IMG/VR virus record: IMGVR_UViG_3300025585_000039
Location: 1-64,000 of that record
Strand: one strand, 5' to 3'
Source: a virus
Length of the DNA stretch: 64,000 nt
The notes under the pieces were generated by a model that worked only from the letters and a program-made list of their open reading frames with translations, did no database searches and was not told the DNA's origin. Every line of letters begins with the position of its first letter. The first letter of the stretch is position 1. This document shows, one piece after another, positions 1 through 64,000 of this stretch. A program made the translations under genes and the position numbers.

Positions 1-80
1 AATATCAAACAAAATAAAATAATATCAAACATTATTTGATTTATTTGGGCATTTTGCTCAAAATTTCTTTACGAAGATAC

Positions 81-109
81 TTGACAAACAGAGGTTTTGC
101 AGGTATAAT
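81..109 (+). promoter_or_regulatory. consensus sigma-70 promoter 1
   Basis: TTGACA (81-86), a 17-nt spacer, then TATAAT (104-109). It matches the vegetative consensus perfectly. No start codon lies 6-7 nt downstream, so the transcript probably runs through toward 382 or makes a leader RNA. Confidence 0.75.
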
Positions 110-132
110 GCCCAAACCTTATATATTTTTAT

Positions 133-161
133 TTGACAAATATGGATATTTGGGCTATAAT
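133..161 (+). promoter_or_regulatory. consensus sigma-70 promoter 2
   Basis: TTGACA (133-138), a 17-nt spacer, then TATAAT (156-161). A second perfect match 52 nt after the first makes a tandem strong early-type promoter array. A possible leaderless ATG lies at 169. Confidence 0.75.
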
Positions 162-320
162 CCTGCAAATGTGGTTTGGAATTGTTTGGATATTTTGTTT
201 GGATATGAGGATAGGTGGTTTGGCATTACGAGCCGCTACGATATAAATGCTCCATTACCCACTATCCTCCACTTCACTCCACTTTAACCCCATCTAAGAA
301 AAATATCAGTAAGATTTTTA

Positions 321-340
321 TGTGGATAACTTGTGGATAA
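321..340. promoter_or_regulatory. tandem DnaA-box-like sites
   Basis: TGTGGATAA, the complement of the DnaA box TTATCCACA, occurs at 321-329 and 332-340, 11 bp apart or about one helical turn. A third copy is at 583-591 over the stop codon of the next gene. The sites lie beside AT-rich repeats and strong promoters, so a DnaA-binding replication origin or a DnaA-regulated promoter is plausible. That function is inferred. Confidence 0.5.
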
Positions 341-346
341 CTATGC

Positions 347-375
347 TTGACAAACCCCTTATCCCAATATATACT
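347..375 (+). promoter_or_regulatory. leaderless promoter for gene at 382
   Basis: TTGACA (347-352), a 17-nt spacer, TATACT (370-375), then 6 nt and the ATG at 382. Transcription should start at or within a base of the start codon, giving a leaderless mRNA. Confidence 0.8.
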
Positions 376-381
376 TAAACC

Positions 382-591
382 ATGCCTATACATATTCCAA
401 TTTATATCAATGACAAACTGATCAAAACCTACCATATTGGACGAATAGCAGGGGATACAAACCCTGATTCCATTAATAAATATCTAGTTGTCCAGGACGA
501 TGAACTATGGAGTATGGGTAGAGAGTTTGAACATAGATATGGGGATGGAGTTGAAACCTGTATTATCAAGGGTATTCGAACCTGTGGATAA
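382..591 (+). CDS. small conserved phage protein, copy 1
   Basis: A 69-aa protein of unknown function starting [21 protein letters not shown] clear paralogue is encoded at 4654-4869, with near-identical N-terminal residues 1-21 and a shared HRYGD motif around residue 50. The ATG sits 6 nt after a TATACT -10 box, so translation is leaderless. Conservation between the two copies shows that both are real genes. The sequence looks like a compact beta-rich domain and has no recognised catalytic motif. Confidence 0.75.
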   Translation: MPIHIPIYINDKLIKTYHIGRIAGDTNPDSINKYLVVQDDELWSMGREFEHRYGDGVETCIIKGIRTCG

Positions 592-611
592 CTTTACGAT
601 ATACTGTACAT

Positions 612-734
612 ATGGACAAACCAGAATATGATTCTTTAGGCAAATCTTGGAAAGATGCACCAGATTGGTGTGATGATTGTGTAGCAAATCCAGGAGAGAA
701 ATGTCCTGATTGTGGATATACTCATAACTGCTAA
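612..734 (+). CDS. Cys-rich mini-protein
   Basis: A 40-aa frame whose ATG lies 6 nt downstream of TATACT (600-605), the leaderless arrangement seen across the window. The C-terminal half carries WCDDC and CPDCGYTHNC, a possible treble-clef or zinc-ribbon pair of CxxC motifs. Function is unknown. Start geometry and Cys pairing make it credible despite its size. Confidence 0.55.
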   Translation: MDKPEYDSLGKSWKDAPDWCDDCVANPGEKCPDCGYTHNC

Positions 735-745
735 AACCAGCGGTA

Positions 746-1078
746 TCAAACAGCCTTAATCGCTCTATTGACCATACGGATCAAACCTTTGCGTGTTATC
801 TTTGAAGCATCAAATGTCTCAGTGTATCCATTTTGAGGCATATCTGACTTATCAAGGAAACCTTGGTTCCTGTCATGTCCATATCTTTCTCTTAGTGTTT
901 TTAGTACTAGGGATTCTACGGTTCTTGCTCGATCCCGTTCGAAAAAATGCCAATAGGCAACAAGGAGCCATCCCTTGGTCCTATGTTGAGCAAACCTTTT
1001 ACCTGAGATATCACTCATCCCTATTTTGATAGCCCTATGCATTGGACTATACAAAATATACAAAATAGCCTCGTTCAT
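746..1078 (-). CDS. GIY-YIG-like (T5orf172/MUG113-type) nuclease domain protein
   Basis: A 110-aa protein with an N-terminal ILYILYSP...RAIKIGMS, the two-strand core of GIY-YIG-like T5orf172/MUG113 domains, followed by an Arg/His helix and a Glu-containing region (VESLVLKTLRERYG, about residues 53-66). The family usually cuts or nicks DNA, and free-standing phage members are often homing or repair nucleases. The start is leaderless: TATAAT (complement of 1085-1090), 6 nt, ATG. It diverges from the gene at 1106, and the two -10 boxes are 3 bp apart. Confidence 0.65.
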   Translation of the reverse strand: MNEAILYILYSPMHRAIKIGMSDISGKRFAQHRTKGWLLVAYWHFFERDRARTVESLVLKTLRERYGHDRNQGFLDKSDMPQNGYTETFDASKITRKGLIRMVNRAIKAV

Positions 1079-1084
1079 AATACC

Positions 1085-1099
1085 ATTATATGCTACAAT
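1085..1099. promoter_or_regulatory. divergent overlapping -10 elements
   Basis: TATAAT for the minus gene (complement of 1085-1090) and TACAAT with a TGC extended -10 for the plus gene (1094-1099) lie 3 bp apart. Each is 6 nt from its own start codon. RNA polymerase cannot occupy both at once, so the genes probably compete for transcription. Confidence 0.65.
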
Positions 1100-1105
1100 A
1101 AGAAT

Positions 1106-1234
1106 ATGCTCGATGTATTATGTTTTAGTTGTGGTGTAATGTTTAAGGTTGATTATGGGACTGATAACATTACTAAGCAATGTCCAAAATGTCAGGACAA
1201 AATGTTTGAGCAACAAATATCATTTGAAGAATAA
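1106..1234 (+). CDS. zinc-ribbon mini-protein
   Basis: A 42-aa protein with CFSC (residues 6-9) and CPKC (27-30), a classical two-knuckle zinc ribbon. The ATG at 1106 lies 6 nt after TACAAT. An ATG further upstream in frame (1037) lies before the promoter and was rejected. Such zinc-ribbon peptides in phages may bind nucleic acid or host proteins, but the target is unknown. Confidence 0.6.
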   Translation: MLDVLCFSCGVMFKVDYGTDNITKQCPKCQDKMFEQQISFEE

Positions 1235-1248
1235 TATATAATGGCCTT

Positions 1249-1386
1249 GTGGCTCTTGATGATGACCCCTATGATTTATCTATATTGTTGGGATTCAAGA
1301 CTTTTATATGTGAGTGTGGTAAAAAGGCTATTGGAATAGATAATAATTCTTTACCTAAATGTAGGGATTGTTGGAGTCGTAGTTGA
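1249..1386 (+). CDS. GTG-start zinc-ribbon mini-protein
   Basis: TATAAT (1237-1242) is followed by 6 nt and a GTG at 1249, which opens a 45-codon frame ending at the TGA at 1386. The product has CEC and CRDC motifs, again a small metal-binding ribbon. The ATG at 1241 is inside the -10 box and leads into an unlikely frame. Its stop codon overlaps the -35 of the next promoter. Confidence 0.5.
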   Translation: MALDDDPYDLSILLGFKTFICECGKKAIGIDNNSLPKCRDCWSRS

Positions 1387-1411
1387 CATACCGTGCCAAA
1401 TCTGATAAACT
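1383..1411 (+). promoter_or_regulatory. leaderless promoter for cobalamin adenosyltransferase
   Basis: TTGACA (1383-1388), 17 nt, TAAACT (1406-1411), 6 nt, ATG at 1418. Confidence 0.75.
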
Positions 1412-1417
1412 TAACCT

Positions 1418-1987
1418 ATGGTACACCTAACAAAAATCTATACAAAAACAGGCGATGAAGGCCTTACCTCTATTGGTAACAACGAAAGAGTTGCAAAGAT
1501 TAGCCCACTTATTGAGGCTATTGGGTCTGTGGATGAAGCCAACTCAGCAATTGGTCTAGCACGAACATTTGTTAATCCTTATATCTCCGCTCTTCTTGGT
1601 CAGGTTCAAAATGATCTATTTGACTTAGGGGCAGACCTCTCAGTACCGCTTCCTGCTGAGGGATTACGAATCATTGAGAGCCAGATCACATTTCTTGAAG
1701 ATGTAATCGATAAATATAACTCTCAACTAGAGCCTTTACATTCATTTATCCTGCCTGCTGGACCACAAGGAGCAGTATTATTGCATAATGCTAGAGCAAT
1801 TGTCCGTAGGGCAGAACGAGATGTTTGGATGGCGTTTGTGGTTCATATGTCAAATGACGGTGCTGAAGTCAATACCTTAGTACCAAAATACCTCAATCGT
1901 TTATCAGACCTGTTATTTGTGTTTGCTAGATATGCAGCCAATGGTGATGAAACATTATGGGTGCCACGAGAAACTCCTAACCAATAG
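1418..1987 (+). CDS. pduO-like: PduO-type ATP:cob(I)alamin adenosyltransferase
   Basis: A 189-aa protein, the usual length for the PduO family, which transfers the adenosyl group of ATP to cob(I)alamin to make coenzyme B12. Visible family features are the N-terminal IYTKTGDEGLTSIG (ATP-binding loop), SVDEANSAIGLAR, GADLSVP, FILPAGPQGAVLLHNARAIVRRAER and LNRLSDLLFVFAR. All family core motifs appear present, so it should be active. It has its own leaderless promoter. No B12-dependent enzyme is seen in this window; a class II ribonucleotide reductase elsewhere in the phage, or host enzymes, are possible beneficiaries. Confidence 0.9.
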   Translation: MVHLTKIYTKTGDEGLTSIGNNERVAKISPLIEAIGSVDEANSAIGLARTFVNPYISALLGQVQNDLFDLGADLSVPLPAEGLRIIESQITFLEDVIDKYNSQLEPLHSFILPAGPQGAVLLHNARAIVRRAERDVWMAFVVHMSNDGAEVNTLVPKYLNRLSDLLFVFARYAANGDETLWVPRETPNQ

Positions 1988-2061
1988 TGCTACGGTAGTA
2001 GCATGGGGTGGTTAACATTTCTATTTACCGCCGAACTTAAAGATACGCTATAATGGTTTAT

Positions 2062-2613
2062 ATGGAAAAGCACATCAAAGAACTATTGTCCGAAGATGAC
2101 ATATTAAATTTGCGTAATCAAGCAAATCAAATTAAAGAAACATCTGCCGTTAAACGCTGGGAAGAGTTTGCTAAAGAGCCAGAACCTGAATTTACAGATA
2201 CCCACAAAATAATTCATAACGTTAGTTTAGGTAAGATCACATTGGAACTTGAAGTGCCAGATCATGTCAAGGATAAGATTATTAGTATTGCCAACGAAGA
2301 AGGGCTTGATGTCAGGTTTATTCGTGCTGGATATACTGAGTATGCCCCAGAATATGGAAGACCACACCTTGTTGAACATGAAGACAAGGCAGATATTTTT
2401 ATGGTTGATTATCAACTTAGTGGAAATACCTCTTGGCCAATAATTGTTAATGGTAATACTTATGAATTAAAAGATAACGAAGCAATAGCATTTTATCCTG
2501 CTAGGGTTAAGCATTCTAGACCAGAAAAAAAGTTTGAACCAGGAACACACATAGCGATGATCTTTTTTGATACAGAAATTTTAGGAAATTTAACAAACAC
2601 ATCAGGAGAGTAG
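2062..2613 (+). CDS. 2OG/Fe(II)-dependent oxygenase (DYQL subfamily)
   Basis: A 183-aa protein that aligns by eye with four other proteins in the window through H-x-D, then about 11 residues and a (D/N)YQL motif, an N-x-x-W, a DN-A segment and a distal H-x-R followed by MIFF. Here the motifs read HED, VDYQL, NTSW, DNEAIAF, HSRP and AMIFF. The Fe(II) ligands are probably the HED His and Asp and the distal His, and the Arg should bind 2-oxoglutarate. The substrate is unknown. A TATAAT at 2049-2054 places the leaderless start at 2062 rather than the ATG inside the -10 box. The gene is followed after 4 nt by a flavin monooxygenase-like gene. Confidence 0.7.
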   Translation: MEKHIKELLSEDDILNLRNQANQIKETSAVKRWEEFAKEPEPEFTDTHKIIHNVSLGKITLELEVPDHVKDKIISIANEEGLDVRFIRAGYTEYAPEYGRPHLVEHEDKADIFMVDYQLSGNTSWPIIVNGNTYELKDNEAIAFYPARVKHSRPEKKFEPGTHIAMIFFDTEILGNLTNTSGE

Positions 2614-2617
2614 TCTA

Positions 2618-3439
2618 GTGGCATACAAATTCCATTGGATGCATAGAAATAATTGGCCCAATACCAAAAAAGGCTTAAGGGATATGTTCATGTTTTTAGA
2701 AAACAGGAATATAGTATCTGTACTATTGCCATATGGTCCATACGGAACAGATTTTTTATTACATTTATCAGATATATTTGAGCATACCGTCAAAATTAAA
2801 ATAATGATTGCTTTGCCTGCTTATGGTATGTCTCCAGAATATGCCATGAAAACGTTTGTAACTGCACAAAGATGGGGTAAACACAGATTAGATCTTAATC
2901 TTATTAGTGGCAACTATAGAGGCGAAATAGAACAAAAGGTTATTAGAGATTATCCATGGGATGTAGAATTGATTAATAGCCACGAAAAGCGTGTTGCATT
3001 AACAGAAAGATGGATGAAAAAATTTAAAGTGCTTTTGGAAGAACATAAAAAATTGGGCGTAGAAGATGAATTTAGGACTGTGCTATATGTGGTTGGAGCA
3101 TCTGATACCACAATCAGGACAGCAAATGAGTATGCAGACTATATCATAATTAATGATCGCATGCTTACTGAAGAAACAATGTCTAGAATCAAAGCCAAGT
3201 TACTTTTTGTTATAGATCCTTTAATTCTTGATGAAGGGCAAGACCCTGAAAGTATTGAATATCATGATTATGCATTTAGAAAACATGATAAACACCCAAT
3301 TAAAGGTACGCATGAGCAAGTCGTAAAACAATTAAAAGATATTGCAGAAAAATGGGGTATTCAAGAGTTTCTTATCCACACAGACCAAGTAGACCTTACT
3401 AAGATATGGAGACTTGTAGAAGAAATGCAAAAGGCTTGA
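2618..3439 (+). CDS. luciferase-like (LLM) flavin-dependent monooxygenase family protein
   Basis: A 273-aa protein with a TIM-barrel-like pattern matching bacterial luciferase-like enzymes: MIALPAYGMSPEYAMKTF, then RLDLNLISGNYRGE, TERWMKKFKVLL, GASDTTIRTANEYADYII, and a C-terminal GTHEQVVKQLKDIAEKWGIQEFLI. The usual FMNH2/O2 role (alkanesulfonate, alkane or amine oxidation) is established for the family. The substrate here is unknown. The start is GTG at 2618 with an AGGAGAG ribosome site at 2604-2610. Coupling with the upstream oxygenase suggests a two-step oxidation. Confidence 0.6.
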   Translation: MAYKFHWMHRNNWPNTKKGLRDMFMFLENRNIVSVLLPYGPYGTDFLLHLSDIFEHTVKIKIMIALPAYGMSPEYAMKTFVTAQRWGKHRLDLNLISGNYRGEIEQKVIRDYPWDVELINSHEKRVALTERWMKKFKVLLEEHKKLGVEDEFRTVLYVVGASDTTIRTANEYADYIIINDRMLTEETMSRIKAKLLFVIDPLILDEGQDPESIEYHDYAFRKHDKHPIKGTHEQVVKQLKDIAEKWGIQEFLIHTDQVDLTKIWRLVEEMQKA

Positions 3440-3465
3440 CATTGTAGATTAGTATGGTATATACT
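3436..3465 (+). promoter_or_regulatory. leaderless promoter for small-gene operon
   Basis: TTGACA (3436-3441) overlaps the stop of the preceding gene. An 18-nt spacer, TATACT (3460-3465), 6 nt and the ATG at 3472 follow. It heads the block of small genes that runs to about 6118. Confidence 0.7.
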
Positions 3466-3471
3466 AAAACT

Positions 3472-3630
3472 ATGGAAATATTAGCAATGCCTAGATGGAA
3501 ATCTAAAATATTAAATACCGTTGCCTGGATGCTAGGCATGCGTGGAGAATATGTGTATTGCATCACAATGAATGTCGATCTTAATGATCCAGAGCAAGCA
3601 AAAGAGTTATTAAAAAATGAGCGCAGATAA
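3472..3630 (+). CDS. 52-aa hypothetical protein
   Basis: It starts at the leaderless ATG 6 nt after TATACT and is first in an operon of small overlapping genes. It is basic at the N-terminus (MPRWKSK) and acidic toward the C-terminus. The last 14 nt overlap the next gene. No family is recognised. The promoter geometry is the main support. Confidence 0.5.
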   Translation: MEILAMPRWKSKILNTVAWMLGMRGEYVYCITMNVDLNDPEQAKELLKNERR

Positions 3631-3880
3631 TTTTTATATAGTACGCAAACATCCACTTGGTGGATATGCTGCGGTAATAGGATTTGCTTCTGATACTGAT
3701 GAAAATGATGAACAGATTATGCCAGAGGCTGAAATTACTGATAAAAAATTTGAAAAGTGGCAAGATGCTTGGAATTATGCCCTTGGACAATATGCAGAGT
3801 ATGGGTATGACATTCATCCTGAGTGTTTTGAATCTAAGTCAATATTAAGACGAATTAAATATATGTTAGGAAAGTTATGA
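3617..3880 (+). CDS. hypothetical protein
   Basis: An 87-aa acidic protein with N-terminal MSADNFYIVRKHPLGGYAAV, which could begin a small alpha/beta domain. It overlaps its neighbours by 14 nt upstream and by an ATGA junction downstream, so it is translationally coupled. No function is recognised. Confidence 0.65.
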   Translation: MSADNFYIVRKHPLGGYAAVIGFASDTDENDEQIMPEAEITDKKFEKWQDAWNYALGQYAEYGYDIHPECFESKSILRRIKYMLGKL

Positions 3881-4251
3881 GCGAAGAATATTATTATCCA
3901 TCAGAGTCTTATGACTCTTTAGTTGCATCTGCTGGAACCATTATTAAAGACTGGAATATTGGTGATTGGCAGGGTGATTATGTATACCTGCTCAAAAATG
4001 GTAATAAATTTGGATTTACTGTAGTTGGATATGGATCATGCTCTTATTGCGATGCCCTTGAAGGTTGTGAAAACGATGAACAGGTTGAAGAATTAAAAGA
4101 AGAAATTGTTAAGGGGATTTTCTGGGGAACTGCAGAAGAAGTAGAAGCCTATGCTATTAATGATCATGCTAATCGTTGGTATTATCATGAACATGAATGG
4201 AAAACTATTAAAAGAGAACTAAAAGCAGAATTGAGAAAAGTAAATGGATAA
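3877..4251 (+). CDS. hypothetical actinophage-type protein
   Basis: A 124-aa acidic protein rich in Tyr and Trp with one CSYC motif (about residues 55-58) and a WYYHEHEW segment. Similar small proteins are common in actinobacterial phages, and none has a function known to me. It begins with an ATGA overlap and overlaps the next gene by 8 nt. Confidence 0.7.
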   Translation: MSEEYYYPSESYDSLVASAGTIIKDWNIGDWQGDYVYLLKNGNKFGFTVVGYGSCSYCDALEGCENDEQVEELKEEIVKGIFWGTAEEVEAYAINDHANRWYYHEHEWKTIKRELKAELRKVNG

Positions 4252-4462
4252 AGAACAATTAACTCTACAACTTTTGATGGAATATGCAGGGAACATGGAA
4301 GATGCTTTAATTAGAAAGACATTGCATGATCTTGAAACTGCCCTGCGTGAGCAGGTAGCACAAGAAATTGCTGCTGTTTGGAGAAAAACAGATAATCCAG
4401 AACATTTAACTTATGCAGATGGATTAGCGGATGCAGTTGATATTGCGAGAAATGGTAAATAA
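4244..4462 (+). CDS. hypothetical helical protein
   Basis: A 72-aa protein predicted to be nearly all helical (LLMEYAGNMEDALIRKTLHDLE), coupled to the upstream gene by an 8-nt overlap. The next gene starts immediately after the stop. No family is recognised. Confidence 0.6.
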   Translation: MDKEQLTLQLLMEYAGNMEDALIRKTLHDLETALREQVAQEIAAVWRKTDNPEHLTYADGLADAVDIARNGK

Positions 4463-4654
4463 ATGATAAACCATCCACACGAAGATAATTGCCAAATCTG
4501 TTGGCTGATTGAAAATGCAATTAGACCAGTTATCGAACATCAAGTAATAAAAAAGATAGCACAACAAATGCGAGAAGAGTTTCCTCATCCATCTGATGAA
4601 GCAAAGGCTTGGGCATATGCTTATGCAGAGTTGATTGAAAAGGCTCCTAATTAA
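4463..4654 (+). CDS. hypothetical protein with CQIC motif
   Basis: A 63-aa protein starting [20 protein letters not shown]. The early CxxC with nearby His residues suggests a small metal site. It abuts the previous gene and shares a base with the next ATG (TAATG). Confidence 0.6.
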
Positions 4655-4869
4655 TGCCAATTCATATTCCAATTTATGTTAATGATAAACTAATTAAAAC
4701 TTATCATATTGGTAGAGTTTCAGGAGACACGGACCCAGAATCAATCAACACTTATTTAATTGTAGAAGATGACTTTCCTTGGGAGACTGGTCAAATGTTT
4801 AATCATAGGTACGGAGATAGCATAGAGACTTGCGTAACCAAGGGTCTTAGTGCTATGATGGATACATGA
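4654..4869 (+). CDS. small conserved phage protein, copy 2
   Basis: A 71-aa paralogue of the protein at 382-591. Both begin MPIHIPIY and share KLIKTYHIGR, and both have HRYGD and a C-terminal ETC. The duplication inside one genome suggests a dosage or specialised role. Function is unknown. The coupled TAATG start and ATGA end fit an operon position. Confidence 0.75.
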   Translation: MPIHIPIYVNDKLIKTYHIGRVSGDTDPESINTYLIVEDDFPWETGQMFNHRYGDSIETCVTKGLSAMMDT

Positions 4870-5045
4870 GACTATTTGTTAATGTAGATGACATTACTTG
4901 GCAATGTGGTGACTGTGGAAATGTGTACGATTTAGCAGTTAATCACTGTCCTAATTTTATATTGGACAAAGCATTGTTGGAGCAAGGAATGCTAAATTTA
5001 AATTATGATAACCCTGCAAAAAATAAAAAGGGTAAAAAGAAATGA
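4866..5045 (+). CDS. zinc-ribbon-like mini-protein
   Basis: A 59-aa protein with CGDC near residue 14 and an NHCPNF segment, and a strongly basic tail (KNKKGKKK). It is joined to both neighbours by ATGA overlaps (4866 and 5042). The basic tail plus Cys pair fits nucleic acid binding, but that is inference. Confidence 0.55.
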   Translation: MRLFVNVDDITWQCGDCGNVYDLAVNHCPNFILDKALLEQGMLNLNYDNPAKNKKGKKK

Positions 5046-5317
5046 GCAAAAAGAAAATTGAACGACCAAAATATATAATTAAAGTTACTCGTGACTGGAG
5101 ATATGGCAAGAGAGCCAGATTCTGGGAGATTCAGAAGTGGTATCAGATGGGTACAAAGCCAGATGAAGGATATTGGGGTCGTGCCTGTAAGGGTGGCTTA
5201 GCATATACCGAACGTGGGATGTGGAGAGCAATTGACAAAAAGTTAAAGAAGATGTCCTATGGATACCACGAAAACTATTTTGGTTTAGATAAAAAGGAAT
5301 TAGAGGGAAAGTTTTGA
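5042..5317 (+). CDS. hypothetical basic protein
   Basis: A 91-aa very basic protein rich in aromatic residues (TRDWRYGKRARFWEIQKWY). The composition suggests nucleic acid binding. No family is recognised. It starts at an ATGA overlap and its stop shares a base with the next ATG. Confidence 0.6.
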   Translation: MSKKKIERPKYIIKVTRDWRYGKRARFWEIQKWYQMGTKPDEGYWGRACKGGLAYTERGMWRAIDKKLKKMSYGYHENYFGLDKKELEGKF

Positions 5318-5721
5318 TGGAATTAGGACAAATGCTTCTTAGCAATACACCTATGCAGTCTTATGAGGCTGATTGGGCTACCGATGGACTTCATATGATT
5401 GCTGAGGTTATTGCTGAATTCCGTGGACAATCATATGGACAATATGGGTATGGAAATTTACTTACCTCCAATTCTGGTGAACCAGAGTATGTCAACGATG
5501 TATTTGAAATGCGTACATATTGCTGGTGTGATGCAGGTTGGGATGAAGACGAAAATAATCCTCATGCTAAAGGCTGTCCTCCAAATTTTGTATATAAAAA
5601 GAATGGTTTAACTATTACATGGTACAAACATGCTAATCGTGGGATAACCGCTAATATGGAATATCCAGGTGCTAAGAATTGGTTTAAGGCTATTACTGCA
5701 TGTATAGAAAGTATAAAATAA
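5317..5721 (+). CDS. hypothetical protein
   Basis: A 134-aa protein with the CWCDAGWDEDEN segment around residue 70 followed by a downstream Cys, a possible metal-binding region. ATG 5317 overlaps the previous stop (TGATG) and has an upstream GAGGG ribosome site. No family is recognised. Confidence 0.65.
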   Translation: MELGQMLLSNTPMQSYEADWATDGLHMIAEVIAEFRGQSYGQYGYGNLLTSNSGEPEYVNDVFEMRTYCWCDAGWDEDENNPHAKGCPPNFVYKKNGLTITWYKHANRGITANMEYPGAKNWFKAITACIESIK

Positions 5722-5734
5722 TTAAGGAAATTAA

Positions 5735-6118
5735 ATGAGAGATAATATTTTTATTCCAGAACACAAAACCAACGTTCTTCCCTTACGCTGGTTAGCAAAT
5801 TATGTATTCCATCCTATTTCAATGTGGTTTTTTCATATTGGATTAAGGGCAAATGATCAAATTTATGAGTCAAATGAAGGATACACCGTTTGGGACGAAA
5901 TAAAAGAAAAAATTGGATTTAGAACATATAAATTTTTAAATTATCCATACGACTGGTGGGGCACTATATATAAAATGGATCTAAGCGGATTAGATTTAGA
6001 TATGAACGGGGAAGCCTGGGATGATTATGACGACAGGGGTGTTCCTTATTGGGATTATTTGTGGCATGAAGACCCAGAAACTGGCGATGCTTGGAGAATA
6101 ATACTTCCTGAATTATGA
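5735..6118 (+). CDS. hypothetical protein
   Basis: A 127-aa protein rich in Trp, Tyr and Asp, with one moderately hydrophobic segment near residues 20-40 (WLANYVFHPISMWFFHIGL). The start has an AAGGAAA ribosome site. Similar short proteins occur in actinophages without a known role. It is the last gene of the run that starts at 3472. Confidence 0.6.
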   Translation: MRDNIFIPEHKTNVLPLRWLANYVFHPISMWFFHIGLRANDQIYESNEGYTVWDEIKEKIGFRTYKFLNYPYDWWGTIYKMDLSGLDLDMNGEAWDDYDDRGVPYWDYLWHEDPETGDAWRIILPEL

Positions 6119-6130
6119 TATAATCGTTTT

Positions 6131-6268
6131 ATGATTCCAATAGAAGATAGGCCACCTGAAAAGTGTTATTACTGCGATAATGTAGCAGAATATAATGAAC
6201 TTATTGATGATATTTTGGCTGTTTCTGGTGTTTGCAAAAAGCACTGTAAAAATTATTACGGTGGTTAA
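6131..6268 (+). CDS. Cys-rich mini-protein
   Basis: A 45-aa protein with CYYC (about residues 13-16) and C-K-K-H-C later, a likely single zinc site. TATAAT (6119-6124) with a TGA extended -10 lies 6 nt before the ATG, so it is leaderless. Its TAA overlaps the stop codon of the convergent gene in a shared TTAA. Confidence 0.55.
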   Translation: MIPIEDRPPEKCYYCDNVAEYNELIDDILAVSGVCKKHCKNYYGG

Positions 6269-6465
6269 TTAGTATCTATATCTGGTCTTGGAATCCAAAT
6301 GTCAGAACCTTCATCACAAACAACACAATATGAGTTATAGGAGTCTTTATATCTATCCCTATATCCCATCAAAATAATTTTACCTTCTTTATTCCATCGT
6401 AGGGTACGATCATCTACCATTCCGTAAACAATAGGAATCAATTGATTTTTGCAAATTGGACACAT
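6265..6465 (-). CDS. zinc-ribbon protein
   Basis: A 66-aa protein with CPIC at residues 2-5 and CVVC near residue 47, a two-knuckle zinc ribbon. The start is leaderless: TGG plus TAAAAT (complement of 6472-6477), 6 nt, ATG. It is convergent with the preceding gene and divergent from the sulfotransferase that follows. Confidence 0.65.
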   Translation of the reverse strand: MCPICKNQLIPIVYGMVDDRTLRWNKEGKIILMGYRDRYKDSYNSYCVVCDEGSDIWIPRPDIDTN

Positions 6466-6497
6466 ATATATATTTTACCATATGATACACTTGTTAT

Positions 6498-7154
6498 ATG
6501 GATAAGATTTATCTTTTATTTTCTGCTACTCCTCGTTCTGGCAATACTTTTTTGAGTAGATGTTTAAGTACCGCCATTGAGTTAAATCCAAAATCAATAG
6601 ATATGAGAGTTTCATCACACTTACATAGCCCAGCAATTTTGGCTTTTGATCAAACTGATGAAGTGAAGACCTATACACTATTTAGAAATCCAGAAGATAC
6701 TGTGATATCTTCAACAATTCATAAAATTTTTTTTCAGAAGGGTCCAGATTATAGTTTTACTGGAGATATGTCGTCAGTGTATTACAATATTAATAGGGCT
6801 GTAAATGAATATATGGAGTTTTTAGAATTTCAAAACAAGCACAATAAAGCAACTGTAATCATGTTTGATAAATTAAAATCTGATCCAAACTCTGTTATTA
6901 AACAAATATTTGATGATTGTAATGCTGCATATGTAAATGAAATTTCTGCAGACAATATCATGCAGGGAATTCAAAATGAAGATAAAAAATTATATACTTC
7001 TGGAACTGGTGATTTTTCTAAAGCACCTTATCATACTCCACACAATATTGAAAAGAATCCAATATATGATAGATTAAAAAAGGAACTTCCTTATATTACT
7101 ATTTATCAAAATTTAAAATCTTTATATGATGAAATGGTTAAGAAATATGGATAA
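6498..7154 (+). CDS. PAPS-dependent sulfotransferase-like protein, copy 1
   Basis: A 218-aa protein with the two hallmark motifs of cytosolic-type sulfotransferases: the 5'-phosphosulfate loop ATPRSGNTFLS (residues 10-20) and the 3'-phosphate motif FRNPEDTVIS (62-71). Such enzymes move sulfonate from PAPS to hydroxyl or amine groups. The acceptor is unknown. The leaderless start follows TGA-TACACT by 6 nt. A second sulfotransferase-like gene overlaps its 3' end and a third lies at 10594. An APS-kinase-like enzyme that could supply PAPS is at 21312-22073. Confidence 0.75.
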   Translation: MDKIYLLFSATPRSGNTFLSRCLSTAIELNPKSIDMRVSSHLHSPAILAFDQTDEVKTYTLFRNPEDTVISSTIHKIFFQKGPDYSFTGDMSSVYYNINRAVNEYMEFLEFQNKHNKATVIMFDKLKSDPNSVIKQIFDDCNAAYVNEISADNIMQGIQNEDKKLYTSGTGDFSKAPYHTPHNIEKNPIYDRLKKELPYITIYQNLKSLYDEMVKKYG

Positions 7155-7704
7155 AACATTAGTTTTTACTCCACCAAGAACTGGAAGGAATTTACTGCAT
7201 ATAGGATTTTTATATTGTACCAAAGTATCTTTACAAACTAATAATTCAGAACCAAATTTAAATTTATCACCATACAATTTAGTATTTAGTATTGCTAGAG
7301 ATCCCAAAGATTCTGTTGCATCGCTATCGACAATGATTAAAGAAAAGCCAGATGTTTCACTAATGCAAGATATTCAATCAGCAACCAATCATTATAATAG
7401 TTTTATGGAAACAATTAAAAACAACGATGTAGTTATTTATAAGTATGATGATCTAGTTAATAAAACAAAAATAGTTTTTTACGATGTTGCAAAAAAAATG
7501 AATGTTGATATAGAAAGAGAATATGATAGCAATAACATTTTAGAAAAGGTAATGGAATTTGATAATAATAATCCATTTGGATATAAAAAATCTTTTGTTG
7601 GTTCGCCACGATATTTGGAAGTAATGAAAAATATTGATGAAATAGATTTTACAATGTCTTATAGTTTATACAATGATGCAATTTCACGCTCAGTAAAACT
7701 ATAG
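7147..7704 (+). CDS. PAPS-dependent sulfotransferase-like protein, copy 2
   Basis: A 185-aa protein with the loop TPPRTGRNLL (residues 8-17) and the 3'-phosphate motif IARDPKDSVASL (49-60). It is shorter than typical sulfotransferases (about 250-300 aa), so it is a compact version. ATG 7147 overlaps the end of copy 1; another ATG 21 nt upstream is possible. Divergence between the copies suggests different acceptors. Confidence 0.7.
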   Translation: MDKTLVFTPPRTGRNLLHIGFLYCTKVSLQTNNSEPNLNLSPYNLVFSIARDPKDSVASLSTMIKEKPDVSLMQDIQSATNHYNSFMETIKNNDVVIYKYDDLVNKTKIVFYDVAKKMNVDIEREYDSNNILEKVMEFDNNNPFGYKKSFVGSPRYLEVMKNIDEIDFTMSYSLYNDAISRSVKL

Positions 7705-7733
7705 TTGACATCAACTGGCTTTTAGTGTATACT
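7705..7733 (+). promoter_or_regulatory. leaderless promoter
   Basis: TTGACA (7705-7710), 17 nt, TATACT (7728-7733), 6 nt, ATG at 7740. It begins a chain of ATGA-coupled small genes ending with the CDGSH protein. Confidence 0.8.
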
Positions 7734-7739
7734 TATTAT

Positions 7740-7847
7740 ATGAATAATCAAGTAACCTATTTACACCCATTATGGATATTGGCAGGTTTTGTTGTTGGCT
7801 GGATAGTCTGTTATATTCAAATGAAATATGGCAAAGACAATAAATAG
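7740..7847 (+). CDS. single-pass membrane peptide
   Basis: A 35-aa protein with one hydrophobic segment (residues 12-26, WILAGFVVGWIVCYI) and a basic tail. It is leaderless after TATACT. The next gene overlaps its 3' end by 20 nt. Function is unknown; size and topology would fit a small inner-membrane or lysis-related peptide. Confidence 0.5.
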   Translation: MNNQVTYLHPLWILAGFVVGWIVCYIQMKYGKDNK

Positions 7848-7941
7848 ACTTGTCATTTGCCCAATCTGCAAACGTGAGATTGAGGTTCGATCTGACTTTG
7901 CACATTTAACATTAAGTAGACACCTTAAGGAACACAAATGA
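7828..7941 (+). CDS. C2H2-like zinc finger mini-protein
   Basis: A 37-aa protein with CPIC at residues 10-13, a hydrophobic spacer (F..L..L) and H-x4-H near the C-terminus (RHLKEH). The spacing matches a classical C2H2 finger, which is unusual in bacterial viruses but known in small actinophage proteins. It is linked to the next gene by an ATGA overlap. Confidence 0.55.
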   Translation: MAKTINRLVICPICKREIEVRSDFAHLTLSRHLKEHK

Positions 7942-8105
7942 AAAAATATTATGTAGATCATCCTGAGAAGGAAGATTATGAAATTGAAATACCTAAACAG
8001 ATAGTAGATAAAATAAATAGAGATCATATGGTAAAAACATTTTATTGGTCTATTGGCATTTTATGTACTATTATTGGATTTTTGTTAGGAGTTTTGGCAA
8101 CATGA
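7938..8105 (+). CDS. small membrane protein
   Basis: A 55-aa protein with an acidic and basic N-terminal half and a C-terminal hydrophobic span (FYWSIGILCTIIGFLLGVL). It is tail-anchored by appearance. ATGA overlaps occur at both ends. No function is assigned. Confidence 0.55.
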   Translation: MKKYYVDHPEKEDYEIEIPKQIVDKINRDHMVKTFYWSIGILCTIIGFLLGVLAT

Positions 8106-8245
8106 AAAAGAATCTTATTATAGTTTTTACAGCATTTGTAGGAATTTTTGTTTCATTATTTATTTATGCTGCTGCCACCTTGACACGATTGCTAGATTCA
8201 GATATACTTGATATATCCGAAGATGACGATGAGGAATACTTCTAA
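8102..8245 (+). CDS. small membrane protein with acidic tail
   Basis: A 47-aa protein with a basic start (MKKN), a hydrophobic span to about residue 28, and a very acidic C-terminus (SEDDDEEYF). The start at 8102 was chosen over an ATG at 8045 because of the ATGA overlap. The stop shares a base with the next ATG (TAATG). Confidence 0.55.
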   Translation: MKKNLIIVFTAFVGIFVSLFIYAAATLTRLLDSDILDISEDDDEEYF

Positions 8246-8727
8246 TGCAAACATTTTTACCAGGTTCAGACTACGAATACTCAGCACAAGTATTGGATAA
8301 CAAACGACTTAACAAACAAATTCTTGAGGGCTATCAGATTCTCAAAGTTTTATCTGGTGCTTCACCTTCTGGTGCTTGGCGTAATCATCCAGCAGTTCTT
8401 ATGTGGAAAAATGCTGAACGCTCCCTTATAAATTATATCGATCACATGGTCTATGAGGCTGAATGGCGTGGTATTAAAACCGACAAGAACGTATCTAACC
8501 TTAGAGAACTTCAACGTTCTCATGGGCATTTGTGGGGAGATAATGAGCCTGTATGGGCTAAGCCACAGCATGTACAACGTGTAACTGCAACACATAGGGC
8601 AAACCTTTACAGAAAAGATCCTATTATTTATGCCTCTTTTGCTTCTGCTAAAGATGATGCATTTAATGTACCTTGTTGTGATCGATGCTTGTATTATTGG
8701 GCAACACATAAGGAGCAAAATGTTTAA
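8245..8727 (+). CDS. pyrimidine-dimer glycosylase-like (T4 EndoV-like) protein
   Basis: A 160-aa protein whose N-terminus, MQTFLPGSDYEYSAQVLDNKRLNKQ, with ILEGYQILKVLSG and RNHPAVLMWK, fits a family often annotated in actinobacteria and their phages as pyrimidine dimer DNA glycosylase. Family members share a helical fold that flips and excises UV-damaged bases. A C-terminal CDRCLYYW may be metal-related. The identification comes from pattern recognition and is moderate. It is coupled to the genes on either side. Confidence 0.5.
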   Translation: MQTFLPGSDYEYSAQVLDNKRLNKQILEGYQILKVLSGASPSGAWRNHPAVLMWKNAERSLINYIDHMVYEAEWRGIKTDKNVSNLRELQRSHGHLWGDNEPVWAKPQHVQRVTATHRANLYRKDPIIYASFASAKDDAFNVPCCDRCLYYWATHKEQNV

Positions 8728-8923
8728 GAATGATGAATGGGTATTATTGGTTGATCAACAAATACCTGCCCAAATTACCAAAATAGAAGTTCATACAGTA
8801 GAACTTAAATTACAAGATGGAAAAACCATCATTACAAACATTGATAATATTAAGAAAAAGAAAAATTGCACCTGCACCAGATCTAAAAAATATCCATTTT
8901 GTGATGGATCGCATTCTTCTTAA
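8720..8923 (+). CDS. CDGSH iron-sulfur domain protein
   Basis: A 67-aa protein whose C-terminus, CTCTRSKKYPFCDGSH, matches the CDGSH signature C-x-C-x2-(S/T)-x3-P-x-C-D-G-(S/A/T)-H exactly. These domains bind a labile [2Fe-2S] cluster through three Cys and one His. The N-terminal half is a small beta-rich segment (WVLLVDQQIPAQI). The start overlaps the previous stop by 8 nt. A phage copy suggests redox or Fe-S handling during infection; the partner is unknown. Confidence 0.8.
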   Translation: MFKNDEWVLLVDQQIPAQITKIEVHTVELKLQDGKTIITNIDNIKKKKNCTCTRSKKYPFCDGSHSS

Positions 8924-8930
8924 TCAATAA

Positions 8931-9001
8931 TCTCTCATGGTGTAATGGCAGCACAGAGGCCTTTGAAGCCTTTAGTTTTAGTTCGAGTCTAGATGAGAGA
9001 A
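8931..9001 (+). tRNA. tRNA-Gln (TTG)
   Basis: The acceptor stem TCTCTCA/TGAGAGA closes a cloverleaf. The anticodon stem GAGGC/GCCTT encloses loop CTTTGAA with anticodon TTG. The T arm carries TTCGAGT. No CCA is encoded. It reads CAA, an AT-biased codon. Confidence 0.9.
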
Positions 9002-9004
9002 CAA

Positions 9005-9077
9005 GCCCTTGTAACCCAGCGGTAGAGGTGGTGGACTTAAAATTCATTCAGCGTTGGTTCGAATCCAACCAGGGGCA
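9005..9077 (+). tRNA. tRNA-Leu (TAA)-like
   Basis: The acceptor is GCCCTTG/CAGGGGC. The anticodon loop CTTAAAA gives TAA (reads UUA). The T arm GTTGG/CCAAC contains TTCGAAT. The variable region is only about 5 nt, whereas bacterial leucine tRNAs normally have a long variable arm, so the charging identity should be checked. Confidence 0.75.
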
Positions 9078-9080
9078 CTA

Positions 9081-9154
9081 TACCTCCATAACTCAGCGGA
9101 AGAGTAACTGCCTTCTAAGCAGTAAGTCGTAGGTTCGAATCCTACTGGGGGTAC
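9081..9154 (+). tRNA. tRNA-Arg (TCT)
   Basis: The acceptor is TACCTCC/GGGGGTA. The anticodon stem ACTGC/GCAGT has loop CTTCTAA, anticodon TCT, reading AGA. The last 13 bases overlap the 3' end of the convergent methyltransferase gene. Confidence 0.9.
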
Positions 9155-9891
9155 TCATCTTCAAAATATCTAGATAGGTATATGTTAGGAATTCCTGCAT
9201 CATTAAATGAATAATAGGCAACTTTCCAATCTCTGTTTGTATCTAAAAATTGAGTAACTGCCTGCATAACTTCACATACATAAAGTGGATCATTTAAACT
9301 TAAAGTGTAATCATCTATTCCAATTATTCCAGTTGTTTTGGTTAGTTGTGCTGAATACAAAATTTCGTTATATGTATTAAAAAACTCATGATTTGAATCT
9401 ATATAAATAAAATCAAATTTATCATTATTATTTGTTCCCAAAAAATTTGTAGGAAGCACCTTCCTAGAATACCCTTGAAGAATCTCAACATTATTTTTAT
9501 TTTGAAATCTTTGTTTAACAAATTCTAAATTTGTTTCTCTATTAAATCTTCGATTTCCATCTAATGACATTTCATCAATATTATTAAAAGGATCTACAAG
9601 AACTAATTTATTTATCTTTAAATTATTATACATAAGTTCGGCAAAGTCACCAGCCATAACTCCAACTTCCATTACATTTAAAGATCTCTGAGTATTTTGT
9701 AAAACATCTATAATACTTTCTCGTTTTTCTAAAATTTTTGTACCACGTGTTTGTGCAGGGGATATGGACCTAATTTGTTTAGTACTGGTAAGAGGAAATT
9801 TTGGTTTGCCACAATCACAAGTACATAACTCGCCATTATTTTCCATGCTTTGCTTGACCATTTCTTCACGCATTGCTACTATTTTATCCAT
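9142..9891 (-). CDS. class I SAM-dependent methyltransferase-like protein
   Basis: A 249-aa protein with motif I as VMEVGVMAGDFAELM (about residues 72-86), an acidic strand end LVDPFN, and FDFIYIDSNHEFF (about 165-177), the pattern of Methyltransf_24-type O-methyltransferases. The N-terminus has a CTCDCGK segment. The substrate is unknown. A second member of similar design is at 11285. The start is leaderless behind TGG-TATAAT, divergent from the oxygenase at 9927. Confidence 0.7.
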   Translation of the reverse strand: MDKIVAMREEMVKQSMENNGELCTCDCGKPKFPLTSTKQIRSISPAQTRGTKILEKRESIIDVLQNTQRSLNVMEVGVMAGDFAELMYNNLKINKLVLVDPFNNIDEMSLDGNRRFNRETNLEFVKQRFQNKNNVEILQGYSRKVLPTNFLGTNNNDKFDFIYIDSNHEFFNTYNEILYSAQLTKTTGIIGIDDYTLSLNDPLYVCEVMQAVTQFLDTNRDWKVAYYSFNDAGIPNIYLSRYFEDEYPQ

Positions 9892-9897
9892 CTAACC

Positions 9898-9920
9898 ATT
9901 ATACCAAACTATGGTAGAAT
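9898..9920. promoter_or_regulatory. divergent extended -10 promoter pair
   Basis: On the minus strand TGG-TATAAT (complement of 9898-9903) lies 6 nt before the ATG at 9891. On the plus strand TGG-TAGAAT (9915-9920) lies 6 nt before the ATG at 9927. Neither has a good -35; the extended TGn elements replace it. Confidence 0.7.
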
Positions 9921-9926
9921 AGATAC

Positions 9927-10592
9927 ATGCATCCATTAACACCAGATTGGTATAGACCAAGATCAGAACTAAAAAAGATAGATAATATCAGTGCAATCAT
10001 AGGTACTGGGGTAGACAACATTAAAGTAATAGAAAATTTCATTTCCGATGAAGAATGTGCTACAGCAATGAAAATTATTTCTAATCTTCCAGTCAATTTT
10101 GAAGCAACACACTCATACCCAATTCATACACACAAAGATTATCGTGGACCATATGAAAATGAAAAAGCATTTGGCATTATGATGGGTAAAAGGATGGTTG
10201 AAACTGCTGAAAAATTATATGGACTTACATTAGTCCGTGATCAAATGTTTTTATATATAGTTCATCCAAAAGGTACATATATTGATCCTCATACAGATAT
10301 CTTAGATATTGATAATCCAGATTATGAAAATGATACATATGAATCACAATTAGAACGTTTTCCATATTTATGGAGCGGTCACTTATCAATACTTACTTAT
10401 TTAAATGATGAATATGAGGGTGGAGAATTATATTTTCCAGAATTAGATTATGCTATTAGACCTAAAAAGGGAATGATTATTACGTTCCCTGGAAATTTAC
10501 ACTATGTTCATGGTGTGGCACCAATTACTGAGGGCGTTAGATATACATTATCTCAATGGTCAAAGTTTGTAGATTTTAAACCAAGGGGATAA
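9927..10592 (+). CDS. prolyl-4-hydroxylase-like 2OG/Fe(II) oxygenase
   Basis: A 221-aa protein with the family core: HTD (in DPHTDILD, about residues 117-119), LSILTYLNDEYEGGELYFP, KKGMIITFP, the distal His in HYVHGV and the Arg in GVRYTL. Fe(II) is held by His-x-Asp...His and 2-oxoglutarate by the Arg. The family hydroxylates prolines or other side chains, with an unknown target here. It heads a short operon with a sulfotransferase and a methyltransferase, which suggests that all three act on one substrate. Confidence 0.85.
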   Translation: MHPLTPDWYRPRSELKKIDNISAIIGTGVDNIKVIENFISDEECATAMKIISNLPVNFEATHSYPIHTHKDYRGPYENEKAFGIMMGKRMVETAEKLYGLTLVRDQMFLYIVHPKGTYIDPHTDILDIDNPDYENDTYESQLERFPYLWSGHLSILTYLNDEYEGGELYFPELDYAIRPKKGMIITFPGNLHYVHGVAPITEGVRYTLSQWSKFVDFKPRG

Positions 10593-10593
10593 G

Positions 10594-11292
10594 TTGGATA
10601 AAGTAAGAATCATAATTAATTCTTGTCCAAGAAGTGCACATGCTTGGTTACAAACGGTCTTGATAAATTCACTTAACAGAGATCCTAAAATAAGTTTTGA
10701 TGATATTGAGGATCAATTTATTACAAGAGCAAATACACCAGCAATGTTGTTGGGAAAATTTGATAATGCAATTCAGACAACTATTTTAAGGAGTCCAGAT
10801 CAAATCATTCCATCAGTAGTAACAAAAACAATGGGTGGTTTGGGTGGTACAACAACTGTTGGTGTTGCAATGCCACATGAGCATATGGGCAAATTAGAAT
10901 TAAATAATTTAATTAATCATCAATTCACAGTTTATAAAAGATGGGTAGATGGAGTAGTGCAAAACATTGATAACCTTTATCCATTTACTTTTAATCAGGT
11001 TATTTCTGATATTGAGTTTGTAGTGCAGTCAATAATGGATAATTTTGATGTGGAATACTATCTATATTCAAATGATGAATTGCCAGAATTACTTGACAAG
11101 ATCAATAAACAAATTAGAATACACGATAAAGGTGATGTAGGTTATAATAATGCCACACCTGTTGCAAAAAAGCCAGAAGTGTATTATGATGCTGTAGATA
11201 TTGTTAAAAACAATAAATTGTTGCCACTTGCAATGGAAAATTATAATGATGCTGTAAAAAAAATATACGAAAGGCAAAAACATTATGGCTAA
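10594..11292 (+). CDS. sulfotransferase-like protein, copy 3
   Basis: A 232-aa protein with the phosphosulfate-loop-like NSCPRSAHAWLQ (residues 9-20) and a 3'-phosphate-like ILRSPDQIIPS (64-74). The loop lacks the usual Gly after Ser, so activity is less certain than for copies 1 and 2. The start is TTG at 10594 with AAGGGG upstream, 1 nt after the oxygenase stop. It overlaps the next gene by 8 nt. Confidence 0.6.
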   Translation: MDKVRIIINSCPRSAHAWLQTVLINSLNRDPKISFDDIEDQFITRANTPAMLLGKFDNAIQTTILRSPDQIIPSVVTKTMGGLGGTTTVGVAMPHEHMGKLELNNLINHQFTVYKRWVDGVVQNIDNLYPFTFNQVISDIEFVVQSIMDNFDVEYYLYSNDELPELLDKINKQIRIHDKGDVGYNNATPVAKKPEVYYDAVDIVKNNKLLPLAMENYNDAVKKIYERQKHYG

Positions 11293-11962
11293 AAAACCAG
11301 TAGAAACTCCAAACGGTAAAGACGAAGTTGAGCATTCACCCAAGATTAGTCAAGCACAACTAAATAATGCCAAACTGTATTCTTCTCGTGAAGAATATGC
11401 TAAGGCCTTACCAAAAGGTATCAGGTATTTAGAAGTAGGTGTTGCATGGGGATATTCTGCAGAATTGTTTGCTGGTACAAGTGAGGCATCTAAAATTGAT
11501 TTACTTGATTTGTATAACCAAGATTTGAAGTGCTGGTCTTGGAGACAATTTGGATCTTGTCAGTGTGATGGAATGAAGCATGAATTACTGTACCTGCCAG
11601 AAACACACGAACAATATATTAAAGATAAATTTAAAAACTATAAAAATGTTCGAACATTACAAGGTAATGCCACTGCAGTTATGCAAACGCTAGATGAAGA
11701 ATATGACTTTATTTATATTGATATAACAAATGAAAGAAAAACAACAAAGGCCTGTTTACAACTTGCAAGTGAAAGAACAGCAATAGGTGGTGTTGTTGGT
11801 ATGAATGATTACCTTATTTACGATGGAATAATTGAAGATCAACTTTATGGAACATTTCAAACAGTTAATTGGTTCCTACATCTTCACCCAAATTGGTCTG
11901 TTGATGCATTAGCACTTCATAATTTAGGGTTTTACGATATTTATTTAAAAAGAAATTCCTAA
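11285..11962 (+). CDS. class I methyltransferase-like protein
   Basis: A 225-aa protein with motif I RYLEVGVAWGYSAELF (about residues 48-63), then IDLLDLYN and YDFIYIDITNERK. The architecture matches the gene at 9142, so they are probably distant paralogues. It ends in a 3-nt convergent overlap with the small gene on the opposite strand. The substrate is unknown; the operon context (oxygenase, sulfotransferase) points to small-molecule or glycan decoration. Confidence 0.65.
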   Translation: MAKKPVETPNGKDEVEHSPKISQAQLNNAKLYSSREEYAKALPKGIRYLEVGVAWGYSAELFAGTSEASKIDLLDLYNQDLKCWSWRQFGSCQCDGMKHELLYLPETHEQYIKDKFKNYKNVRTLQGNATAVMQTLDEEYDFIYIDITNERKTTKACLQLASERTAIGGVVGMNDYLIYDGIIEDQLYGTFQTVNWFLHLHPNWSVDALALHNLGFYDIYLKRNS

Positions 11963-12120
11963 GCAGATTTTTCTTTTTTGCCCTTGTATTCACCATATTT
12001 GCCAAGCACAGTTTTAATTGTTCCATCTTTACGAAGACGAACAATCATGCCATTCTTGATTTGAATTGGATTAAATCCATGGTGTTTGCTATAAGATCCT
12101 GATGAACGACGTGATGACAT
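11959..12120 (-). CDS. small basic protein
   Basis: A 53-aa strongly basic protein with a Ser/Arg-rich start (MSSRRSSGSYSKHH) and an ending in KGKKEKSA. The middle, GMIVRLRKDGTIKTVLGKYG, looks like a small beta-barrel or KOW-like strand pair. Nucleic acid binding is possible. It lies 1 nt after the upstream gene and overlaps the stop of the convergent gene. Confidence 0.55.
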   Translation of the reverse strand: MSSRRSSGSYSKHHGFNPIQIKNGMIVRLRKDGTIKTVLGKYGEYKGKKEKSA

Positions 12121-12121
12121 A

Positions 12122-12622
12122 TTACCAACCCTTAACTCTTTCTGTTTTTGATATTACTCTACCAAATCCTTCAAAGACTTTTTTATTTACTGGAACACAA
12201 TTTGGAACCATTTTACCATTCTGTTCTTTCATCCCTCTTTGAACATAGCCATCCCAACAAGGTGATTTCTTATTTAAATCTGGACAACAATCTGATTTCA
12301 TTTCATTTGCTTGACAATCTGGACAAGCATCGCAGCATACATTTAATTTTATACATGTAGCGCAACCACATCCATCATATTGACATTCTATAATGCCTTC
12401 TGTGTTTTGTAATGGTGAAGGAATTGGTGGATTATAATCTCCAATTTCTTGTCCAGTACCGTCAAACTTTCCTCTGGCATCTGGAACATTTGCATATAAT
12501 GCTTGTAAATGATTAACTGCTTTTGCTCTTGTGGGATGACATCCAACCGCTTTTCCCTTATCATCAACTACTGGATAACCAGAGCATCCATGTGATCCTT
12601 TAGCACCAACGTTATATGGCAT
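12122..12622 (-). CDS. Cys-rich protein with phage structural-type motifs
   Basis: A 166-aa protein. The N-terminal segment GYPVVDDKGKAVGCHPT followed by RAKAVNHLQALYA resembles a short motif found in phage head-region proteins. The middle has about ten Cys (QYDGCGCATCIKL, CCDACPDC). The C-terminal segment PCWDGYVQRGMK...NGKMVPNCVP is another recurrent phage motif. Metal binding or disulfides are likely. No enzymatic function is proposed. Its ATG overlaps the stop of dps. Confidence 0.55.
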   Translation of the reverse strand: MPYNVGAKGSHGCSGYPVVDDKGKAVGCHPTRAKAVNHLQALYANVPDARGKFDGTGQEIGDYNPPIPSPLQNTEGIIECQYDGCGCATCIKLNVCCDACPDCQANEMKSDCCPDLNKKSPCWDGYVQRGMKEQNGKMVPNCVPVNKKVFEGFGRVISKTERVKGW

Positions 12623-13071
12623 TAGTCTATCTCATTTTCTTTAAGGATAGATCTCATTTGCCAGGACCACTTTTCATGTTGTGATTGTCTATCAGCAAGG
12701 AAGTTTGCAATACCTTGTTTTTTGGCAGCAGTAGCAATATCAAATGCTGCAATTAATTTTGCTGTTACCATGTCATTTGACATTTTTAAATCTGTAACCA
12801 TTACCATAGGGTCTGATGTAACATCTGTATCTGGAACACTTGTAAGTTCTACAAATCTTGAAAGTCTAAAGGGTGCATAAGAATCTAATGCACGAATATA
12901 TTCTGCTAATGGGTCAATTGCACTATCATAATCACTATAAAGCATTTCAAAGAATGCATGATATTGAGGGAAATCGTCACCTTCTACATTCCAATGAAAT
13001 CCATGCGCTTTGTGTCTTAGGGCAACGGTATCTGCCAAAAGGCTTTTAAGCATTTGAATTAATTCTTCCAC
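12622..13071 (-). CDS. dps: Dps/ferritin-like protein
   Basis: A 149-aa four-helix protein with the Dps ferroxidase pattern HGFHWNVEG (about residues 23-31) followed by D-x3-E and an IDPLAEYIRALD helix. Dps cages oxidise and store Fe(II) with H2O2 and protect DNA. The likely start is a leaderless GTG at 13071, 6 nt after TATAAT (complement of 13078-13083). An upstream GTG at 13086 overlaps the -10. It could sequester iron or protect phage DNA against host oxidative damage. Confidence 0.85.
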   Translation of the reverse strand: MEELIQMLKSLLADTVALRHKAHGFHWNVEGDDFPQYHAFFEMLYSDYDSAIDPLAEYIRALDSYAPFRLSRFVELTSVPDTDVTSDPMVMVTDLKMSNDMVTAKLIAAFDIATAAKKQGIANFLADRQSQHEKWSWQMRSILKENEID

Positions 13072-13085
13072 CCTAATATTATACA

Positions 13086-13355
13086 CTATGGTTCTAAAAA
13101 CCTATTATGTGTCCTAATTCTATGGCAATTGGCACATACTACCTCACATTTGTCTATTTCTTTCAAAATGGCCTTCCAGGAAAAACCATCATGAACCATA
13201 CGTGAGATGTTGTATCTTTTGTCCCTGAGATGATCAAAGTCTAATATGATGTGATTTTTAACGCCACAATCTTTGCAGCCAGCCTTTTCTTTCAATTCAG
13301 CAAGTTTTCTTTTATACTCTTGCTTCTTTGCGTGGTCCAACTTTTTCTCAGACAT
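13086..13355 (-). CDS. HNH endonuclease
   Basis: An 89-aa protein with CKDC (about residues 27-30), FDHLRDKRYNIS, and KCEVVCANCHRIRTH, giving two CxxC zinc knuckles framing an HNH (beta-beta-alpha-metal) site. Small phage HNH proteins often assist terminase or act as homing nucleases. The leaderless ATG at 13355 follows TATAAT (complement of 13363-13368) by 7 nt. A longer frame from 13391 would start before the promoter. Confidence 0.75.
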   Translation of the reverse strand: MSEKKLDHAKKQEYKRKLAELKEKAGCKDCGVKNHIILDFDHLRDKRYNISRMVHDGFSWKAILKEIDKCEVVCANCHRIRTHNRFLEP

Positions 13356-13384
13356 TAATATTATTATACCGCTAAATGTTAAGA

Positions 13385-13467
13385 GCCTCACACAGGTAAT
13401 TCAAGCACGATGGCCCGTTGGTCATATAGATAGGTAACTAATCCATCTCTAAGGTCCTGTGTGAGGC
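13385..13467 (-). ncRNA. candidate structured RNA with 12-bp closing stem
   Basis: Perfect 12-nt inverted repeats, GCCTCACACAGG (13385-13396) and CCTGTGTGAGGC (13456-13467), enclose 59 nt with an inner GATGG/CCATC pair. It lies between hsp20 and the HNH gene, where no protein frame is convincing. It is too long-looped and lacks a T-tract for a simple terminator. It could be a small RNA, a leader element or a protein-binding site. The strand is assumed from the neighbouring genes. Confidence 0.45.
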
Positions 13468-13513
13468 ATACCAGGTATTTAGTGTCGCTGTCTCCCCCGA
13501 CATTTATATTGTA

Positions 13514-13918
13514 CTACTGAATTTCAATAGTCTTTGGTAGTTTATCTTCTGGGATTTGCTTTTCAAGTAGGACATTCAATATACCGTCCTTGAATTCAGC
13601 CCCAACAACTTCAACAAACTCAGGAAGTGTGAAGATATCTGTGAACTTGCGTGTAGCAATTCCTTTATGTAGATACTCTGCACCCTCTGGTAATTCCATC
13701 CCCTTGTTTTCGCCCCTAATTGTAAGTTTGCGATTGTCTAGCGAGATAGAAACATCATCCTTAGTAAATCCAGCCAAAGCAAATGAAAGGATATATTCCT
13801 TATCATTTAATTTGATTTGATTATAAGGTGGATAGTTTGTTGTATTTTGTACCTTTGCAATTGTGCTGAAGGTATTAAAAAATGGATCATTAAAAAGATC
13901 CAGTGCTGATTTAACCAT
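13514..13918 (-). CDS. hsp20: Hsp20/alpha-crystallin small heat shock protein
   Basis: A 134-aa protein with an alpha-crystallin domain from about residue 35: EYILSFALAGFTKDDVSISL, then RKLTIRGE, and the GILNVLLEK signature near the C-terminus. These chaperones hold unfolding proteins. Phage copies are also known in cyanophages, where they may aid capsid assembly. A strong ribosome site (AAAAGGAGAAAAAT before ATG) indicates a leadered transcript. Confidence 0.9.
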   Translation of the reverse strand: MVKSALDLFNDPFFNTFSTIAKVQNTTNYPPYNQIKLNDKEYILSFALAGFTKDDVSISLDNRKLTIRGENKGMELPEGAEYLHKGIATRKFTDIFTLPEFVEVVGAEFKDGILNVLLEKQIPEDKLPKTIEIQ

Positions 13919-14009
13919 ATTTTTCTCCTTTTAAGCGAGTTAAATACCCCCCAATCTGGGCAGGTACTATAATTATAGCATGATATAATGGTAATGTCGA
14001 AAGGTAACT

Positions 14010-14711
14010 ATGGATCAACAACGACTAGAACAGGCTGCTCAAGGTTTTACAGTAGACCAACAAGGTAACAAGTATAGTTTTACATCCCCTATCCCTGGAG
14101 TTCATATTTATGATAATGTTTGGGAAAACTCTATGGACTTTTTCAATTCACTATTGGATAAGGAGTTTTGGGATAAGCATGAAGGTAATAAGAATTATAG
14201 AAAATGGGTTAGAGAAGATTTCTTTGACAATCAGGAATATACTAGAGAAAATGGAAAACAAGCAGACACTTGCTGGATACATACATACCCAGAAGCAAAT
14301 GATGCACTCAGAGGCGTTATTGATTCATACTGCTTTCATTGGAATCTAGATCCAAAGAGTCGTGAAAGTTTACGCATTACAAGATATTCAAATGGAGAAT
14401 GGTTTGGTGCACATTCTGATGATACATATGCAACACCAAGAACAATATCTTTAGTTTATTATCCAAACGATGACTACGAAGGTGGAGAATTAGAGTTTAT
14501 TCACTTTGGAGTAACAGTTAAACCAAAGGCTGGTCAACTATTTCTTTTCCCATCTGCTTATTCTTATGAGCATAAGATTCATGAAATCACTGGTGGAAAT
14601 CCAAGATGGACTGTTGTATCGTTCTTGTATTTTGGAGATGAAAAAGAAGCCAATATGAGACGAGAAGGCCTAGAATTTCCATACAAACCAATCTTTAAAT
14701 CATTGTTTTAA
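14010..14711 (+). CDS. prolyl-4-hydroxylase-like 2OG/Fe(II) oxygenase
   Basis: A 233-aa protein with HSD (in WFGAHSDDTYA, about residue 136), SLVYYPNDDYEGGELEF, KAGQLFLFPS, the distal His in YEHKIHE and the Arg in NPRWTVVSF. This is a complete 2OG oxygenase set. The TGA-TATAAT at 13983-13988 is followed by a leader with GAAAGG, so this gene is leadered. It stands alone between Hsp20 and a bidirectional terminator. Confidence 0.85.
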   Translation: MDQQRLEQAAQGFTVDQQGNKYSFTSPIPGVHIYDNVWENSMDFFNSLLDKEFWDKHEGNKNYRKWVREDFFDNQEYTRENGKQADTCWIHTYPEANDALRGVIDSYCFHWNLDPKSRESLRITRYSNGEWFGAHSDDTYATPRTISLVYYPNDDYEGGELEFIHFGVTVKPKAGQLFLFPSAYSYEHKIHEITGGNPRWTVVSFLYFGDEKEANMRREGLEFPYKPIFKSLF

Positions 14712-14718
14712 AAATAAA

Positions 14719-14755
14719 AACAGGCTAGATATGTAATTAAACTACCTAGCCTGTT
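14719..14755. terminator. bidirectional intrinsic terminator
   Basis: AACAGGCTAG (14719-14728) and CTAGCCTGTT (14746-14755) form a 10-bp stem. It is preceded by an A-rich tract and followed by TATTTTTATTT, so it can stop transcription from both the + oxygenase and the convergent minus operon. Confidence 0.8.
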
Positions 14756-14764
14756 TATTTTTAT

Positions 14765-15034
14765 TTAGTTTTTCTTTGTTGTTGCCTTCTTTGCTGGAGC
14801 CTTTTTAACCTTTACAGATGTTAATGCTGCAGCAACGTCTTCTTCCGCTGGCAATCTACCAAAAGCCTTATCATTGGGGTTAATTGCTCTTAGCGCAACA
14901 GGCGCAACAGCAGCCACCAATGAATAGGCAAGTGTCTTAGGGTCTGTTACCCCAGACATATATAGAGCAATTGCAGCACCTAGAACTGATCGTCCGTATG
15001 ATGCAAGCATTGCCTTTAGTTGTTCAGTTGTCAT
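14765..15034 (-). CDS. holin-like small membrane protein
   Basis: An 89-aa protein with two hydrophobic stretches (about residues 12-30 and 36-52), then an acidic loop and a Lys/Ala-rich tail (KKAPAKKATTKK). The layout matches small actinophage membrane proteins often called holins. The ribosome site AGGAGG lies 6 nt before the ATG at 15034, which was preferred over longer frames. Holin function is not proven; the endolysin is about 8 kb upstream in the same orientation. Confidence 0.5.
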   Translation of the reverse strand: MTTEQLKAMLASYGRSVLGAAIALYMSGVTDPKTLAYSLVAAVAPVALRAINPNDKAFGRLPAEEDVAAALTSVKVKKAPAKKATTKKN

Positions 15035-15042
15035 TTTTCCTC

Positions 15043-15201
15043 CTAAGAAATATAGTGTGTTATGACATAGTAACCAGCCCATAAACCTACAATACCTGCA
15101 ACTCCTGCAAATACTGGTGGTGCTGGAACTGGTAATTTGAACGCAGCAAATGCAACGCCACATCCAAAACCTGTGATTATTGATAGTAATATATCTTTCA
15201 T
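15043..15201 (-). CDS. XapX-domain small membrane protein
   Basis: A 52-aa protein: MKDILLSIITGFGCGVAFAA, then KLPVPAPPVFAGVAGIVGLW. This matches the XapX (DUF1427) pattern of two short membrane segments separated by a L/K-P-x-P-A-P-P turn. Function is unknown in the family. The start overlaps the preceding stop (TAATG). Confidence 0.7.
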   Translation of the reverse strand: MKDILLSIITGFGCGVAFAAFKLPVPAPPVFAGVAGIVGLWAGYYVITHYIS

Positions 15202-15281
15202 TAATAAATAAACTTTCTTGGCTTACGTATTTCTTTTTTAATTTTTCTAAATCTGTACCACTGAATTATTTTTTTAATCAT
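15201..15281 (-). CDS. 26-aa basic peptide
   Basis: A tiny frame, MIKKIIQWYRFRKIKKEIRK and six more residues, about half Lys or Arg. It is tightly coupled: ATGA with the SGNH gene and TAATG with the XapX gene. Similar basic mini-genes sit at 20676-20756 and 22517-22624. It may be a membrane-interacting peptide or merely a re-initiation bridge. Confidence 0.45.
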   Translation of the reverse strand: MIKKIIQWYRFRKIKKEIRKPRKFIY

Positions 15282-16195
15282 AACCAACCTCGTTTTTCTA
15301 TTTCTTTCTGGAACTTTGCAGCCCAGTATTCATTTACAAGAGTACCTGCGTGACCATCTCTTCTATTTAGATCAAACTTTTCAATCTTGCCATCTGGTCT
15401 TTTCTCTCTAATAAAGTCTAGCAACTCTTCATCTGATATGTCAATATAGTTTGAAGATAGATCTGCAAACTTATAGTTTACATTTTCTTGATAATCCCAT
15501 GAACCCCATAACAACTTAGTGCCCATTGACTCACAAAACTTTTCAAATAATTTCCAACTAATTGCAAAATCTATAAAGCATTTACGATGCTCAAGAAGTG
15601 TAAAAGGCTTTTCAATCAATAAGAAATCTGGAACCTTAGATTCATCTAGTTGGTCAGTGCTTACTCCGCCACCATTTGGGTATCTCTGTACATATACATA
15701 CTTTTCATTTTCTTGATCCCAGTCATAGAATCTACCTAAGTTTGGTAATAAAACAAACATATACTCTGGAGCACCATATTTTTCAATATAAATCATGTAT
15801 GTGGTTATAACCTTTTGCCATCCATATCCAGATTTGCCAATGCTATAAAAACCGTTATTAGTATTATTCTTCTTATTAAGATTATTTAATAAAACTTTTG
15901 TCCATACCGTTTCCTGTGGCGCACCAACACCTTCAGTTTGAGAACAACCAGCAAACAAAATATGCTTTTCATTTGAATGGTCTGCGGTAAAGTTATCACA
16001 TCTAAAAAAATCATCATTGTAGTTATAATCTACTGTGCCATCATCATCTGCAATCTCAATTGGAATTCTTGTCCAATGTCTTTGTGTAGTTAAAATACCG
16101 TTCATCTTACCCCAAGTCGCATCGAACTTGTTGTAAAATACGTCATCTATTCCACCATCAAGACTTCTTAAAACAAAAGGATCTGTCTTCTTCAC
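15278..16195 (-). CDS. SGNH-hydrolase-like protein, copy 1
   Basis: A 305-aa protein with block I as FAGCSQTEGVG (about residues 82-92; GCS replaces GDS, Ser kept), a mid-block Gly (GKSGYGW), an N-containing block (LLPNLGRFYD) and a C-terminal D-x-H (RRDGHAG, about 282). The paralogue at 38739 shares the same blocks. SGNH enzymes deacetylate or acylate glycans and lipids. Here it lies in the accessory operon with oxygenases. Confidence 0.65.
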   Translation of the reverse strand: MKKTDPFVLRSLDGGIDDVFYNKFDATWGKMNGILTTQRHWTRIPIEIADDDGTVDYNYNDDFFRCDNFTADHSNEKHILFAGCSQTEGVGAPQETVWTKVLLNNLNKKNNTNNGFYSIGKSGYGWQKVITTYMIYIEKYGAPEYMFVLLPNLGRFYDWDQENEKYVYVQRYPNGGGVSTDQLDESKVPDFLLIEKPFTLLEHRKCFIDFAISWKLFEKFCESMGTKLLWGSWDYQENVNYKFADLSSNYIDISDEELLDFIREKRPDGKIEKFDLNRRDGHAGTLVNEYWAAKFQKEIEKRGWL

Positions 16196-16704
16196 TCTAA
16201 TACCTCTCCTACTGGTTGGCTATATATAGTTAATGGTCGTTCATCAAAGTATGCAAGAAGAACACCAGTCTTATTATTGTTAATGTCGGGGTTTGTGTTT
16301 CTCCAATGCTCTAGTTTGCCTGAATTAAAAGCAACACCAGAGTTTGGTGGGAAAACATATTCTTTATCTTCTACCATGATTCCCCATGGCAAATTTTCAT
16401 ATAGACACACATCCAAAAGACATACAGTTGGATTTAAATCAACGTGCTTCCCAAGAACACCTTGATGTCCTTCGTAATGTGCAAATGTTGTTTTAGTAGA
16501 AGAAAGATTTGGATTGTCAAATAGTTCTCTTGCCAATGGTAAAAGTTCTTGTCCAAACATTTGTAGCACTGGATTATTGATACTATCAAACATAGTTCTT
16601 TGTTGTTTGTTTACACCAGAATGAGACAGTAGTCGTTTACAGTATGAAACAACTTCCTCAAACCTATCAAGTGTAAAAACACCATGTACTATTTTTGGAT
16701 CCAT
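16192..16704 (-). CDS. compact 2OG/Fe(II) oxygenase-like protein
   Basis: A 170-aa protein with HVD (GKHVDLNP, about residue 87), PWGIMVEDKEY, NSGVAF, and the distal HWRN followed by VLLAYF. The strand order matches the DYQL subfamily elsewhere in the window, in a shorter form. The leaderless start is TGA-TAGAAT (complement of 16711-16719), 6 nt, ATG. The stop makes an ATGA overlap with the SGNH gene. Confidence 0.65.
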   Translation of the reverse strand: MDPKIVHGVFTLDRFEEVVSYCKRLLSHSGVNKQQRTMFDSINNPVLQMFGQELLPLARELFDNPNLSSTKTTFAHYEGHQGVLGKHVDLNPTVCLLDVCLYENLPWGIMVEDKEYVFPPNSGVAFNSGKLEHWRNTNPDINNNKTGVLLAYFDERPLTIYSQPVGEVLE

Positions 16705-16721
16705 ATATCTATTCTATCATA

Positions 16722-17126
16722 TTAGGACGATTGTTCGTCTTCTTCTTTTGGCAACAACAACATCAATTCTTCATACGCTGTCACTAGTCTATTTAAACTA
16801 TTAATGTTTGGTGTCCATATTACGTCACCATATTTTTTGTGGTAATCTACTACTGGACCAACCTCATCCTTGAATTTGTTCAGTGCTTGCTGAACAACCT
16901 CTATATAAACAAACGCATCGTCTCTTGATTTTAATAAAAAGTTAGTAAACCCTTCGTTATCTGCAATATTAGATTTTTTTAATTGATCCGCCACTATAAA
17001 ATAATCTAGATTTACTTGAAACAAACTTTGAATTAATTTTTTTATTTTTAATGTTGCAATAATATTATAAAACAATGACGACATTAAAACTAAAAAGAAA
17101 ATAATAAATAGTATAAAGTTTAACAT
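16722..17126 (-). CDS. membrane-anchored hypothetical protein
   Basis: A 134-aa protein with an N-terminal hydrophobic segment (residues 3-22) and a long helical, partly coiled-coil cytoplasmic-looking region, ending acidic (KEEDEQSS). No family is recognised. Its 3' end carries the promoter of the next gene. Confidence 0.6.
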   Translation of the reverse strand: MLNFILFIIFFLVLMSSLFYNIIATLKIKKLIQSLFQVNLDYFIVADQLKKSNIADNEGFTNFLLKSRDDAFVYIEVVQQALNKFKDEVGPVVDYHKKYGDVIWTPNINSLNRLVTAYEELMLLLPKEEDEQSS

Positions 17127-17356
17127 TACATCTTATCCCTAACAAGCATAACAATTGCCCCATTATCTTCTAGTGCTTTTTTAACTCTAATCATATACTC
17201 AACAGCAGAAATCTTATCATCATGTCCAAGTCTCATGAACTGCTCAGTATTAGCCTTGACTGTTAAAAAATTTTCATTATCAATTATTTGCACACTAAAA
17301 TTTTTAGGCGGTGTCAAGGATCTAAATGCTTTCTGCATTGACAAAGTATATGTCAT
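17126..17356 (-). CDS. hypothetical protein
   Basis: A 76-aa alpha/beta protein (FSVQIIDNENFLTVKANTEQ). The start at 17356 was chosen for its ATGA overlap with the upstream gene. Small actinophage proteins of this type are common and uncharacterised. Confidence 0.6.
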   Translation of the reverse strand: MTYTLSMQKAFRSLTPPKNFSVQIIDNENFLTVKANTEQFMRLGHDDKISAVEYMIRVKKALEDNGAIVMLVRDKM

Positions 17357-17574
17357 TTCTCTTCTGCCCTCCACTGTCTAAATGATTTAATATAAACAGA
17401 AGCATACGCAAGAGCCATTATAATAAAACCATATTGCTTTGTAGCAAGTGCATAAAGTATCCAGATGCACTCATTGATACATAATACTAACCATCCCAGC
17501 ATGTTCTTATTACCAACAACATATATTCCAGAAACTCCAATTACTGCTAAGATCCAAGACCACCACTGATTCAT
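17353..17574 (-). CDS. small membrane protein (PnuC-like fragment?)
   Basis: A 73-aa protein with three hydrophobic segments: WWSWILAVIGVSGIYVV, MLGWLVLCINECIWILYA and QYGFIIMALAYASVYI. The W-x-LYALATKQYGFI pattern faintly recalls PnuC nicotinamide riboside transporters, which are much longer. A transport role is therefore speculative. Confidence 0.55.
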   Translation of the reverse strand: MNQWWSWILAVIGVSGIYVVGNKNMLGWLVLCINECIWILYALATKQYGFIIMALAYASVYIKSFRQWRAEEK

Positions 17575-17578
17575 ATTA

Positions 17579-17860
17579 TTAACCCATAGTCAAAGATTGC
17601 CAGGTTTCATTCCATTTATCTTTGTCCTTGTGTAAATTAAATTCTTTAGAGATCGCCCCATCTTCTAGGTAAACTCCACCCCAAACTCCCCATTCTTTTT
17701 GAGAAATTCCAACAGCAAAACATTGCTTGTTAACTGGGCATTGATTGCAGAGTTTGTCTAATGCATCTCGCAAAAGAACATCCTCTTCATATTTTTCAAA
17801 GAACATGTTTGTATCATAATCTAAACATGCAGATGAGTCTTTCCACTCATGTCTCTTCAT
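17579..17860 (-). CDS. whiB-like: WhiB-family Fe-S transcription factor
   Basis: A 93-aa protein with the four cluster ligands C12, C38, C41 and C47 (C-x2-C-x5-C) and the GVWGGVYLEDG turn at about residues 57-67. WhiB proteins bind a [4Fe-4S] cluster, contact the primary sigma factor and occur almost only in Actinobacteria and their phages. Phage WhiB can reprogramme host transcription or cause exclusion. This is the strongest host marker in the window. Confidence 0.92.
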   Translation of the reverse strand: MKRHEWKDSSACLDYDTNMFFEKYEEDVLLRDALDKLCNQCPVNKQCFAVGISQKEWGVWGGVYLEDGAISKEFNLHKDKDKWNETWQSLTMG

Positions 17861-17863
17861 TGG

Positions 17864-18073
17864 CTATACCGCCAATTTGTCTGGTAACTCCCATCCAGAA
17901 CGAGTAGGAACAAAACGACGTGTCATATGCCACTTATTATTGATAAGTGCTCCAAATTTGGATGTTCTACCCTTGTCTGATGGATATCTATGGACTACTG
18001 TCCATCCATCCCAATCTAGGGATTTATTCTTTGCTACAATTTTTTCCATTTTTTCAAGTGATTCGATTTTCAT
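17864..18073 (-). CDS. conserved actinophage hypothetical protein
   Basis: A 69-aa basic protein with WDGWTVVHRYPSDKGRTSKFG and an RRFVPTRSGWELP tail. Proteins of this type recur in actinophages with no known role. It is directly upstream of whiB. Confidence 0.65.
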   Translation of the reverse strand: MKIESLEKMEKIVAKNKSLDWDGWTVVHRYPSDKGRTSKFGALINNKWHMTRRFVPTRSGWELPDKLAV

Positions 18074-18081
18074 TATTATCC

Positions 18082-18432
18082 TTAGTATCTAAAAATTCCT
18101 ACCTCAACATTGTTGTTTTCGGCAGTCGAAACAATTTTTGATGTTGTCTCTTTTGGTGTTGATAAAAACGCAAAATAGTTAAAAGAACTCATATTCTCTT
18201 CTAACCAACTTGCTGGTACTTTATATAACTTTATTTTTTTATTTCGAAGTTTCATACCTTTTTCAGAAAGGTTTACAAACTCCATAGCCATTGAATTTAC
18301 TTTGGCTGGTCCAGCGGTATAGATAGCCAAGAGGTTGTCATCTGCTGGCATGCTGGACATAGCCACACCCATGGCCCTTAAGAAAACATTATAGTCGCTA
18401 AAACTATTTGTTCCCTGTACTCCCACTATCAC
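18082..18432 (-). CDS. SLOG/DprA-like nucleotide-binding-fold protein
   Basis: A 116-aa protein beginning MIVGVQGTNSFSDYNVFLRAM, a Rossmann-like first strand with a G-x2-x-F-x-D/DY motif, then AIYTAGPAKVNSMAMEF and a final YFAFLSTPKE. The pattern is like YspA/SLOG-type proteins in actinophages, thought to bind nucleotide ligands. The assignment is tentative. It overlaps the upstream membrane gene by 29 nt. Confidence 0.5.
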   Translation of the reverse strand: MIVGVQGTNSFSDYNVFLRAMGVAMSSMPADDNLLAIYTAGPAKVNSMAMEFVNLSEKGMKLRNKKIKLYKVPASWLEENMSSFNYFAFLSTPKETTSKIVSTAENNNVEVGIFRY

Positions 18433-18826
18433 GTTTTTGTCCGTTCTGTAATTGATCTACTATGAAGATCGTCTTATCTAATTCTACCTTATCCATACTC
18501 ATTGTGTCAACTGGAAAAGTAGTTTCTTTATCTACCCCTTCTTTGGTAACTTTGGCGGTATATAAAATGTTATCCTTAATCCAATAGGCATCTGGCCCAA
18601 TGATAATAACCCTGATTTGAACACCTTCCAGGTGCTTTGAGGACTGAGTGTTCAGAGGCTTCCTGAGAGAGGCTGTAGGGGGCATTAGAGGCCTTATAAT
18701 GCTATGTATATGGCTTTGTGAATATCTGTATGTATTGGTTGGCGGAATGCGTGTAAGGTTATTCAGGAGTATATATAGGAAGGCAGCCCCCAAAAAAGTG
18801 ACAAAAGAACCTATAAAATATTCCAT
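18404..18826 (-). CDS. membrane-anchored hypothetical protein
   Basis: A 140-aa protein with an N-terminal transmembrane segment (residues 4-23) and a beta-rich C-terminal part (IRVIIIGPDAYWIKDNILY). The ribosome site AGGAGA precedes the ATG, with a TGA-TATAAT element just upstream. Function is unknown. Confidence 0.6.
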   Translation of the reverse strand: MEYFIGSFVTFLGAAFLYILLNNLTRIPPTNTYRYSQSHIHSIIRPLMPPTASLRKPLNTQSSKHLEGVQIRVIIIGPDAYWIKDNILYTAKVTKEGVDKETTFPVDTMSMDKVELDKTIFIVDQLQNGQKRDSGSTGNK

Positions 18827-18852
18827 GATATATGTCTCCTAATACTATTATA

Positions 18853-19188
18853 TCAGGATTCTTCACTAACGATTCTTACAATTTCCTTTAATACATTTTG
18901 TTGATCACTGGTTAGTTTATTAGTCTCAATAACATCTAAAGCCTTTGGTGTCAGCATAACCTTTGGATCATTGGTATCCATTTCTTGTATTTCCAAAAAC
19001 CCATATTGCCATAATGTCATTACATCTGTATAAAAGTATGTAAACATTGCATCATGTAATTGTGGATTGACAACTTCTAGTTTGTCAGTAAAAGAAAATA
19101 GTAATTCATTTGTATCCATATCAACAGCAGCAACTTCAAGTGCTCCATCAAGGATTAATTGCTCTACGATTTTATCCTCTGGTTCCAT
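18853..19188 (-). CDS. tandem-duplicated hypothetical protein A
   Basis: A 111-aa acidic protein related to the product of the adjacent gene at 19172: both share LxLxGALEV, a D-x-x-T-x-E-x-L, and DKLEVVNP/DKLEEVSP. The start is ATG 19188 with GGAGA upstream. Similar short acidic proteins occur near tail assembly chaperone genes in some phages, but nothing here proves that role. Confidence 0.6.
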   Translation of the reverse strand: MEPEDKIVEQLILDGALEVAAVDMDTNELLFSFTDKLEVVNPQLHDAMFTYFYTDVMTLWQYGFLEIQEMDTNDPKVMLTPKALDVIETNKLTSDQQNVLKEIVRIVSEES

Positions 19189-19414
19189 CACTAATTCTCC
19201 AAGTCATTGTTTTAGGTCCAGCATACATCATCTGGATCATATTTTTTCTAAAAATTGCGTTTACTTCTTTGTACATTGCTGGGGAAACCTCTTCAAGTTT
19301 ATCTGTAATTGCATACAAAGTCTCACCAGTTTGAGGATCCATACCAGACACTTCTAGCGCACCTTGTAAAAGTAAGTGTTCTAAAAGTGCCTCAGTTTTT
19401 ATATTGATATTCAC
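19172..19414 (-). CDS. tandem-duplicated hypothetical protein B
   Basis: An 80-aa protein with LLEHLLLQGALEVSGMD and ITDKLEEVSPAMY, paralogous to the downstream neighbour. The start makes an ATGA overlap with the nuclease stop. Confidence 0.6.
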   Translation of the reverse strand: MNINIKTEALLEHLLLQGALEVSGMDPQTGETLYAITDKLEEVSPAMYKEVNAIFRKNMIQMMYAGPKTMTWRISDGTRG

Positions 19415-19818
19415 TTCTTCTTCTTAGCACGTTGCTTGGCAAGAGCATCGAAATCTTTTACCTTGGTATCTCCAAGATAGCCCCATGCATAACCGTCTTC
19501 AATCATTTGATCATTGACGGAAATAGTATTTCCATCTAAATATACCCACCCCAAAATACGACCGTATTTTTCTGTAGAGTCTGGCAATTCAGTTTTAATT
19601 ACTACTAGTTTAGCATCTTTGAACTTATATTTCAAGTACTCTTTTGCTTCTAATCCTAATGCTTTTTCAACCTTATCTGTTGTACGAGATTCAGGGGTAT
19701 CAATACCAGCCAATCTCACACGCTTTGTTAAAGAAATATCAAAGCCAAGATCAATATCAACATCGATAGTATCTCCATCGACTATCTTTATAACATTTTT
19801 TACTCTATATTCGTACAT
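19411..19818 (-). CDS. staphylococcal-nuclease-like thermonuclease
   Basis: A 135-aa protein with the SNase core: KIVDGDTIDVDIDLG, VRLAGIDTPES (catalytic Asp and Arg region), KYGRILGWVYLDG and MIEDGYAW. These Ca-dependent nucleases cut DNA and RNA. The start at 19818 (MYEYRVKNV) begins 1 nt after the oxygenase stop; a longer start at 19854 would add a short hydrophobic segment and a 35-nt overlap. It may degrade host DNA or recycle nucleotides. Confidence 0.85.
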   Translation of the reverse strand: MYEYRVKNVIKIVDGDTIDVDIDLGFDISLTKRVRLAGIDTPESRTTDKVEKALGLEAKEYLKYKFKDAKLVVIKTELPDSTEKYGRILGWVYLDGNTISVNDQMIEDGYAWGYLGDTKVKDFDALAKQRAKKKK

Positions 19819-19819
19819 T

Positions 19820-20479
19820 CTATAACCTATTCCCATGCCAATAATCCCAACCATGAAGATCTATGAATTCTTTTTGGAAGTTTTCTTGGTATGCGCTTTC
19901 TGTTAGTTTCTTTATTTCTTTTGTCATTCCATAATCATCTTGTTTTCCATCATGGAAATGAAAAAATATCATATCTACATATTCATCATCTTTTAATATT
20001 GTAGGCTTTCTCCAGTGTACCTCATACGATGGTTTAAAAACTAGTGCATCGTTATCTTCTAAAGAATACTCTTTATTTTCTACAACCAATTTCCACTCAA
20101 CATTAGATTCTAGTTGATAGTCAATAGTAAATGTAGAATGACCAGTGTCATAATGTGGTGCAAGTCGTGGAGTTCCATATTTAGGCGAGTATCTTGTAAA
20201 AGCATAACCATCTGGTTTTAGATCTTCACCATAATTATCTCTAGCATATTTTTCTATCTTATCGGCAATCCTTTTTGGAATTCTATCAGTAGCAACAAAC
20301 AGGGCACGTCCAGACCATTCCTGTGCTAAGACCTTATCTGTTGGTCTACCTTCTTTTGCAATAGTTTCAAGCGGTATGGTTACTGGCTCCATAGAATTAA
20401 AAAATCCATACATTGCTTCTTTGAGTTCTGCAATCTCATCATCTGTAAAGAATGCTTTAAGTTGATGGCTCTTTGTCAT
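19820..20479 (-). CDS. 2OG/Fe(II) oxygenase (DYQL subfamily)
   Basis: A 219-aa protein with HYD (APHYDTGHS, about residue 107), TIDYQLESNVEW, DNDALVF, the distal HWRKP and VDMIFFHF. It is closest by eye to the members at 42839 and 43915. Upstream it overlaps the DUF2061 gene by an ATGA junction. The substrate is unknown. Confidence 0.8.
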   Translation of the reverse strand: MTKSHQLKAFFTDDEIAELKEAMYGFFNSMEPVTIPLETIAKEGRPTDKVLAQEWSGRALFVATDRIPKRIADKIEKYARDNYGEDLKPDGYAFTRYSPKYGTPRLAPHYDTGHSTFTIDYQLESNVEWKLVVENKEYSLEDNDALVFKPSYEVHWRKPTILKDDEYVDMIFFHFHDGKQDDYGMTKEIKKLTESAYQENFQKEFIDLHGWDYWHGNRL

Positions 20480-20679
20480 TGTCTACCCCACTGAATATTA
20501 TTCCATCCACGCTCATGGAAATAATAAAGAATTGTTTTTGTTAATACCTCAAAACCAGCAATAGACGCTGCCGTAACTGCCTTATGTGTTATGAAATATG
20601 AAAGAACGAAGGTATCTAATGTACCAACAACTCTCCATGTAATTGCTTTTAGTGCAGATCTTGATTTAGTTACTTTCAT
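20476..20679 (-). CDS. DUF2061 membrane protein, copy 1
   Basis: A 67-aa protein with K-x-RSALKAITWRVVGTLDTF, a central hydrophobic span and LTKTILYYFHERGW, the full DUF2061 pattern. The family is a small two-helix membrane protein of unknown role, often found near sulfate-activation genes in bacteria. ATG 20679 overlaps the preceding stop (ATGA). Confidence 0.8.
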   Translation of the reverse strand: MKVTKSRSALKAITWRVVGTLDTFVLSYFITHKAVTAASIAGFEVLTKTILYYFHERGWNNIQWGRQ

Positions 20680-20756
20680 GATGGCCACTCCATATCATTT
20701 GGTCTTGTGATAATATCCCAGATCTTCGATAAAACCTTTTTAAGTTTTGTAATCAT
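20676..20756 (-). CDS. 26-aa basic peptide
   Basis: A coupled mini-frame (MITKLKKVLSKIWDIITRPN and six more) with ATGA joins on both sides. The N-terminal half is an amphipathic, basic helix. It could be a membrane-active peptide or a translational bridge. Confidence 0.45.
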   Translation of the reverse strand: MITKLKKVLSKIWDIITRPNDMEWPS

Positions 20757-21310
20757 GAGATATACCTATTAGGAATAATGTCTACCAATAAATGAATGCG
20801 ATGCAACGGACTCTTGTTAACCACAGAGTGAATCTTAGCATTATTTATTTCCCAACATTCTCCTTCTTTCATTGTAACTGTTTTTTCATCTACAGTAAAA
20901 AAGACATTCTGATTTGTTATGATTGGTATATGGTGTCTGCGAGAATGCATAAGGTAGTCACCACTATCACTATGTGGATGAATGTCTCCAAATCCTTTTA
21001 GTTTAATTAGAAGGCATTGTCCAACTTTACCATCATGTAATATCTCTAAATCCCTTACAATTGGATCAACAAGACTCATAATGTTGTCATCAAAACATAA
21101 TTGTTGACCTTGGTATGGCGTATTAATACCCCACCCCAAAGGGTGAGTATATAAAAAAAATGACTCTGTAAATCTGTGTGTATATTCGCTGCGCTGCCTG
21201 CTTGTATTAATTTGCCATTCTGAATTAAATTTTTCAACAATAGACCGCAATTGAGAAACGTCAAATTGTTTGTGCATTGTTATGCTAAATTCTTCGTCCC
21301 TCTTGTACAT
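20753..21310 (-). CDS. aspartyl/asparaginyl beta-hydroxylase-like oxygenase
   Basis: A 185-aa protein. A cupin-type core is visible: HPHSD (about residue 118), HHIPIITNQNVFF, GECWEINNAKIHSV with the distal His, and HRIHLLVDI with the 2OG-binding Arg. The H..D..H..R order fits Fe(II)/2OG beta-hydroxylases of the AspH family, which hydroxylate Asp or Asn. It lies 1 nt downstream of the APS-kinase fusion. Confidence 0.75.
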   Translation of the reverse strand: MYKRDEEFSITMHKQFDVSQLRSIVEKFNSEWQINTSRQRSEYTHRFTESFFLYTHPLGWGINTPYQGQQLCFDDNIMSLVDPIVRDLEILHDGKVGQCLLIKLKGFGDIHPHSDSGDYLMHSRRHHIPIITNQNVFFTVDEKTVTMKEGECWEINNAKIHSVVNKSPLHRIHLLVDIIPNRYIS

Positions 21311-21311
21311 T

Positions 21312-22073
21312 TTAGATACCTAACTCTTTTCGCTTTTGTGTGGCACTAATGGATTCAATTTCATCACCAAGTTTAACTTGTTCTATTTTATATCCAACGT
21401 CACGACCATAAACAATATTAGTAATGTTAGGTAATCTAAGAACCATTGATCCATCCATAAATGAATCTTTAGCAATATAATCTTTTACTTCATCAAACTT
21501 TAATGGATCTTTTTCGCTTGTTTTATATGTATTACGCACTCCCAGAAGTACCTGATCAGTTCTCTTACCTGCTTCTACATATAGAGCGTGATGACCCTCA
21601 TGCCATGGTTGATATCGCCCAAGCATAAGTGTTGTTGGTGCAGACCAATCATGCAAGCCAAATTCTTTAATTATTACGGATGCTTTATCATCTGCATCAA
21701 GAATGTGGCTTGGAAACGAGATGTCATATTGAGTTGGCTCTTCAAACATTTTATTTGTATCTTCAAAACGACTTTCCTTGATTGTTCTCATCCAAATAAG
21801 AATATCTGGCTTACCAAATGCTGCACGAGTTAAATCTGTTGGGCATACAAAGTCAACAATAACTGGAGCAACACCTTGCTTTGAAATAAGACGTGCCATC
21901 TCTCCCATGCGTCGTGCCTGTTCTAAACGATCCTCTGGCGTAAAGCCAAGATCTGAATTCACTGTTGCACGAACCTCATCTGCATTAAGATGAATAGCGT
22001 TAATACGTTCTTTTAATGCCTTCGCAAGTTCTGTTTTGCCAGAACCTGGCAATCCAATTATTTGAATAATCAT
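21312..22073 (-). CDS. APS-kinase-like / nucleotidyltransferase fusion
   Basis: A 253-aa two-domain protein. Residues 1-140 resemble adenylylsulfate kinase: GLPGSGKT (7-14), LNADEVR (29-35), DLGFTPEDRLEQARRMGE (41-58) and VDFVCPT. Residues 145-253 are a HIGH-type nucleotidyltransferase: LGRYQPWHEGHHAL with HEGH at 158-161, and ISATQKR near 242. APS kinase makes PAPS, the donor for sulfotransferases encoded at 6498, 7147 and 10594. The second domain could be sulfurylase-like, making APS, but another nucleotide substrate is equally possible. It sits amid oxygenase and DUF2061 genes. Confidence 0.75.
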   Translation of the reverse strand: MIIQIIGLPGSGKTELAKALKERINAIHLNADEVRATVNSDLGFTPEDRLEQARRMGEMARLISKQGVAPVIVDFVCPTDLTRAAFGKPDILIWMRTIKESRFEDTNKMFEEPTQYDISFPSHILDADDKASVIIKEFGLHDWSAPTTLMLGRYQPWHEGHHALYVEAGKRTDQVLLGVRNTYKTSEKDPLKFDEVKDYIAKDSFMDGSMVLRLPNITNIVYGRDVGYKIEQVKLGDEIESISATQKRKELGI

Positions 22074-22330
22074 TCTTCTGTTTCGTCCTCAAGTTTGTTC
22101 TCTGATAAACGTTCACGTTCATCTAATATTTCATACATAAATTGCATCATTTTATCGTACCCCTCTGGAGTAGACATAATACCGTTATAATGATGTGCAC
22201 AAAAAAGTAGATCTCCAGATACTCCAGTTACCTTAACATAGGCCTGTGCAGAACATCTGTCACATCTATCATTTGCATCTAGTACCCACTCCCTTTTAGA
22301 TACGGAAGGGTGTGTTGCCGTCATACTCAT
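22070..22330 (-). CDS. DUF7455-like zinc protein
   Basis: An 86-aa protein with DRCDRCSAQAYVKV and LLFCAHHYNG, the actinobacterial DUF7455 pattern (CxxC...CxHH metal site). The family is common in Actinobacteria and of unknown function. It overlaps the APS-kinase start by ATGA. Confidence 0.75.
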   Translation of the reverse strand: MSMTATHPSVSKREWVLDANDRCDRCSAQAYVKVTGVSGDLLFCAHHYNGIMSTPEGYDKMMQFMYEILDERERLSENKLEDETEE

Positions 22331-22331
22331 A

Positions 22332-22517
22332 TTATACCTTTCGATTATCAGTGGAATAAAAGCCAGAGCCGTTAAAAACCGCTCCTACATTAGAGTATAC
22401 ACGAACTAGTGGTTTTTGGCAAGTTTCACACAAATATCCTGGATCATCTTCAGTCATAGCCCTAACTTTGATATATCTTTGGGCACAAGCCATGCAATCA
22501 TATTCGTATGATGGCAT
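22332..22517 (-). CDS. FmdB-type zinc-ribbon protein
   Basis: A 61-aa protein: MPSYEYDCMACAQRYIKV, then CETCQKPLVRVYS, ending F-x-GSGFYSTD. This is the FmdB/regulatory zinc-ribbon family in full, including the C-terminal GSGFY. It probably binds zinc and acts as a regulator; the target is unknown. Confidence 0.85.
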   Translation of the reverse strand: MPSYEYDCMACAQRYIKVRAMTEDDPGYLCETCQKPLVRVYSNVGAVFNGSGFYSTDNRKV

Positions 22518-22624
22518 TACTTTTTCTTCTTTGCTTTAACGTACCATATTGGTAAATTTAAATTATCTCCAGACCATTCATAGCCAAGTAGTTTAACAAC
22601 AAACTTAATAATCTTAATACGCAT
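22517..22624 (-). CDS. 35-aa basic peptide
   Basis: A mini-frame beginning MRIKIIKFVVKLLGYEWSGD with a Lys-rich tail, coupled by TAATG on both sides. It is similar in style to 15201-15281 and 20676-20756. Function is unknown. Confidence 0.5.
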   Translation of the reverse strand: MRIKIIKFVVKLLGYEWSGDNLNLPIWYVKAKKKK

Positions 22625-22824
22625 TATTTTACCTTATTCCCAAATTTTGTCCAAAGTCTTTCATGCACAAAGTACAAAGCAGATTCCCAAAATAATTCCG
22701 CCAGAGCAGCAATACCAGCAATTTCCCATTCTCCTGTTAAAAGAAAAATTGTTCCTGCAACCATTGTCATGTGAACCAGTTGCCAAGTAACTGTTTTAAG
22801 TAGACTCTTTTTTGGTGTATCCAT
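22624..22824 (-). CDS. DUF2061 membrane protein, copy 2
   Basis: A 66-aa protein with KKSLLKTVTWQLVHMTMV, a hydrophobic centre and ESALYFVHERLW, a second DUF2061 member diverged from that at 20476. It is coupled to the endolysin start by TAATG. It flanks the APS-kinase block on the other side from copy 1. Confidence 0.75.
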   Translation of the reverse strand: MDTPKKSLLKTVTWQLVHMTMVAGTIFLLTGEWEIAGIAALAELFWESALYFVHERLWTKFGNKVK

Positions 22825-23606
22825 TACTTTACTCCCTTAATTCTTCTGTATGTTTCTTCATCTACAATACCATTTACTGGAAGACCTTCTTTTTTCTGAA
22901 AAGCCCTTACCGCTTTATCGGTAATTGGTCCAAACACACCTTCTGCTGGCTTAACACCAAGTGCTACTTGAACAACCTTAACTGAAGATCCCTTCGATCC
23001 TTGCTTAAATGGTTTAAATAATTTTACTTCTGGAACTTCGACACCTTGTGATTTAGCAACTTCAGCAAGTGCAACCTTCTTGTCTTCTAAAGGCATTGGT
23101 GCATCTGCATCTGGATAATCAACTACTCCGTATCCTGCAATGAATACTTGAAGACCTTTCTTGTTAGGACCGTATGCACGAAGTTTCTTTGCACACTCAC
23201 CACCATTTGACTGACTACCCTTCTTTCCATCAGCGGATGTATTTCCTTCAATACACCAAGCAGTTCCATCACCATTATCTTTCAATACCCAACCAACATG
23301 GTCAATGTCACGACCACCAGGGAAGTCAAAATAAACTACCCAACCTGGCTGTGGTTTGTTACCTTTAACAGGAACCCACTTGTTCATCTTTTTAAATGCT
23401 GCTACACCAGCAGGTGTATAAACTGTATTTGGAACTTTTACACCAGCCTGATTAGCGGACCAGTTAACAAACGATCCACACCATGGCAAGAAATTTGCCT
23501 TTGTGTATGCACCATATTTTGTTTCATTATCTTTTGGACCTTCTACGGTTCCAACTTCTTTTTGAATCACTTCAAGTAGAAGTGCTCTTGTACCTTTTTC
23601 TGCCAT
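22824..23606 (-). CDS. endolysin: CHAP domain plus peptidoglycan-binding domain
   Basis: A 260-aa protein. The N-terminal CHAP-type amidase/endopeptidase has its catalytic Cys in FLPWCGSFVNW (C43) and His in DIDHVGW (about 103). Residues about 190-260 form a PG_binding_1 repeat (GSKGSSVKVVQVALG...GPITDKAVRAFQKK). It cleaves host peptidoglycan at lysis. A ribosome site (AGGAGG) precedes the ATG. No signal peptide is seen, so export would need a holin. Confidence 0.85.
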   Translation of the reverse strand: MAEKGTRALLLEVIQKEVGTVEGPKDNETKYGAYTKANFLPWCGSFVNWSANQAGVKVPNTVYTPAGVAAFKKMNKWVPVKGNKPQPGWVVYFDFPGGRDIDHVGWVLKDNGDGTAWCIEGNTSADGKKGSQSNGGECAKKLRAYGPNKKGLQVFIAGYGVVDYPDADAPMPLEDKKVALAEVAKSQGVEVPEVKLFKPFKQGSKGSSVKVVQVALGVKPAEGVFGPITDKAVRAFQKKEGLPVNGIVDEETYRRIKGVK

Positions 23607-23620
23607 TTTTCCTCCTAGTG

Positions 23621-25045
23621 TTACCTGATAATTTTTGTATTATAGGTCTTTTCCCACTCTATTATATCACTCTCATCATTTAGTAGTGGTTGGCCTTTAA
23701 TATTTAAACTGGTATTTAATAATATAGGAACACCAGTTGCCTTATAAAATTTTTCTAAAACAGCATACAATCCAGGATGCTGTTCTTTAGTTACTGTCTG
23801 AACCCTAGATGTGCCATCAATATGCACCACAGAAGGTATTAAATCTGGCTTTAAACATCTTGGGGTATATTGCATATATGGGGATTCATACTTCATGTCA
23901 AACCATTCTGAGGCGTGTTCTGCCATTATTACGGGGGCAAAAGGTCTAAACAATTCACGCTTCTTAATAAGATTTACCTTGTCTTTAATATTTGGATCTC
24001 TTGGATCAGCAAGGATACTTCTATTTCCTAATGCCCTTGGACCAAACTCTGCTCTACCGCTTGCTACTGCAGCAATTTGATTTGTCATAATCTCATTAAA
24101 GATAGCATCAACTGGATACTTTCCTGGAATATTATATCCAAGATATGGTCCTTCCCATTTTACATGTTTTGCACGAAGAGCAAGGGCAGCACCCAAAGAA
24201 CTACCAGCATCTCCAGGATTTGGCATGATCCAAACGTCATCAAAAATATCCCAAAGCATTGTATTGGCTGAAGCATTTAATGCACAACCACCCATAAAAA
24301 CCAAATTCTTATATTCTGGTAATAGTTCTCCTCGAACCATTATCATAAACTCCCACAATCTTTCTTCATACACCTTTTGAACTGAAGCAGCAATATCAAA
24401 CTTATCTTGATCAGTCAAGATGTGGTATGGCCAATCTTTAATTCCTTGATGGTAATTATATTTTTGTGTTTTAATATCAGGGAAGTAGGACCAAACCTCT
24501 TTGTAATATGTGTCTGGATTTCCATACCCTGCCATACCCATTAGAATATATTCTTCTTGATTTGGCATTAAACCTATCAGTTGTGTAAATGCAGAATAGA
24601 ATAAACCGAAACTTAATGGATATTTTATTTCTTTAACAAGTTTGATATCCTCTCCATCTCCTACCCAAACAGTAGACGTAGAAAATTCTCCAATAGCATC
24701 TAAAACAACAATTGCTGCTTTGTCAAATGGACTTGTATAATATCCTGCACAAGCATGGGTGTAGTGATGCTTAAATGATATATCAAACTTATGTTTTGGC
24801 TTCCAATCTGCAGCACCACCACGTAAAACCAATCTTAACTTTTTAAGTCCAGGCTTTTCATAGTATGCAATTTCATCTGGAGTTCCTCCGTATCGCTCTG
24901 CATCTTTCCATAACTCATTATTGGTATACCAATCATTTTTAATCTTGCTATATCTTTCTGCGTGTCCAGCAAATAAAATAGAACTATTTTTAATTACAGC
25001 AAGTGCAGCATCGTGAGATGTCTCATTGAATCCAAATATTTTCAT
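23621..25045 (-). CDS. NodU/TobZ-type carbamoyltransferase
   Basis: A 474-aa protein with Kae1-like ATPase features at the N-terminus (FNETSHDAALAVI; KHHYTHACAGYY with the metal-binding His pair; VVLDAIGEFSTST) and the C-terminal carbamoyltransferase domain (GRAEFGPRALGNRSILADPR; LLNTSLNIKGQP). The family transfers carbamoyl from carbamoyl phosphate to hydroxyls of sugars or antibiotics via carbamoyl-AMP. It is somewhat short (typical about 550 aa) but has both ends. It is adjacent to two P4H-like genes and a glycosyltransferase, so carbamoylation of a sugar or hydroxyl made by those enzymes is plausible. Confidence 0.85.
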   Translation of the reverse strand: MKIFGFNETSHDAALAVIKNSSILFAGHAERYSKIKNDWYTNNELWKDAERYGGTPDEIAYYEKPGLKKLRLVLRGGAADWKPKHKFDISFKHHYTHACAGYYTSPFDKAAIVVLDAIGEFSTSTVWVGDGEDIKLVKEIKYPLSFGLFYSAFTQLIGLMPNQEEYILMGMAGYGNPDTYYKEVWSYFPDIKTQKYNYHQGIKDWPYHILTDQDKFDIAASVQKVYEERLWEFMIMVRGELLPEYKNLVFMGGCALNASANTMLWDIFDDVWIMPNPGDAGSSLGAALALRAKHVKWEGPYLGYNIPGKYPVDAIFNEIMTNQIAAVASGRAEFGPRALGNRSILADPRDPNIKDKVNLIKKRELFRPFAPVIMAEHASEWFDMKYESPYMQYTPRCLKPDLIPSVVHIDGTSRVQTVTKEQHPGLYAVLEKFYKATGVPILLNTSLNIKGQPLLNDESDIIEWEKTYNTKIIR

Positions 25046-25710
25046 TATTCTTGTCCAGTGGAATCTCTTTTAGCAGAAAGGGGAACATTGTGATACCAAT
25101 TTGGTAACGCATATCTTGGACCTTTTGTAACTGGATGAACTTCATGAACATACAAAAAGTTAGATGGGAAGAACAAAACGCTTCCTGGATCTGGTTTAAT
25201 TACAAGGTCTGAATGTCTAAACTCTATCTCTCCGCCCTCATAGTCATCATTGAGATAAAGCAATACAGATAAAACTCTTGTACTAATTCCTTGATCTTGA
25301 TGAGCAGGAAGGTGTCCAGTTTTTTCATACTTCAATAAATGCATTGTATGTTCTCTAGACTTAATGTTCTTTTCTGCAAATGGATATAAGTCTTTTGTAT
25401 AGTGATCAAGCGTTATATCTAATGCACCAAATAGTTCTGAAGAAATAAACTTTTGTTCTTCACCATATATATCATTTGCTGGAATGTCTTTGACTTGTGG
25501 AATAAACTTCTGCATGTTAAACGTCAGCATGCTTTCACCCTCGCCATATGTCCAAGGAACCCATGGCTTTACGGATGTTTGATTTGGTCCAGGCTTATCA
25601 GTAAGCCATCTATTCTCAAGTTCTTCAACAGCATCAATAATCTTTTGTGGTTCTTTAATTACATTTGTATAATAAACTAAACCAAGATCTAAAACTTCAT
25701 AATCAAACAT
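25045..25710 (-). CDS. prolyl-4-hydroxylase-like 2OG/Fe(II) oxygenase
   Basis: A 221-aa protein with HQD (PAHQDQGIS, about residue 136), LSVLLYLNDDYEGGEIEF, PGSVLFFPS, the distal His in YVHEVHPV, and GPRYALP. All ligands are present. The ATG at 25710 overlaps the previous stop region by 8 nt; a longer frame from 25779 overlaps the neighbour heavily and was rejected. It is paired with a second, related oxygenase upstream. Confidence 0.85.
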   Translation of the reverse strand: MFDYEVLDLGLVYYTNVIKEPQKIIDAVEELENRWLTDKPGPNQTSVKPWVPWTYGEGESMLTFNMQKFIPQVKDIPANDIYGEEQKFISSELFGALDITLDHYTKDLYPFAEKNIKSREHTMHLLKYEKTGHLPAHQDQGISTRVLSVLLYLNDDYEGGEIEFRHSDLVIKPDPGSVLFFPSNFLYVHEVHPVTKGPRYALPNWYHNVPLSAKRDSTGQE

Positions 25711-26353
25711 GGTTAAGTCCATATTCTCTTGCAAGCCACTTTGGTCTTTGGCCTGGGAATAGGAACTCTGGATCTGCATTTTGTGGCAAACTAGTATGCA
25801 TATACAGTGCCGTATATCTATTGCCCTTAGTTACCGTTGTAATACCATGTACATATTCTGTTCCAGCACTTGGGAAAAATACCGCCGAATATTTCTTAGG
25901 AGCATAAACAACATTTTGGTTTGGAAAATAAATTCTTCCACCTTCAAAATCATCGTTAAGATACATAACGGTACTCCACTCAATCCATGGTTCTGGGCCT
26001 TGTGCATCAATGTGTAGGTCTCCCTTTTTACCTTCTGCCCACCAAGATCCAAACCCTTTGAATACATATATATCATGCATATACCCATTGAGTCTTCTGT
26101 GGTCTTCGTTTGCTTTCTGTCCATACTTAACAAGTACTTCCATAACTTGCTTGTTATAAGGAAGAGAAGTTCCTCCAAATCTTTTCTTATAATAATCTGG
26201 ATAATCATTAACCTCAGAAGGATTTTGCATTTCTCTAACTAAGAGATCTGCATCTTCTGGTGTAATGTAATTTTCTATAACATGAATTCTATGGCCATAG
26301 GTTTCTGGTCCGTGTGCCTCTAAATAGTTTTCTGGATTTGCTACTTCGATCAT
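25703..26353 (-). CDS. prolyl-4-hydroxylase-like 2OG/Fe(II) oxygenase
   Basis: A 216-aa protein with HID (DLHIDAQGP, about residue 117), STVMYLNDDFEGGRIYFP, SAVFFPS, EYVHGI and GNRYTALY. The start ATG 26353 has AGAGGAGA upstream, and a TGG-TATAAT promoter lies just 5' of that, inside the end of the glycosyltransferase gap. The internal promoter lets this pair be expressed apart from the upstream genes. Confidence 0.85.
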   Translation of the reverse strand: MIEVANPENYLEAHGPETYGHRIHVIENYITPEDADLLVREMQNPSEVNDYPDYYKKRFGGTSLPYNKQVMEVLVKYGQKANEDHRRLNGYMHDIYVFKGFGSWWAEGKKGDLHIDAQGPEPWIEWSTVMYLNDDFEGGRIYFPNQNVVYAPKKYSAVFFPSAGTEYVHGITTVTKGNRYTALYMHTSLPQNADPEFLFPGQRPKWLAREYGLNHV

Positions 26354-26378
26354 TTTTTCTCCTCTTATTATTATACCA

Positions 26379-27248
26379 CTAGTGAACTGCTTTGGTGGTA
26401 GCAGTATATCTTCTAGCATCAATTTGATTAAAATTTAATTTTTCTGGATCATATTGAACATCATTAGTTTCAAATGGTAGTGGTTCTAAACTTTTGAAAT
26501 CAAAGTTGTGTCTTGTGCAGAAATCATCTACCGTTAAGTCCCTGCCAAGAATTGATCCACAGCAATTAATACCAGTCCTTAGCATTGTGATTGCTTCATT
26601 GTAATTATGATTTATTGAAAATGGTACGTACAGTGTTTCCATAGTTGGCTTACCAGCAAGAGTATAAAAATCTGTGGGCATTGCAAAAACTGGAATACCC
26701 CTTGTAAATAAATCTAGGGATAGGACTTCTTCCACACCATTATATTTTATATAACTTGGATAGTTAAGATTAGACATTGTTTTCTTATCACCAAATATTA
26801 GATCCCTATCAATAAAATCTGTTTGAACAATTTCAGAAGTTTCAATTTTTTCTTTTTGTATATAGAATACATTCTTTGCGGATATAGCAACTTGGTGATT
26901 ACCAGAAATTATCTGATTTGGCTTACACGCCTCAATTAGTTTTACATCCCAATCCTTAGACAACATAACATTGTCCGACAACAACATAAAATATTTTGAT
27001 TTGGACCACATTGCATTTGATGCTCTTAGGGCTGAATGATTTGTAATCCAATCCCAGAATAGGTGCTTATATCCAACACCCATTTTTTCAAAGGTATCTT
27101 TTCTATCTAGTGGATGTTGATCATATATACCTATACCAATTGAATGTTTCTTACTTGAATTATCTATAATCTGTTGAATAACATCTTTAAGATGTTTACC
27201 CTTATAAGAATAAATAAAAATATTTATGTCTACATTATTCATCGTCAT
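26379..27248 (-). CDS. GT60-like glycosyltransferase (GlcNAc-transferase family fold)
   Basis: A 289-aa protein with a GT-A layout resembling PF11397/GT60 (Skp1 hydroxyproline GlcNAc-transferase family): HSALRASNAMW (71-81), the D-x-x-x-x-L-x-x-DWD region (SDNVMLSKDWD, 91-101), a late EEVLSLDLFTRGIPVFAMP (173-191), and a GRDLTVDDF segment near the C-terminus. The DSH/DxD-type metal motif reads SDN. In eukaryotes this family glycosylates hydroxyproline. Here it is directly upstream of two P4H-like genes. The assignment is by motif order, without a search. Confidence 0.6.
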   Translation of the reverse strand: MTMNNVDINIFIYSYKGKHLKDVIQQIIDNSSKKHSIGIGIYDQHPLDRKDTFEKMGVGYKHLFWDWITNHSALRASNAMWSKSKYFMLLSDNVMLSKDWDVKLIEACKPNQIISGNHQVAISAKNVFYIQKEKIETSEIVQTDFIDRDLIFGDKKTMSNLNYPSYIKYNGVEEVLSLDLFTRGIPVFAMPTDFYTLAGKPTMETLYVPFSINHNYNEAITMLRTGINCCGSILGRDLTVDDFCTRHNFDFKSLEPLPFETNDVQYDPEKLNFNQIDARRYTATTKAVH

Positions 27249-28005
27249 GCTTGACTTCTTTCATCAATGCATTTTTGATACCATAAATCTTACGTCTCCA
27301 AGCAGTTTCTTTATAATAACCATATAGTCTGGATCTTCGATTCTCTGCCATAAACTCATGTCTTTCTAAATCTGAATCTTTTTCTGCTAATTCCATTTCC
27401 CAGTTTTCTCGTTTAAATGGTATCATTTGAAATATTGGTGTTCCCTTTGGAATTGTTCCAATGAAATTTTTCTTTAAAAAGAATGCGGTAAATACTGGTA
27501 GTCCCCAAATATCAGCCTCAACAACGCCAGACATTGTATAGAATGGAAGGTCGTGTCTATTCATTGGGTGGGTAATAAGAACAGAGTATCCAGGTGGTGT
27601 TTCATAATACCAGTTCATTCTCCATCCGTAATGGATTGGATGACACCCATCTGGCACTGGTAATTCAATCGTTGGTCTTTTATCAACCATCATTACTTCA
27701 CCATTCCAAGACACAATTGGCTTACCGTGCTTGGTTTGATCTACGTGAACATCATCTTCTAGGACATAGTGATATCCACCAGTCATGGCATCAAAGAATG
27801 GCATACACATTTTAGTAGCAACCATTGCTCCGTCTGCACCAATATTATTTTTTACACCAAGAGTAATATCATCATTTGACTTATCAAACTTTGCAAGACT
27901 TCTGTACCATTCAGGCACATTCTTTACCGCTGGCTCTGGTGGCGTAAGTCTATGCTCATAACCAGTAAAGGCTGGTGTAAATTTAATAATGTTAGGATCT
28001 GTCAC
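27235..28005 (-). CDS. paralogous phage protein of unknown function, copy 1
   Basis: A 256-aa protein. Shared blocks with the neighbour at 28002 are PEPAVKNVPEWYRS, KMCMPFFDAMTGGY, GYSVLITHPMNRHDLPF, IPKGTPIFQMIPFKRE and WEMEL. The fold looks all-beta and cupin-like, but no catalytic motif is clear. It might belong to DUF6065 (uncertain). It lies in the same operon as the glycosyltransferase and may be a modification enzyme or structural accessory. Confidence 0.6.
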   Translation of the reverse strand: MTDPNIIKFTPAFTGYEHRLTPPEPAVKNVPEWYRSLAKFDKSNDDITLGVKNNIGADGAMVATKMCMPFFDAMTGGYHYVLEDDVHVDQTKHGKPIVSWNGEVMMVDKRPTIELPVPDGCHPIHYGWRMNWYYETPPGYSVLITHPMNRHDLPFYTMSGVVEADIWGLPVFTAFFLKKNFIGTIPKGTPIFQMIPFKRENWEMELAEKDSDLERHEFMAENRRSRLYGYYKETAWRRKIYGIKNALMKEVKHDDE

Positions 28006-28724
28006 TTAAATTCTTTCTTTGCTCTATATTTATTTTTATAAGAGTGAACAAAATTACTTCTAAGTTTAAATCTTTGTTTTGTTAATTCTGCTGATGATTC
28101 AGAAGTTGGAACTAACTCCATCTTCCAATCTTCACGTTTAAATGGGATGACTTGAACAAGAGGTGTTCCTTGTTTAATTACACCCTTAAAATCTTTTTCA
28201 ATAAGAATAGATAGGTGACCATCTGTAATAAACTTATCTGTGTCAATGAATCCCTGTATTGCTAAGAAAGGTAAGTGATCTTTGTGCAAGGGATGCATGA
28301 AAAGTGTGCTATAACCTTCTGGTGTTTTAACTGCCCAGAATGGCATAACTCTAAACAATTGTTTGTGATACTTATTAGTATCGATTGGATAATGATCGTA
28401 TTGTTCTGGAGCATGTACAGCAAACATATCATTAACAAATTGCTTCATCGTCAACGGAACTGAGAACTCAATCTTTGCTGGGTTTGTTGCATCAATATAA
28501 ACATCGCATGGAAACGGAATGACATACCCTGCTGTCATAGCATCAAAAATTGGCATACAACGTTTAATAGTTGATGATAATTCTCCCTTTGGAAGGAACT
28601 CGTCATCCCTTACAGATGCTGGCTGTCTCTTATACCAGTCTGGTGTATTTTTGATTGCTGGTGTTGGTTCTGGTGCGAAAAATGTTGTTCTTTCGCTAAA
28701 CGGATAAAACCGAATGATGTTCAT
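28002..28724 (-). CDS. paralogous phage protein of unknown function, copy 2
   Basis: A 240-aa paralogue of the product of 27235: PEPTPAIKNTPDWYKR, KRCMPIFDAMTAGY, GYSTLFMHPLHKDHLPF, IKQGTPLVQVIPFKRE and WKMEL. It is joined to copy 1 by an ATGA overlap. The duplicated conserved Cys in K-x-C-M-P and the paired His/Pro loop are likely functional. Confidence 0.65.
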   Translation of the reverse strand: MNIIRFYPFSERTTFFAPEPTPAIKNTPDWYKRQPASVRDDEFLPKGELSSTIKRCMPIFDAMTAGYVIPFPCDVYIDATNPAKIEFSVPLTMKQFVNDMFAVHAPEQYDHYPIDTNKYHKQLFRVMPFWAVKTPEGYSTLFMHPLHKDHLPFLAIQGFIDTDKFITDGHLSILIEKDFKGVIKQGTPLVQVIPFKREDWKMELVPTSESSAELTKQRFKLRSNFVHSYKNKYRAKKEFK

Positions 28725-29385
28725 AGAACTCCTTTACTCTATTAACAATTATATCATCTGCCTCAAAAACCATATCAAACATTGGCTGTTGTCTTTTAAT
28801 TTTGCCAAAATTCTCATTGATCATATGGGGTCCAACTTTTTTAAAGGCAAATGTAACAAATGCTGGCTCAATATATTTTTCATCGCCAGTGGTTTTTGTA
28901 TAACTATATTCTGTTGGATTAATATAGAATGGTGAGGCAGCGTCTGGTTTTTCAAACCTCACATTGATGTTTTCATCTATAAACCACGGAACATAAAACT
29001 TATAAAAAGAATTAAAACAATCATCTGTCAAATCAAAGGTTTCTTTGGTTTGATAGTATTGCCTTATCCATGGACGATCTAAATTAAAAAATGCCCTAGT
29101 GTGTTGTCTTACTAGCAAAAAGAATTCAGCATGATTTCCCTGCCTAAGTCTAACTGTATTGTTTTCAATCGATACAAGTTTTGGTGCTGGGTATAAATTC
29201 CTTACATAGTTGTTGATTGGCTTGATTATTGAGTCTTTATATTCACTCTGCATGACTTTAGAATATGTAATCCAATTTATATTTACCCTGGATTTTTCAC
29301 TAATATCAGAAAAAACTGGGTCCCATGTTTCTTGCCAAATATGAAAATTATATTTTTGATCTGTTAGGATTTCTGGTCCTTGCAT
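28696..29385 (-). CDS. hypothetical protein, possible distant relative of the preceding pair
   Basis: A 229-aa protein with no clear motif. The C-terminal GKIKRQQPMFDMVFEADDI and the preceding Y-I-x-PAFVTFAF sit where the pair has its IPKGTPIFQMIPF block, so it may be a remote relative. TGG-TATAAT (complement of 29407-29415) gives a short leader with GAAAGG, so the start is ATG 29385, not the ATG at 29421 upstream of the promoter. Confidence 0.55.
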   Translation of the reverse strand: MQGPEILTDQKYNFHIWQETWDPVFSDISEKSRVNINWITYSKVMQSEYKDSIIKPINNYVRNLYPAPKLVSIENNTVRLRQGNHAEFFLLVRQHTRAFFNLDRPWIRQYYQTKETFDLTDDCFNSFYKFYVPWFIDENINVRFEKPDAASPFYINPTEYSYTKTTGDEKYIEPAFVTFAFKKVGPHMINENFGKIKRQQPMFDMVFEADDIIVNRVKEFYEHHSVLSV

Positions 29386-29428
29386 TACAAAACCTTTCGA
29401 CAACTCATTATACCAACACATTCATCAG

Positions 29429-29500
29429 AGCCTCCTGTAGGATTTGAACCTACGACAACTCGCTTACAAGGCGAGTACTCTACCCCTGAGTTAAGGAGGC
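29429..29500 (-). tRNA. tRNA-Thr (TGT)
   Basis: On the minus strand: acceptor GCCTCCT/AGGAGGC, anticodon stem CTCGC/GCGAG with loop CTTGTAA (TGT), and a T arm with TTCAAAT. It reads ACA. Confidence 0.9.
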
Positions 29501-29501
29501 G

Positions 29502-29573
29502 TAGCCCTAGAGAGAATTGAACTCTCGTTTCCAGATTGAAAATCTGATGTCCTAACCACTAGACGATAGGGCC
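29502..29573 (-). tRNA. tRNA-Glu (TTC)
   Basis: The acceptor GGCCCTA/TAGGGCT has a terminal G-T pair. Anticodon stem TCAGA/TCTGG with loop TTTTCAA gives TTC (reads GAA). It lies 1 nt from tRNA-Thr, so the array is co-transcribed. Confidence 0.88.
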
Positions 29574-29577
29574 TAAG

Positions 29578-29651
29578 CGATCCCGAACGGACTTGAACCG
29601 TCGACCTCTTCCGTGACAGGGAAGCGTTCTAACCAACTGAACTACGGGACC
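29578..29651 (-). tRNA. tRNA-Asp (GTC)
   Basis: Acceptor GGTCCCG/CGGGATC, anticodon stem CTTCC/GGAAG, loop CTGTCAC with anticodon GTC. The cloverleaf is normal. Confidence 0.9.
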
Positions 29652-29655
29652 TCAG

Positions 29656-29726
29656 AGCGAATAGGGAGAATCGAACTCCCACCTTCTGCTTGGAAGGCAG
29701 AGGCACTACCATTATGCAACATTCGC
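29656..29726 (-). tRNA. tRNA-Gly (TCC)
   Basis: Acceptor GCGAATG/TATTCGC with a G-T pair, anticodon stem TCTGC/GCAGA, loop CTTCCAA with anticodon TCC (reads GGA). Confidence 0.9.
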
Positions 29727-29838
29727 AGTGTCTAACTTTGTTGTTGCGTCCTAGTTAGACTTAGGCACAGAGGCAGTGCACTGCATGTGATGATGTGTGA
29801 CCGACACTTTCGTGTTACAGGGACAAACATACGCTATG
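29727..29838 (-). other. structured spacer inside the tRNA array
   Basis: 112 nt separate tRNA-Gly from tRNA-Asn while the other tRNAs are 1-5 nt apart. It contains a 7-bp inverted repeat GTCTAAC/GTTAGAC (about 29730-29760), a perfect 12-nt palindrome GCAGTGCACTGC, and an ACAC/GTGT hairpin. No complete cloverleaf was found. It may be a decayed tRNA or another small RNA. Confidence 0.4.
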
Positions 29839-29911
29839 CTGGTCTGGCAGGTCTCGATCCTGCGACATCTCGATTAACAGTCGAGTGTTCTACCAACTGA
29901 ACTACAGACCA
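29839..29911 (-). tRNA. tRNA-Asn (GTT)
   Basis: Acceptor TGGTCTG/CAGACCA, anticodon stem CTCGA/TCGAG, loop CTGTTAA with anticodon GTT. It is the first tRNA of the minus-strand array, 7 nt after the stop of the subtilase-like gene. Confidence 0.88.
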
Positions 29912-29918
29912 AAACCTT

Positions 29919-30683
29919 TTATGCTGCTGCTTTTACAATTTTAGATGTAACTGCATCAGATGACCACATTGCTGCAAGTGCTGCAGTGGCAGATGAAGAT
30001 GTATGTGCTACTAAGCCAATAGTAGTTGAATAACTAAACTTAGATCCATCATCAGAGATTTTTACAAAGTAATCTGTATCAGCATTAAACTGTCCAAGTG
30101 CACTTCCAACTTCATTGGCATGTACTACTGAAGCAGTATCTACAATGCATGCTGGATAGTTTACTGGCTTAGCCTTGTCATTGCCAGTAGATGCAAAAAC
30201 CAAAATACCTTTTTGCTTTAACACTGTAATAATTCTCTTAATTTCTTTATCTGCTGTATCTGGTGTCCATGGTGCAGATGCAATTGGCATACATGGTTTA
30301 GTTGCATGATTAAAATATCTTGAAAATGAGACAGCCTTTACCATAGATGCATTCTTTTCAACCCACTGCAAAGACGAGATAAATTGTGCTGGAGTCATTT
30401 CTGTTTTTGCATTTGCTCCACAAATTGCAATAATATTTAATGCTGGATTTTGCAATTTTGCAACAGCGTACATTGCTGTACCATGATTGTATGGGCTTGA
30501 TGCCAACGCACCAGAAATAGGTGCAGTTTGTGGACAAGATGTTCCAGATGGTGTAATTGGATTCAGTGCAACATTAGACTGAAAATAAGAATCAATAATG
30601 ACAAGAGACTTAGTATCTGCCTGTGCTTGAACTGGTACTACAACTGAAAATAGTATTGCTACTAGTGCTATGATTTTTTTCAT
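29919..30683 (-). CDS. secreted subtilisin-like (S8) protease homologue
   Basis: A 254-aa protein with a Sec signal peptide (about residues 1-22, ending VQAQA). The S8 catalytic order is visible: Asp in VIIDSYF (about 31), His in NHGTAMYAV (about 67), the oxyanion-region Asn in ILVFASTGND, and Ser in HTSSSATAALAA (about 230), where the usual GTS is HTS. It is a short but plausible secreted protease or pseudo-protease. A ribosome site AAGGAA precedes the ATG. It might process surface proteins of host or phage. Confidence 0.7.
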   Translation of the reverse strand: MKKIIALVAILFSVVVPVQAQADTKSLVIIDSYFQSNVALNPITPSGTSCPQTAPISGALASSPYNHGTAMYAVAKLQNPALNIIAICGANAKTEMTPAQFISSLQWVEKNASMVKAVSFSRYFNHATKPCMPIASAPWTPDTADKEIKRIITVLKQKGILVFASTGNDKAKPVNYPACIVDTASVVHANEVGSALGQFNADTDYFVKISDDGSKFSYSTTIGLVAHTSSSATAALAAMWSSDAVTSKIVKAAA

Positions 30684-30699
30684 TTTATTCCTTTTGCTC

Positions 30700-30906
30700 T
30701 TACGATATCATCAATCTGATGACATGACAACATGGGTCGCCTCCTGCTTCCCATTCTTCTAACTCTTCCTCACCCATATATTCGTATCCGCCATCGTGGG
30801 TATTGCAATATGGGGGTGTTACCCAACCACGATCAATACCATTAGAAAGCCAAATACCAAACTCTGTTTCCTCTGGAGATAAATCTTCTTCATGTGTGTG
30901 ATTCAT
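30700..30906 (-). CDS. conserved actinophage acidic protein
   Basis: A 68-aa very acidic protein with the recurrent pattern PPYCNTHDGG...EEELEEWEAGGDPCCHVIRL, a common actinophage family of unknown function with Cys/His residues that could hold a metal. The leaderless ATG at 30906 follows TAGAAT (complement of 30914-30919) by 7 nt. A longer frame from 30942 was rejected because it crosses that -10. Confidence 0.7.
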   Translation of the reverse strand: MNHTHEEDLSPEETEFGIWLSNGIDRGWVTPPYCNTHDGGYEYMGEEELEEWEAGGDPCCHVIRLMIS

Positions 30907-30919
30907 ACTATTAATTCTA

Positions 30920-32566
30920 CTACTTACCGTTCCACTTGTCAAGTTCTTTTTTGAGCATATCTAGCCCCATAGGACCTAATTTCAATGCGTACATATGCCA
31001 TTTTTTGAGATTAAAATTGTCACCTAATTTAGTTTTTGATTTTTCTCTGGCTTCGAGCCAAATACGCTCACCAAGTTTATAGGTGATTGCTTGTCCTGCC
31101 CAAGAAATATATCTTTTAACTTCATTAACAGCATAGTCATGTGTTAATAATGCTTGCTCTTCCATAAATTTTACAGCCAAGTCTGGTGTCCATGTTTCAC
31201 CATATGGACTTTCATATTCTAAGTGCAACCCAATATCAACAACTAACCTTGCTGCTCTCATTGCTTGGCAAAGTAAGTATCCCATTTTATATCCAGGATC
31301 TTCAAAATAGCCAAGTTCATCCATTAGTGTTTCTGCATATAAAGCCCATCCTTCACCATACCCAGAATTCCAAGCATCTTCTCTTTGATATCTTGTCAGT
31401 GTTTCTTTGTTGTATGTTGCAGTTGCAATTTGCATATGATGGCCAGGCACTGACTCATGGAACCATGTCGAATAATTTTCCCATGTTGTAAACTTTGTAC
31501 GTCCCAATGTTGGATAATATGTTCTTCCTGGTCTCTCTAAATCATCTGAAGGTCCTTTGTAATATGGAGATTCATCAATAGTATCTTCATCCATGATCAC
31601 TTCACATTTACGAATAACAGCAGGAATTGTAAAATACTCACCACTTAGATCCGCAATTGCTTGCTTAGTTATTTTATCTAAAAACTTTTTAAAATTATCT
31701 TTGCCCTCGATGGTGTAGTCTGGACTATTATTTAAAAAATTTGCAACCTCTGTCAAGGACTTGGCATCTGGTTTAATTTTTTTGGCAACATCCCACATCT
31801 GCTTATGAATATTTTCTAAATCTTTGAAGCCAGAAGCATATACCTTTTTAGGATTAATCATTAAACCAGTTTGAGACTTTACTAGTTTTATGTATCTTTC
31901 TTCACCCACAGCAAACTTATCTAAACAGGTAGGAAGGTATTTAAGTTCTAACCAAGTAGAGACTTGCTCACATGCGATCTGCGCTTCCTTTGCAGCCTTT
32001 AAAAGTCTTTTGTCAGCATCATCAATATCTTTGGCAATTTTAACAAACAAACCTTCTGCATAATTATTTAAAATATCAATCAAATATTCAACACGTAACT
32101 TAATTCCAGGCTGACCCAATGCTGATACGTCTTTCAGTGATGAGACCCATTGTGTAAGTGCCGTTGGAATTTTTTCCATACGCTTAATAATATTTAAAAC
32201 ATCTTTCCTTGTTTCTTTAGGCATGACCTCAAAAACTTCAAACATGGATTGTGGCTCTGAAAAAACTGAGCCGAAGTTTACATAGTTCCAATTGTCATCA
32301 GCATCTTCTATGTAATCATTAATATCAAACAAGATAACCTTTTTTGCAATCTCATCATAGCGATCAATTGGCTCTACCTCGCTGATTTGTTTGTAATATT
32401 TTTTTGCTATCTTTAAAAATGGGTCTACCTCATGGTAGGCATAGTCGTTCCAGTCTGAATTTTGGTCTGTATCATTGGCAAAGGTTGAAGCGATAGCATC
32501 ATATTCTAAAGACTTAAGGCTATATTCTTCAGACAGCCTAAAAATTTCTGATCGATGCCTTGCCAT
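30920..32566 (-). CDS. DUF885-family zinc metallopeptidase
   Basis: A 548-aa protein, typical for DUF885. The zinc-binding HESVPGHH motif is at about residue 370, followed by the conserved GEGWALYAE about 40 residues later (glutamate ligand), and by AMRAARLVVDIGLH. The family are cytoplasmic or secreted carboxypeptidase/dipeptidase-like enzymes, rare in phages. No signal peptide is seen, so it probably acts inside the cell. The ribosome site AGAGGATAAA decides the start at 32566. A strong dedicated promoter is at 32620-32648. Confidence 0.85.
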   Translation of the reverse strand: MARHRSEIFRLSEEYSLKSLEYDAIASTFANDTDQNSDWNDYAYHEVDPFLKIAKKYYKQISEVEPIDRYDEIAKKVILFDINDYIEDADDNWNYVNFGSVFSEPQSMFEVFEVMPKETRKDVLNIIKRMEKIPTALTQWVSSLKDVSALGQPGIKLRVEYLIDILNNYAEGLFVKIAKDIDDADKRLLKAAKEAQIACEQVSTWLELKYLPTCLDKFAVGEERYIKLVKSQTGLMINPKKVYASGFKDLENIHKQMWDVAKKIKPDAKSLTEVANFLNNSPDYTIEGKDNFKKFLDKITKQAIADLSGEYFTIPAVIRKCEVIMDEDTIDESPYYKGPSDDLERPGRTYYPTLGRTKFTTWENYSTWFHESVPGHHMQIATATYNKETLTRYQREDAWNSGYGEGWALYAETLMDELGYFEDPGYKMGYLLCQAMRAARLVVDIGLHLEYESPYGETWTPDLAVKFMEEQALLTHDYAVNEVKRYISWAGQAITYKLGERIWLEAREKSKTKLGDNFNLKKWHMYALKLGPMGLDMLKKELDKWNGK

Positions 32567-32619
32567 TTTATCCTCTTTAGGTAGTAGTAAACCCCCCATT
32601 AAGGATGGGGCATACATAT

Positions 32620-32648
32620 AGTATACCAGCCCTTAAGGGGGGTGTCAA
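32620..32648 (-). promoter_or_regulatory. promoter with palindromic spacer upstream of DUF885 gene
   Basis: TTGACA (complement of 32643-32648), a 17-nt spacer, then TATACT (complement of 32620-32625). The spacer holds the palindrome CCCTTAAGGG (32630-32639), a plausible repressor site. The 47-nt leader contains a CCCCAT/ATGGGG hairpin before the ribosome site. Confidence 0.75.
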
Positions 32649-32668
32649 TTACCACTATTAATGATTAA

Positions 32669-32968
32669 TTAACCCTTTTTTGATCGTGATCTACGCTCTT
32701 CAACCACCATGTCTTCTACGGTAATTGCATTTTTGTCTACAGTAGAGAATGCTGAATTAATCTCATCGATAGTTAGTTTGCCATCGTCCATAAATGCACG
32801 AGCCAACTTTTCAACTACTGCTGCAACTGCTGTCAAACCAGCAACGGTAACTGCCTTAATTGTAGAGATACCAGCAATAGCACCAGCACCAATGACTGCA
32901 AGGCCATTAGCAGCAAAGACTGCCACGATACGCATAATAATATTCCAAATATTTTTTACACCTTTCAT
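32669..32968 (-). CDS. membrane protein with EF-hand-like loop (holin-like)
   Basis: A 99-aa protein. The first 55 residues are hydrophobic and Ala/Gly/Val-rich (VAVFAANGLAVIGAGAIAG). They are followed by FMDDGKLTIDEINSAF, an EF-hand-like Ca loop, and a basic tail. It is a common actinophage protein type placed near lysis or tail genes, often called holin without proof. Confidence 0.6.
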   Translation of the reverse strand: MKGVKNIWNIIMRIVAVFAANGLAVIGAGAIAGISTIKAVTVAGLTAVAAVVEKLARAFMDDGKLTIDEINSAFSTVDKNAITVEDMVVEERRSRSKKG

Positions 32969-32969
32969 T

Positions 32970-33176
32970 CTAGTCCTCCTTTCTCAATGGAATGGATATT
33001 AACCAAACCACTGTAGTAATAAGAATTGCTATACCAACAATATCTCTTGCTGATCCTGTAAGGGTTAGCCAAGCAATAAAAAATCCAAGGAGAGTAAATG
33101 CTTGAGCAATTATTTCTACACCTGCATCTTTTAGCCATGTCATGAATCCCTTTATAACTTTCTTAATCATTTTCAT
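32970..33176 (-). CDS. small two-span membrane protein (holin-like)
   Basis: A 68-aa protein with an amphipathic basic N-terminus (MKMIKKVIKGFMTWLKDAG) and two transmembrane spans (about 22-42 and 45-62). The AGGAGG ribosome site is encoded by the last codons of the surface-protein gene. The holin-like class is likely by topology only. Confidence 0.6.
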   Translation of the reverse strand: MKMIKKVIKGFMTWLKDAGVEIIAQAFTLLGFFIAWLTLTGSARDIVGIAILITTVVWLISIPLRKED

Positions 33177-33178
33177 AT

Positions 33179-35212
33179 TTACCTCCTCATACCAATAATC
33201 GTACTTGCAATTTGAGATACAATGACTACTGGGATTATTACCTCTTGTGCTTTTTCTCTCTGATCGTCTGTCATATCCATACCTAACTCAGAGAAATTAG
33301 ATAGGAGTTCTAGTGGGTCTACATTAAATAATGCACCAAGTGGATCTTCTAAAAATGCTTCTGCTTGTACCTCTGTAACAGCGTCTGCCAATGTAAATGG
33401 CATTGGGGTATCTCCAGCATCACTTGCTCTTGCTGAAAACTCAACAAATGCTTCTGCAAGTGCTGGATTAGATTTCATTTGATTTGCAATTTGTCCAATT
33501 TCTGATGTTTTAATACCAAGATCTTTTGCAACCTCAGCCTTTGCCTCTTGAGTTAAGGTTTGCAGTGTTTGGCTAACTGCTGCTATTTGTTCGGCAGAAA
33601 GTTTAACTAATTTATTATCTTTGCTTGTAAGGTTTGCAATAACTCCAGATAAATCTTCTGTTGTTCCAGTACCCTTTTCTGGAATAAGTGCTGCCAATTC
33701 TTCATCTTTTATTTCAGGATTAGTGGTTGGTTCGGTAGTTGGCTCTACTGTTGGTTCTGGGCCAGGTGTAGGCTCTGGAGTTGGATCTATTATAGGCTCT
33801 GTTGTAGGTTCTACCGTTGGCTCTGGAGTTGGCTCTGGGGTAGGATCAATTGTTGGTTCTGGATCTGGGGTAACTTCAGGTGTAGGTTCTGGGGTAGGTT
33901 CTGGAGAAACTTCTGGAGTAGGTTCAGGTGTTGGATCTACGATAATTGTTGGTTCTGGAGTAGGCTGATTTGCTGCTGCATTGGCTGCTGCTTGTGCAAT
34001 TGCAATTTGAATTTCTCTTTCTTTTTGTTTATTATAATATTCCCATGCATCTTCTATAGCATTATTCATATCTATTATTGCTTGATTGTAATTATCATTA
34101 GCAGTATTCTTATTAGATAATGCATTTTCTGTATTTGTAACAGAAGTATTATATGCTGTTATTTTTTCCTGTAAAGTTTGATTATATGTTGTTAGTGTAG
34201 AATTGGCACTATTATATGCAGTAACTTTATTATTATAATTTGTTTGTGCTGTTGCTTGATCTTCTACTGCTTGATTATATGCATTAGTCTGTGCCTGTGT
34301 TGGTCCAGAACCAGAAGAAAAAGTATTTAAATTGCAACTAAAACCTACACCCCAACCACCAGTATAGTCACATCCTGCTCCAGTCCATCCTCCAGGAATA
34401 GCCCATCCAAGATAATAAGATCCTGGACCACCACCGTTATACCACCAAATTTCTACATCTAATGTTTTATTTTGGCTAACATCATATACTGGTGAATAAG
34501 CACTCCATCTTGCTCCCTGTTCTACCCAGTTATCAATTGCTAATTGACCATTGACATACATTTTAAAACCATCGTCTGTATACCCTGCAAAATAAGTTGA
34601 AGTCCAATGAGATGGAACTGTAATCTTTCCAGTAAACTTAACTACTATATTTTCATATCTATTACCACAGACTGGCAGGTACATAGAATTTGAATTCCAG
34701 GTACCAGAACAAATAACAGAATCTGGTACTGCTATGCTTGGCCAAACCCTAGCAAGGTTATAAACTGTGTATTGAAGTCCTTGACCACTAGCAGATTGCA
34801 TATTTGCTTGGGTTGTTTGAACATTAATGTTTGCTAGATCTAGGGTATCTTGAGCAGCATTCTTTGCAGATAGTGCTGTTGCTACCGTTGAAGTTTGACC
34901 ATCAACTGCAGATTGTGCCAAAGTCTTTTCTTCAAGTGCAACCGCTTGAGCATTTACTGCATCTTCATAGGCTTGGTTTGCTGCATCTCTTGAGTCTCGT
35001 GCTGATACGGCAGCATCATATTTATTTTCTGCTATATCTATTAGGTTTACAAAATCAGTCTGATAGTTTAAGTCATCAACGCTGTTATTAAGTTTTGTTA
35101 TTTCTTGTGCAGCAACTGATATAGGGTCGTCTGAATTAGCGTCTGTAGGGGCTATTAAAAGCCATCCAAAGGCTAATATGGTGGCTGTTGCTATGCGTAT
35201 TAATCGTTTTAT
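33179..35212 (-). CDS. secreted surface protein: coiled coil, PA14-like domain, Pro/Thr/Glu repeats
   Basis: A 677-aa frame when started at ATA 35212: AGGGGG sits 7 nt upstream, and the product begins MKRLIRIATATILAFGWLLI, a perfect Sec signal. No ATG, GTG or TTG is available there, and the first internal alternative (TTG 34921) would drop the signal. In order it has helical coiled-coil segments, a PA14-like domain (about 140-290, with GYTDDGFKMYVNGQLAIDNW), a second helical region, about 85 residues of PTPEP/PEPTPE repeats, and a C-terminal hydrophobic stretch. It probably resides on the cell or virion surface. The Pro/Thr tract is a candidate substrate for the encoded hydroxylases and glycosyltransferase. 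Confidence 0.75.
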   Translation of the reverse strand: MKRLIRIATATILAFGWLLIAPTDANSDDPISVAAQEITKLNNSVDDLNYQTDFVNLIDIAENKYDAAVSARDSRDAANQAYEDAVNAQAVALEEKTLAQSAVDGQTSTVATALSAKNAAQDTLDLANINVQTTQANMQSASGQGLQYTVYNLARVWPSIAVPDSVICSGTWNSNSMYLPVCGNRYENIVVKFTGKITVPSHWTSTYFAGYTDDGFKMYVNGQLAIDNWVEQGARWSAYSPVYDVSQNKTLDVEIWWYNGGGPGSYYLGWAIPGGWTGAGCDYTGGWGVGFSCNLNTFSSGSGPTQAQTNAYNQAVEDQATAQTNYNNKVTAYNSANSTLTTYNQTLQEKITAYNTSVTNTENALSNKNTANDNYNQAIIDMNNAIEDAWEYYNKQKEREIQIAIAQAAANAAANQPTPEPTIIVDPTPEPTPEVSPEPTPEPTPEVTPDPEPTIDPTPEPTPEPTVEPTTEPIIDPTPEPTPGPEPTVEPTTEPTTNPEIKDEELAALIPEKGTGTTEDLSGVIANLTSKDNKLVKLSAEQIAAVSQTLQTLTQEAKAEVAKDLGIKTSEIGQIANQMKSNPALAEAFVEFSARASDAGDTPMPFTLADAVTEVQAEAFLEDPLGALFNVDPLELLSNFSELGMDMTDDQREKAQEVIIPVVIVSQIASTIIGMRR

Positions 35213-35264
35213 TTGCCTTCCCCCTTGCAGACGAATGTCTGATAGGATGATTATACCATTTTAT

Positions 35265-35300
35265 TGCAAAAAAAGAGGGCCAGTATATAACTGACCCTCT
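35265..35300 (-). terminator. intrinsic terminator of S-layer-like gene
   Basis: On the minus strand AGAGGGTCAGT, a TATAT loop, and ACTGGCCCTCT form an 11-bp stem with one G-U pair, followed by TTTTTTT. The G-U pair favours the minus orientation. It separates the gene at 35315 from the next promoter (TGG-TATAAT upstream of 35212). Confidence 0.9.
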
Positions 35301-35314
35301 AATTTATAAGTTAA

Positions 35315-36409
35315 TTACTTAACTAGTGTAACCTTTGCCTTTGGATTCTTTGCATTCCACTTCTTAGCAAGATCGTTGAATGCCTTCTTAATTGCAGCAA
35401 GAGCAGCAGCATTGTCTGCCTTCAATTTTGCAATTTCAGCATCCTTAGCAGCAATTGCAACTGCTGTTGCTGAATCTGAAGCAGCCTTTGCATCTGCAAG
35501 TGCCTTTGTAGATGAAGCCTTTGTTGCAGCATGTGCAGCAACTTCATTTGCAAGAGCAGCATCTGCTACAGCCTTAGCAGCAACTGCTGCATCTGCGATA
35601 GCCTTTTGTGCTGCAAGTTCAGACAAAAGATCACGAACTGTGATTGTCTTAACTACGCTTGAAGTAACTGTGTTGAATCCTGCTACTGCAGTTGCAACAT
35701 CAGATGAATTTGTAACAGAAACAACAATGGTTGAAGAACCAGTTGCTGGAAGTGTTACCTTAAATTCTGCCTGACCAAAGTTAGACAAAGTTGCGCCAGT
35801 TGTAGCGGTTGTTGTATCAAGAGTTCCACCAACAACAAGTGCTGTTAGACCCTTACCTGATACCTTGTTACCAAATACGTCTGTTGCGGTTACTGTTGCA
35901 GTTACAACGCTTGAGGTTGTTCCAGCATCAGCAGATGAAAGTGCAATGGTATTAATCTTACCAGCAGTTCCCTGTACATAATATGTTAGTGTTGTTCCGC
36001 CATTTGTGATAGCAACTGTACCAATTGCTGTTGTCTTTGTATAGACATAAAATGTTGCGGTTGTTCCTGTTCCAGTTGCAATCGTCAAAGATGATGATCC
36101 TGAAGATGCAGATACTGGTGCAGCAGATGTGTGTAGTGCTGATACGATTGTTGCATTTGTTGCTACAACAGAAACGTTTGTTCCTGTATCAACTGTTGCA
36201 ACAAACTTTAGTGCATCAGCAGCATCAACTGTGTTATCTGCTGGGACTGGCAATGATGCAGGCGTAGCAAGTGCGGATGCTGTTGTATTAGCAGTTCCGT
36301 CAAGTGATACAGCGACTGTCATTACGGCAGCACTTGCAGGCGTTGCCACGATTGTTGCGGTAGTCATGGCTGCAACCACGGCTAGGGCGATTTTCTTAAA
36401 TGAATTCAT
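35315..36409 (-). CDS. secreted S-layer-like protein with host-type tail
   Basis: A 364-aa protein with a classical signal peptide (residues 1-28, ending ASA), an Ala/Thr/Ser-rich beta region with Ig-like repeats (about 30-270; KVSGKGLTALVVGGTLDTTT), an Ala/Lys-rich coiled coil (about 275-340), and a basic tail (KKWNAKNPKAKVTLVK) of a kind seen in actinobacterial surface proteins. Composition is far richer in Ala and Thr than neighbouring genes, suggesting acquisition from a host. It may coat the infected cell (superinfection exclusion) or the virion. A ribosome site AAGGAG and its own terminator are present. Confidence 0.75.
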   Translation of the reverse strand: MNSFKKIALAVVAAMTTATIVATPASAAVMTVAVSLDGTANTTASALATPASLPVPADNTVDAADALKFVATVDTGTNVSVVATNATIVSALHTSAAPVSASSGSSSLTIATGTGTTATFYVYTKTTAIGTVAITNGGTTLTYYVQGTAGKINTIALSSADAGTTSSVVTATVTATDVFGNKVSGKGLTALVVGGTLDTTTATTGATLSNFGQAEFKVTLPATGSSTIVVSVTNSSDVATAVAGFNTVTSSVVKTITVRDLLSELAAQKAIADAAVAAKAVADAALANEVAAHAATKASSTKALADAKAASDSATAVAIAAKDAEIAKLKADNAAALAAIKKAFNDLAKKWNAKNPKAKVTLVK

Positions 36410-36431
36410 TCATTTCTCCTTATATTTATAT

Positions 36432-38219
36432 TTATATTGTTTTTAATCTATCCATAAAATCATCATCATTATCGATGTCTGAATCTTTACGAGTAGGTTT
36501 AAATTGTATCACACCATCTGGCTGCTTGTCAACTTTGGGTCTATCTTTGAAGGTGTGAATCTCTACAACCACATCTTGATATTTTGGGGTATAGGAGATT
36601 GCTCCAAAAATAGCACCACAGACAGCATCTGCCAAATCCTTAGATTTTTTACGGGGGTGATCAACTTTATCATTTTTCATGATTTTGAGTTCTGTTAACT
36701 CATTGAACAATAGTTCAATTGCTGGCATAACTAGTCGCTCTTCGTAAACTAGCATGGCCATATCCTCATAATGTTTCTTAGCAACAGAAACAGTATCAGT
36801 TCTCATTCCTACGGATTGGAGTTCATTTTGAATATCGAACGATTGCCAACGGTCAAACGATACCAATCCAATATTAAAACCAAGTCTTCGAAGGTTTTGT
36901 ATCCATTGTTTTACCTCTGAAAGATTCACTGGACCTTCTACCTTTGGTTCCCACCATGCTACGGCATCTACAATTACTATTGGAGATACCTGCTGGTAAT
37001 CTTTTAATACCTGCACATTTACCCACTTTTCCACGTGTGCAATAGCAACCGCACACTTGTCATGCTTTTGTGCAAGGTCAGCATGTACATAATAAATTTT
37101 ATTTGGATCTGGAACAAATGTTTCTTCAAATCTTCTAAATTGATCTAATGGATTTCGTGCTGTCATACATGCTCTAACTTTGTCTGCCTGTTTGAAGAAT
37201 GCGTCAGAAGCAAAAGTTGGTACGCAAGCAAAACGTTGCATTGCATCACCCATGTCAGTTAAGAATGCGATTTTAAAATCATCAACTTTTCTTGTGGGGT
37301 TGACTTCCCATGTTGGTCTCTTAAGAGCAAACACACCAGGATATCTGTATGATTTGATGTGATCTTCATCCCATGAAATTTCAAACCAATTCTCTGGATC
37401 ATCTTCTGGCAAAAGTGGATTAATAATAAATCTATGTGTCTTAGTTATCGTTTCTTTATCAGCAATTACAGCATCATATCTTTCAGAAATAAAGTCTCCC
37501 TGATATCTTGGAAATGACAATAGGGCTACCTTTCCCAAATCTGGAAAACGAGAATCCACAGAAGCACGGAATGCTTTATAGATATTATCTGCAGTCTTAC
37601 CTTGATCGTTACCCGTTCCAATCTCCTGAGCAAAACCAGAAATCTCATCAAGCACTGCCATAATAAGGTTCAAACCCTCATGTGATTCACGTTCTGAGTG
37701 ACCTGAGTAAACTGTAATAGATTTGTCAAATTCAATAGAGTCTGCCTTTGCATTAAACTTACCAGCAAACCATGGAGATTTTTCAATCTTTGTTTTAAAG
37801 CCTTTAAAGAAAACGTTCTTAGCCTGTTGAGCGTTAATAGCAACGTTAATAATATCGATGGCATCTCCAGAAGGTTTTCCATAGTACCGTGCTGGATCTT
37901 TAAGGCAGAGCAACTTATAAACAGTATAAGCACAACCAACTGTAGAAGTAAAATCCTTACCAGAGCCTTTTCCTAGTTGTAGAATAATTTCATTTTTTGT
38001 ATACTTATCATAATAACGTGCACCTTCTTCTTCACCAAGCAAGGACATCAAATCTTCTTTTTTATAAACCTGGCTCATTGCTTGCACGATATCATACTGA
38101 ATATCTGATAATCCAGGTTGTGCAAGATAGTCTGGTGACTCTACAAATGTTTTTACATCTACTGGTACTTCTTCAAAATGATCGTCTTGAAGTGCCAATA
38201 AAAAATCATTGAACTCCAT
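36432..38219 (-). CDS. terL: terminase large subunit
   Basis: A 595-aa protein. ATPase: Walker A-like LQLGKGSGKD (81-89) and Walker B LIMAVLDEIS (about 184). The nuclease-like C-terminal domain has VHADLAQKHDKC and VSFDRWQSFDI with acidic residues, and DLADAVCGAIFG near the end. It packages DNA into the prohead. It overlaps the small-subunit-like gene by 14 nt. Confidence 0.9.
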   Translation of the reverse strand: MEFNDFLLALQDDHFEEVPVDVKTFVESPDYLAQPGLSDIQYDIVQAMSQVYKKEDLMSLLGEEEGARYYDKYTKNEIILQLGKGSGKDFTSTVGCAYTVYKLLCLKDPARYYGKPSGDAIDIINVAINAQQAKNVFFKGFKTKIEKSPWFAGKFNAKADSIEFDKSITVYSGHSERESHEGLNLIMAVLDEISGFAQEIGTGNDQGKTADNIYKAFRASVDSRFPDLGKVALLSFPRYQGDFISERYDAVIADKETITKTHRFIINPLLPEDDPENWFEISWDEDHIKSYRYPGVFALKRPTWEVNPTRKVDDFKIAFLTDMGDAMQRFACVPTFASDAFFKQADKVRACMTARNPLDQFRRFEETFVPDPNKIYYVHADLAQKHDKCAVAIAHVEKWVNVQVLKDYQQVSPIVIVDAVAWWEPKVEGPVNLSEVKQWIQNLRRLGFNIGLVSFDRWQSFDIQNELQSVGMRTDTVSVAKKHYEDMAMLVYEERLVMPAIELLFNELTELKIMKNDKVDHPRKKSKDLADAVCGAIFGAISYTPKYQDVVVEIHTFKDRPKVDKQPDGVIQFKPTRKDSDIDNDDDFMDRLKTI

Positions 38220-38742
38220 TAACCACCGTAATCACTTCATTTTCTTTTGCAATAGCAGATAACCTACGCATAATATCATCACGAACCTCTGGATACTCAG
38301 ATGCAATATCTTTTAGAATTCCAACAAGGATTTCCTGTCGTCTTTCAATCTCAACCATTTCTTCTGCAAGTTCCTTATTTTCAAGTAGTCCTGCTTTTTG
38401 TAGCATATCAATACGCTTAGATTCGATATCCATAACAAGTTTAATGGCTGCGGTTTTTGCTCCAAGATTATTAGTCATAGACGCTTCATCAATAACTTCA
38501 TATGATTTTGTTATCAATTTACTATAATGTGCATCAGCACCTACCAATGCTTCTTTTGCTCTTGCTCTGATGACAGCATTATCAGAAGCCATTTGCTTCC
38601 ATTCATCAATGTACGCAACTACCCGTGTGCGTGGAATAGCCAAGTCTTTAGAAATTTGTGTTGGATCATTTCCCTTTAGGTACTCAGAAACTACATCATT
38701 GACTTGATCTAAATGCTTGACCAGATCTTCTTCTGCTGTCAC
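38206..38742 (-). CDS. putative terminase small subunit
   Basis: A 178-aa protein with a helix-turn-helix (PTQISKDLAIPRTRVVAYIDEW, about 27-48) and a long helical region, placed directly before terL. Size and position fit a DNA-recognition small terminase. Confidence 0.7.
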   Translation of the reverse strand: MTAEEDLVKHLDQVNDVVSEYLKGNDPTQISKDLAIPRTRVVAYIDEWKQMASDNAVIRARAKEALVGADAHYSKLITKSYEVIDEASMTNNLGAKTAAIKLVMDIESKRIDMLQKAGLLENKELAEEMVEIERRQEILVGILKDIASEYPEVRDDIMRRLSAIAKENEVITVVNGVQ

Positions 38743-39518
38743 TTTGAACTCTTTTCCATATATCTATTATACATTATTTCGGCCCATACCGTGTGGTATC
38801 CATTTCCATAATGATGGCCATCTCTAGCATTCATTGCATATTCATCATCTGGATTTTCTATTACATATTTGGCAACCATGTCATCGTCTAGAATATTGAC
38901 ATAACAGTTTAAATCTTGATAATGATTAAAATTAGAACGAGGTGCCCATGTGCCATAAATTAAATTAATATTATTTGACTTACAATATCTTTCTAGCATA
39001 AAAATATATTGATATTCTATTAATGGAATCGTATGCCAGAGTTCTTCTGAGATTTCTTCTGGCTCATGAATATTAACATAAATATGTTTTTGTATTGTTG
39101 TATCAAATGAAAGGAATCTTCTTGATACTGGGAAATTAATAAAGATTACATTTGGTTTGCCAAATGATTCAATATATTTATAAATATTAAAAACAATAGC
39201 AAGAATGCCTAATCCAGGTGCACCTATATTAAAAAATCCAGAAGTATTTTCTTTGTGATGAATTTTGTCATAAAGTCTTTTTGCCCAAATCTCATGCTCT
39301 TCTAAACCATCCCCAAAAGTATTAGAGCATCCAGCAAACAAAATATGAAGTCCAGCATGCTCTGTAGTAAAATCATCTGACCTATATTTATGTTTATTTA
39401 ATCTAATTTTGGGATCATGTAGATATGGGTGTGCCTGTATTTTGGGAAAGTCTTTCTTGAAGGGGAAGGCTATTACTCTGTAGACAGAACCACTATCGGT
39501 ATCAAAAATATCAGGCAT
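38739..39518 (-). CDS. SGNH-hydrolase-like protein, copy 2
   Basis: A 259-aa protein, paralogous to 15278-16195: FAGCSNTFGDGLEE (block I, about 57), NIGAPGLGI, NFPVSRRFLSFD and RDGHHYGNGYH at the C-terminus. The catalytic Ser and the C-terminal D-x-H are kept. It sits between terminase and DNA metabolism genes and is coupled at both ends, which is unusual for a glycan enzyme. Confidence 0.65.
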   Translation of the reverse strand: MPDIFDTDSGSVYRVIAFPFKKDFPKIQAHPYLHDPKIRLNKHKYRSDDFTTEHAGLHILFAGCSNTFGDGLEEHEIWAKRLYDKIHHKENTSGFFNIGAPGLGILAIVFNIYKYIESFGKPNVIFINFPVSRRFLSFDTTIQKHIYVNIHEPEEISEELWHTIPLIEYQYIFMLERYCKSNNINLIYGTWAPRSNFNHYQDLNCYVNILDDDMVAKYVIENPDDEYAMNARDGHHYGNGYHTVWAEIMYNRYMEKSSK

Positions 39519-39744
39519 TCTGTAATCTTTCTATCTCATCCTTAATATAGAAGATTGCTTTCTGTAAATCTTCAATTTGTTTCTTATCATCTTTGAGTCC
39601 TGCTCTCCAAAGATATTTAAAAGCATTACCAATATTAAAATTGCGATGTCTAGTAATTTGAATACACTCAACTCCAGATGGATCGCTAGTATAATGTAAT
39701 GGGTGGTTAACCTGATCTACCGTAATGTTAAATTTATCTGTCAT
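39511..39744 (-). CDS. DUF3310 protein
   Basis: A 77-aa protein with VNHPLHYTSDPSGVECIQI and NAFKYLWRAGLKD...EDLQKAIFYI, the DUF3310 pattern. The family is small, frequent in phages and of unknown nucleotide-related function. Confidence 0.85.
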   Translation of the reverse strand: MTDKFNITVDQVNHPLHYTSDPSGVECIQITRHRNFNIGNAFKYLWRAGLKDDKKQIEDLQKAIFYIKDEIERLQNA

Positions 39745-39896
39745 CGTCTGCTCTTTCTTAATTTGAATTTAGCCAAATATGCGTAGATAGTTTCTACACT
39801 TGCTCCACACTCTTTGGCAATTTCTTGTGGAGTTTTTTTATCCACAATAAAACGTTTTTTAAGCCATGCTTCGTTTGTATATAGTCTAGCACTCAT
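39741..39896 (-). CDS. small helix-turn-helix protein
   Basis: A 51-aa protein with TPQEIAKECGASVETIYAYLAKF (about 24-46), a clear HTH similar to sigma-region-4 or resolvase-type domains, and a basic end (KLRKSRR). It may be a transcription regulator. It is coupled by ATGA to the DUF3310 gene and overlaps the upstream gene by 11 nt. Confidence 0.7.
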   Translation of the reverse strand: MSARLYTNEAWLKKRFIVDKKTPQEIAKECGASVETIYAYLAKFKLRKSRR

Positions 39897-40077
39897 CTTC
39901 TTTTTTGTCAACTCGTTCCATCTGTTTTAATTTATCCCAATATCCATTTTTGTTTCCCTCGTATACCTGGCCAGTTTCCCTGTCAATTAAAATCCATTTT
40001 GTGGGTGCTTTTGTTTTTACAACTAAGAATACTGGCTCGTCTTCTTCTGGAAAACTAAATGGTTGTCTATTAGTCAT
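39886..40077 (-). CDS. hypothetical protein
   Basis: A 63-aa protein with a single small beta domain (PTKWILIDRETGQVYEGN). ATG 40077 gives an ATGA overlap with the resolvase and was chosen over an upstream ATG at 40125. No function is known. Confidence 0.6.
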   Translation of the reverse strand: MTNRQPFSFPEEDEPVFLVVKTKAPTKWILIDRETGQVYEGNKNGYWDKLKQMERVDKKEDEC

Positions 40078-40640
40078 GCAAGAGCCTTTTCCCAATTGTT
40101 CAATGCCCAATGACCTATGCCACACGCATCCGCTACATCATAATCATCTATGGTTTTATCATAAATAACATCTATCAATTTAATAGTTCTTTTTTTTCTA
40201 TAATCTCTTTCAAAACTTTTATACCAAGAATCTGATTTTCCAGGGTTCTGTTGTCTTAGTACCAACTGTTCCTCTTTGGTTAATCTTTTATTTCCTAAGT
40301 AGTTTTGCCATGTGATTGGGGATACCTTACCGATACCCTTGATTCCAACAACTCCAGCAGAACCAATAATTGCACCTTGAACCAAAGCAAGATCAGCAGC
40401 GGTTTTAGGGCTATTCATAAAAACCGTATGCTCAATAATCAAATGCTCAGTATTATCAAATAATGGATTTTTAAAAAAGGCCTGAACCTTTTGTGATGCA
40501 TCAATACATTTTTGATAGATATCTTTGCCATCAAAATTTATTTTTCCAACTAATTCTATTTTGCCAAAAACAAAAAGACAAAAAGCAAGACTATTAGTAC
40601 TTGCATCAATAGATACAAATTTGGATGGCATTTGTTTCAT
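40074..40640 (-). CDS. RuvC-like Holliday junction resolvase
   Basis: A 188-aa protein with RNase H-fold acidic motifs: SIDASTNSLAF (about 8-18), LIIEHTVF (about 67-74) and DYDVADACGIGHWA (about 165-178). It probably resolves branched DNA before packaging. Confidence 0.8.
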   Translation of the reverse strand: MKQMPSKFVSIDASTNSLAFCLFVFGKIELVGKINFDGKDIYQKCIDASQKVQAFFKNPLFDNTEHLIIEHTVFMNSPKTAADLALVQGAIIGSAGVVGIKGIGKVSPITWQNYLGNKRLTKEEQLVLRQQNPGKSDSWYKSFERDYRKKRTIKLIDVIYDKTIDDYDVADACGIGHWALNNWEKALA

Positions 40641-40912
40641 TTGCTATTTCCCTTAATCTGTTTTAAAGCCTTTAGTACTTCATTTGGATTAACGCTACAC
40701 TTAATGCATAGTGGGTCATCATTATATATAGATAGCGGTGACCCACATGACTTGCATTTACGATCCTTGCCTTTTCTTTTTTGTCTTCTTGTAATGAGGT
40801 AACGCTGCGCTATTTTTTGTTTTGTAGCAGCAGCCCTACACTCATCTGAGCAATATACCTGATAGGTTATTGCTGTAAAGAATTCAGTATCACACCAGTT
40901 ACAATGCTTCAT
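40637..40912 (-). CDS. double zinc-finger protein
   Basis: A 91-aa basic protein: CNWCDTEFF and CSDECR at the N-terminus, a Lys/Arg-rich linker, and CKSCG...CIKC at the C-terminus, giving two zinc sites. It is common in actinophages beside RuvC or Cas4-like genes and probably binds DNA. Confidence 0.7.
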   Translation of the reverse strand: MKHCNWCDTEFFTAITYQVYCSDECRAAATKQKIAQRYLITRRQKRKGKDRKCKSCGSPLSIYNDDPLCIKCSVNPNEVLKALKQIKGNSK

Positions 40913-41750
40913 TCCCTAACAACTCCAGAGGTTTAATTTTAACTACCCCTGTTTCGGCCTCAGCGCATGCCTTCTGAATCGGACATACCTTGCAAATTTT
41001 TGAGTTTGCACGATATGTTTTTTGTGGAAGTTCTTTGTTCTCCCAAGACTTCCGAACCGTTCTCATCCAATCAAACGCTTGGTCTACCCACCTGCGGTAA
41101 TGATCACTTACTTGAACAGGAATAACCATTAGTTCATGATTATTTTTATTCTCGTAAATCAAAGCACCCAAATCCTTTTTAAGTATCTTCATATACATAA
41201 TAAGTTGCATTAGGTGTCCATCTTTTGGTTTTCTACTTGCTTTCTTGTATTCAAAGCCTTCGTTTGGCATTGTTTTAATTTCACCAAGAATAGTATTGCC
41301 ATTATAGTTCAACATCGCATCCCCGTAACCAGAAATAGGTGGATCTTGATATTTAATTCTAAACTCAAGAGCAGGGTGTTTCTGTGTCTTGTATTTGCTT
41401 GGCTCTGGATCAAACTCCATCGTTTCATCTAAAAGACCAGCATCCATAATAGCATCTTGAATTCTGTCATGACTGAGTGTTCCGCTTGTTCTATTGGCTA
41501 CACCATATGCATCTGCATTATCATGAAAGATTGCTCCCTCAAATGCTAAATACCAATACCTTGCACATTCGCCAGCACCATAAGTTAGTGTTGACGGAGC
41601 AAAGGTTGTCTTCTTTTGAAAACGTGGCTTAATTTTTGCAGTATAGCCAGAATTGATTGCATCAACTAGCCCTTCTGTAAAGTCTGTATCGGAACTTGTT
41701 TTCTTAGGTTCTGATTTAATCATTACTTGTTTTAATAGATTTTTTGTCAT
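40899..41750 (-). CDS. Cas4-like PD-(D/E)XK exonuclease
   Basis: A 283-aa protein. The first cluster Cys lies in GAGECARYWYLA (about 62), the active site in GYGDAMLNY and ILGEIKTMP (D...ExK), and the C-terminal CKVCPIQKAC supplies further Cys. This is the Cas4/AddB-type 4Fe-4S nuclease pattern. Likely roles are recombination or end processing with RecA. Confidence 0.8.
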   Translation of the reverse strand: MTKNLLKQVMIKSEPKKTSSDTDFTEGLVDAINSGYTAKIKPRFQKKTTFAPSTLTYGAGECARYWYLAFEGAIFHDNADAYGVANRTSGTLSHDRIQDAIMDAGLLDETMEFDPEPSKYKTQKHPALEFRIKYQDPPISGYGDAMLNYNGNTILGEIKTMPNEGFEYKKASRKPKDGHLMQLIMYMKILKKDLGALIYENKNNHELMVIPVQVSDHYRRWVDQAFDWMRTVRKSWENKELPQKTYRANSKICKVCPIQKACAEAETGVVKIKPLELLGNEAL

Positions 41751-41755
41751 TTTTA

Positions 41756-42070
41756 TTATCGAGTAATATATTTAAGAGCAGAAACCAAATCATTAATTGA
41801 TTCGGCTGCTGTATAATAAATATTCTTTTTTGCTCTATCTCCTTTATCTACATTAGTCATCCATGTTGCTTTAAAAGCCATTTTTGCTGCGATAGCCTGT
41901 AACCTTACTATCTCAATTGTAGCAGTATTGATTGGGATATCTGGTTTAATAATTAACTTAGCAATAAAGGTTAGGGCTGTAGTTAATTCTTCGTCTTCCA
42001 TAAACTCTGCAACTTCTGCAAGTCCATTCACCATCTCAAGGGTGGTCTTACTTGGTGCTTCAATTGTCAT
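41756..42070 (-). CDS. hypothetical helical protein
   Basis: A 104-aa mostly helical protein (EVAEFMEDEELTTALTFIAK). It is frequent in actinophage replication regions and has no assigned role. Its start overlaps the oxygenase stop by 1 nt. Confidence 0.65.
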   Translation of the reverse strand: MTIEAPSKTTLEMVNGLAEVAEFMEDEELTTALTFIAKLIIKPDIPINTATIEIVRLQAIAAKMAFKATWMTNVDKGDRAKKNIYYTAAESINDLVSALKYITR

Positions 42071-42855
42071 TACATTGACCTCATATCTATTCCATCTAAC
42101 ATGCCTTCGTCATTCCATAACTTAAATGCTGCCATCATATCTGGCCGTGATTGTAGTTCATCTAAATACTTTTTGCGTTCTTGTGGTGATTTCTCTGGAT
42201 CAATAGGATTATCTTCACCAGTAAATCTATAATTATCTGTAGGGCAATAATCCATACTAATAATTTCACAAAATTCATCATTTTTAAATTTACGTTTTGG
42301 TCTCCAATGTATTTGATTAACTGCACTGAAGACAATCGTTTGTCCAGGAGTCAACGTATACTTGGTAAAGTTGCTCGTATCATTCCAATTGCCAACATAA
42401 AGATCCCATTCAATATTTGAATCTAGGCAATAATTCACTGTAATTAAATTTTCATCTGCATCTAGATGTGGTGGTAGGGATGGATTATTATCTCCGTAAC
42501 CCCACTTGCGATTATAATCAATATAGTTGTAGTGGCATAATGCAACGTCTCCGTTATAAAGAGGCTTTGCAATACTGTCCAAGGTATCTTCACAGTCTTT
42601 GGGCATATCAAATTCAATTAGCATTCTAGACATGTTTCTTGCAATCTTTGGCTGATACCGACTTCTGAAATCAGATGTTCGAATGTAGCCATCTTCAATT
42701 CTATCCCCAATAACAAATGGCTCAATCTTTCGATTTTCTTCAATTAGATTTCTTAAACTATTTACCTGCTCAACAGAAAAAAGATTATCTACATAGAATG
42801 GCAAGGGCCTATTGTATTTGTCAAATCCAGTAAGGTAATCATGCAGTTTTCTCAT
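42070..42855 (-). CDS. 2OG/Fe(II) oxygenase (DYQL subfamily, divergent)
   Basis: A 261-aa protein with HLD (PPHLDADENL, about residue 126), TVNYCLDSNIEWDL, PGQTIVFSAVNQIHWRP and EIISMDY. The YCL variant and longer N-terminus set it apart from its neighbours. ATG 42855 with GAGGG upstream was chosen. It is the first of three oxygenases in a replication operon. Confidence 0.8.
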   Translation of the reverse strand: MRKLHDYLTGFDKYNRPLPFYVDNLFSVEQVNSLRNLIEENRKIEPFVIGDRIEDGYIRTSDFRSRYQPKIARNMSRMLIEFDMPKDCEDTLDSIAKPLYNGDVALCHYNYIDYNRKWGYGDNNPSLPPHLDADENLITVNYCLDSNIEWDLYVGNWNDTSNFTKYTLTPGQTIVFSAVNQIHWRPKRKFKNDEFCEIISMDYCPTDNYRFTGEDNPIDPEKSPQERKKYLDELQSRPDMMAAFKLWNDEGMLDGIDMRSM

Positions 42856-43447
42856 TCGAGAACCCTCCGTTTGCAAAATACCAATCCTTGTACAATTTTG
42901 CTTTTGCATCTACAAACTTCTTTGTAGCCTCATCTTTTGGTGGCAATGTTGGATCTGTGAAATGACAGAATATCATTTCTACATATTGGTCATCGGAGAA
43001 TTCTTTTGGTTCTCTCCAATGAATTTGATGTGTACCAGAAAATGTTGCTGCCTGATTATTTAATAGAGGTAGTGCTCTATGCTCAACGACAATGTTCCAG
43101 TCAACGTTTCCATCTAGTTGATAGTCAAACGTGAATTTGGATTCTTTGAAAGTTTCATCATAATGTGGGAATAATGATGGACGGAACTTTACCCCATCCT
43201 TTTCAGTATTCTTGTATATTGCATGACAGTATTCAGTCAAAACAATATTTTCATTGCCACTGATAACTATTGCATAATGTGTTAATTTATCTACAATATT
43301 CTGTGGGAGTTGTATAAAATTATTTAATTGACAGTGTGGAGCCACAAATGCGGAGCCAGTGCTTGCAACAACGGACTCCTTTATCTGACCAATCTCTTCT
43401 TCTGTAAAAACATTATCTACTACTACATTTGGTATATCGTATCTCAT
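42839..43447 (-). CDS. 2OG/Fe(II) oxygenase (DYQL subfamily)
   Basis: A 202-aa protein with HYD (FPHYDETFK, about residue 98), TFDYQLDGNVDWN, NQAATFSGTHQIHWREP and VEMIFCHF. It closely matches the product of 19820. The ribosome site AGGAGA is 5 nt before the ATG. It overlaps the next oxygenase by 17 nt. Confidence 0.82.
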   Translation of the reverse strand: MRYDIPNVVVDNVFTEEEIGQIKESVVASTGSAFVAPHCQLNNFIQLPQNIVDKLTHYAIVISGNENIVLTEYCHAIYKNTEKDGVKFRPSLFPHYDETFKESKFTFDYQLDGNVDWNIVVEHRALPLLNNQAATFSGTHQIHWREPKEFSDDQYVEMIFCHFTDPTLPPKDEATKKFVDAKAKLYKDWYFANGGFSNEKTA

Positions 43448-43470
43448 TTTTTCTCCTAGTTACTACTCTA

Positions 43471-43755
43471 TTATACAGCATCAATCAGTTGTTCTAACAT
43501 CTCTAATTCTATAATTGCTAGTCTTACCTTTGCATTACCCTCGCCCAGCACCACAAAAATTGCTGGATCATTACCATTCCGAATCGCATCAGTAACGGCC
43601 TTGGCCCAATTATCTTTATTTACTGTAAATCCTTTTGGGTATTCTTTAAAATCTACAGTAAAGTTATGCCATGTGGCATCACCTTTTTTAGTATTTCTGC
43701 CAGAGTTTTTATGTGGCTTGGCACCAATTCTTTTACTCTCCGTCTGTTCGCTCAT
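43471..43755 (-). CDS. putative nuclease or resolvase-like small protein
   Basis: A 94-aa protein with an N-terminal basic part, then FTVDFKEYPKGF and a helix-strand pair (DPAIFVVLGEGNAKVRLAII). The V-D-F-K followed by AIFVVL recalls half of a PD-(D/E)XK fold such as phage resolvases, but the pattern is weak. The start at 43755 overlaps the zinc-finger gene. Confidence 0.45.
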   Translation of the reverse strand: MSEQTESKRIGAKPHKNSGRNTKKGDATWHNFTVDFKEYPKGFTVNKDNWAKAVTDAIRNGNDPAIFVVLGEGNAKVRLAIIELEMLEQLIDAV

Positions 43756-43915
43756 AATCCTTTTTCTTTCTTTTTGCAAAAGAAACTTTGCTCAAATGCT
43801 TTTCTTTGCACATCCAAGTTGCCTCTTTTGTATCAGCATAGAGTCTTAATGTTGGTACTTCCATCTTGCATGTGTGGCATACAAACTTGCCAGAATAAAC
43901 TGTATAGGATGCCAC
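43733..43915 (-). CDS. zinc-finger protein
   Basis: A 60-aa protein with CHTCKMEVPTLRLYADTKEAT and a MCKEKHLS segment (CxxC plus C-x3-H), then a very basic stretch (FAKRKKKDY). A C2HC-like metal site suggests DNA or RNA binding. It is coupled to the upstream oxygenase by a 1-nt overlap. Confidence 0.65.
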   Translation of the reverse strand: MASYTVYSGKFVCHTCKMEVPTLRLYADTKEATWMCKEKHLSKVSFAKRKKKDYERTDGE

Positions 43916-44451
43916 TAAGCACCTGAACCAAATCTAAAAAATACCATCTTAAGAAATTCACCCTCTGCAAAAGTTTTGTCTACCCTAGAGTGCAACTGTC
44001 TTACTGGATCCATTACTAGCGCATCATTATCTCCTAAAGTATAAATTTCATCATCTATACATAAATCCCAACTGGTATTTGATTCTAGTTGATAATTAAT
44101 CATCAAGGATGAATCTCCGCCATCCTTGTGTGATCTTAAAACTGGCCTACCATATTTTCCAGAATACTCTACCGCCATAATTCCATGAGCCTTTATGGAA
44201 TGATGATTAGTGCCATCTAAGTCATCTGCTATTTTTTGAATAGAAGGCATAATAGATTTTGGTATATTTAATTGCTCAACATCTAAACGACCCATAAATT
44301 TATGCACTACAGTTTTAGTATTTTGTCCTTCTAGGTATCCTGGATCATCTAGGTATACTGTCTCACGAGAATTCTGCTCTCTTTCAATAAATGATTTTAA
44401 TAGAGCAACTTGTTCTTCTGATAAAACATTTCTTACAATATATGGTTTCAT
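43915..44451 (-). CDS. 2OG/Fe(II) oxygenase (DYQL subfamily)
   Basis: A 178-aa protein with HKD (RSHKDGGDSSL, about residue 110), MINYQLESNTSWDL, DNDALVMDPVRQLHSRV and LKMVFFRF. It has the full ligand set, with HSR at the distal site as in the gene at 2062. It shares a base with the recA start, placing it in the recombination operon. Confidence 0.8.
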   Translation of the reverse strand: MKPYIVRNVLSEEQVALLKSFIEREQNSRETVYLDDPGYLEGQNTKTVVHKFMGRLDVEQLNIPKSIMPSIQKIADDLDGTNHHSIKAHGIMAVEYSGKYGRPVLRSHKDGGDSSLMINYQLESNTSWDLCIDDEIYTLGDNDALVMDPVRQLHSRVDKTFAEGEFLKMVFFRFGSGA

Positions 44452-45461
44452 TATGAGATCTTTCCTTTAATCTGTTCCTGAAGATCTAAATCTTCTTTGA
44501 CACGATTAATAAATCCTTCTCTACCCTGAACTTTTGTTCCATCATCAAACTGGTACCATGCTCCAGTTCTATTGATTATGCCAAGTGATTCAGCAGTATC
44601 ACAAAGATCGCCGATAGTGTCAATCCCAATAGAATCACCTCTAAAATAGAAATCATATTCACCAGACTGAAAAGCAGGAGAAGTTTTCGAAAACTGTAAT
44701 TCCCATCTAACTTTGCGACCAATCTTTTCTTCAATAAGTTTGTCACCAACATGTATTTTTCCCTTCAATGCTTGGTTTTCTGATTCTGACGAAAATAATT
44801 TAATAACCGTAGAAGAATAAAACTTAGTAGCCTGACCACCAGTAGGCTGCTGGCTAGTATACATAGCATTAATATTATTGCGAGACTGGCTAATAAGGAC
44901 AAGCAAAGTAGGCTTAACTTTATTGTTAGCATAGTTAAGCATTTTCCATGCATTGCTAAAGTCTCTAGATTCCGCTCCAATTTGCTTGGTATTCTCCAGT
45001 TGCTTGAGTTCATCAGAATCCTTTTCAAAATAGATTGCTGGAAGTAGAGATGTAATTGAGTCAACGACAATCATATCAACCCCAGCCTCCATCAATTGTA
45101 CACCCACATCTACCATCTCATTAATTGTTCTTGCTTGAGAATAAATCAGTTTAGTAGTATCTACGCCTAATCTTTCAGCCCAAGTCTTATCATAAGACAT
45201 CTCTGCATCGATCCATGCACAAATCTTATCCTCCTGTTGGGCCTGTGCAATCATTTGTAGACAGAGTGAGGACTTGGCAGATGATTTAGATCCCCAGATA
45301 AGTACCTGCCTTCCATACGGTAAGCCACCACCCAAAGCACGATTTAGTCCAAAACTTGGTGTGGCAGCAAACTCTGTCTTAGGCACAGCATCGCCTACAA
45401 GAATATTTTTACGTAACTTAGGATTTAAGTTTGCTAGTACTTCTTCTACTGTTACTGACAT
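44451..45461 (-). CDS. recA-like: RecA-like recombinase
   Basis: A 336-aa protein with the RecA core: Walker A region IWGSKSSAKSSLCLQ (about 55-69), ICAWIDAEMSYD, MIVVDSITSLLP (Walker B) and LLVLISQSRNN. The P-loop reads G-x4-A-K-S, so the usual Gly before Lys is Ala. It mediates strand exchange and replication-coupled recombination. It is overlapped by MazG and an oxygenase gene. Confidence 0.9.
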   Translation of the reverse strand: MSVTVEEVLANLNPKLRKNILVGDAVPKTEFAATPSFGLNRALGGGLPYGRQVLIWGSKSSAKSSLCLQMIAQAQQEDKICAWIDAEMSYDKTWAERLGVDTTKLIYSQARTINEMVDVGVQLMEAGVDMIVVDSITSLLPAIYFEKDSDELKQLENTKQIGAESRDFSNAWKMLNYANNKVKPTLLVLISQSRNNINAMYTSQQPTGGQATKFYSSTVIKLFSSESENQALKGKIHVGDKLIEEKIGRKVRWELQFSKTSPAFQSGEYDFYFRGDSIGIDTIGDLCDTAESLGIINRTGAWYQFDDGTKVQGREGFINRVKEDLDLQEQIKGKIS

Positions 45462-45778
45462 TAGAATCTTACCCCATGCTTCTGTGGACGATCTTTATTA
45501 ATGTTAGCCTTTTCCTGTAAAGCATAGTCAAGGGAGACTGTGGTATACCCTGCCTGTACAAGACCAGCATATAGATCTAGTGTACGAATAAAGATATCTG
45601 CAGTTTCCATTGCAATCTCTTCTTCTCCCTTGTCCTTACGAATTGCTTCCATAAGTTCTGTGACCTCTGATACAATCATCATACATTGTTTTGCAATAAA
45701 AATATCATCAGTTTCATTAGGCCAAAAACCTTTTGCTACTGCCGTTTCGTGTAATTGTTCTGCTAAATCATCAAGCAT
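45461..45778 (-). CDS. mazG-like: MazG-like nucleotide pyrophosphohydrolase
   Basis: A 105-aa protein with SEVTELMEAIR and EIAMETADIFIRTLD, the E-x-x-E...E-x-x-D metal-binding helix pair of MazG/dUTPase-type all-alpha NTP pyrophosphatases. It cleans NTP pools or lowers (p)ppGpp in some phages. It overlaps dnaE by 8 nt. Confidence 0.85.
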   Translation of the reverse strand: MLDDLAEQLHETAVAKGFWPNETDDIFIAKQCMMIVSEVTELMEAIRKDKGEEEIAMETADIFIRTLDLYAGLVQAGYTTVSLDYALQEKANINKDRPQKHGVRF

Positions 45779-48700
45779 TTATATCCTCCAATATAACCGT
45801 TCCATCTTTTGTCTTGCCAAAATCAAACTTATAAACATTTCCTTCTTGTATTTTCATATATGCTTTAGCAAATGCGGTAGGAAATACAGTAACAGAATGT
45901 AAGTCTCTAGATGCATCCGCAACTGTGAGGGATGCCATCTTCTTGCCAGTTTTTGTAACACGTGGTTTAAATGATACCACGAACATCTCTTCATCTTTAT
46001 ATGGCAACATTCTATAATTTAAAAACTTAATTAATGCATTGTCAGATGTTTTAATTTCTTCAATTGGTACTGCAGAAACAACCCTGTTGTCATTAGCAAG
46101 TAAGATATACGTCTTGCCTGCTTCAATAGTTGTCTGCTCATCATCAAAAATACCAGTGCTACCAGTTTTATCTAGCAGTTCAACTCTTGACCATCCCTTT
46201 GCTCTCTTAATTCCTTTTATCATGCCCATCATAATAAAAGATCCCTTTTCTTCATAATCTTCTACAGGTGTAATAAATGCATGATAGTGAGATGGAACTG
46301 TCAAATTAAATTCTGGTAAGTTTAAATATTCGTAGAGGTTTTCTTTAATCTCTTCGTCATTTCTTGGGTTGTCACTAAATGTTGCTGCACCGACAACACG
46401 TAATGCTTGAAGAGCACGGCTGTTAACTCCGTTTCCCTTAGTAAAAGTAAACTCCTCAAGTTCAGAATACGAATTGAAAGGCCTAGCAGAGATATACCTC
46501 TCAGCAATTTTATCTGATATGTACTTAATACCAGAAAGACCAAATCGTATACCCTTACCCTCAATTTTAAAATCAATATCTGAATCATTAATATGAGGTA
46601 GTTTAATGCTGATCCCCATTCTCTTTGCTTCAATAAGATATTCAGTCCTCGCATCTTTATCCTTTTCGTTCTTTAGTATTGAGTACATAAACTCAAGTGG
46701 ATAGTAATATTTCAACCATGCTGTCCAATAGGAGAGGGTTGAGTAGGCCACTGCATGTGACTTGTTAAAAGAATATCCTGCGTGGGCTTCGAAATCATGC
46801 CATAGGTCAAGAGCGTTATTAGGACTAATATACTTACTAGCACCAGTAACGAAACGATCTTGGAAGGCGTTAAATTCTTTTGCATCTTTCTTCTTTCCAA
46901 TAATCTTTCTAACTTTATCTGCTTCTGACATTGACATACCACCAAGTTCAACGCATGCCTGCATAACCTGTTCTTGATATAAAATACAACCATAGGTATC
47001 TTCTGTAAACTCTTTTAATACCTGATGTTTATAGTCAATGTTTTGACGACCATGCTTGCGTTCAATATAATCTTTTCCAATTGTATTCATTGCACCTGGA
47101 CGTACCAGAGCATTTGATGCAGCAAGTTCTGCCAAATTCTTTACACCCATTTTAATGAGTAGGTTGGTGTATGGTGTTGCTTCACACTGGAATACGCCTT
47201 TGGTATATCCATCTGAAAGCATTTGATAAACATTTTTATCATCCATATCAATAGAAAGAAGGTCTATCTTTTTACCTTCTCTTTCTTCAATAATATTTAA
47301 TGTATCTTTTAATACACTTAAGGTTTTAAGTCCAAGTGCATCGATTTTGATGAGACCAATCTTTTCAGCCTCTTCCATATCCACAGCAACGACAGGAATA
47401 CGGTCATCGCTACCAGGAGAATTACGTGTCTCCATTGGTGCGTATTTAAAAATAGGATCTTTGCTAGTGACAACGCCAGCAGCGTGAATGCCAGTACCTC
47501 TAATACGACCACGTAATTGTTCACCATATACCTCCACCTCTGGATATTTATCTCTAAACCATTCCGTTGTTTTTGAACTACAGAAATCATCCCAACTATC
47601 TACTAACTTTAAAACTTTGTTTACATCTGGTAGTGGAATATTCAATACACGTGCAACATCTCGAACAACACCCTTATCTTTAAAAGAAAGAAATGTTGCA
47701 ATAGAAGCAACGTGTCGATACTGTCTAACTAAATAATCTTTAACTTCTTCACGACGAGAATCCTGAATATCTGTATCGATATCTGGAAAGTCATTACGCT
47801 CTGGGTTAATAAAACGGAAGAACAAAAGTCCATGCTCAATAGGATCTATGTCCGTAATACCAAGTGTGTAGCAGAGCAACGAACCAGCAGCAGATCCACG
47901 ACCTGGACCTACCATGATTCCTTCTTTCTTTGCCCAGTTAATCATGTTTCTTACAACAAGAAAGTATGGAGCAAATTTTTTATCACGAATAACTGATAAC
48001 TCTTCTTCTAGTCTTTGTTCGTATATATCGTTACCAAGCCAGTTTGAGTTTAATCTTTTTTCTTCAAGCCCAGCAAAAGCAAGTTCTGCAAGTTCTCTGT
48101 CTGGATTCTTATACTGAACTGGTAAAAGATTTAAGCCTTCTTGTATATCGTAATCCTCTACCTTATTAGCAATCTCTAATGTGTTAGCATAAATATCTGG
48201 TCTATCGATACCCTGCTTTTCCATTGCAGCCTTTATTTCTTCGTATGATAGTAAATGAATATCAAACTTATTAAAAGTTATGTCTCTGTCAGCACCATAC
48301 AAATAATCCAAACGCTTCATCATGTTGGTATGCTTTTTGGACTTTTCAAAAGTGTGTTCTTTGTCAATCTTGACATGTGTATTTAAGAGTAATTTAAACT
48401 CTTGAATTTCTTTTTGATCTGTTGTGCTGTGGTGGCAGTCTGGAGTAACAACAACCTTAATCTTATACTCATCTGCCAGAGCAATCAGTTGCTTGTTGAT
48501 TTCTGACTCATTGTGTGGCATGACCTCAATATAATAGTCATCCTTAAATACTTTTTTAAACCATTCAATATATTTTTTGGTTATAGCAAATTCACTATTT
48601 TCCAAAGCCTTAACCAAAACACTGCTTGGGCAAGCAGATGTAACAATAATGCCCTCTGAATATTTTTCTAAAATTTCAAAATCAAATCGTGGCTTTTTGA

Positions 48701-49055
48701 AATATCCTTCTGTCCACGCAATCTCATTAATCTTGTTTAGGTTTTCCAAACCAATTTTATTTTTGGCGAGAAGGACTATATGGTTATAGACTAGATCTAG
48801 ATCTCCATCTCTTTCAGACTTATCTCTAGTGTCAAATCTATCAGAACACATATAGCCTTCTACGCCGAGAATAGGCTTAATACCCTTTGCTTTTGCAATA
48901 CGGTGCAGTTCCCTATGCCCAGATAAAGTACCGTGGTCAGTGATTGCCAATGCTGGCATCCCTAACTCAACTGCACGGTTCACGTATTCTTCTGGAGTAG
49001 CAATCCCGTCAAATAACGAGTAATGGGTGTGTACGTGTAAGCCTACGTAAGACAT
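45771..49055 (-). CDS. dnaE-like: DNA polymerase III alpha subunit (DnaE type)
   Basis: A 1094-aa protein. An N-terminal PHP domain opens with HVHTHYSLFDG and ITDHGTLSG (1-270). The C-family palm has GPGRGSAAGSLL and the catalytic PDIDTDIQD near residue 425. The tail has an OB-like region (YKFDFGKTKDGTVIL). It is the phage's replicative polymerase, and no T7-type or B-family polymerase is seen. Confidence 0.93.
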   Translation of the reverse strand: MSYVGLHVHTHYSLFDGIATPEEYVNRAVELGMPALAITDHGTLSGHRELHRIAKAKGIKPILGVEGYMCSDRFDTRDKSERDGDLDLVYNHIVLLAKNKIGLENLNKINEIAWTEGYFKKPRFDFEILEKYSEGIIVTSACPSSVLVKALENSEFAITKKYIEWFKKVFKDDYYIEVMPHNESEINKQLIALADEYKIKVVVTPDCHHSTTDQKEIQEFKLLLNTHVKIDKEHTFEKSKKHTNMMKRLDYLYGADRDITFNKFDIHLLSYEEIKAAMEKQGIDRPDIYANTLEIANKVEDYDIQEGLNLLPVQYKNPDRELAELAFAGLEEKRLNSNWLGNDIYEQRLEEELSVIRDKKFAPYFLVVRNMINWAKKEGIMVGPGRGSAAGSLLCYTLGITDIDPIEHGLLFFRFINPERNDFPDIDTDIQDSRREEVKDYLVRQYRHVASIATFLSFKDKGVVRDVARVLNIPLPDVNKVLKLVDSWDDFCSSKTTEWFRDKYPEVEVYGEQLRGRIRGTGIHAAGVVTSKDPIFKYAPMETRNSPGSDDRIPVVAVDMEEAEKIGLIKIDALGLKTLSVLKDTLNIIEEREGKKIDLLSIDMDDKNVYQMLSDGYTKGVFQCEATPYTNLLIKMGVKNLAELAASNALVRPGAMNTIGKDYIERKHGRQNIDYKHQVLKEFTEDTYGCILYQEQVMQACVELGGMSMSEADKVRKIIGKKKDAKEFNAFQDRFVTGASKYISPNNALDLWHDFEAHAGYSFNKSHAVAYSTLSYWTAWLKYYYPLEFMYSILKNEKDKDARTEYLIEAKRMGISIKLPHINDSDIDFKIEGKGIRFGLSGIKYISDKIAERYISARPFNSYSELEEFTFTKGNGVNSRALQALRVVGAATFSDNPRNDEEIKENLYEYLNLPEFNLTVPSHYHAFITPVEDYEEKGSFIMMGMIKGIKRAKGWSRVELLDKTGSTGIFDDEQTTIEAGKTYILLANDNRVVSAVPIEEIKTSDNALIKFLNYRMLPYKDEEMFVVSFKPRVTKTGKKMASLTVADASRDLHSVTVFPTAFAKAYMKIQEGNVYKFDFGKTKDGTVILEDINA

Positions 49056-49058
49056 CTA

Positions 49059-49712
49059 TTACCAGTCGATATTTGTACTAGTAACAGAAGGTGTGTCAAA
49101 TCCAAAATAGAATGATTCTTGTTCTGGATATGGAACCTCACGAACAACCTTTTCTAGGTTGAAGAATTCAAGACCATCCCACTTAAATGGTTCTGAATCT
49201 GGCTTGGTAGGAAGAAGTGTGTAATTGGTTTCAGTACCCTGACCATTACGCTTTAACTTCCATTCAAGGTTTGATACGCTACCTGTGTCAAGTGCATATT
49301 CACGAATATTATTAAATGCTGATTGCTTGCTAATACCTTGAGACCATACAGCAATATATGGATCTTCAAGACCATCATTAATCAAAACATTGCAGTAGAA
49401 ACGAAGACGTGCTCTCCAGCCAGACTTCGGTTCCTTCTTGGCCATTTCACAACCGAAACAACGACCTTCTGTTTCCATTGTGCATGCAGCCTTACGCTTA
49501 TAATCTTTTGGATTAGTGTGTTCTGCAACTACTACAGATAAACCACGGCTCTCTGCATAGTTTGCTGAGTCCGAATCTAGTTCTTCTACGAATCGGATTT
49601 TTGCTGATTGTCCATCAGCCAACTTTACCCAACGAACCTTTTGTCCAGTACCTTCATACTTTGGCTTGTCGAGCAAGGCATTGATATCTTTGAGTCCTTT
49701 AATTACGCTCAT
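49059..49712 (-). CDS. gp32-like single-stranded DNA-binding protein
   Basis: A 217-aa protein. The centre has AEHTNPKDYKRKAAC and CFGCEMAKK, a zinc site like T4 gp32, flanked by OB-fold-type strands (KVRWVKLADGQSAKIRFVEE). The acidic end is short. This architecture is common in actinophages next to dnaE. Confidence 0.78.
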   Translation of the reverse strand: MSVIKGLKDINALLDKPKYEGTGQKVRWVKLADGQSAKIRFVEELDSDSANYAESRGLSVVVAEHTNPKDYKRKAACTMETEGRCFGCEMAKKEPKSGWRARLRFYCNVLINDGLEDPYIAVWSQGISKQSAFNNIREYALDTGSVSNLEWKLKRNGQGTETNYTLLPTKPDSEPFKWDGLEFFNLEKVVREVPYPEQESFYFGFDTPSVTSTNIDW

Positions 49713-49733
49713 TTTTTCTCCTTGTTTGTTATC

Positions 49734-50678
49734 TTAGTTTAGCATAGACAGTATTGACTTGTCAAACTGATATTCTAATTGTTTAATTGACGTGTCGTCC
49801 ATATCGCCTATATCTTTATATTGTTTATCTAACTGAATTACGCTAACACGAGAACCTAATCTTTCAATTAATCGATCTTTCATGTTACCGCCTGCCTCAT
49901 CATTATCTGCAATAACAATAATATTATTGAAGTATTTTTGAAGCAATTCTATTTGTGCATTTGAAACATTTGCACCCAAAGTAGCCACTGCTGGGAAACC
50001 AACCTGATCTAATCTAATAGCATCAAATGAGGATTCAACCACATAAACCTTGTCTGCAATTTTTACTCTATGCAAATTAAATAAAGTTTTTGATTTTGGT
50101 AATCCTGGGGTATTTTTAAATTCTTTACCTTCGATGGTTCGTGCAACAAAACCAATAATCATTCCATCTGGGCTATGTACTGGAACAGTGACCATATCTT
50201 GCTTTTCAGAAAATCCAAGCCAAAAGTTTTTCATTGACTGTTCGGTAATTAGTCTGCCTGAAAAATATCTTTTTGCTCTTGGAGATTCCATTGCCTGAGA
50301 ATTTAATCTTTTAATCAATATCTCATCAAACTGGATAAAATCTGGTTTAACATAAAGTGCTTGGTTAATATCTTTTTCTAAATTAGATTCAGATTCTTTA
50401 CCTTTGATAAAACGAATAGATTCAAAATAAGTGCGACCAGACGTGTGCATAACAAGTTCTACTAAATCTGCGACTTTCTGACAAGAAAAACAAAAAAATG
50501 TTCCATCGCTTTTATGCACTTCGCCAGCAGGAGTTCTTGTATTAGAATGAAATGGACAAAAGATAATATAATCAGAATCTACTTCTGATTCGATTGTGAT
50601 TCCCGAACCTGTGAGAACTCTTTTAATTTGTTCTTTGGTGTAGGTATTGCTTTGTGTTCGTCTAGTCCTATTATCCAT
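49734..50678 (-). CDS. DnaG-type DNA primase
   Basis: A 314-aa protein. The CHC2 zinc finger is CPFH (41-44) and CFSC (63-66). The TOPRIM core has VYVVESSFDAIRLDQ and IIVIADNDEAGG. It lacks the C-terminal DnaB-binding domain of full DnaG. The only usable start, ATG 50678, lies 100 nt inside the upstream gene, so the N-terminus is encoded in an overlapping frame. Confidence 0.88.
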   Translation of the reverse strand: MDNRTRRTQSNTYTKEQIKRVLTGSGITIESEVDSDYIIFCPFHSNTRTPAGEVHKSDGTFFCFSCQKVADLVELVMHTSGRTYFESIRFIKGKESESNLEKDINQALYVKPDFIQFDEILIKRLNSQAMESPRAKRYFSGRLITEQSMKNFWLGFSEKQDMVTVPVHSPDGMIIGFVARTIEGKEFKNTPGLPKSKTLFNLHRVKIADKVYVVESSFDAIRLDQVGFPAVATLGANVSNAQIELLQKYFNNIIVIADNDEAGGNMKDRLIERLGSRVSVIQLDKQYKDIGDMDDTSIKQLEYQFDKSILSMLN

Positions 50679-50923
50679 TCGCTCTGTCTTCTTCCTATGT
50701 ATACTCCGTATAATGTTAATTCAAATTCAAAAAATTTTTTCTTTTCGTTATAGTCTACCGTAAAATCTGGCACTATGTCAAGTCTTGGTACATAACCTGC
50801 CAATCGCATTTCTGTAACCAGAAGGCGGATATACTCCTCCTTCAATCTCCAGATTACAGCCTCGTCGCTGATCATTCCGTTGAGATTGAACTTCTTCAAT
50901 GGTTTGTGATGAAAAGTTGCCAT
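50579..50923 (-). CDS. hypothetical replication-region protein
   Basis: A 114-aa basic and acidic mixed protein (LKEEYIRLLVTEMRLAGYVPRLDIVPDFTVDY). The type is common just before primase in actinophages. The leaderless start is TATAAT (complement of 50931-50936), 7 nt, ATG. The C-terminal 33 codons overlap the primase gene. Confidence 0.7.
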   Translation of the reverse strand: MATFHHKPLKKFNLNGMISDEAVIWRLKEEYIRLLVTEMRLAGYVPRLDIVPDFTVDYNEKKKFFEFELTLYGVYIGRRQSEWIIGLDEHKAIPTPKNKLKEFSQVRESQSNQK

Positions 50924-50945
50924 GTATCATATTATATCTGCTATC

Positions 50946-52163
50946 TCAATTCTCAAAGTCTTTATATCTATAATGTCCTCTGTCAAAGTCTACTTCAACC
51001 AAGAATTCACCCATAAAACCATTTCTATTCTTTCTAAATACACATTCAATAATGTCGCTATTGGCTCCACGACCAAGTGCCATAACCCAGTCAGCATCAT
51101 ATGCGATCTGTCTAGACCAAGCAGTTTGACCCAATGTTGGAACGGTATCGAGTTTAGTAACGTCATCTGGAGTAGCAGATGAGATTGCAATAATTGGTAC
51201 TTCTTCTGCAATTGCCATTAACTTTAATTCACGAGAGAGGTTCTTCATACGTACCGTCTCATTGTCAGACTTTTGATTTGGACTCATGAGTTGTAGGTAG
51301 TCAACAATAATAAAGTCTGGTTTGTACTGATCAATCTTTCCACGCAGGACAGATGGAGTTACATCTCCACCAGAGTCATTAGAGATAATATGAAATTCGG
51401 GTTTTCCAACAAGACGATCTCCATGCCACTTCTTAAGCATGTCAATCTCAACCTGTCCAGAACTGAGTTTTCTATGTGACCAAAGACCTTCGCCCATAAT
51501 TGTAAATACACGGTTACGAACTTCTGTCTCACTCATTTCCAATGAAATGACTAATGGGGATTTGCCTTGCTTCCATGCTTGTACAGCAAAGTACAAAGAA
51601 AGCCAAGACTTACCAATACCAGGATATGCTAGGAAGACACCCAACTGTCCTGGCATGATTCCTGCTGGAAGATAATTATCAAATCCTGGTAAACCAGTTT
51701 TAATTCCAACAGAACCTAATTCTTGTTGCTTCTTTACTTGTTCATAATATGCAACTGCTGAATCTAAATCCGTAACATCGATATCACGAATTGCAGCAGT
51801 GTTCTTTTTTAATTCTGAAGTTTTCTGAATCAGTGTTTCAAGTGCTGCAGGACCTTGGCCACTCTGTACCTCTGTTGCAGTAGCCCTAAGAATATCTTTA
51901 AGACTATCTGTTAAATACTCTGCCTGCAATTCATCTAGGTGATGCTTTGTTGCTCCCACTCCAGTAGAAGGTGTAAAGTCTCTAAACTTTTCAACAACAA
52001 GGGATAGTGGTGGAACGGATCCATTGTGTTCAGAATAGTTTCGTATAAAGTTCCAAATGTCTCCATGAGTTCTTAGGATGTTGTCAACATTTGCTTGTAA
52101 GAGTACATGAACCTGTCTATCTTCAAGGACAGCGGTAATAAGTTTATTCTCAGTATTATTCAC
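50946..52163 (-). CDS. dnaB-like: DnaB-like replicative helicase
   Basis: A 405-aa protein with an N-terminal DnaB-N-like helical domain, the Walker A LAYPGIGKSWLS near residue 180, the DnaB-type DFIIVDYLQLMSP (H2/H3 region) and C-terminal KNRNGFMGEFLVEVDF. It unwinds DNA at the fork together with the neighbouring primase. Confidence 0.92.
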   Translation of the reverse strand: MNNTENKLITAVLEDRQVHVLLQANVDNILRTHGDIWNFIRNYSEHNGSVPPLSLVVEKFRDFTPSTGVGATKHHLDELQAEYLTDSLKDILRATATEVQSGQGPAALETLIQKTSELKKNTAAIRDIDVTDLDSAVAYYEQVKKQQELGSVGIKTGLPGFDNYLPAGIMPGQLGVFLAYPGIGKSWLSLYFAVQAWKQGKSPLVISLEMSETEVRNRVFTIMGEGLWSHRKLSSGQVEIDMLKKWHGDRLVGKPEFHIISNDSGGDVTPSVLRGKIDQYKPDFIIVDYLQLMSPNQKSDNETVRMKNLSRELKLMAIAEEVPIIAISSATPDDVTKLDTVPTLGQTAWSRQIAYDADWVMALGRGANSDIIECVFRKNRNGFMGEFLVEVDFDRGHYRYKDFEN

Positions 52164-52464
52164 TTAACCACTTCCTAGCCATTGCTCGTCTCTCTTCTCG
52201 TTCTCTTTTGTCTTGTTCTATTTGATTTCGTTTTTCAATTATAGCATCTGCATAATTGACGTAATACTTCCAATTTGGTTCATTTGCAATTTCAAAATAA
52301 TAGGATAACAAATCATAACATGCTGGCAATCCATATGATTCAATCAATGCATCTGCAGCCCATTGCTCTACGTTTAAATTGAGAGATGGCTTCTGCTCAT
52401 ATCGCTGAGTATATAATTTGCTATAACGACTAAGCAAAGCCATGCGGTCTTTGCGCTCAGCCAT
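52156..52464 (-). CDS. hypothetical protein next to helicase (possible helicase loader)
   Basis: A 102-aa helical and basic protein (KLYTQRYEQKPSLNLNVEQW; KYYVNYADAIIEKRNQIEQD). Its position immediately before dnaB, with an 8-nt overlap, resembles helicase loader genes, but no motif proves that. Confidence 0.5.
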   Translation of the reverse strand: MAERKDRMALLSRYSKLYTQRYEQKPSLNLNVEQWAADALIESYGLPACYDLLSYYFEIANEPNWKYYVNYADAIIEKRNQIEQDKREREERRAMARKWLSE

Positions 52465-52466
52465 TA

Positions 52467-52673
52467 CTACTCTTCTAACTCAGACTTTGCTTCAGCAATT
52501 TTTTCAGTTAGTTTATCTTCTACAAACTTGTAGACTCTTTCAAAAGCATCGTTAGTATTCTCTCCATCACGCTTTGAATCTACAACCCCAAGATCCAGTC
52601 TCAAGGATTGAAAATTTCCAAGGTTGAGGGTATAACCCAATGTTACAGAAACTTTAGTATTCTCATTTTCCAT
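52467..52673 (-). CDS. conserved actinophage small protein
   Basis: A 68-aa acidic protein: beta strands (VSVTLGYTLNLGNFQSLRLD) and a C-terminal helix (EDKLTEKIAEAKSELEE). It is a common actinophage protein of unknown role. It is the first gene of the replication operon behind the promoter at 52702-52730. Confidence 0.7.
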   Translation of the reverse strand: MENENTKVSVTLGYTLNLGNFQSLRLDLGVVDSKRDGENTNDAFERVYKFVEDKLTEKIAEAKSELEE

Positions 52674-52701
52674 TTATATTTTCTCCTATGTGTTTTAAAC
52701 A

Positions 52702-52730
52702 ATCATATCACAGAAGTCTGTGAAAGTCAA
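52702..52730 (-). promoter_or_regulatory. replication operon promoter with palindromic operator
   Basis: TTGACT (complement of 52725-52730), a 17-nt spacer, then TATGAT (complement of 52702-52707). The spacer is a palindrome, TCACAGA-AG-TCTGTGA, 7-bp arms with a 2-nt centre (52708-52723). It fits a repressor site overlapping the polymerase. The rest of 52731-52846 holds a GGGG/CCCC hairpin but no gene. Confidence 0.7.
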
Positions 52731-52846
52731 GCATTGTCTTTCTATGGAAGGTGCCAAATCATCCATTAAAGCCACTTTATAGGGGTTTTTAGCCCCTACC
52801 ATAAGTTGCTGGTCATTCTGCCCCCTAGAGGCTGGTTTATGACCCA

Positions 52847-53389
52847 TTAAAGCGTTTCACTCCAAACTGGTATATATCTACCATCTTCAGTCTTTACATA
52901 TGTAAGTATACCGTCCCCCATTCGCCTTGTCAACTCTTGGCGTGAGGGTGTTATATCATTTGTAATTAATTTATCTTTTCTTGGCCTGCCAATATGGTAT
53001 GTAGCCAATATATCACGAATTTCCTTTACCTGCGATTCAGAATAATATGATCTAACTTGCCAACCCCTAGCCCCACCCTTTTGAGATCCCATTGGAAATG
53101 GAATAACCCCACGCTTCATAAGTGATGGCATATACTTTTTGTGTCTATTTACAAGTTCTGCAGTTTCTCCAACTGTATAGGCACGTTCTCTATTATTTTT
53201 AAAATCACTAATAAGACAACTTTCAATTCTATCTTTTGTAATATTATAAACAGACATTATTCCATTAGAACGATTTAAATGATGAACTCGAACAAGATCA
53301 CCATTTAGAAACCAAACCTTTTTGTTTCCAGGAATTACAGAGGCGTTATTGTAACCTTCGCTCTCAATGCTTCCTTTTTTAATAGCCAT
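52847..53389 (-). CDS. MerR-like winged-helix DNA-binding protein
   Basis: A 180-aa protein. Residues about 70-130 contain YTVGETAELVNRHKKYMPSLM and YYSESQVKEIRDILA, a MerR/excisionase-type HTH with wing. It also has HHLNRSNGIMSVYN near the N-terminus. It may be an excisionase or transcription regulator; no integrase is seen here. It lies upstream of the palindromic promoter and could be its repressor. Confidence 0.65.
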   Translation of the reverse strand: MAIKKGSIESEGYNNASVIPGNKKVWFLNGDLVRVHHLNRSNGIMSVYNITKDRIESCLISDFKNNRERAYTVGETAELVNRHKKYMPSLMKRGVIPFPMGSQKGGARGWQVRSYYSESQVKEIRDILATYHIGRPRKDKLITNDITPSRQELTRRMGDGILTYVKTEDGRYIPVWSETL

Positions 53390-53526
53390 TGTCCCTCATT
53401 TGAATCAGTTGGTGGGTGAAAAAATTTGCGTGATCCACATGTCAAACAAAAAGTTTCTAAGTGATCGGCTTTAGTATATTGTCTATCTAGAAACATTCTT
53501 TTGTGACACTTATCACATTTTAACAT
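53335..53526 (-). CDS. zinc-ribbon protein
   Basis: A 63-aa protein: CDKCHKRMF and CLTCGSRKF, a zinc ribbon with basic tail. It overlaps the HTH gene by 55 nt and the tail gene by 1 nt, so it is read in the same transcript. Confidence 0.65.
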   Translation of the reverse strand: MLKCDKCHKRMFLDRQYTKADHLETFCLTCGSRKFFHPPTDSNEGQWLLKKEALRAKVTITPL

Positions 53527-53969
53527 TAGTTCGGAATACCAATAACTATTAGATTGACCCCAACAGTTAAGTTTCCGCTAGTGTTAAAACGAACTACACC
53601 CTCTACCCTAGAAGTATTAACTGTTTTTAATACCACAGATACATTTCCACCTGCTGGTGTACCGCCAACATTTATTGGTGTTGCTGTACAAATTGGTGCA
53701 TACTTGAAGTCTGCTGGAAAGTCATATGAAAATGATTTTTCGTTTCCGCTGTTTACAGTAGTATCTGAATAAATATTTACATATCCACCGATGATTCTGG
53801 CTTCAGATGCTTTGACACTTTGCTTGCCTGCATTAACAGTATCAACGGTTACATACTTATAAGTAGATGGTGAAATTTGGCTGGCAAGATCATTGACTGC
53901 ATTAGCAATCTGATAGATGTAGGTCACATCCATTGGCTGACCTCGTTCTGGTAGTGGTATTTTTGACAT
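53526..53969 (-). CDS. tail fibre or H-type lectin-like structural protein
   Basis: A 147-aa protein, beta-rich after residue 50 (KSFSYDFPADFKYAPICTATPI; VEGVVRFNTSGNLTVGVNLI). The Phe/Pro pattern resembles H-type lectin domains that end phage fibres. It is the last gene of the tail block. Confidence 0.55.
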   Translation of the reverse strand: MSKIPLPERGQPMDVTYIYQIANAVNDLASQISPSTYKYVTVDTVNAGKQSVKASEARIIGGYVNIYSDTTVNSGNEKSFSYDFPADFKYAPICTATPINVGGTPAGGNVSVVLKTVNTSRVEGVVRFNTSGNLTVGVNLIVIGIPN

Positions 53970-53986
53970 AGTATCTCCTTATCCAA

Positions 53987-54415
53987 TTATACCAAAGGTT
54001 CGGTACCTTCGTATATTGTTAATTTTGTATTTCTTTCTTTTGTAATTCCTTCGAATTGAATTGCTACACTTACGCTATTTGCCGTTTCTTTTAAAAATGA
54101 GAAACTATGTACGTATGATGTACCAGCATATTTATACTGACCATTATCAAATTTAACAAAAACATCATAGGCATCTTTATTTACATTGTTATCTGAATCA
54201 CTCCATACAACATTTATAGTTTTAGATCCAACCTCAATAACACCAGTAACAGTAGTTGGGGTTTTTTCAACTAGGTTATATTGTGGAGACCAATGTGACA
54301 TTCTGTTTCTATCTTCAGAAATAATCCTGTATCTTAAAATAACATTATTATCTTTACCAAGTGGTGGTAAATCAGAAGACTTTATAACAACCTTCTTTAT
54401 TCCTGCATCTGACAT
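53987..54415 (-). CDS. minor tail protein with Fn3-like domain
   Basis: A 142-aa protein. RYRIISEDRNRMSHWSPQYN and INVVWSDSDNN...AYDVFVKFDNGQYKYAGT follow fibronectin type III strand order. Such modules in tail proteins aid weak surface binding. It follows the preceding tail gene by an ATG with a 1-nt overlap. Confidence 0.55.
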   Translation of the reverse strand: MSDAGIKKVVIKSSDLPPLGKDNNVILRYRIISEDRNRMSHWSPQYNLVEKTPTTVTGVIEVGSKTINVVWSDSDNNVNKDAYDVFVKFDNGQYKYAGTSYVHSFSFLKETANSVSVAIQFEGITKERNTKLTIYEGTEPLV

Positions 54416-55572
54416 TATTGCACATCCAGGGCAAATCTAAATTCTAGGTAATTAGTTGTATTTTGTAATTTTACAATTGTTTCTGCATTTGTATTTTTAA
54501 TAACAGAATATCCAGTTAATCCGTACAAAGCATTTTCTGTTGAAACATTTTCAAGTCTCATTGCATCAATACACACAAAGAAATTTTCTGATGGCTCACC
54601 ATTTTTAATAACACATGAATAAATCTTTACAACATTAATAGCACTCCAGGCAAATGGGTTTGTTTTAAATAGTTCTTGTAATTGCTTTTTGACAACAACA
54701 TATCGGTTAGTGCTAAAGTCATACTGTCCTGATCCTGTGCCATTTGGTACATCGATTTCTAATTTTGCTGTTTGGCTAGATGATAAATTAGATCCACCAT
54801 CATCTGAAGAAAATTCAACAATAATACGAACAGCATCTGGAACTTCATTTGAATCTGCAATAGTATTTGCTACACTGAAAGCAAATCGTAACTCATCTGT
54901 TGGTGCATTCTTGCTAAAGTCTGCTACTAATCCAGATTGATGAATATGGTTCTCATCTCCAACAACGGAAAGTCTAGAAATACCATTAACTGTTTGTTTT
55001 TGAATATTGCAATGATTACCTCTAACAGCAACAATATTATTTAAAAATCGGCAACGCTCATATCTTGCAACTCTGTTTGCATCATTAAATACTCTATTGT
55101 TAGCGTTTGTTTGTAAAACATTGAGATCTGTAACAATATTATTACTATCTTCTGAACCATTTAGTGGTGTGTATATTGATGGAATTGACGTTGCCTGCTC
55201 TTCTCCAGAAAGGTGCTCTTCCCAGTTTTCCTCTGGAGAATAAGCAAACAAAGTTTTACTGTCATAAGCACCTGCTGTATTATTGGATCCTGCAGAATAA
55301 ATTCCTACTTCAGATAACTCATATCTTTCTTCACTAGGTAGTTCAGCAGTAAATACAATCTTAGAAATACCGTTCTCAGTTACAAAGCCACGAGAAGCAA
55401 TTGGAACACGAAACATCTCAAAATCTAGGTTTGTCTTATTTGAATAATCTGCAAAGTTGTCCCCAGTATCTAGAGGGGTTGGTCCACATCCAACAGCAAT
55501 GTAAGAGGCGTAGGCTGGAGCCTGGCCAATAAGGTATTTGGCTAAAATTCTTTTCCCAGTATTAGTAATCAT
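54415..55572 (-). CDS. tail fibre/baseplate protein
   Basis: A 385-aa protein. Start: MITNTGKRILAKYLIGQAPA, then YASYIAVGCGPT and a FTAELPSEERYELSEVGIY segment typical of phage fibre proteins (T4 gp12/J-like domain pattern). The later part has lectin-like jelly-roll features (LRFAFSVANT; LEFRFALDVQ). Probably host recognition. Confidence 0.6.
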   Translation of the reverse strand: MITNTGKRILAKYLIGQAPAYASYIAVGCGPTPLDTGDNFADYSNKTNLDFEMFRVPIASRGFVTENGISKIVFTAELPSEERYELSEVGIYSAGSNNTAGAYDSKTLFAYSPEENWEEHLSGEEQATSIPSIYTPLNGSEDSNNIVTDLNVLQTNANNRVFNDANRVARYERCRFLNNIVAVRGNHCNIQKQTVNGISRLSVVGDENHIHQSGLVADFSKNAPTDELRFAFSVANTIADSNEVPDAVRIIVEFSSDDGGSNLSSSQTAKLEIDVPNGTGSGQYDFSTNRYVVVKKQLQELFKTNPFAWSAINVVKIYSCVIKNGEPSENFFVCIDAMRLENVSTENALYGLTGYSVIKNTNAETIVKLQNTTNYLEFRFALDVQ

Positions 55573-56063
55573 TAATTATTCACCTCATATATTGTATCAT
55601 TAAGTAGGTCCCCAGCGTTTAGCATTTGAACCTCTACCTGCTCGTCTTCTTCTAGGTTAATAACATTAATAATGATGTCCCCAGTTTCTGAATCGATATA
55701 GACAATTTCCCCATTGGGTCCAGTACCAACATCTGGCACCTTGTTTTCAAACTTGATTGGGAAATTCTTAAAAAATGTATTTGCAGTATTTTGTAATGAT
55801 AAAACATTTTGTGGATTATATTGCAAATAAATGCTTGTTAGGTTTTTGATTGGTTGGTAGGATACTAGTTGACCTGCAACAATATCGTTTCTTGCTATAT
55901 TAATAATTTCCTCAGCACCTATATCCTCAAATAGAAGGTCTGTCATTACCTCTACTGGTACGACCTCTTCTGTTGTAATAATTAGATCAGGTGTCGCTAC
56001 TTTGATTCCTGACGTTGATGTTGATGGAACAATTGTTGGTAAGTTGGGTGTTGCCTCTACCAT
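55572..56063 (-). CDS. hypothetical tail-region protein
   Basis: A 163-aa acidic protein with a Thr/Pro-rich start (NLPTIVPSTSTSG), LVSYQPIKNLTSIYLQYNPQ, and a C-terminal EEDEQVEVQMLNAGD. It is in a tail operon and probably structural. No family is recognised. Confidence 0.55.
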   Translation of the reverse strand: MVEATPNLPTIVPSTSTSGIKVATPDLIITTEEVVPVEVMTDLLFEDIGAEEIINIARNDIVAGQLVSYQPIKNLTSIYLQYNPQNVLSLQNTANTFFKNFPIKFENKVPDVGTGPNGEIVYIDSETGDIIINVINLEEDEQVEVQMLNAGDLLNDTIYEVNN

Positions 56064-59000
56064 TATTTTACCTCACTTAAAAATACCGTCATGTTAGGGC
56101 CATGACCATCTTTGCTATATTCAATATTATATACTACAAAACGGTCTGTATCTGAAACCAAAACATCTACATCTTCTTGTTTAAATTTAATATTAACAAT
56201 ATCTCCAAGTTGTAATGTTGGCATTGCAAATATTTTAAGACCAATAGATTTTCTTGGCTTAGAGATTTTTGAAATAATCCATTCCATCATATTTTGTGCA
56301 TCGTCATATGATTGTATGTATGGTGCATTTAATGAAAAATCTTTTTTACCATGAGTTAATCTACTTATTTTAATATCCTCATAAAGTTTATTAACCTTAA
56401 ATGGAGAAGATATTAAATTGGTTCCCTTAAATTGTGGATTAGAAAAATTAGAATTTTTAGTAAAATATTCATCCACAGTATAATCATTCTGAGACTGCTG
56501 CGTAAATGTTACGCCCTGAATTCTTAAATAATTTCCACTACCGCTGTCCAAACTTAATGCTTTGTCTGTTGCATTAAATACCATAAATTCTGCTGCATAC
56601 GATCCTGCCCTAAAGCCAGAGACGGTATATCCCTTAATGTTATTAAATGTTGGTGACAATTTTGCATAAAGTGCAGGAAAGGCTTTATCATATTTTACAT
56701 TAAAGTAATGTGCCTCTCTCATGATTGTGCCAAATTCGTCAAAGTATATCTTATATGCAGGTGGTTCTGCTGGATTGATTCCAGATAGGTATGTGCCCTG
56801 AATTACACCACTCATTGCATATTTTCTAAAAGCCTCATTGGTATTAATTTCACTATCAGAATATATATTGTTTATAGGTAGGTCTAGGGCATATGCGGTA
56901 TTCTGACTATAGTTATTTGTTAATGCATAAACATTTTCAAACATTACCCTGGAAGATCCACGCAAAAATAATGCCATATTATTATATTTTGGTAGAGGAT
57001 CTGTATCATCTACTGTAGCAACAAGTCTGTTATTAATATACAAGAAAAACCTTCTTATATTTCCTATGTCCAAATATTCTACTCCAAGGTCATATACCGT
57101 TTGCTTATCTTGTCCAGAAATTCTATATTGGCCAACAAGCGTTCCAGAGTCTACTAAAACCTCGGCAAGTCCAGACCATAGTTTAATTGGAACTGCTAAT
57201 TCACCAGATGCGTCTTTTTTAATTTTATAAAAAATAACATTACTTACTCCAGAATCCTGATCACTATACGCCTCTATATTGTTTGCTGTAAGTGCTGCCA
57301 ACTCAAAGTAATATCCATTGTTTGTATTTGGATTAACCATAACTGCTAAACCACCAGAAGATCCACCAATCTGTAAACTATTTTGTGGGGTGGTTCCTGT
57401 AACAGTATAATATATACCAGTTCCAATTGGTGTTTGACCACGACTCTCACTATTTTCAATTTTACCAATAATACGCATACGTGTACCAAAATGCTTAAAT
57501 CTATCATTCAATGGTTTATAAACATAAGAAATATAATCTAATGGTCTATCTGCTGTTGCAAAAGAAGGGCCATTCATTACCAGAGCAGATGACTGAACGG
57601 TACCAGTATCTGTACTCTTTTTGCTATTAACTTCTGTTTCTGTTAAATATCTACTTGACAAAAAGTTTCTAATAATTCCATTTCTTGTAGTGTTATTAGC
57701 AAGTGTTTGTCTCATACCTGCGACACCTTCAACTGTTGCAGGCAATACCTTATCTGTAAATAAATAGTCTGCATTCATTTGACATGCACGAACATACGCA
57801 TTGTCTGACCAGTTAGATGCTAGTCCTGCGTTATGTGAAACTATAGGTGTTCCAAATTGTCCTCTACCGTGTTTTGCAACTGCACCATTTTTGAGCATAA
57901 GGACTCCGCCAACCTCTTCATAGTTTGGTTCGCTATAAATTCTGATCAATCCAGTTGGATAGATTTTTCCATTAAAAGGTAGTTTAGAAAAATAGTTCTG
58001 ATACTCTTGTGTGCTTGTAATCCAAACATTTCCAAATCCAGAAATGTTAAATTGTGCAGCATCAAATTTGATAATTTCACCATTGGCATAGAAGTATCCA
58101 TTGTATCTGGTTAACCAGGAAATGCCTTCACCAAAGTCCATGGTATTGTTTACAACCATTCTATTTACTACTGTCGGTACAGCACTTGAAAGATCTGTAT
58201 TTAATGGAATAGCAGCAAGGGCAAAGTTGGACATATTTGTAACGTTTTGATTAACAGACTTGATTGCTTCTGTACCCGTGGCTTCCCACAATAGAGCAGG
58301 TTGATAAATCCAGGTCTTGTCTTGATCAACCATGCTTGCCTGCTTGATTGAGCCATACTGTCTTTGTATATGCTTTGTATTATATGTAATTCTTCCATCA
58401 TTGATAATTGCATTGTCTTGAGAGGCAACTTCAATAATGTTAGCCAATTTTGTTGATGTTGGTTTATTTTTGTAGACACCAGTTTTTTCAAAATCTTGTG
58501 TACCATATAGTGTCATGTCAATGCCTCTTTGTGTTTCAGAAGGCATAATATAATTTTTTGACATCATTACAAAATTATTATATTCATCAAAAAACATTGC
58601 TGTCTGTGTTGATACTGCTAAATCGTTTAAAATTTCTGCCACAGTTTTATCTGGTGGAATATAGAAAAATGGAATAATAGCATTTGCTTCATTATTAATA
58701 AACTTAAAGACATAGTTAGAAAATCCAACTGAGTCCAACAACAAAGAAACAGCATATGTTAGTGACGCATCTTGGATCAACATCTGAGGGGCAGTAATTG
58801 ATTCAAAATAAAAATATAAATCTCTTAATGTTATGTCAACCTGTCTTGTATTTGCATTGATGGCAGGAAAACCTTCGGAGTACATTGTCTTGATTGGAAT
58901 ATAATAATCATATCCATCAACATTTACAATAATCTCATAAAACTTAATTTGAAGATGTCTTGATGTATACTTTGCAATAATGCTATTTGGATTATTAATA

Positions 59001-60343
59001 TTAAAAGAATTGTTATAGTCAAATAGTTGTAGCATACCAGTTGATGCTAATAGTTGACCAACAGGTAGTGCTGAGCCAGATAGATCAGATGCCGACTTTG
59101 TTATTGAATAGTTTGTTGTCAAATCAGAAATATTGGCTGATAGTCTTGGCGAAAGTTCAATAAGGTCAAATGTAGAGTTGGCCTTGTTCATAGTTTCTAC
59201 CACTATTCTGATACCCTGAATATATTCAAACTGTCTATACTTATTAGATGCTGTCATAGGATCATTAAAATAATCTGGATTTGATAAGTCTGTTACAAAG
59301 TTGGTGAGTCTATCTACCGTTTCTTCTTGTAGATACCATCCATATGTTGGTACAAAGGTTTCATAGGCTTCTCCAGTCCAAATATGAAATGTTCCAATAT
59401 CATGCTGGCTATTTTTAATTAAGTAAGCATATCCAACAATAGACTTTTCTGGTAAAAAGGTGATTGTATTATAGTCTTCTGCATAAATAAAGATGTCCCT
59501 ATATTTATCTGGAACAATTAATCCATATGCAAGTTCAACATAGCCGTCAGACTTAATAATCTTAGTTCCATCTTTTCTAACAGATGCTTTATTAAAAGAT
59601 ATTGCATCGACCCAATTATTATTTTTTAAAAACTGTACCTTCCATTTTTGTGGAGTTGTTTGGTTAGCATCTCCATATAGTGGATCTGAGAATGTTCCTG
59701 CATTTGTTGAGAAAGGTCCAAGATCTGTTGAGCCAACATTTGTTTGCATTTTGATTACTACTCTATTTGATGGTACCTGATCTTTATAAACTACATATGG
59801 AGCAGTATCATCAATATAGAAATCGCCATTAATATTGTTATTAGCAAGACCACGCTCTACGTTATTCTCTGTACGAAAAGATGTCCAGTATTTAAAAGTA
59901 TCGTTTTTGTCTGCCATGTAATATCTTGGTCTTGTTGACATATTCAAATTAGAATGATGGACATATTTGCCATTTAAATAAACTGCCTTATTAATACCAG
60001 ATCTAGGTCTAATCACACCGAAGCAATCTTCTAGAGAGTATAACAGTTTCATCTTATCTTTTACTGATTTAAATACTTGTGGCTGATCATCCTCATCAAT
60101 TCCACCATCAACTGTAATATCTGAATCAGTTGCATCTGTATAATGTCCGTTAATATCATTTTCATCAAATGACGGATTGATATTTTTATACAGAGATTCA
60201 GGGTCTGTTGGTCTATATCTATAATTTCCAATTTGTAAAATATTTGTTGGAATATTCATGTTCCACTCAGCCACAATTGCTGACTGTGTTTTAATTGTAG
60301 AAGAAGTCTCTAGATGATTTTGTAGATCTGTATCTTGAAACAT
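56063..60343 (-). CDS. large minor tail protein (receptor/hub region)
   Basis: A 1426-aa protein. The N-terminal part is a long beta-rich hub-like region (LSPRLSANISDLTTNYSITKS; DITLRDLYFYFESI). The middle has LamG/concanavalin-like segments (YDLGVEYLDIGNIRRFFLYI; NNRLVATVDDTDP; MALFLRGSSRVMFENVYALT). The C-terminal SEVK ends a gp27-like domain (QLGDIVNIKFKQEDVDVLV). It probably forms the tail tip and contacts host glycans. The start at 60343 follows the TAATG overlap; a longer start at 60376 is possible. Confidence 0.65.
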   Translation of the reverse strand: MFQDTDLQNHLETSSTIKTQSAIVAEWNMNIPTNILQIGNYRYRPTDPESLYKNINPSFDENDINGHYTDATDSDITVDGGIDEDDQPQVFKSVKDKMKLLYSLEDCFGVIRPRSGINKAVYLNGKYVHHSNLNMSTRPRYYMADKNDTFKYWTSFRTENNVERGLANNNINGDFYIDDTAPYVVYKDQVPSNRVVIKMQTNVGSTDLGPFSTNAGTFSDPLYGDANQTTPQKWKVQFLKNNNWVDAISFNKASVRKDGTKIIKSDGYVELAYGLIVPDKYRDIFIYAEDYNTITFLPEKSIVGYAYLIKNSQHDIGTFHIWTGEAYETFVPTYGWYLQEETVDRLTNFVTDLSNPDYFNDPMTASNKYRQFEYIQGIRIVVETMNKANSTFDLIELSPRLSANISDLTTNYSITKSASDLSGSALPVGQLLASTGMLQLFDYNNSFNINNPNSIIAKYTSRHLQIKFYEIIVNVDGYDYYIPIKTMYSEGFPAINANTRQVDITLRDLYFYFESITAPQMLIQDASLTYAVSLLLDSVGFSNYVFKFINNEANAIIPFFYIPPDKTVAEILNDLAVSTQTAMFFDEYNNFVMMSKNYIMPSETQRGIDMTLYGTQDFEKTGVYKNKPTSTKLANIIEVASQDNAIINDGRITYNTKHIQRQYGSIKQASMVDQDKTWIYQPALLWEATGTEAIKSVNQNVTNMSNFALAAIPLNTDLSSAVPTVVNRMVVNNTMDFGEGISWLTRYNGYFYANGEIIKFDAAQFNISGFGNVWITSTQEYQNYFSKLPFNGKIYPTGLIRIYSEPNYEEVGGVLMLKNGAVAKHGRGQFGTPIVSHNAGLASNWSDNAYVRACQMNADYLFTDKVLPATVEGVAGMRQTLANNTTRNGIIRNFLSSRYLTETEVNSKKSTDTGTVQSSALVMNGPSFATADRPLDYISYVYKPLNDRFKHFGTRMRIIGKIENSESRGQTPIGTGIYYTVTGTTPQNSLQIGGSSGGLAVMVNPNTNNGYYFELAALTANNIEAYSDQDSGVSNVIFYKIKKDASGELAVPIKLWSGLAEVLVDSGTLVGQYRISGQDKQTVYDLGVEYLDIGNIRRFFLYINNRLVATVDDTDPLPKYNNMALFLRGSSRVMFENVYALTNNYSQNTAYALDLPINNIYSDSEINTNEAFRKYAMSGVIQGTYLSGINPAEPPAYKIYFDEFGTIMREAHYFNVKYDKAFPALYAKLSPTFNNIKGYTVSGFRAGSYAAEFMVFNATDKALSLDSGSGNYLRIQGVTFTQQSQNDYTVDEYFTKNSNFSNPQFKGTNLISSPFKVNKLYEDIKISRLTHGKKDFSLNAPYIQSYDDAQNMMEWIISKISKPRKSIGLKIFAMPTLQLGDIVNIKFKQEDVDVLVSDTDRFVVYNIEYSKDGHGPNMTVFLSEVK

Positions 60344-61002
60344 TATACCTCTTCCAGGGTTACATTGATATTCCACATGTCATGACCAACAATGCCACCT
60401 TCTGACGATGTTCCAGTACCCCTCTTAGCAACATTATATGAAAAGTTTGATATATAAACTTCAATCAATTCGTTATATTGGTTAATGTGTCCAAATGGTT
60501 CTTCAGCATTTTTAAAGTTCTTATAGTTATCATATGCAAGAAACATCCAGAATGGACCAGTATGATTATTGTACCAATCTAATAACTCTACTCCACCTGC
60601 TCCACCATCAGCAGTATATTCGTATTCGCTCTTATGGTATGGAGACTTTCCTTGAGAATTAAATTCAGCATTCATGTTATATGCTCTAGATGGAAGCATA
60701 TCCCAAGACATTGAAACTGTCATCTTGTCTGCTGTATGGTAAGACCTCATCCTACCATTAATCATTCTCTCACGTGTTTCTATTCTGGTTGGTGAAAAAT
60801 CTAATGGAGATCTATTGTGATCTGATAAAATAAGGAATTGGTTATATAGTGTTGTATCTGATGTACCGCCAGTATACTGACCAACCTCTAACCCATTTGG
60901 AACATACAGTCCATTAACAAGCGTTCCAGAATTCTCTGACCATAAAACTGCCTGTGGTCTTTGATATCTTTGTCTACCATTCATATAGGCCGTGGTACTC
61001 AT
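60343..61002 (-). CDS. minor tail protein
   Basis: A 219-aa protein. MNGRQRYQRPQAVLWSEN, RIETRERMINGRMRSYH and MTVSMSWDMLPSR, with a late GPFWMFLAYDNY, match the distal-tail-like protein that follows the tape measure in many actinophages. Confidence 0.6.
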   Translation of the reverse strand: MSTTAYMNGRQRYQRPQAVLWSENSGTLVNGLYVPNGLEVGQYTGGTSDTTLYNQFLILSDHNRSPLDFSPTRIETRERMINGRMRSYHTADKMTVSMSWDMLPSRAYNMNAEFNSQGKSPYHKSEYEYTADGGAGGVELLDWYNNHTGPFWMFLAYDNYKNFKNAEEPFGHINQYNELIEVYISNFSYNVAKRGTGTSSEGGIVGHDMWNINVTLEEV

Positions 61003-64000
61003 TATACTCTTTGCCCCCTAAGTTTTTGAGAATCAATTCTTCGCAATTGTGCCATTACAGTTTGTGCAATGTCTTCTGGTGAAGCATCGGATTGAGCATT
61101 TACTGTCAAGTTATAATTATACATGCTATCACCAATAGATTTTCCGCTATTAATTGCTTTCATTCTATCCAAACCAAAATTACTTACGGCATAACGACTC
61201 ATAACAAATTCTCCAGGTGTTAGCATTGCTGGAACAGTATCTGTTCCCTTTGCATAGCCACCAGCAACAAAATATTTTGGAATAATTCCACCAGCAGATC
61301 TATAATATGAATCTTCATACATCATGATTTTTGTTGCTTTTGTTGCAGCCTCTGCTTCTTTAAGTTTTTGTAATGCTGCTGCTTGTTTTTCTGCTGCTGC
61401 TTGCTGTGCTGCATATGCAATTGCTTGTCCAGTATAACGTGCTGAGGACATTACTCCTGATACGCCACCTAATGCAGCAGTAGCCGCTTTATCAGATAAT
61501 AGGCTTGCTGCCATATCATTAGCAATCTTGCTTGCAGAAGTATCTGTGGTTGTTCCATTCTTTATTGATGTAAGTAGTTTATCTGTTTCGGTTTTTACCG
61601 TTGCATTTGTCTTATCAATATTTCCTGGGTTTGTGGTTGTACCATTGCCTCCGCCTCCGCCACCACCGCCACCGCCAGTGGCACCAGTTCCTGCCTTAAA
61701 TGCTGCTTGTGCTGCGATGGCACCATTGATGGCTGCTATAACGGCATTCCATGCCTGCTCAACAGATATAACACCTGATGCAACAGCGTCCAGATCAATA
61801 GCCATTGTGTCTAGATAATCATTTGTTGCATTAACTGCTTCTTTAATTAACTCCCACTCAGCCTTAGATCTTCCTTGTTTATCAATAATAGCATCGATTG
61901 CCTTTTGCATATCAGTGTTATATTTATTAATAACTTCATTCATCTTATCAAGTTTATCTTGCTCAGCCTTAACCAAATCTTGTGCTTTTTTCAAAGTGGT
62001 TTGTTGAATGGTATAAATCTCATCTTCTTTAGTTCTAACCATTTCTTGCAACTGTGTTCTTGTATAGAGAACGCCATTAATATCAACCTGAATCTTTTCA
62101 ATTTCTTTTTGTTGTTGAATCTCTAGTTGCTTCTTGCGTTCTTGCAAAGCGTCAATAGATGACTGTGTGGAGTTTTCTGCAGCCTTGGCCTGCATATCTT
62201 GTGCAATTTGTGCAGCAGCAGAAATGTCACCTTGAGACAAAGCATCGGCAAGGCTTGTTTTTTGTTTTTCCTGCTCAGCAAGTTTAGAATTAATATCCTT
62301 AACTTTATTTAATGCTTCAATTTGTGAATCAATAGCATCGGTTCTCTTCTTGTAGGCATCATTGATTTTATCTTCTTCTCTACCAATTAAATCAAGGCCT
62401 CTATTCCAAAGAGCAATTTCTTCTTGCTTTTTATCAATTGCTTCATTAATTGCATCAACTTCTTTTTGTTTTGCTTTAACGACTTCTTCTTGTGCTGAAA
62501 TTGCCTGTTGATATTTTTCTGGGGACATGCCCTGTTGTTCAATAAAGTTCTTTCTCTGTTGCTGTTTAATAACAACTTCCTGATATTTGAAATATTGATC
62601 AACTTTGTCTGCTTCAGTTTCCTGTTCTTGTTGTGCAGCAAACTTAGCAGCCTTTAATTCTTTAGCAAGTTGTTTTGTTGCTTCTGCTCCAGCCTTGGCA
62701 CCAGCAATAAAATTCTTAAAGTCATTAGAGTTAATATCTTCTGCTGCTATGTTAGCAGTCAATGCAGCATTTTCCAATACTGCTAAAATCTGACTTGCAG
62801 ATAGGCCAGCCTTTTGTAATTTACCAAATGCAGTAACTTGCTCTTGTGTATTTATAACAATTTGTTGTTGTTGATCAACAAATGTCATTAAAGAATTTTC
62901 TTTAGTAAATTGAAGAATTGCCTTACCCAAATCTCCAAAAATAACCTTTCCATCTTTAAGTCTATAAATTCTATCGCCAAGTTTTTTCAATGTTTCAGAA
63001 TCAATATTATTAATAATGTCAATTGCTTCTTGTGTTGCACCAGCACTACGCATTAGGTTGTCCATGCCCTTGAAGCCAGACATGTCCTTGCTTAATGCTT
63101 TAACAAAATCATTATATGAACCAAGGGCGTTGATTGATTCTAATTTAAACATCTTTAATTTTTTCATTAACTCATCTGTAAATAATGTCTTACGAGTGTT
63201 GCCAGTAGTATCTGTAATAGTTTTTGTGCCTGGAGTTTCTTTTGGATTTTGTAATACCTTTGCAGCCTCTTCTTGTGCTTTTTTAGCATCAGCAATAGTT
63301 TTCTTAAGTCTTGCTTCTTCTAAAATTAAAGCACTATTTGCTCTATCTCCTGCCAATGCCTTTTGAACTTTGTCAAGTGCTTTTTGTGCTTCCTGTATTG
63401 TCATTTGAGCAATAGCACCCTTACTCAAATCTGATGTTTGAATAATCTTAATAGCAACTGAATATTCTTTGCCAGAAATCTGTTCTAATATTTTTGGAAT
63501 AAGAACAAGATCCATCATTGTCAAACTTCCATTAGCAAATCCCATCATCAGGGAAATTTGTGTATTTTTTGGTAACTTGGCCAAATCATCTTTAATTCTT
63601 TTTGCAAATTTTGGATTTGATTTTTCTAATGTAGAAAATACCTGTGTAGCAAGATCTGCCAAAGAATCCTTGGCTAATTCACCACTACTATCAATTTTAT
63701 CTAATGCCTTAACTAATTCGACTGTAGATGATCCAATACCTGCAAAATTATTCCAAATAGCATCAAATTGTTTATTATAATCTTCTTGTTTAATTGCGCC
63801 ATCTGCATACTGCTGATTTAATACAGCCAAACTTTGTGTTTGTTGTTGAAATGCTAAATCTAATTGCATTGATGCTAATTGCACCTTAGATTGTAAATCT
63901 TTATATATTTTAAGTGAATCAATTTCAAGTGGAATATTGAAATTTAGACCACGCATTAACTGTTTTCCAGCACCTAAAACTTCACTCCAGAAACCACCAG
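61002..64000 (-). CDS. tape measure protein (5' end beyond the window)
   Basis: At least 998 codons; the frame stays open past 64000, so the start lies outside. The N-terminal part is helical with coiled coils (QLDLAFQQQTQSLAVLNQQY). A long K/Q/E heptad region spans the middle. A poly-Gly linker (about 61650) precedes a C-terminal domain with PGEFVMSRYAVSNFGLDRM, the usual actinophage tape-measure ending. It sets tail length and may be ejected. Confidence 0.85.
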   Translation of the reverse strand, partial: GGFWSEVLGAGKQLMRGLNFNIPLEIDSLKIYKDLQSKVQLASMQLDLAFQQQTQSLAVLNQQYADGAIKQEDYNKQFDAIWNNFAGIGSSTVELVKALDKIDSSGELAKDSLADLATQVFSTLEKSNPKFAKRIKDDLAKLPKNTQISLMMGFANGSLTMMDLVLIPKILEQISGKEYSVAIKIIQTSDLSKGAIAQMTIQEAQKALDKVQKALAGDRANSALILEEARLKKTIADAKKAQEEAAKVLQNPKETPGTKTITDTTGNTRKTLFTDELMKKLKMFKLESINALGSYNDFVKALSKDMSGFKGMDNLMRSAGATQEAIDIINNIDSETLKKLGDRIYRLKDGKVIFGDLGKAILQFTKENSLMTFVDQQQQIVINTQEQVTAFGKLQKAGLSASQILAVLENAALTANIAAEDINSNDFKNFIAGAKAGAEATKQLAKELKAAKFAAQQEQETEADKVDQYFKYQEVVIKQQQRKNFIEQQGMSPEKYQQAISAQEEVVKAKQKEVDAINEAIDKKQEEIALWNRGLDLIGREEDKINDAYKKRTDAIDSQIEALNKVKDINSKLAEQEKQKTSLADALSQGDISAAAQIAQDMQAKAAENSTQSSIDALQERKKQLEIQQQKEIEKIQVDINGVLYTRTQLQEMVRTKEDEIYTIQQTTLKKAQDLVKAEQDKLDKMNEVINKYNTDMQKAIDAIIDKQGRSKAEWELIKEAVNATNDYLDTMAIDLDAVASGVISVEQAWNAVIAAINGAIAAQAAFKAGTGATGGGGGGGGGGNGTTTNPGNIDKTNATVKTETDKLLTSIKNGTTTDTSASKIANDMAASLLSDKAATAALGGVSGVMSSARYTGQAIAYAAQQAAAEKQAAALQKLKEAEAATKATKIMMYEDSYYRSAGGIIPKYFVAGGYAKGTDTVPAMLTPGEFVMSRYAVSNFGLDRMKAINSGKSIGDSMYNYNLTVNAQSDASPEDIAQTVMAQLRRIDSQKLRGQRV

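Follow-up and report, generated by a model that had tools for sequence, protein, structure and literature searches.

The window analysed here, bases 1-64000 of an 80,003-base IMG/VR virus record whose core genes are closest to those of Streptomyces phages, encodes eleven proteins of the 2-oxoglutarate (2OG)/Fe(II)-oxygenase type (Table 1). As the first-pass annotation of this DNA had proposed, all eleven ORFs lie at the positions given, each with an HxD...H...R set (the first ORF starts at 2053 and contains an in-frame ATG at 2062), and three subtypes can be distinguished, namely P4H-like (four), AspH-like (one) and a compact DYQL group. The latter had been counted as five members and comprises six (2053, 16192, 19820, 42070, 42839 and 43915), because the divergent 16192 protein is also recovered by the family HMM. 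Three of these genes form one short array (42070-44451), in a neighbourhood of UvsX, Cas4-like exonuclease and DNA polymerase genes.

Table 1. Oxygenase genes in the window and the two genes bordering the DYQL array site.
Feature	Position	Strand	Motif, match or remark
HWR-family oxygenase	2053..2613	+	HED...H-S-R; family HMM E 6e-42
P4H-like 2OG-Fe(II) oxygenase	9927..10592	+	PF13640 E 9e-10 / phrog_61
P4H-like 2OG-Fe(II) oxygenase	14010..14711	+	PF13640 E 2e-13 / phrog_61
HWR-family oxygenase, divergent, sixth of compact group	16192..16704	-	HVD...HWR; family HMM E 9e-29
HWR-family oxygenase	19820..20479	-	HYD...HWR; family HMM; phrog_2954 E 1.4e-8
AspH-like oxygenase	20753..21310	-	PF05118 E 7e-14
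P4H-like 2OG-Fe(II) oxygenase	25045..25779	-	PF13640 E 7e-18; adjoins NolO-like carbamoyltransferase gene (23621-25045)
P4H-like 2OG-Fe(II) oxygenase	25703..26422	-	PF13640 E 2e-7; 77-base overlap with 25045 gene
Cas4-like exonuclease, one border of DYQL array site	40899..41750	-	
HWR-family oxygenase, array gene	42070..42909	-	HLD...HWR; family HMM, tree
HWR-family oxygenase, array gene	42839..43447	-	HYD...HWR; family HMM, AlphaFold2 model
HWR-family oxygenase, array gene	43915..44451	-	HKD...H-S-R; family HMM
UvsX-like recombinase, other border of DYQL array site	44451..45461	-	

When the 56 ORFs of 120-320 aa on the 80-kb record were scanned for these patterns, the same eleven and no others emerged: L..HxD...HxR occurs in six, and HxD...H followed by an Arg about 10 residues later in the other five. 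In residue shuffles, the former pattern occurred at a mean of 0.04 (n = 500; maximum 1) and the latter at a mean of 2.1 (maximum 7), so that only for the L..HxD...HxR class does the motif reach significance by itself, and it is Pfam matches that support the second. Indeed, the 9927, 14010, 25045 and 25703 proteins exceed the curated cut-off of PF13640 and the 20753 protein that of PF05118 (52.4 bits against 22.6). The HMM comparison envisaged for all eleven proteins thus placed five, while the six DYQL proteins are without a Pfam or NCBIfam family; the family to which they belong is named here the HWR family and also takes in phrog_2954. The remaining 16 kb of the record held no additional DYQL member by the family HMM and no additional PF13640 member. 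Moreover, comparison of sequence profiles did not connect the HWR group with the P4H-like proteins of the window (hhalign probability 0.3%), the two being linked by fold only, and the HWR profile had no match among PDB sequences.

Conservation within the HWR family is nearly complete at the residues expected of a metal site. Among 62 non-redundant phage members the HxD/E...H triad is kept, with the first His in 61/62 and the Asp, the distal His, the Arg two residues past it (H+2), the Tyr and the Trp each in 62/62, and Y...HxD...HxR is present in 207/207 retrieved relatives. For the 42839 protein, AlphaFold2 predicts a double-stranded beta-helix with high confidence (pLDDT 95.6, pTM 0.90), and the 50 PDB matches listed for this model are all 2OG oxygenases (probability 1.00, TM about 0.5-0.6); the fold of the other five window proteins is assigned to them via homology with this one model. 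Neither a missing double-stranded beta-helix nor missing Fe ligands, which the first-pass annotation regarded as decisive against its assignment, was found for the DYQL group in this model and the family alignment.

The peculiarity of the family lies in its Arg, which sits two residues past the distal His (H-x-R) as opposed to the usual distance of about 10. The usual 2OG Arg/Lys at that distance is absent, no column after H-x-R reaching 80% conservation in the 62 members, and the invariant H+2 Arg is likely the substitute for the residue that normally binds the 2OG C5-carboxylate. Some accepted members of the 2OG oxygenase superfamily place the 2OG-binding residue elsewhere too, and therefore the H+2 Arg marks a variant rather than excluding these proteins. 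Fe(II) would be held by H-x-D and the distal His. The conserved Tyr and the H+2 Arg would hold 2OG, the latter being a putative ligand because of its conservation and its position on the strand of the distal His (His143 and Arg145 share one strand in the 42839 model). The reaction of O2 and 2OG would then produce a ferryl species and hydroxylate a side chain.

A family-against-family comparison (hhalign 98.6%, E 1e-15) indicates homology between the DYQL group and phrog_2954, a relationship that is new here. Matches to phrog_2954 were obtained for five of the six HWR proteins in the PHROG search (E 1.4e-8 to 0.026), none being reported for 2053, and the family matched cyanophage and pelagiphage 'ferrochelatases' with HMM E-values of 7e-9 to 1e-20. 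The S-SM1 'Ferrochelatase' ranked seventh in BFVD for the 42839 model; when the window HWR proteins were compared with isolated phages by tblastn, the 19820 protein found only S-SM1 and the 42070 protein none. That the six proteins are ferrochelatase-like and act on haem, as both the PHROG name and the annotations in databases would have it, is scarcely credible. The ferrochelatase label is found on many cyanophage and pelagiphage records of the phrog_2954 type, but PF00762, the ferrochelatase domain, was detected in 0/12 of the phage 'ferrochelatases' scanned, and the HxD...H triad is conserved. A pelagiphage member modelled on its own (pLDDT 95.5) had a P. putida P4H as best match (E 7e-9) and a Dictyostelium PHD as second; for both models the matches listed are 2OG oxygenases and include no chelatase, and a ferrochelatase identity is contradicted by sequence and fold alike.

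Consequently, with no ferrochelatase domain, the iron motif kept and a fold like that of P. putida prolyl hydroxylase, phrog_2954 should, judging from alignments and models, be considered mislabelled and be given a new name; among the papers searched, none correcting it was found. The 'ferrochelatase' has been reported as an auxiliary metabolic gene, with seasonal marine viruses enriched in it, and its co-occurrence with 2OG oxygenases has been tied to iron and haem (PMC11561400, PMC9599517, PMC3037559). If these genes encode 2OG oxygenases, that co-occurrence would be one superfamily beside its kin, and the haem inference would fall. For a single pelagiphage member, relatives are encoded in at least 600 pattern-matched IMG/VR stretches, and so many annotations are affected.

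Regarding the history of the paralogues, the first-pass annotation had envisaged an expansion with recent branches within the phage, which the tree did not bear out. Recent duplication yielding six partly redundant DYQL genes might be suggested by the close spacing of the three array genes, but it is very improbable: the other five paralogues are only 20-37% identical to 19820, and the six are scattered in the tree, several paired with genes of other phages. Three orthologues, up to 78% identical, group with the 42070 gene (support 100/99), while 42839 pairs with relatives L048 and L079 (100/95, 99/97) and 19820 with L027 (97/90), so that for these three recent duplication is rejected; 16192 and 2053 are long branches. 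By this tree, the HWR duplication is old and was followed by differential retention. Furthermore, in 60 relatives a single site, flanked by the UvsX-like recombinase and Cas4-like exonuclease genes, holds 0-5 HWR copies per phage. This array would provide each phage with its own set of enzymes, and thus several different substrates are likely.

Evidence on the substrates comes from cellular relatives. When 301 sphingomonad genomes were searched with the phage HWR profile, four of the top five matches directly adjoined lasso-peptide genes, their neighbours being a B2 gene, which exceeds the NF033537 cut-off, and a cyclase-like gene whose matches fall under their strict cut-off. This association is confined to one bacterial order, where it holds for 4/7 HWR matches; most phrog_2954-type members in Sphingomonadales are not beside lasso genes, and the phage HWR genes themselves lie outside lasso clusters. 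None of 399 genomes sampled from across the phylum matched the profile, which indicates that cellular members near the phage branch are rare. The siting of the nearest bacterial relatives found here hints that HWR enzymes hydroxylate peptides and offers a concrete, testable idea of their targets. Since the nearest solved folds also include prolyl hydroxylases, the substrate class may be peptides or flexible protein segments, and our best guess for the activity is peptide side-chain hydroxylation. Collagen-like G-x-y repeats, a candidate prolyl-hydroxylase substrate, were absent from the 80-kb record.

Modification of nucleic acids (DNA or tRNA), in the manner of AlkB- or TET-like enzymes, would suit the UvsX, Cas4-like exonuclease and DNA polymerase genes around the array and the AlkB-family folds among the PDB matches listed (3rzl, 3btz). 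We judge it unlikely, as the phrog_2954 member is closest in fold to prolyl hydroxylases, the cellular HWR kin stand in peptide clusters, and the Tet_JBP matches of two P4H-like proteins are weak and under cut-off. Less probable again is that the oxygenases chiefly convert 2OG to succinate and so shift the cell's 2OG pool, tuning nitrogen signalling or energy, which has been proposed for cyanophages, where 14/16 genomes carry several (PMC3037559). The NtcA argument is cyanobacterial, whereas the core genes of the window phage are closest to Streptomyces phages; moreover, one genome holds six diverged paralogues whose active sites are intact and which many phages maintain as distinct orthologous lines, a pattern more in keeping with many substrates than with a single bulk reaction.

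Fold, conservation of the metal triad, homology, the old age of the paralogues and a variable array are established here, and we favour a reading in which eleven Fe(II)/2OG-dependent oxygenases form three subfamilies, the six HWR proteins belonging with phrog_2954 and probably acting on peptides, at a probability of roughly 0.8. More tentatively, these may be swappable peptide-hydroxylase arrays of several aquatic phage lineages, kin to lasso-tailoring enzymes and with an altered 2OG site (H+2 Arg), that modify host or phage peptides during infection, a 'haem' auxiliary gene often reported from ocean viruses being the same enzyme.

Compared with known systems, the four P4H-like proteins are ordinary members of PF13640 (2OG-FeII_Oxy_3) and phrog_61, with the Arg about 10 residues past the distal His and nothing unusual, and the 20753 protein is a member of PF05118 (Asp_Arg_Hydrox), its PHROG matches being weak and without a name. 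The first-pass annotation stated that phages usually carry none to a few such enzymes, which does not hold for cyanophages or for the relatives of the window phage, given up to eight in these relatives and 24 2OG-Fe(II) oxygenases in cyanophage S-SCSM1 (PMC9602691); a count of eleven thus has precedent. S-SCSM1 resembles the window phage in its many diverse oxygenases but is a marine T4-like cyanophage of 229 kb, whereas the window phage has Streptomyces-phage-like core genes and HWR arrays whose site, between recombinase and exonuclease, is fixed. CanE, an aspartyl beta-hydroxylase of lasso peptides, is encoded in a lasso cluster and is an Fe/2OG enzyme whose substrate is the precursor in its linear form (PMC9266682); the cellular HWR relatives, putative Fe/2OG enzymes, resemble it in that four of the five best matches lie beside lasso genes. 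The P. putida prolyl hydroxylase (4iw3, 4j25) and PHD2-type prolyl hydroxylases, the best fold matches of the pelagiphage phrog_2954 member, are about 15% identical to it and have their Arg on the next strand, in contrast to the H+2 Arg of HWR. Finally, phrog_2954 (T4-like GC 615), the genes of which often adjoin annotated 2OG-Fe(II) oxygenases (in tandem in S-SM1), shares Y...L..HxD...W...HWR and a length of about 180-250 aa with the window HWR proteins, which form a diverged branch with DYQL-x-x-N replacing the HTDRPSCEIS-type motif and, in some, H-S-R in place of H-W-R.

All eleven genes to which the first-pass annotation had ascribed H-x-D...H...R sets proved to be real, motif-bearing ORFs, four of them matching PF13640 and one PF05118, every score above the curated cut-off. 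The compact group, here the HWR family, comprises six members (2053, 16192, 19820, 42070, 42839, and 43915, named by start coordinate) rather than the five originally counted, and the alignment places H-x-D, an invariant N, an invariant W, and H-x-R in all of them; no Pfam family was matched by these six proteins in the Pfam scan. Their L..HxD...HxR pattern was observed in six proteins, against a mean of 0.04 in 500 residue shuffles. For the other five, the HxD...H...R pattern lacks significance alone (2.1 expected by shuffling), and their assignment rests on Pfam. Further genes of the window are listed in the table.

Other genes of the window
Position	Strand	Feature	Basis
1418-1987	+	Cobalamin adenosyltransferase gene, complete; immediately precedes the first HWR gene	PF01923, E 6e-52
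2618-3439	+	Luciferase-like monooxygenase-type protein	PF00296, score below cut-off
6498-7704; 10594-11292	+	Sulfotransferase-like gene; also two P-loop proteins of similar look	PF00685 above cut-off at 6498; P-loop proteins by eye
15278-16195; 38739-39518	-	Two SGNH/GDSL-hydrolase-like proteins	By eye only, from a FAGCSxTxGxG motif
27235-28724	-	Adjacent pair of phrog_7084 proteins beside the P4H pair	One weak DUF6065 match
29919-36409	-	Secreted-looking proteins beside the DUF885 protein	PA14 domain in one (33179-34921)
30920-32617	-	Full-length DUF885 protein	PF05960, E 2e-116; HESVPGHH motif

Structure prediction, proposed with the original claim, supported it for the compact group: the model of 42839 (pLDDT 95.6, pTM 0.90; 54 aligned homologues) resembles 2OG oxygenases in 50 of the 50 PDB matches listed (probability 1.00, TM about 0.5-0.6), including 6n1f, OGFOD1, SnoN, AlkB-like, and PHD2; a 2OG-oxygenase fold is predicted for the HWR family. 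Over 62 non-redundant members, the H, D, H, and R positions are all but invariant, a single Tyr and a single Trp are fully conserved, and no column past the H-x-R Arg reaches at least 80% conservation. In the model, this Arg stands at distal His +2 on the same strand (residues 143-145) and, being two residues apart, the pair should face one side. PHD2 has Val376 at the H+2 position, lining the 2OG pocket, and its usual Arg (Arg383) sits one strand further on. Given the shared strand, the lack of another conserved later column, and the PHD2 geometry, the simplest reading is that the 2OG-binding Arg would have been relocated to H+2.

The HWR family includes the marine-phage group named 'ferrochelatase' (PHROG 2954), which has been treated as such (PMC3037559, PMC9599517, PMC11561400). 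The window-family HMM matched 16 cyano- and pelagiphage 'ferrochelatases' (E 7e-9 to 1e-20), and hhalign of the two families gave a probability of 98.6% (E 1e-15). H-x-D...W...HWR occurs in 15 of these 16, and the sixteenth, from S-RIM44, keeps HLD and HWR with Tyr at the Trp position; Y...HxD...HxR is kept in 207/207 relatives fetched. A ferrochelatase domain was detected in none of 12 phage 'ferrochelatases' scanned. A pelagiphage-type member, modeled on its own (pLDDT 95.5), is closest in the PDB to the prolyl hydroxylase of P. putida and to Dictyostelium PHD. The ACG-2014f protein (362 aa; L121:686-1774) carries an HWR domain fused with a PF13640 domain, and the S-SCSM1 'ferrochelatase' gene (L126:494-1694) covers first an HWR and then a P4H-like match; both look like two-domain HWR/P4H-like fusions. 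Cyanophage S-SM1 has two 'ferrochelatase' genes in tandem, within a run whose other genes include some annotated as 2OG-Fe(II) oxygenase, leprecan, and DNA endonuclease V. No published correction of the name was found in the literature searched.

The window covers bases 1-64000 of an 80,003-base IMG/VR virus record, the rest of which was read as well. The phage's DNA polymerase and terminase are closest to those of Streptomyces phages (about 55% identity), among them Samisti12, BillNye, and StarPlatinum; the genus Samistivirus is placed in Stanwilliamsviridae. Relatives were sampled as 80 close polymerase relatives from IMG/VR (contigs <= 116 kb). In 60 relatives with both borders of the array site, the UvsX-like recombinase and Cas4-like exonuclease, HWR genes numbered 0 (28), 1 (12), 2 (3), 3 (12), 4 (1), or 5 (4), counted as contigs and not independent phages because some loci are near-identical assemblies; sites without HWR genes measured 0.78-0.82 kb in 27/28 contigs. 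Thirteen longer relatives carry 0 to 5 PF13640 and 0 to 6 HWR genes each, with totals up to eight, and so the eleven oxygenases of the window are the high end of a habit within the lineage. Recent within-phage branches had been anticipated; instead, the tree groups 42070, 42839, and 19820 with other phages' genes at high support. The other five HWR members share only 20-37% identity with 19820. The HWR duplication is old, with retention differing from phage to phage.

One peptide motif conserved in the phrog_2954 branch also occurs in 46 cellular contigs, some of them probably viral sequence that was binned into MAGs. The window-family profile matched 7/301 genomes of Sphingomonadales, the one order behind the lasso-peptide link, chosen since a relative had turned up in one of its genomes. 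Among the five best matches, four (G165, G243, G255, and G111) have a lasso-peptide B2 gene at a distance of about 0.4-0.5 kb, with B2 divergent from the HWR-type gene and a same-strand lasso-cyclase-like ORF, which are separated by 2-13 bases in all four. These loci (L386, L387, L389, and L390) are lasso-type clusters, and in each a conserved HWR-type oxygenase gene that lacks annotation lies immediately upstream of the cyclase-like gene; L386 also has PqqD-type chaperone-like and HprK-type kinase-like genes nearby (scores below cut-offs), and similar ORFs occur in the other three. By our own arithmetic, about 0.003 such adjacencies are expected by chance. B2 was also near an HWR gene in Brevundimonas (L331), Legionella (L318), and an Erythrobacteraceae MAG (L314). 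With these lasso-cluster relatives and the CanE precedent, peptide hydroxylation is our best guess for the HWR family, and the phage enzymes may act on host or phage peptides. CanE, a 2OG enzyme, is known to hydroxylate a lasso precursor (PMC9266682).

Follow-up and report, generated by a model that had tools for sequence, protein, structure and literature searches.

The window, a stretch of 64,000 nucleotides from the virus record IMGVR_UViG_3300025585_000039, raises the question of what is modified by a compact run of genes coding a glycosyltransferase, two 2OG/Fe(II) oxygenases and a carbamoyltransferase. The earlier note placed this run at 23621-27248 as a four-gene series. All four ORFs are intact, on the minus strand and at the positions given there, but the interval is too short: the conserved unit begins at 29421 and includes three more genes (27235-29421) that had been missed, coding two DUF6065-like proteins, one of them with a dUTPase-like predicted fold, and one unassigned protein. 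Starting from the first gene of the block, the minus strand codes for X (28696..29421; 241 aa), DUFb (28002..28724; 240 aa), DUFa (27235..28005; 256 aa), the glycosyltransferase GT (26379..27248; 289 aa), the oxygenases P4Ha (25703..26353; 216 aa) and P4Hb (25045..25710; ~221 aa) and the carbamoyltransferase CT (23621..25045; 474 aa). Consecutive frames overlap or almost abut, an arrangement which is operon-like, as in a single operon. The start of P4Ha is better placed at ATG 26353, preceded by a Shine-Dalgarno-like AGAGGAG, and that of P4Hb at ATG 25710. The gene of a lysin with CHAP and peptidoglycan-binding domains (22824..23606, minus strand; PF05257, PF01471) lies ~15 nt downstream of CT, which suggests late expression of the cassette.

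What is conserved is the unit X–DUFb–DUFa–GT–P4Ha, followed in most cases by P4Hb, and the order X-DUF-DUF-GT-P4Ha is kept across dozens of divergent environmental phages. P4Ha directly follows GT in 74 of 76 viral loci selected by their GT and in 34 of the 36 GT clusters defined at 50% identity, and a DUF gene is found at most 900 nt upstream of GT in 75/77 loci. The earlier note proposed co-occurrence of the four genes in other phage genomes as a check; that of GT and P4Ha is strong and far above chance. The two exceptions (L191 and L179) have GT flanked by HDH-motif genes that have no Pfam match and, by eye, resemble other Fe-dependent oxygenases. GT distances correlate with those of DUF (r 0.80) and of P4Ha (r 0.65), with 0/500 permutations reaching these values. 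The carrier of the cassette is a bacterial virus of a type present in many environmental samples. No match to GT was found by tblastn in 50,697 named phage records, and a short-motif search, which does not prove absence, detected no cellular relatives of P4Ha or DUFa in 84,980 species genomes. The terminase-based control set is composed mostly of short contigs and thus provides no clean comparison of phages with and without the cassette.

GT had been assigned to the GT60/PF11397 type, whose characterized eukaryotic pathway is reportedly that of the Skp1 hydroxyproline GlcNAc-transferase of Dictyostelium and Toxoplasma. The profile search of 26379-27248 yields a weak PF11397 match limited to residues 9-47 (18.5 bits, E 0.0015), below the curated cut-off of 21 bits, and formal membership of the family is therefore not supported. 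PF11397 is matched by 21/38 phage GTs (best 1.6e-8) and by four of ten relatives scanned, whose scores of 16.6-19.5 are likewise below the cut-off, and certain relatives match GT2 alone. GT is likely a distant relative of PF11397, and it is also distant to PF00535; its profile has only a chance-level match to PDB sequences. The AlphaFold2 model of GT (pLDDT 81.7, pTM 0.81) features a GT-A fold, with TM ~0.7 to phage models annotated “Glycosyltransferase, GlcNAc”, in line with the general assignment. Its best solved matches are the polypeptide GalNAc-transferases (GT27; Z 19.7, rmsd 3.2 over 243 residues), followed lower by the glycosyltransferase domain of LH3 (Z 15) and by mimivirus R699. The phage enzyme differs from GT27 by having only 12% identity, no lectin domain and a DXD-type motif that is not conserved. 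This motif reads SDD/SDN in most members and TPG, NGA or DGA in others, and the W-D pair that follows it is invariant in the family alignment.

The two proteins encoded directly downstream of GT were correctly identified in the earlier note as complete P4H-like oxygenases. Both exceed the PF13640 cut-off (P4Ha, 2.4e-7; P4Hb, 7e-18) and keep the Fe/2OG ligands HxD...H...R invariant in their alignments. Compared to PDB sequences, the P4Ha profile finds P3H1 (3.5e-7), Bacillus anthracis P4H (1.8e-4) and the P4H 5c5t (0.006), while that of P4Hb finds B. anthracis P4H (2.6e-7), P3H1 (3.5e-7), PHD2 (3e-4) and a Tet-like enzyme (0.18). By sequence, both are thus nearest to prolyl hydroxylases among solved structures and a prolyl substrate may be proposed. 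P4H-type enzymes presumably make up most of the structures solved in this superfamily, so that such proximity says little about the substrate of P4Ha and P4Hb. Alignment places an Arg at their presumed 2OG-binding position, which is a Lys in collagen-type P4Hs and in the microbial or viral prolyl hydroxylases of PBCV-1 and B. anthracis that are among their solved relatives. Note that about eleven 2OG-oxygenase-like proteins are recognized by motif in the record, five of them at or above the Pfam cut-off.

From the observed genes, active-site motifs, predicted folds and conserved linkage, a phage-encoded operon for post-translational modification is the interpretation tentatively preferred, at a confidence that falls somewhat short of probable. 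P4Ha and P4Hb would install hydroxyls, the most likely site being a proline or some other residue in a phage protein, and GT would then add a sugar to a hydroxyl; in fold it is closest to enzymes that glycosylate Ser/Thr in peptides.

The position of CT in such a pathway is less constant. The protein is a genuine NodU/TobZ-type O-carbamoyltransferase, as proposed earlier, with both domains matched (PF16861, 9.5e-54; PF02543, 1.1e-40) and a match to phrog_1601 (1.2e-101). The P4H-like pair and CT do follow GT in this order in the window, but many relatives carry CT without GT/P4Ha and GT-P4Ha is often found without an adjoining CT. CT is thus a common yet separable neighbor, and a fixed series of hydroxylation, glycosylation and carbamoylation by a four-gene unit is not supported. 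In 7/76 loci a P4Ha-P4Hb-CT core, a context absent from the earlier note, is preceded not by GT but by methyltransferase and 2OG genes, sometimes with a sulfotransferase-like gene. Homologs of a second modification-type cluster of the window are found directly upstream of this core in some relatives. The cluster (9142..11962) codes for a methyltransferase (9142-9891, minus strand) and, on the plus strand, for a 2OG oxygenase with weak Tet_JBP similarity (9927-10592), a sulfotransferase-like protein (10594-11292) and a second methyltransferase (11285-11962). The record as a whole encodes a sulfotransferase, an APS-kinase-domain protein and methyltransferases.

This genetic context, together with the action of NodU/TobZ carbamoyltransferases on sugars and antibiotics, fits a role of the oxygenases, GT and CT, possibly with the methyl- and sulfotransferases, in tailoring a sugar polymer, a lipid-linked glycan or a small metabolite of the host or virion. 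Such a decoration of glycans or of the cell envelope is considered unlikely. The GT fold and its relation to PF11397 point to protein acceptors, even if the acceptor cannot be read from the fold alone, peptides are the usual substrates of prolyl-hydroxylase-type oxygenases, and no nucleotide-sugar pathway genes were recognized among the genes searched.

The proteins encoded upstream of GT bear on another alternative. DUFb and DUFa match phrog_7084 (9.6e-49 and 7.4e-33, respectively), DUFb being also assigned from the family alignment. The score of DUFa against PF19541 (DUF6065) is 18.4 bits and does not reach the curated cut-off of 26.6 bits; 23/47 of its relatives match that family (E up to 1, best 1.8e-6). 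The DUFa model (pLDDT 80) has dUTPase as best fold match (Foldseek 2.4e-4; VIA Z 9.4, rmsd 2.9 over 126 of 256 aa) and, by eye, its invariant Ser and Asp occupy positions resembling those of dUTPase. DUFa is predicted to have a beta fold resembling that of trimeric dUTPase/dCTP deaminase, from which it differs by its larger size and by the presence of two, perhaps three, paralogues in tandem. No sequence match of DUFa to the dUTPase families of Pfam was found, nor of the DUF profile to PDB sequences. X has no Pfam or PHROG family match, and its weak profile similarity to DUFa/DUFb (hhalign E 0.0021 with a probability of 13%) is only suggestive of a third DUF6065-fold protein.

The dUTPase-like fold poorly fits a simple protein glycosylation scheme and keeps alive the hypermodification of DNA or nucleotides, in which a 2OG oxygenase would hydroxylate a base methyl (base J/TET chemistry), GT would glycosylate it, CT would carbamoylate it and the dUTPase-fold proteins would handle the nucleotide. 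P4Hb has weak similarity to TET/JBP (PF12851; 19.6 bits, E 5.6e-4, below the required 34.9), as does the oxygenase encoded at 9927. A phage-type carbamoyltransferase with the same Pfam pair as CT (PF02543 and PF16861) was demonstrated to act on 5-hydroxymethylcytosine (eLife 70021, PMC8670742). The gene of that enzyme adjoins a thymidylate synthase homolog, an association without counterpart here, and neither thymidylate synthase nor cytosine-C5 methylase was found in the record, nor in any of 24 relatives, of which 23 span 70-125 kb. A cytosine hydroxymethylation route was rejected as these enzymes, which it requires, were not found; thymine hydroxylation, which requires neither of them, may still occur. 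Prolyl hydroxylases score well above Tet-like enzymes in both oxygenase profiles and the GT fold is closest to peptide transferases, rendering DNA or nucleotide modification decidedly unlikely. Very unlikely is that the linked genes carry out separate jobs, the oxygenases in redox, 2OG metabolism or DNA repair and GT on a tail protein, for instance, as the number of 2OG-oxygenase-like proteins in the record and the abundance of 2OG genes in cyanophages, where several roles are proposed (PMC3037559), might suggest, against which stand the fixed gene order in divergent phages, the overlapping frames and the correlated divergence.

Hydroxylation followed by glycosylation of a phage protein is consistent with the GT-P4Ha linkage, the complete oxygenases nearest to prolyl hydroxylases, the GT fold, the correlated divergence and the presence of candidate targets. 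X, DUFb and DUFa may assemble into an oligomer with a role either in binding a nucleotide or nucleotide-sugar or in presenting the substrate, and CT, in phages that have it, probably caps a hydroxyl on the sugar or the residue. Arguing against this protein modification are the dUTPase-like fold of DUFa, the variable DXD-type motif of GT, the Arg at the presumed 2OG position and the separability of CT.

The only convincing Pro-rich protein of the record, a candidate target, has a PA14 domain (PF07691, 8.7e-7) and (PTPEP)n repeats (33179..34921, minus strand). Its frame is open to ~35260 and features a signal-like amino terminus. As a universal target it was discarded, similarity being found in 13/25 relatives only and in some cases partial. 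Further candidates are the collagen-like and PT-rich proteins of relatives. Collagen-like proteins do not discriminate, since they are present too in relatives without a close GT (G020, G026, G027, G030); they single out no target and count against the protein modification reading. Counted likewise is that hydroxyproline was not found in virions of PBCV-1, whose P4H hydroxylates Pro peptides (PMC7019647).

Several known systems resemble this organization. Mimivirus L230 and R699 and human LH3 act in collagen lysyl hydroxylation and glycosylation, for which PMC9546862 and PMC11838735 are leads in the literature; R699 and LH3 rank among the better matches of the GT model to solved structures. 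In these systems a 2OG hydroxylase is coupled to a GT-A glycosyltransferase acting on protein, as is proposed for the phage cassette. They hydroxylate lysine, and L230 and LH3 carry hydroxylase and glycosyltransferase on one polypeptide, whereas the phage oxygenases and GT are encoded by separate genes, the oxygenases resemble prolyl hydroxylases and DUF6065-type partners are added. The Skp1 pathway also combines a P4H-type hydroxylase with a PF11397-type glycosyltransferase, differing in that the GT of the window scores below the PF11397 cut-off; this eukaryotic pathway is not known to include a carbamoyltransferase or a partner with a dUTPase fold. To our knowledge, the P4Hs of PBCV-1 and B. 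anthracis are not found in an operon with a glycosyltransferase. A dedicated operon by which tailed phages would hydroxylate and then O-glycosylate their own structural proteins, with optional carbamoylation, in a collagen- or Skp1-like manner and with a repurposed dUTPase-fold oligomer without known counterpart, is rather unlikely in this complete form.

Coupled protein hydroxylation and glycosylation is already known from animals, protists and giant viruses. In the limited open-access literature searched, it was not found described for a phage operon, and searches on DUF6065 and on phage hydroxyproline or glycosylation systems yielded no account of such a cassette. The gene order conserved across dozens of divergent phages provides a concrete set of enzymes ready for expression and target identification. 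If the cassette does hydroxylate and glycosylate a phage protein, DUF6065-like proteins would gain their first functional context, and so would some of the phage “2OG-Fe(II) oxygenases”, which are very abundant.

The gene block lies in an IMG/VR virus record of 80,003 bases, in which a WhiB gene (PF02467) and phage tail genes suggest a tailed phage with an actinobacterial host. The four genes that the earlier note placed in a hydroxylation, glycosylation and carbamoylation series are intact and correctly located on the minus strand. The carbamoyltransferase CT (23621–25045), the 2OG/Fe(II) oxygenases P4Hb (25045–25779 as listed; preferable start at 25710) and P4Ha (25703–26422 as listed; preferable start at 26353, preceded by AGAGGAG), and the glycosyltransferase GT (26379–27248) have overlapping or almost touching frames. 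The frames of three conserved genes upstream of GT also overlap: DUFa (phrog_7084/DUF6065-like; 27235–28005), directly adjacent, followed by DUFb (28002–28724) and X (28696–29421). A CHAP/peptidoglycan-binding lysin gene is directly downstream of CT, spaced by ~15 bases.

Co-occurrence in other phages, expected from the earlier proposal, is found for GT and the first oxygenase. In a GT-based scan of 80 loci, P4Ha is next to GT in 74/76 and a DUF gene lies within 900 nt upstream in 75/77; because the same contigs turn up in different scans, making loci partly non-independent, GTs were clustered at 50% identity, and P4Ha remains adjacent in 34 of 36 clusters. In the exceptions, L179 and L191, GT is surrounded by other HDH-motif genes without Pfam match, taken by eye as oxygenases. 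A family with the pattern HDHxxG...HGYYCVxAEPS...GHPHG, without Pfam match, is found beside GT in some relatives (L061:1721–2410, L191:2665–3989, L179:2060–2722); its members are likely to be Fe-dependent oxygenases. Among the best 80 of 574 loci of a P4Ha-based scan, GT is immediately upstream of P4Ha in 69/76, and the gene after P4Ha is P4Hb in 61/75 and CT in 7. The remaining 7/76 carry immediately upstream of P4Ha a Methyltransf_24 gene homologous to 11285–11962 of the window, several together with homologues of the 2OG gene 9927 and the sulfotransferase-like gene 10594; these genes are an alternative upstream module for the P4Ha-P4Hb-CT core. A methyltransferase gene, not X-DUF-DUF-GT, precedes this core in L041, L043, L059, L062, L074, L089 and L091. 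CT is an optional neighbour of the block. The X/DUF block is near CT in 18 of the 35 loci of a CT-based scan, and on contigs of sufficient length GT and P4Ha almost always accompany it; other loci combine CT with SGNH-like genes and lack the block. SGNH-hydrolase-like proteins called by eye (15278–16195, 38739–39518; no match in Pfam) have relatives that often flank CT where the GT block is missing. Pairwise distances correlate for GT-DUF (0.80), GT-P4Ha (0.65) and P4Ha-DUF (0.61; 0/500 permutations as high), which would also be expected from common phage ancestry alone. GT is much the most divergent (mean identity 36% versus 68% and 63% for the other two), as would be expected if its acceptors or donors vary and it adapts to them.

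The GT60 assignment of GT stands as a distant relation but not as membership, its PF11397 score being 18.5 bits against a cut-off of 21. PF11397 is matched by 21 of 38 GT relatives (best 1.6e-8) and GT2 by 9, the matches inspected being short and under the cut-off. The model built from a 12-sequence alignment (pLDDT 81.7, pTM 0.81) predicts a GT-A fold. Of solved structures, polypeptide GalNAc-transferases match it best (Z 19.7, rmsd 3.2, 243 residues), ahead of cellulose synthases, the GT domain of LH3 and chondroitin synthases at Z 14–16; mimivirus R699 and TarP are also among its Foldseek matches. The top viral models are an uncharacterised phage protein (35% identity) and then a phage "Glycosyltransferase, GlcNAc". 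The DXD-type position varies among GTs. P4Ha and P4Hb are PF13640 oxygenases (Pfam) with HxD, H and Arg invariant in both alignments. In profile searches of PDB sequences, P4Ha is closest to prolyl 3-hydroxylase 1 (3.5e-7), then to Bacillus anthracis P4H (1.8e-4), and P4Hb to the latter (2.6e-7), its similarity to Tet-like enzymes being far weaker (0.18). Likeness to prolyl hydroxylase structures was already noted for many phage 2OG proteins (PMC12774648). CT is a two-domain NodU/TobZ-type carbamoyltransferase (Pfam) matching phrog_1601. About eleven 2OG-oxygenase-like proteins are encoded in this 80-kb record (2053–2613, 9927–10592, 14010–14711, 16192–16704, 19820–20479, 20753–21310, 25045–26353 (P4Hb and P4Ha), 42070–42909, 42839–43447, 43915–44451), five above a Pfam cut-off, one of them as Asp_Arg_Hydrox; two further ones match phrog_2954 (annotation ferrochelatase) weakly and the remainder were called by eye.

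The constant pairing of prolyl-hydroxylase-type oxygenases with a GT fold resembling peptide-O-glycosyltransferases suggests hydroxylation and then glycosylation of a protein: the oxygenases would act first and GT would glycosylate the hydroxylated product. The sole convincing Pro-rich protein in the record is a PA14 protein with PTPEP repeats. Collagen-like (PF01391) and PT-rich proteins are present in relatives, the collagen-like ones both with and without GT, so that co-occurrence names no target. The phage also encodes a DUF885 protein (2e-116; 30920–32617), with the tRNA cluster on one side of its gene and that of the PA14 protein on the other.

The cassette may possibly decorate a glycan or metabolite instead, as the sulfo-, methyl- and carbamoyltransferases of the same genome would allow. 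Phage sulfation is possible, given a sulfotransferase (PF00685), two more proteins that look sulfotransferase-like by eye, and a protein with an APS-kinase domain (6498–7154, 7126–7704, 10594–11292, 21312–22073); the APS-kinase-domain protein, >80% identical in some relatives, has an HxGH nucleotidyltransferase-like second half. At 1418–1987 and 2618–3439 the phage also encodes a cobalamin adenosyltransferase (5.7e-52) and, with a match under the cut-off, a luciferase-like protein. The chief element outside the hydroxylation-glycosylation explanation is the predicted dUTPase-like fold of DUFa. The folds closest to its model from a 47-sequence alignment (pLDDT 80, pTM 0.75) are those of trimeric dUTPase and dCTP deaminase (Foldseek 2.4e-4; for the dUTPase-type fold, Z 9.4 with rmsd 2.9 over 126 residues); GYxY, invariant Ser141 and IVDxDIWG...KGTPIxQ look by eye like dUTPase motifs, and Pfam and PDB sequences gave no sequence-level match to dUTPase families. 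Modification of DNA is favoured by this fold and by the precedent of a phage carbamoyltransferase proven to act on 5hmC, but it is improbable, as that enzyme adjoins thymidylate synthase homologues (PMC8670742) and neither these nor C5-methylases were found in this record or among 24 relatives; thymine hydroxylation is a possible DNA route.

For protein hydroxylation followed by glycosylation, PBCV-1 calls for caution: its P4H is active on peptides, yet its virions are without detected hydroxyproline (PMC7019647). No description of an X-DUF-DUF-GT-P4Ha operon in phages was found in the limited open-access literature. Modification of collagen by a viral hydroxylase and GT is itself known from mimivirus (PMC9546862, PMC11838735), and the phage operon form is, as far as found, the new part.
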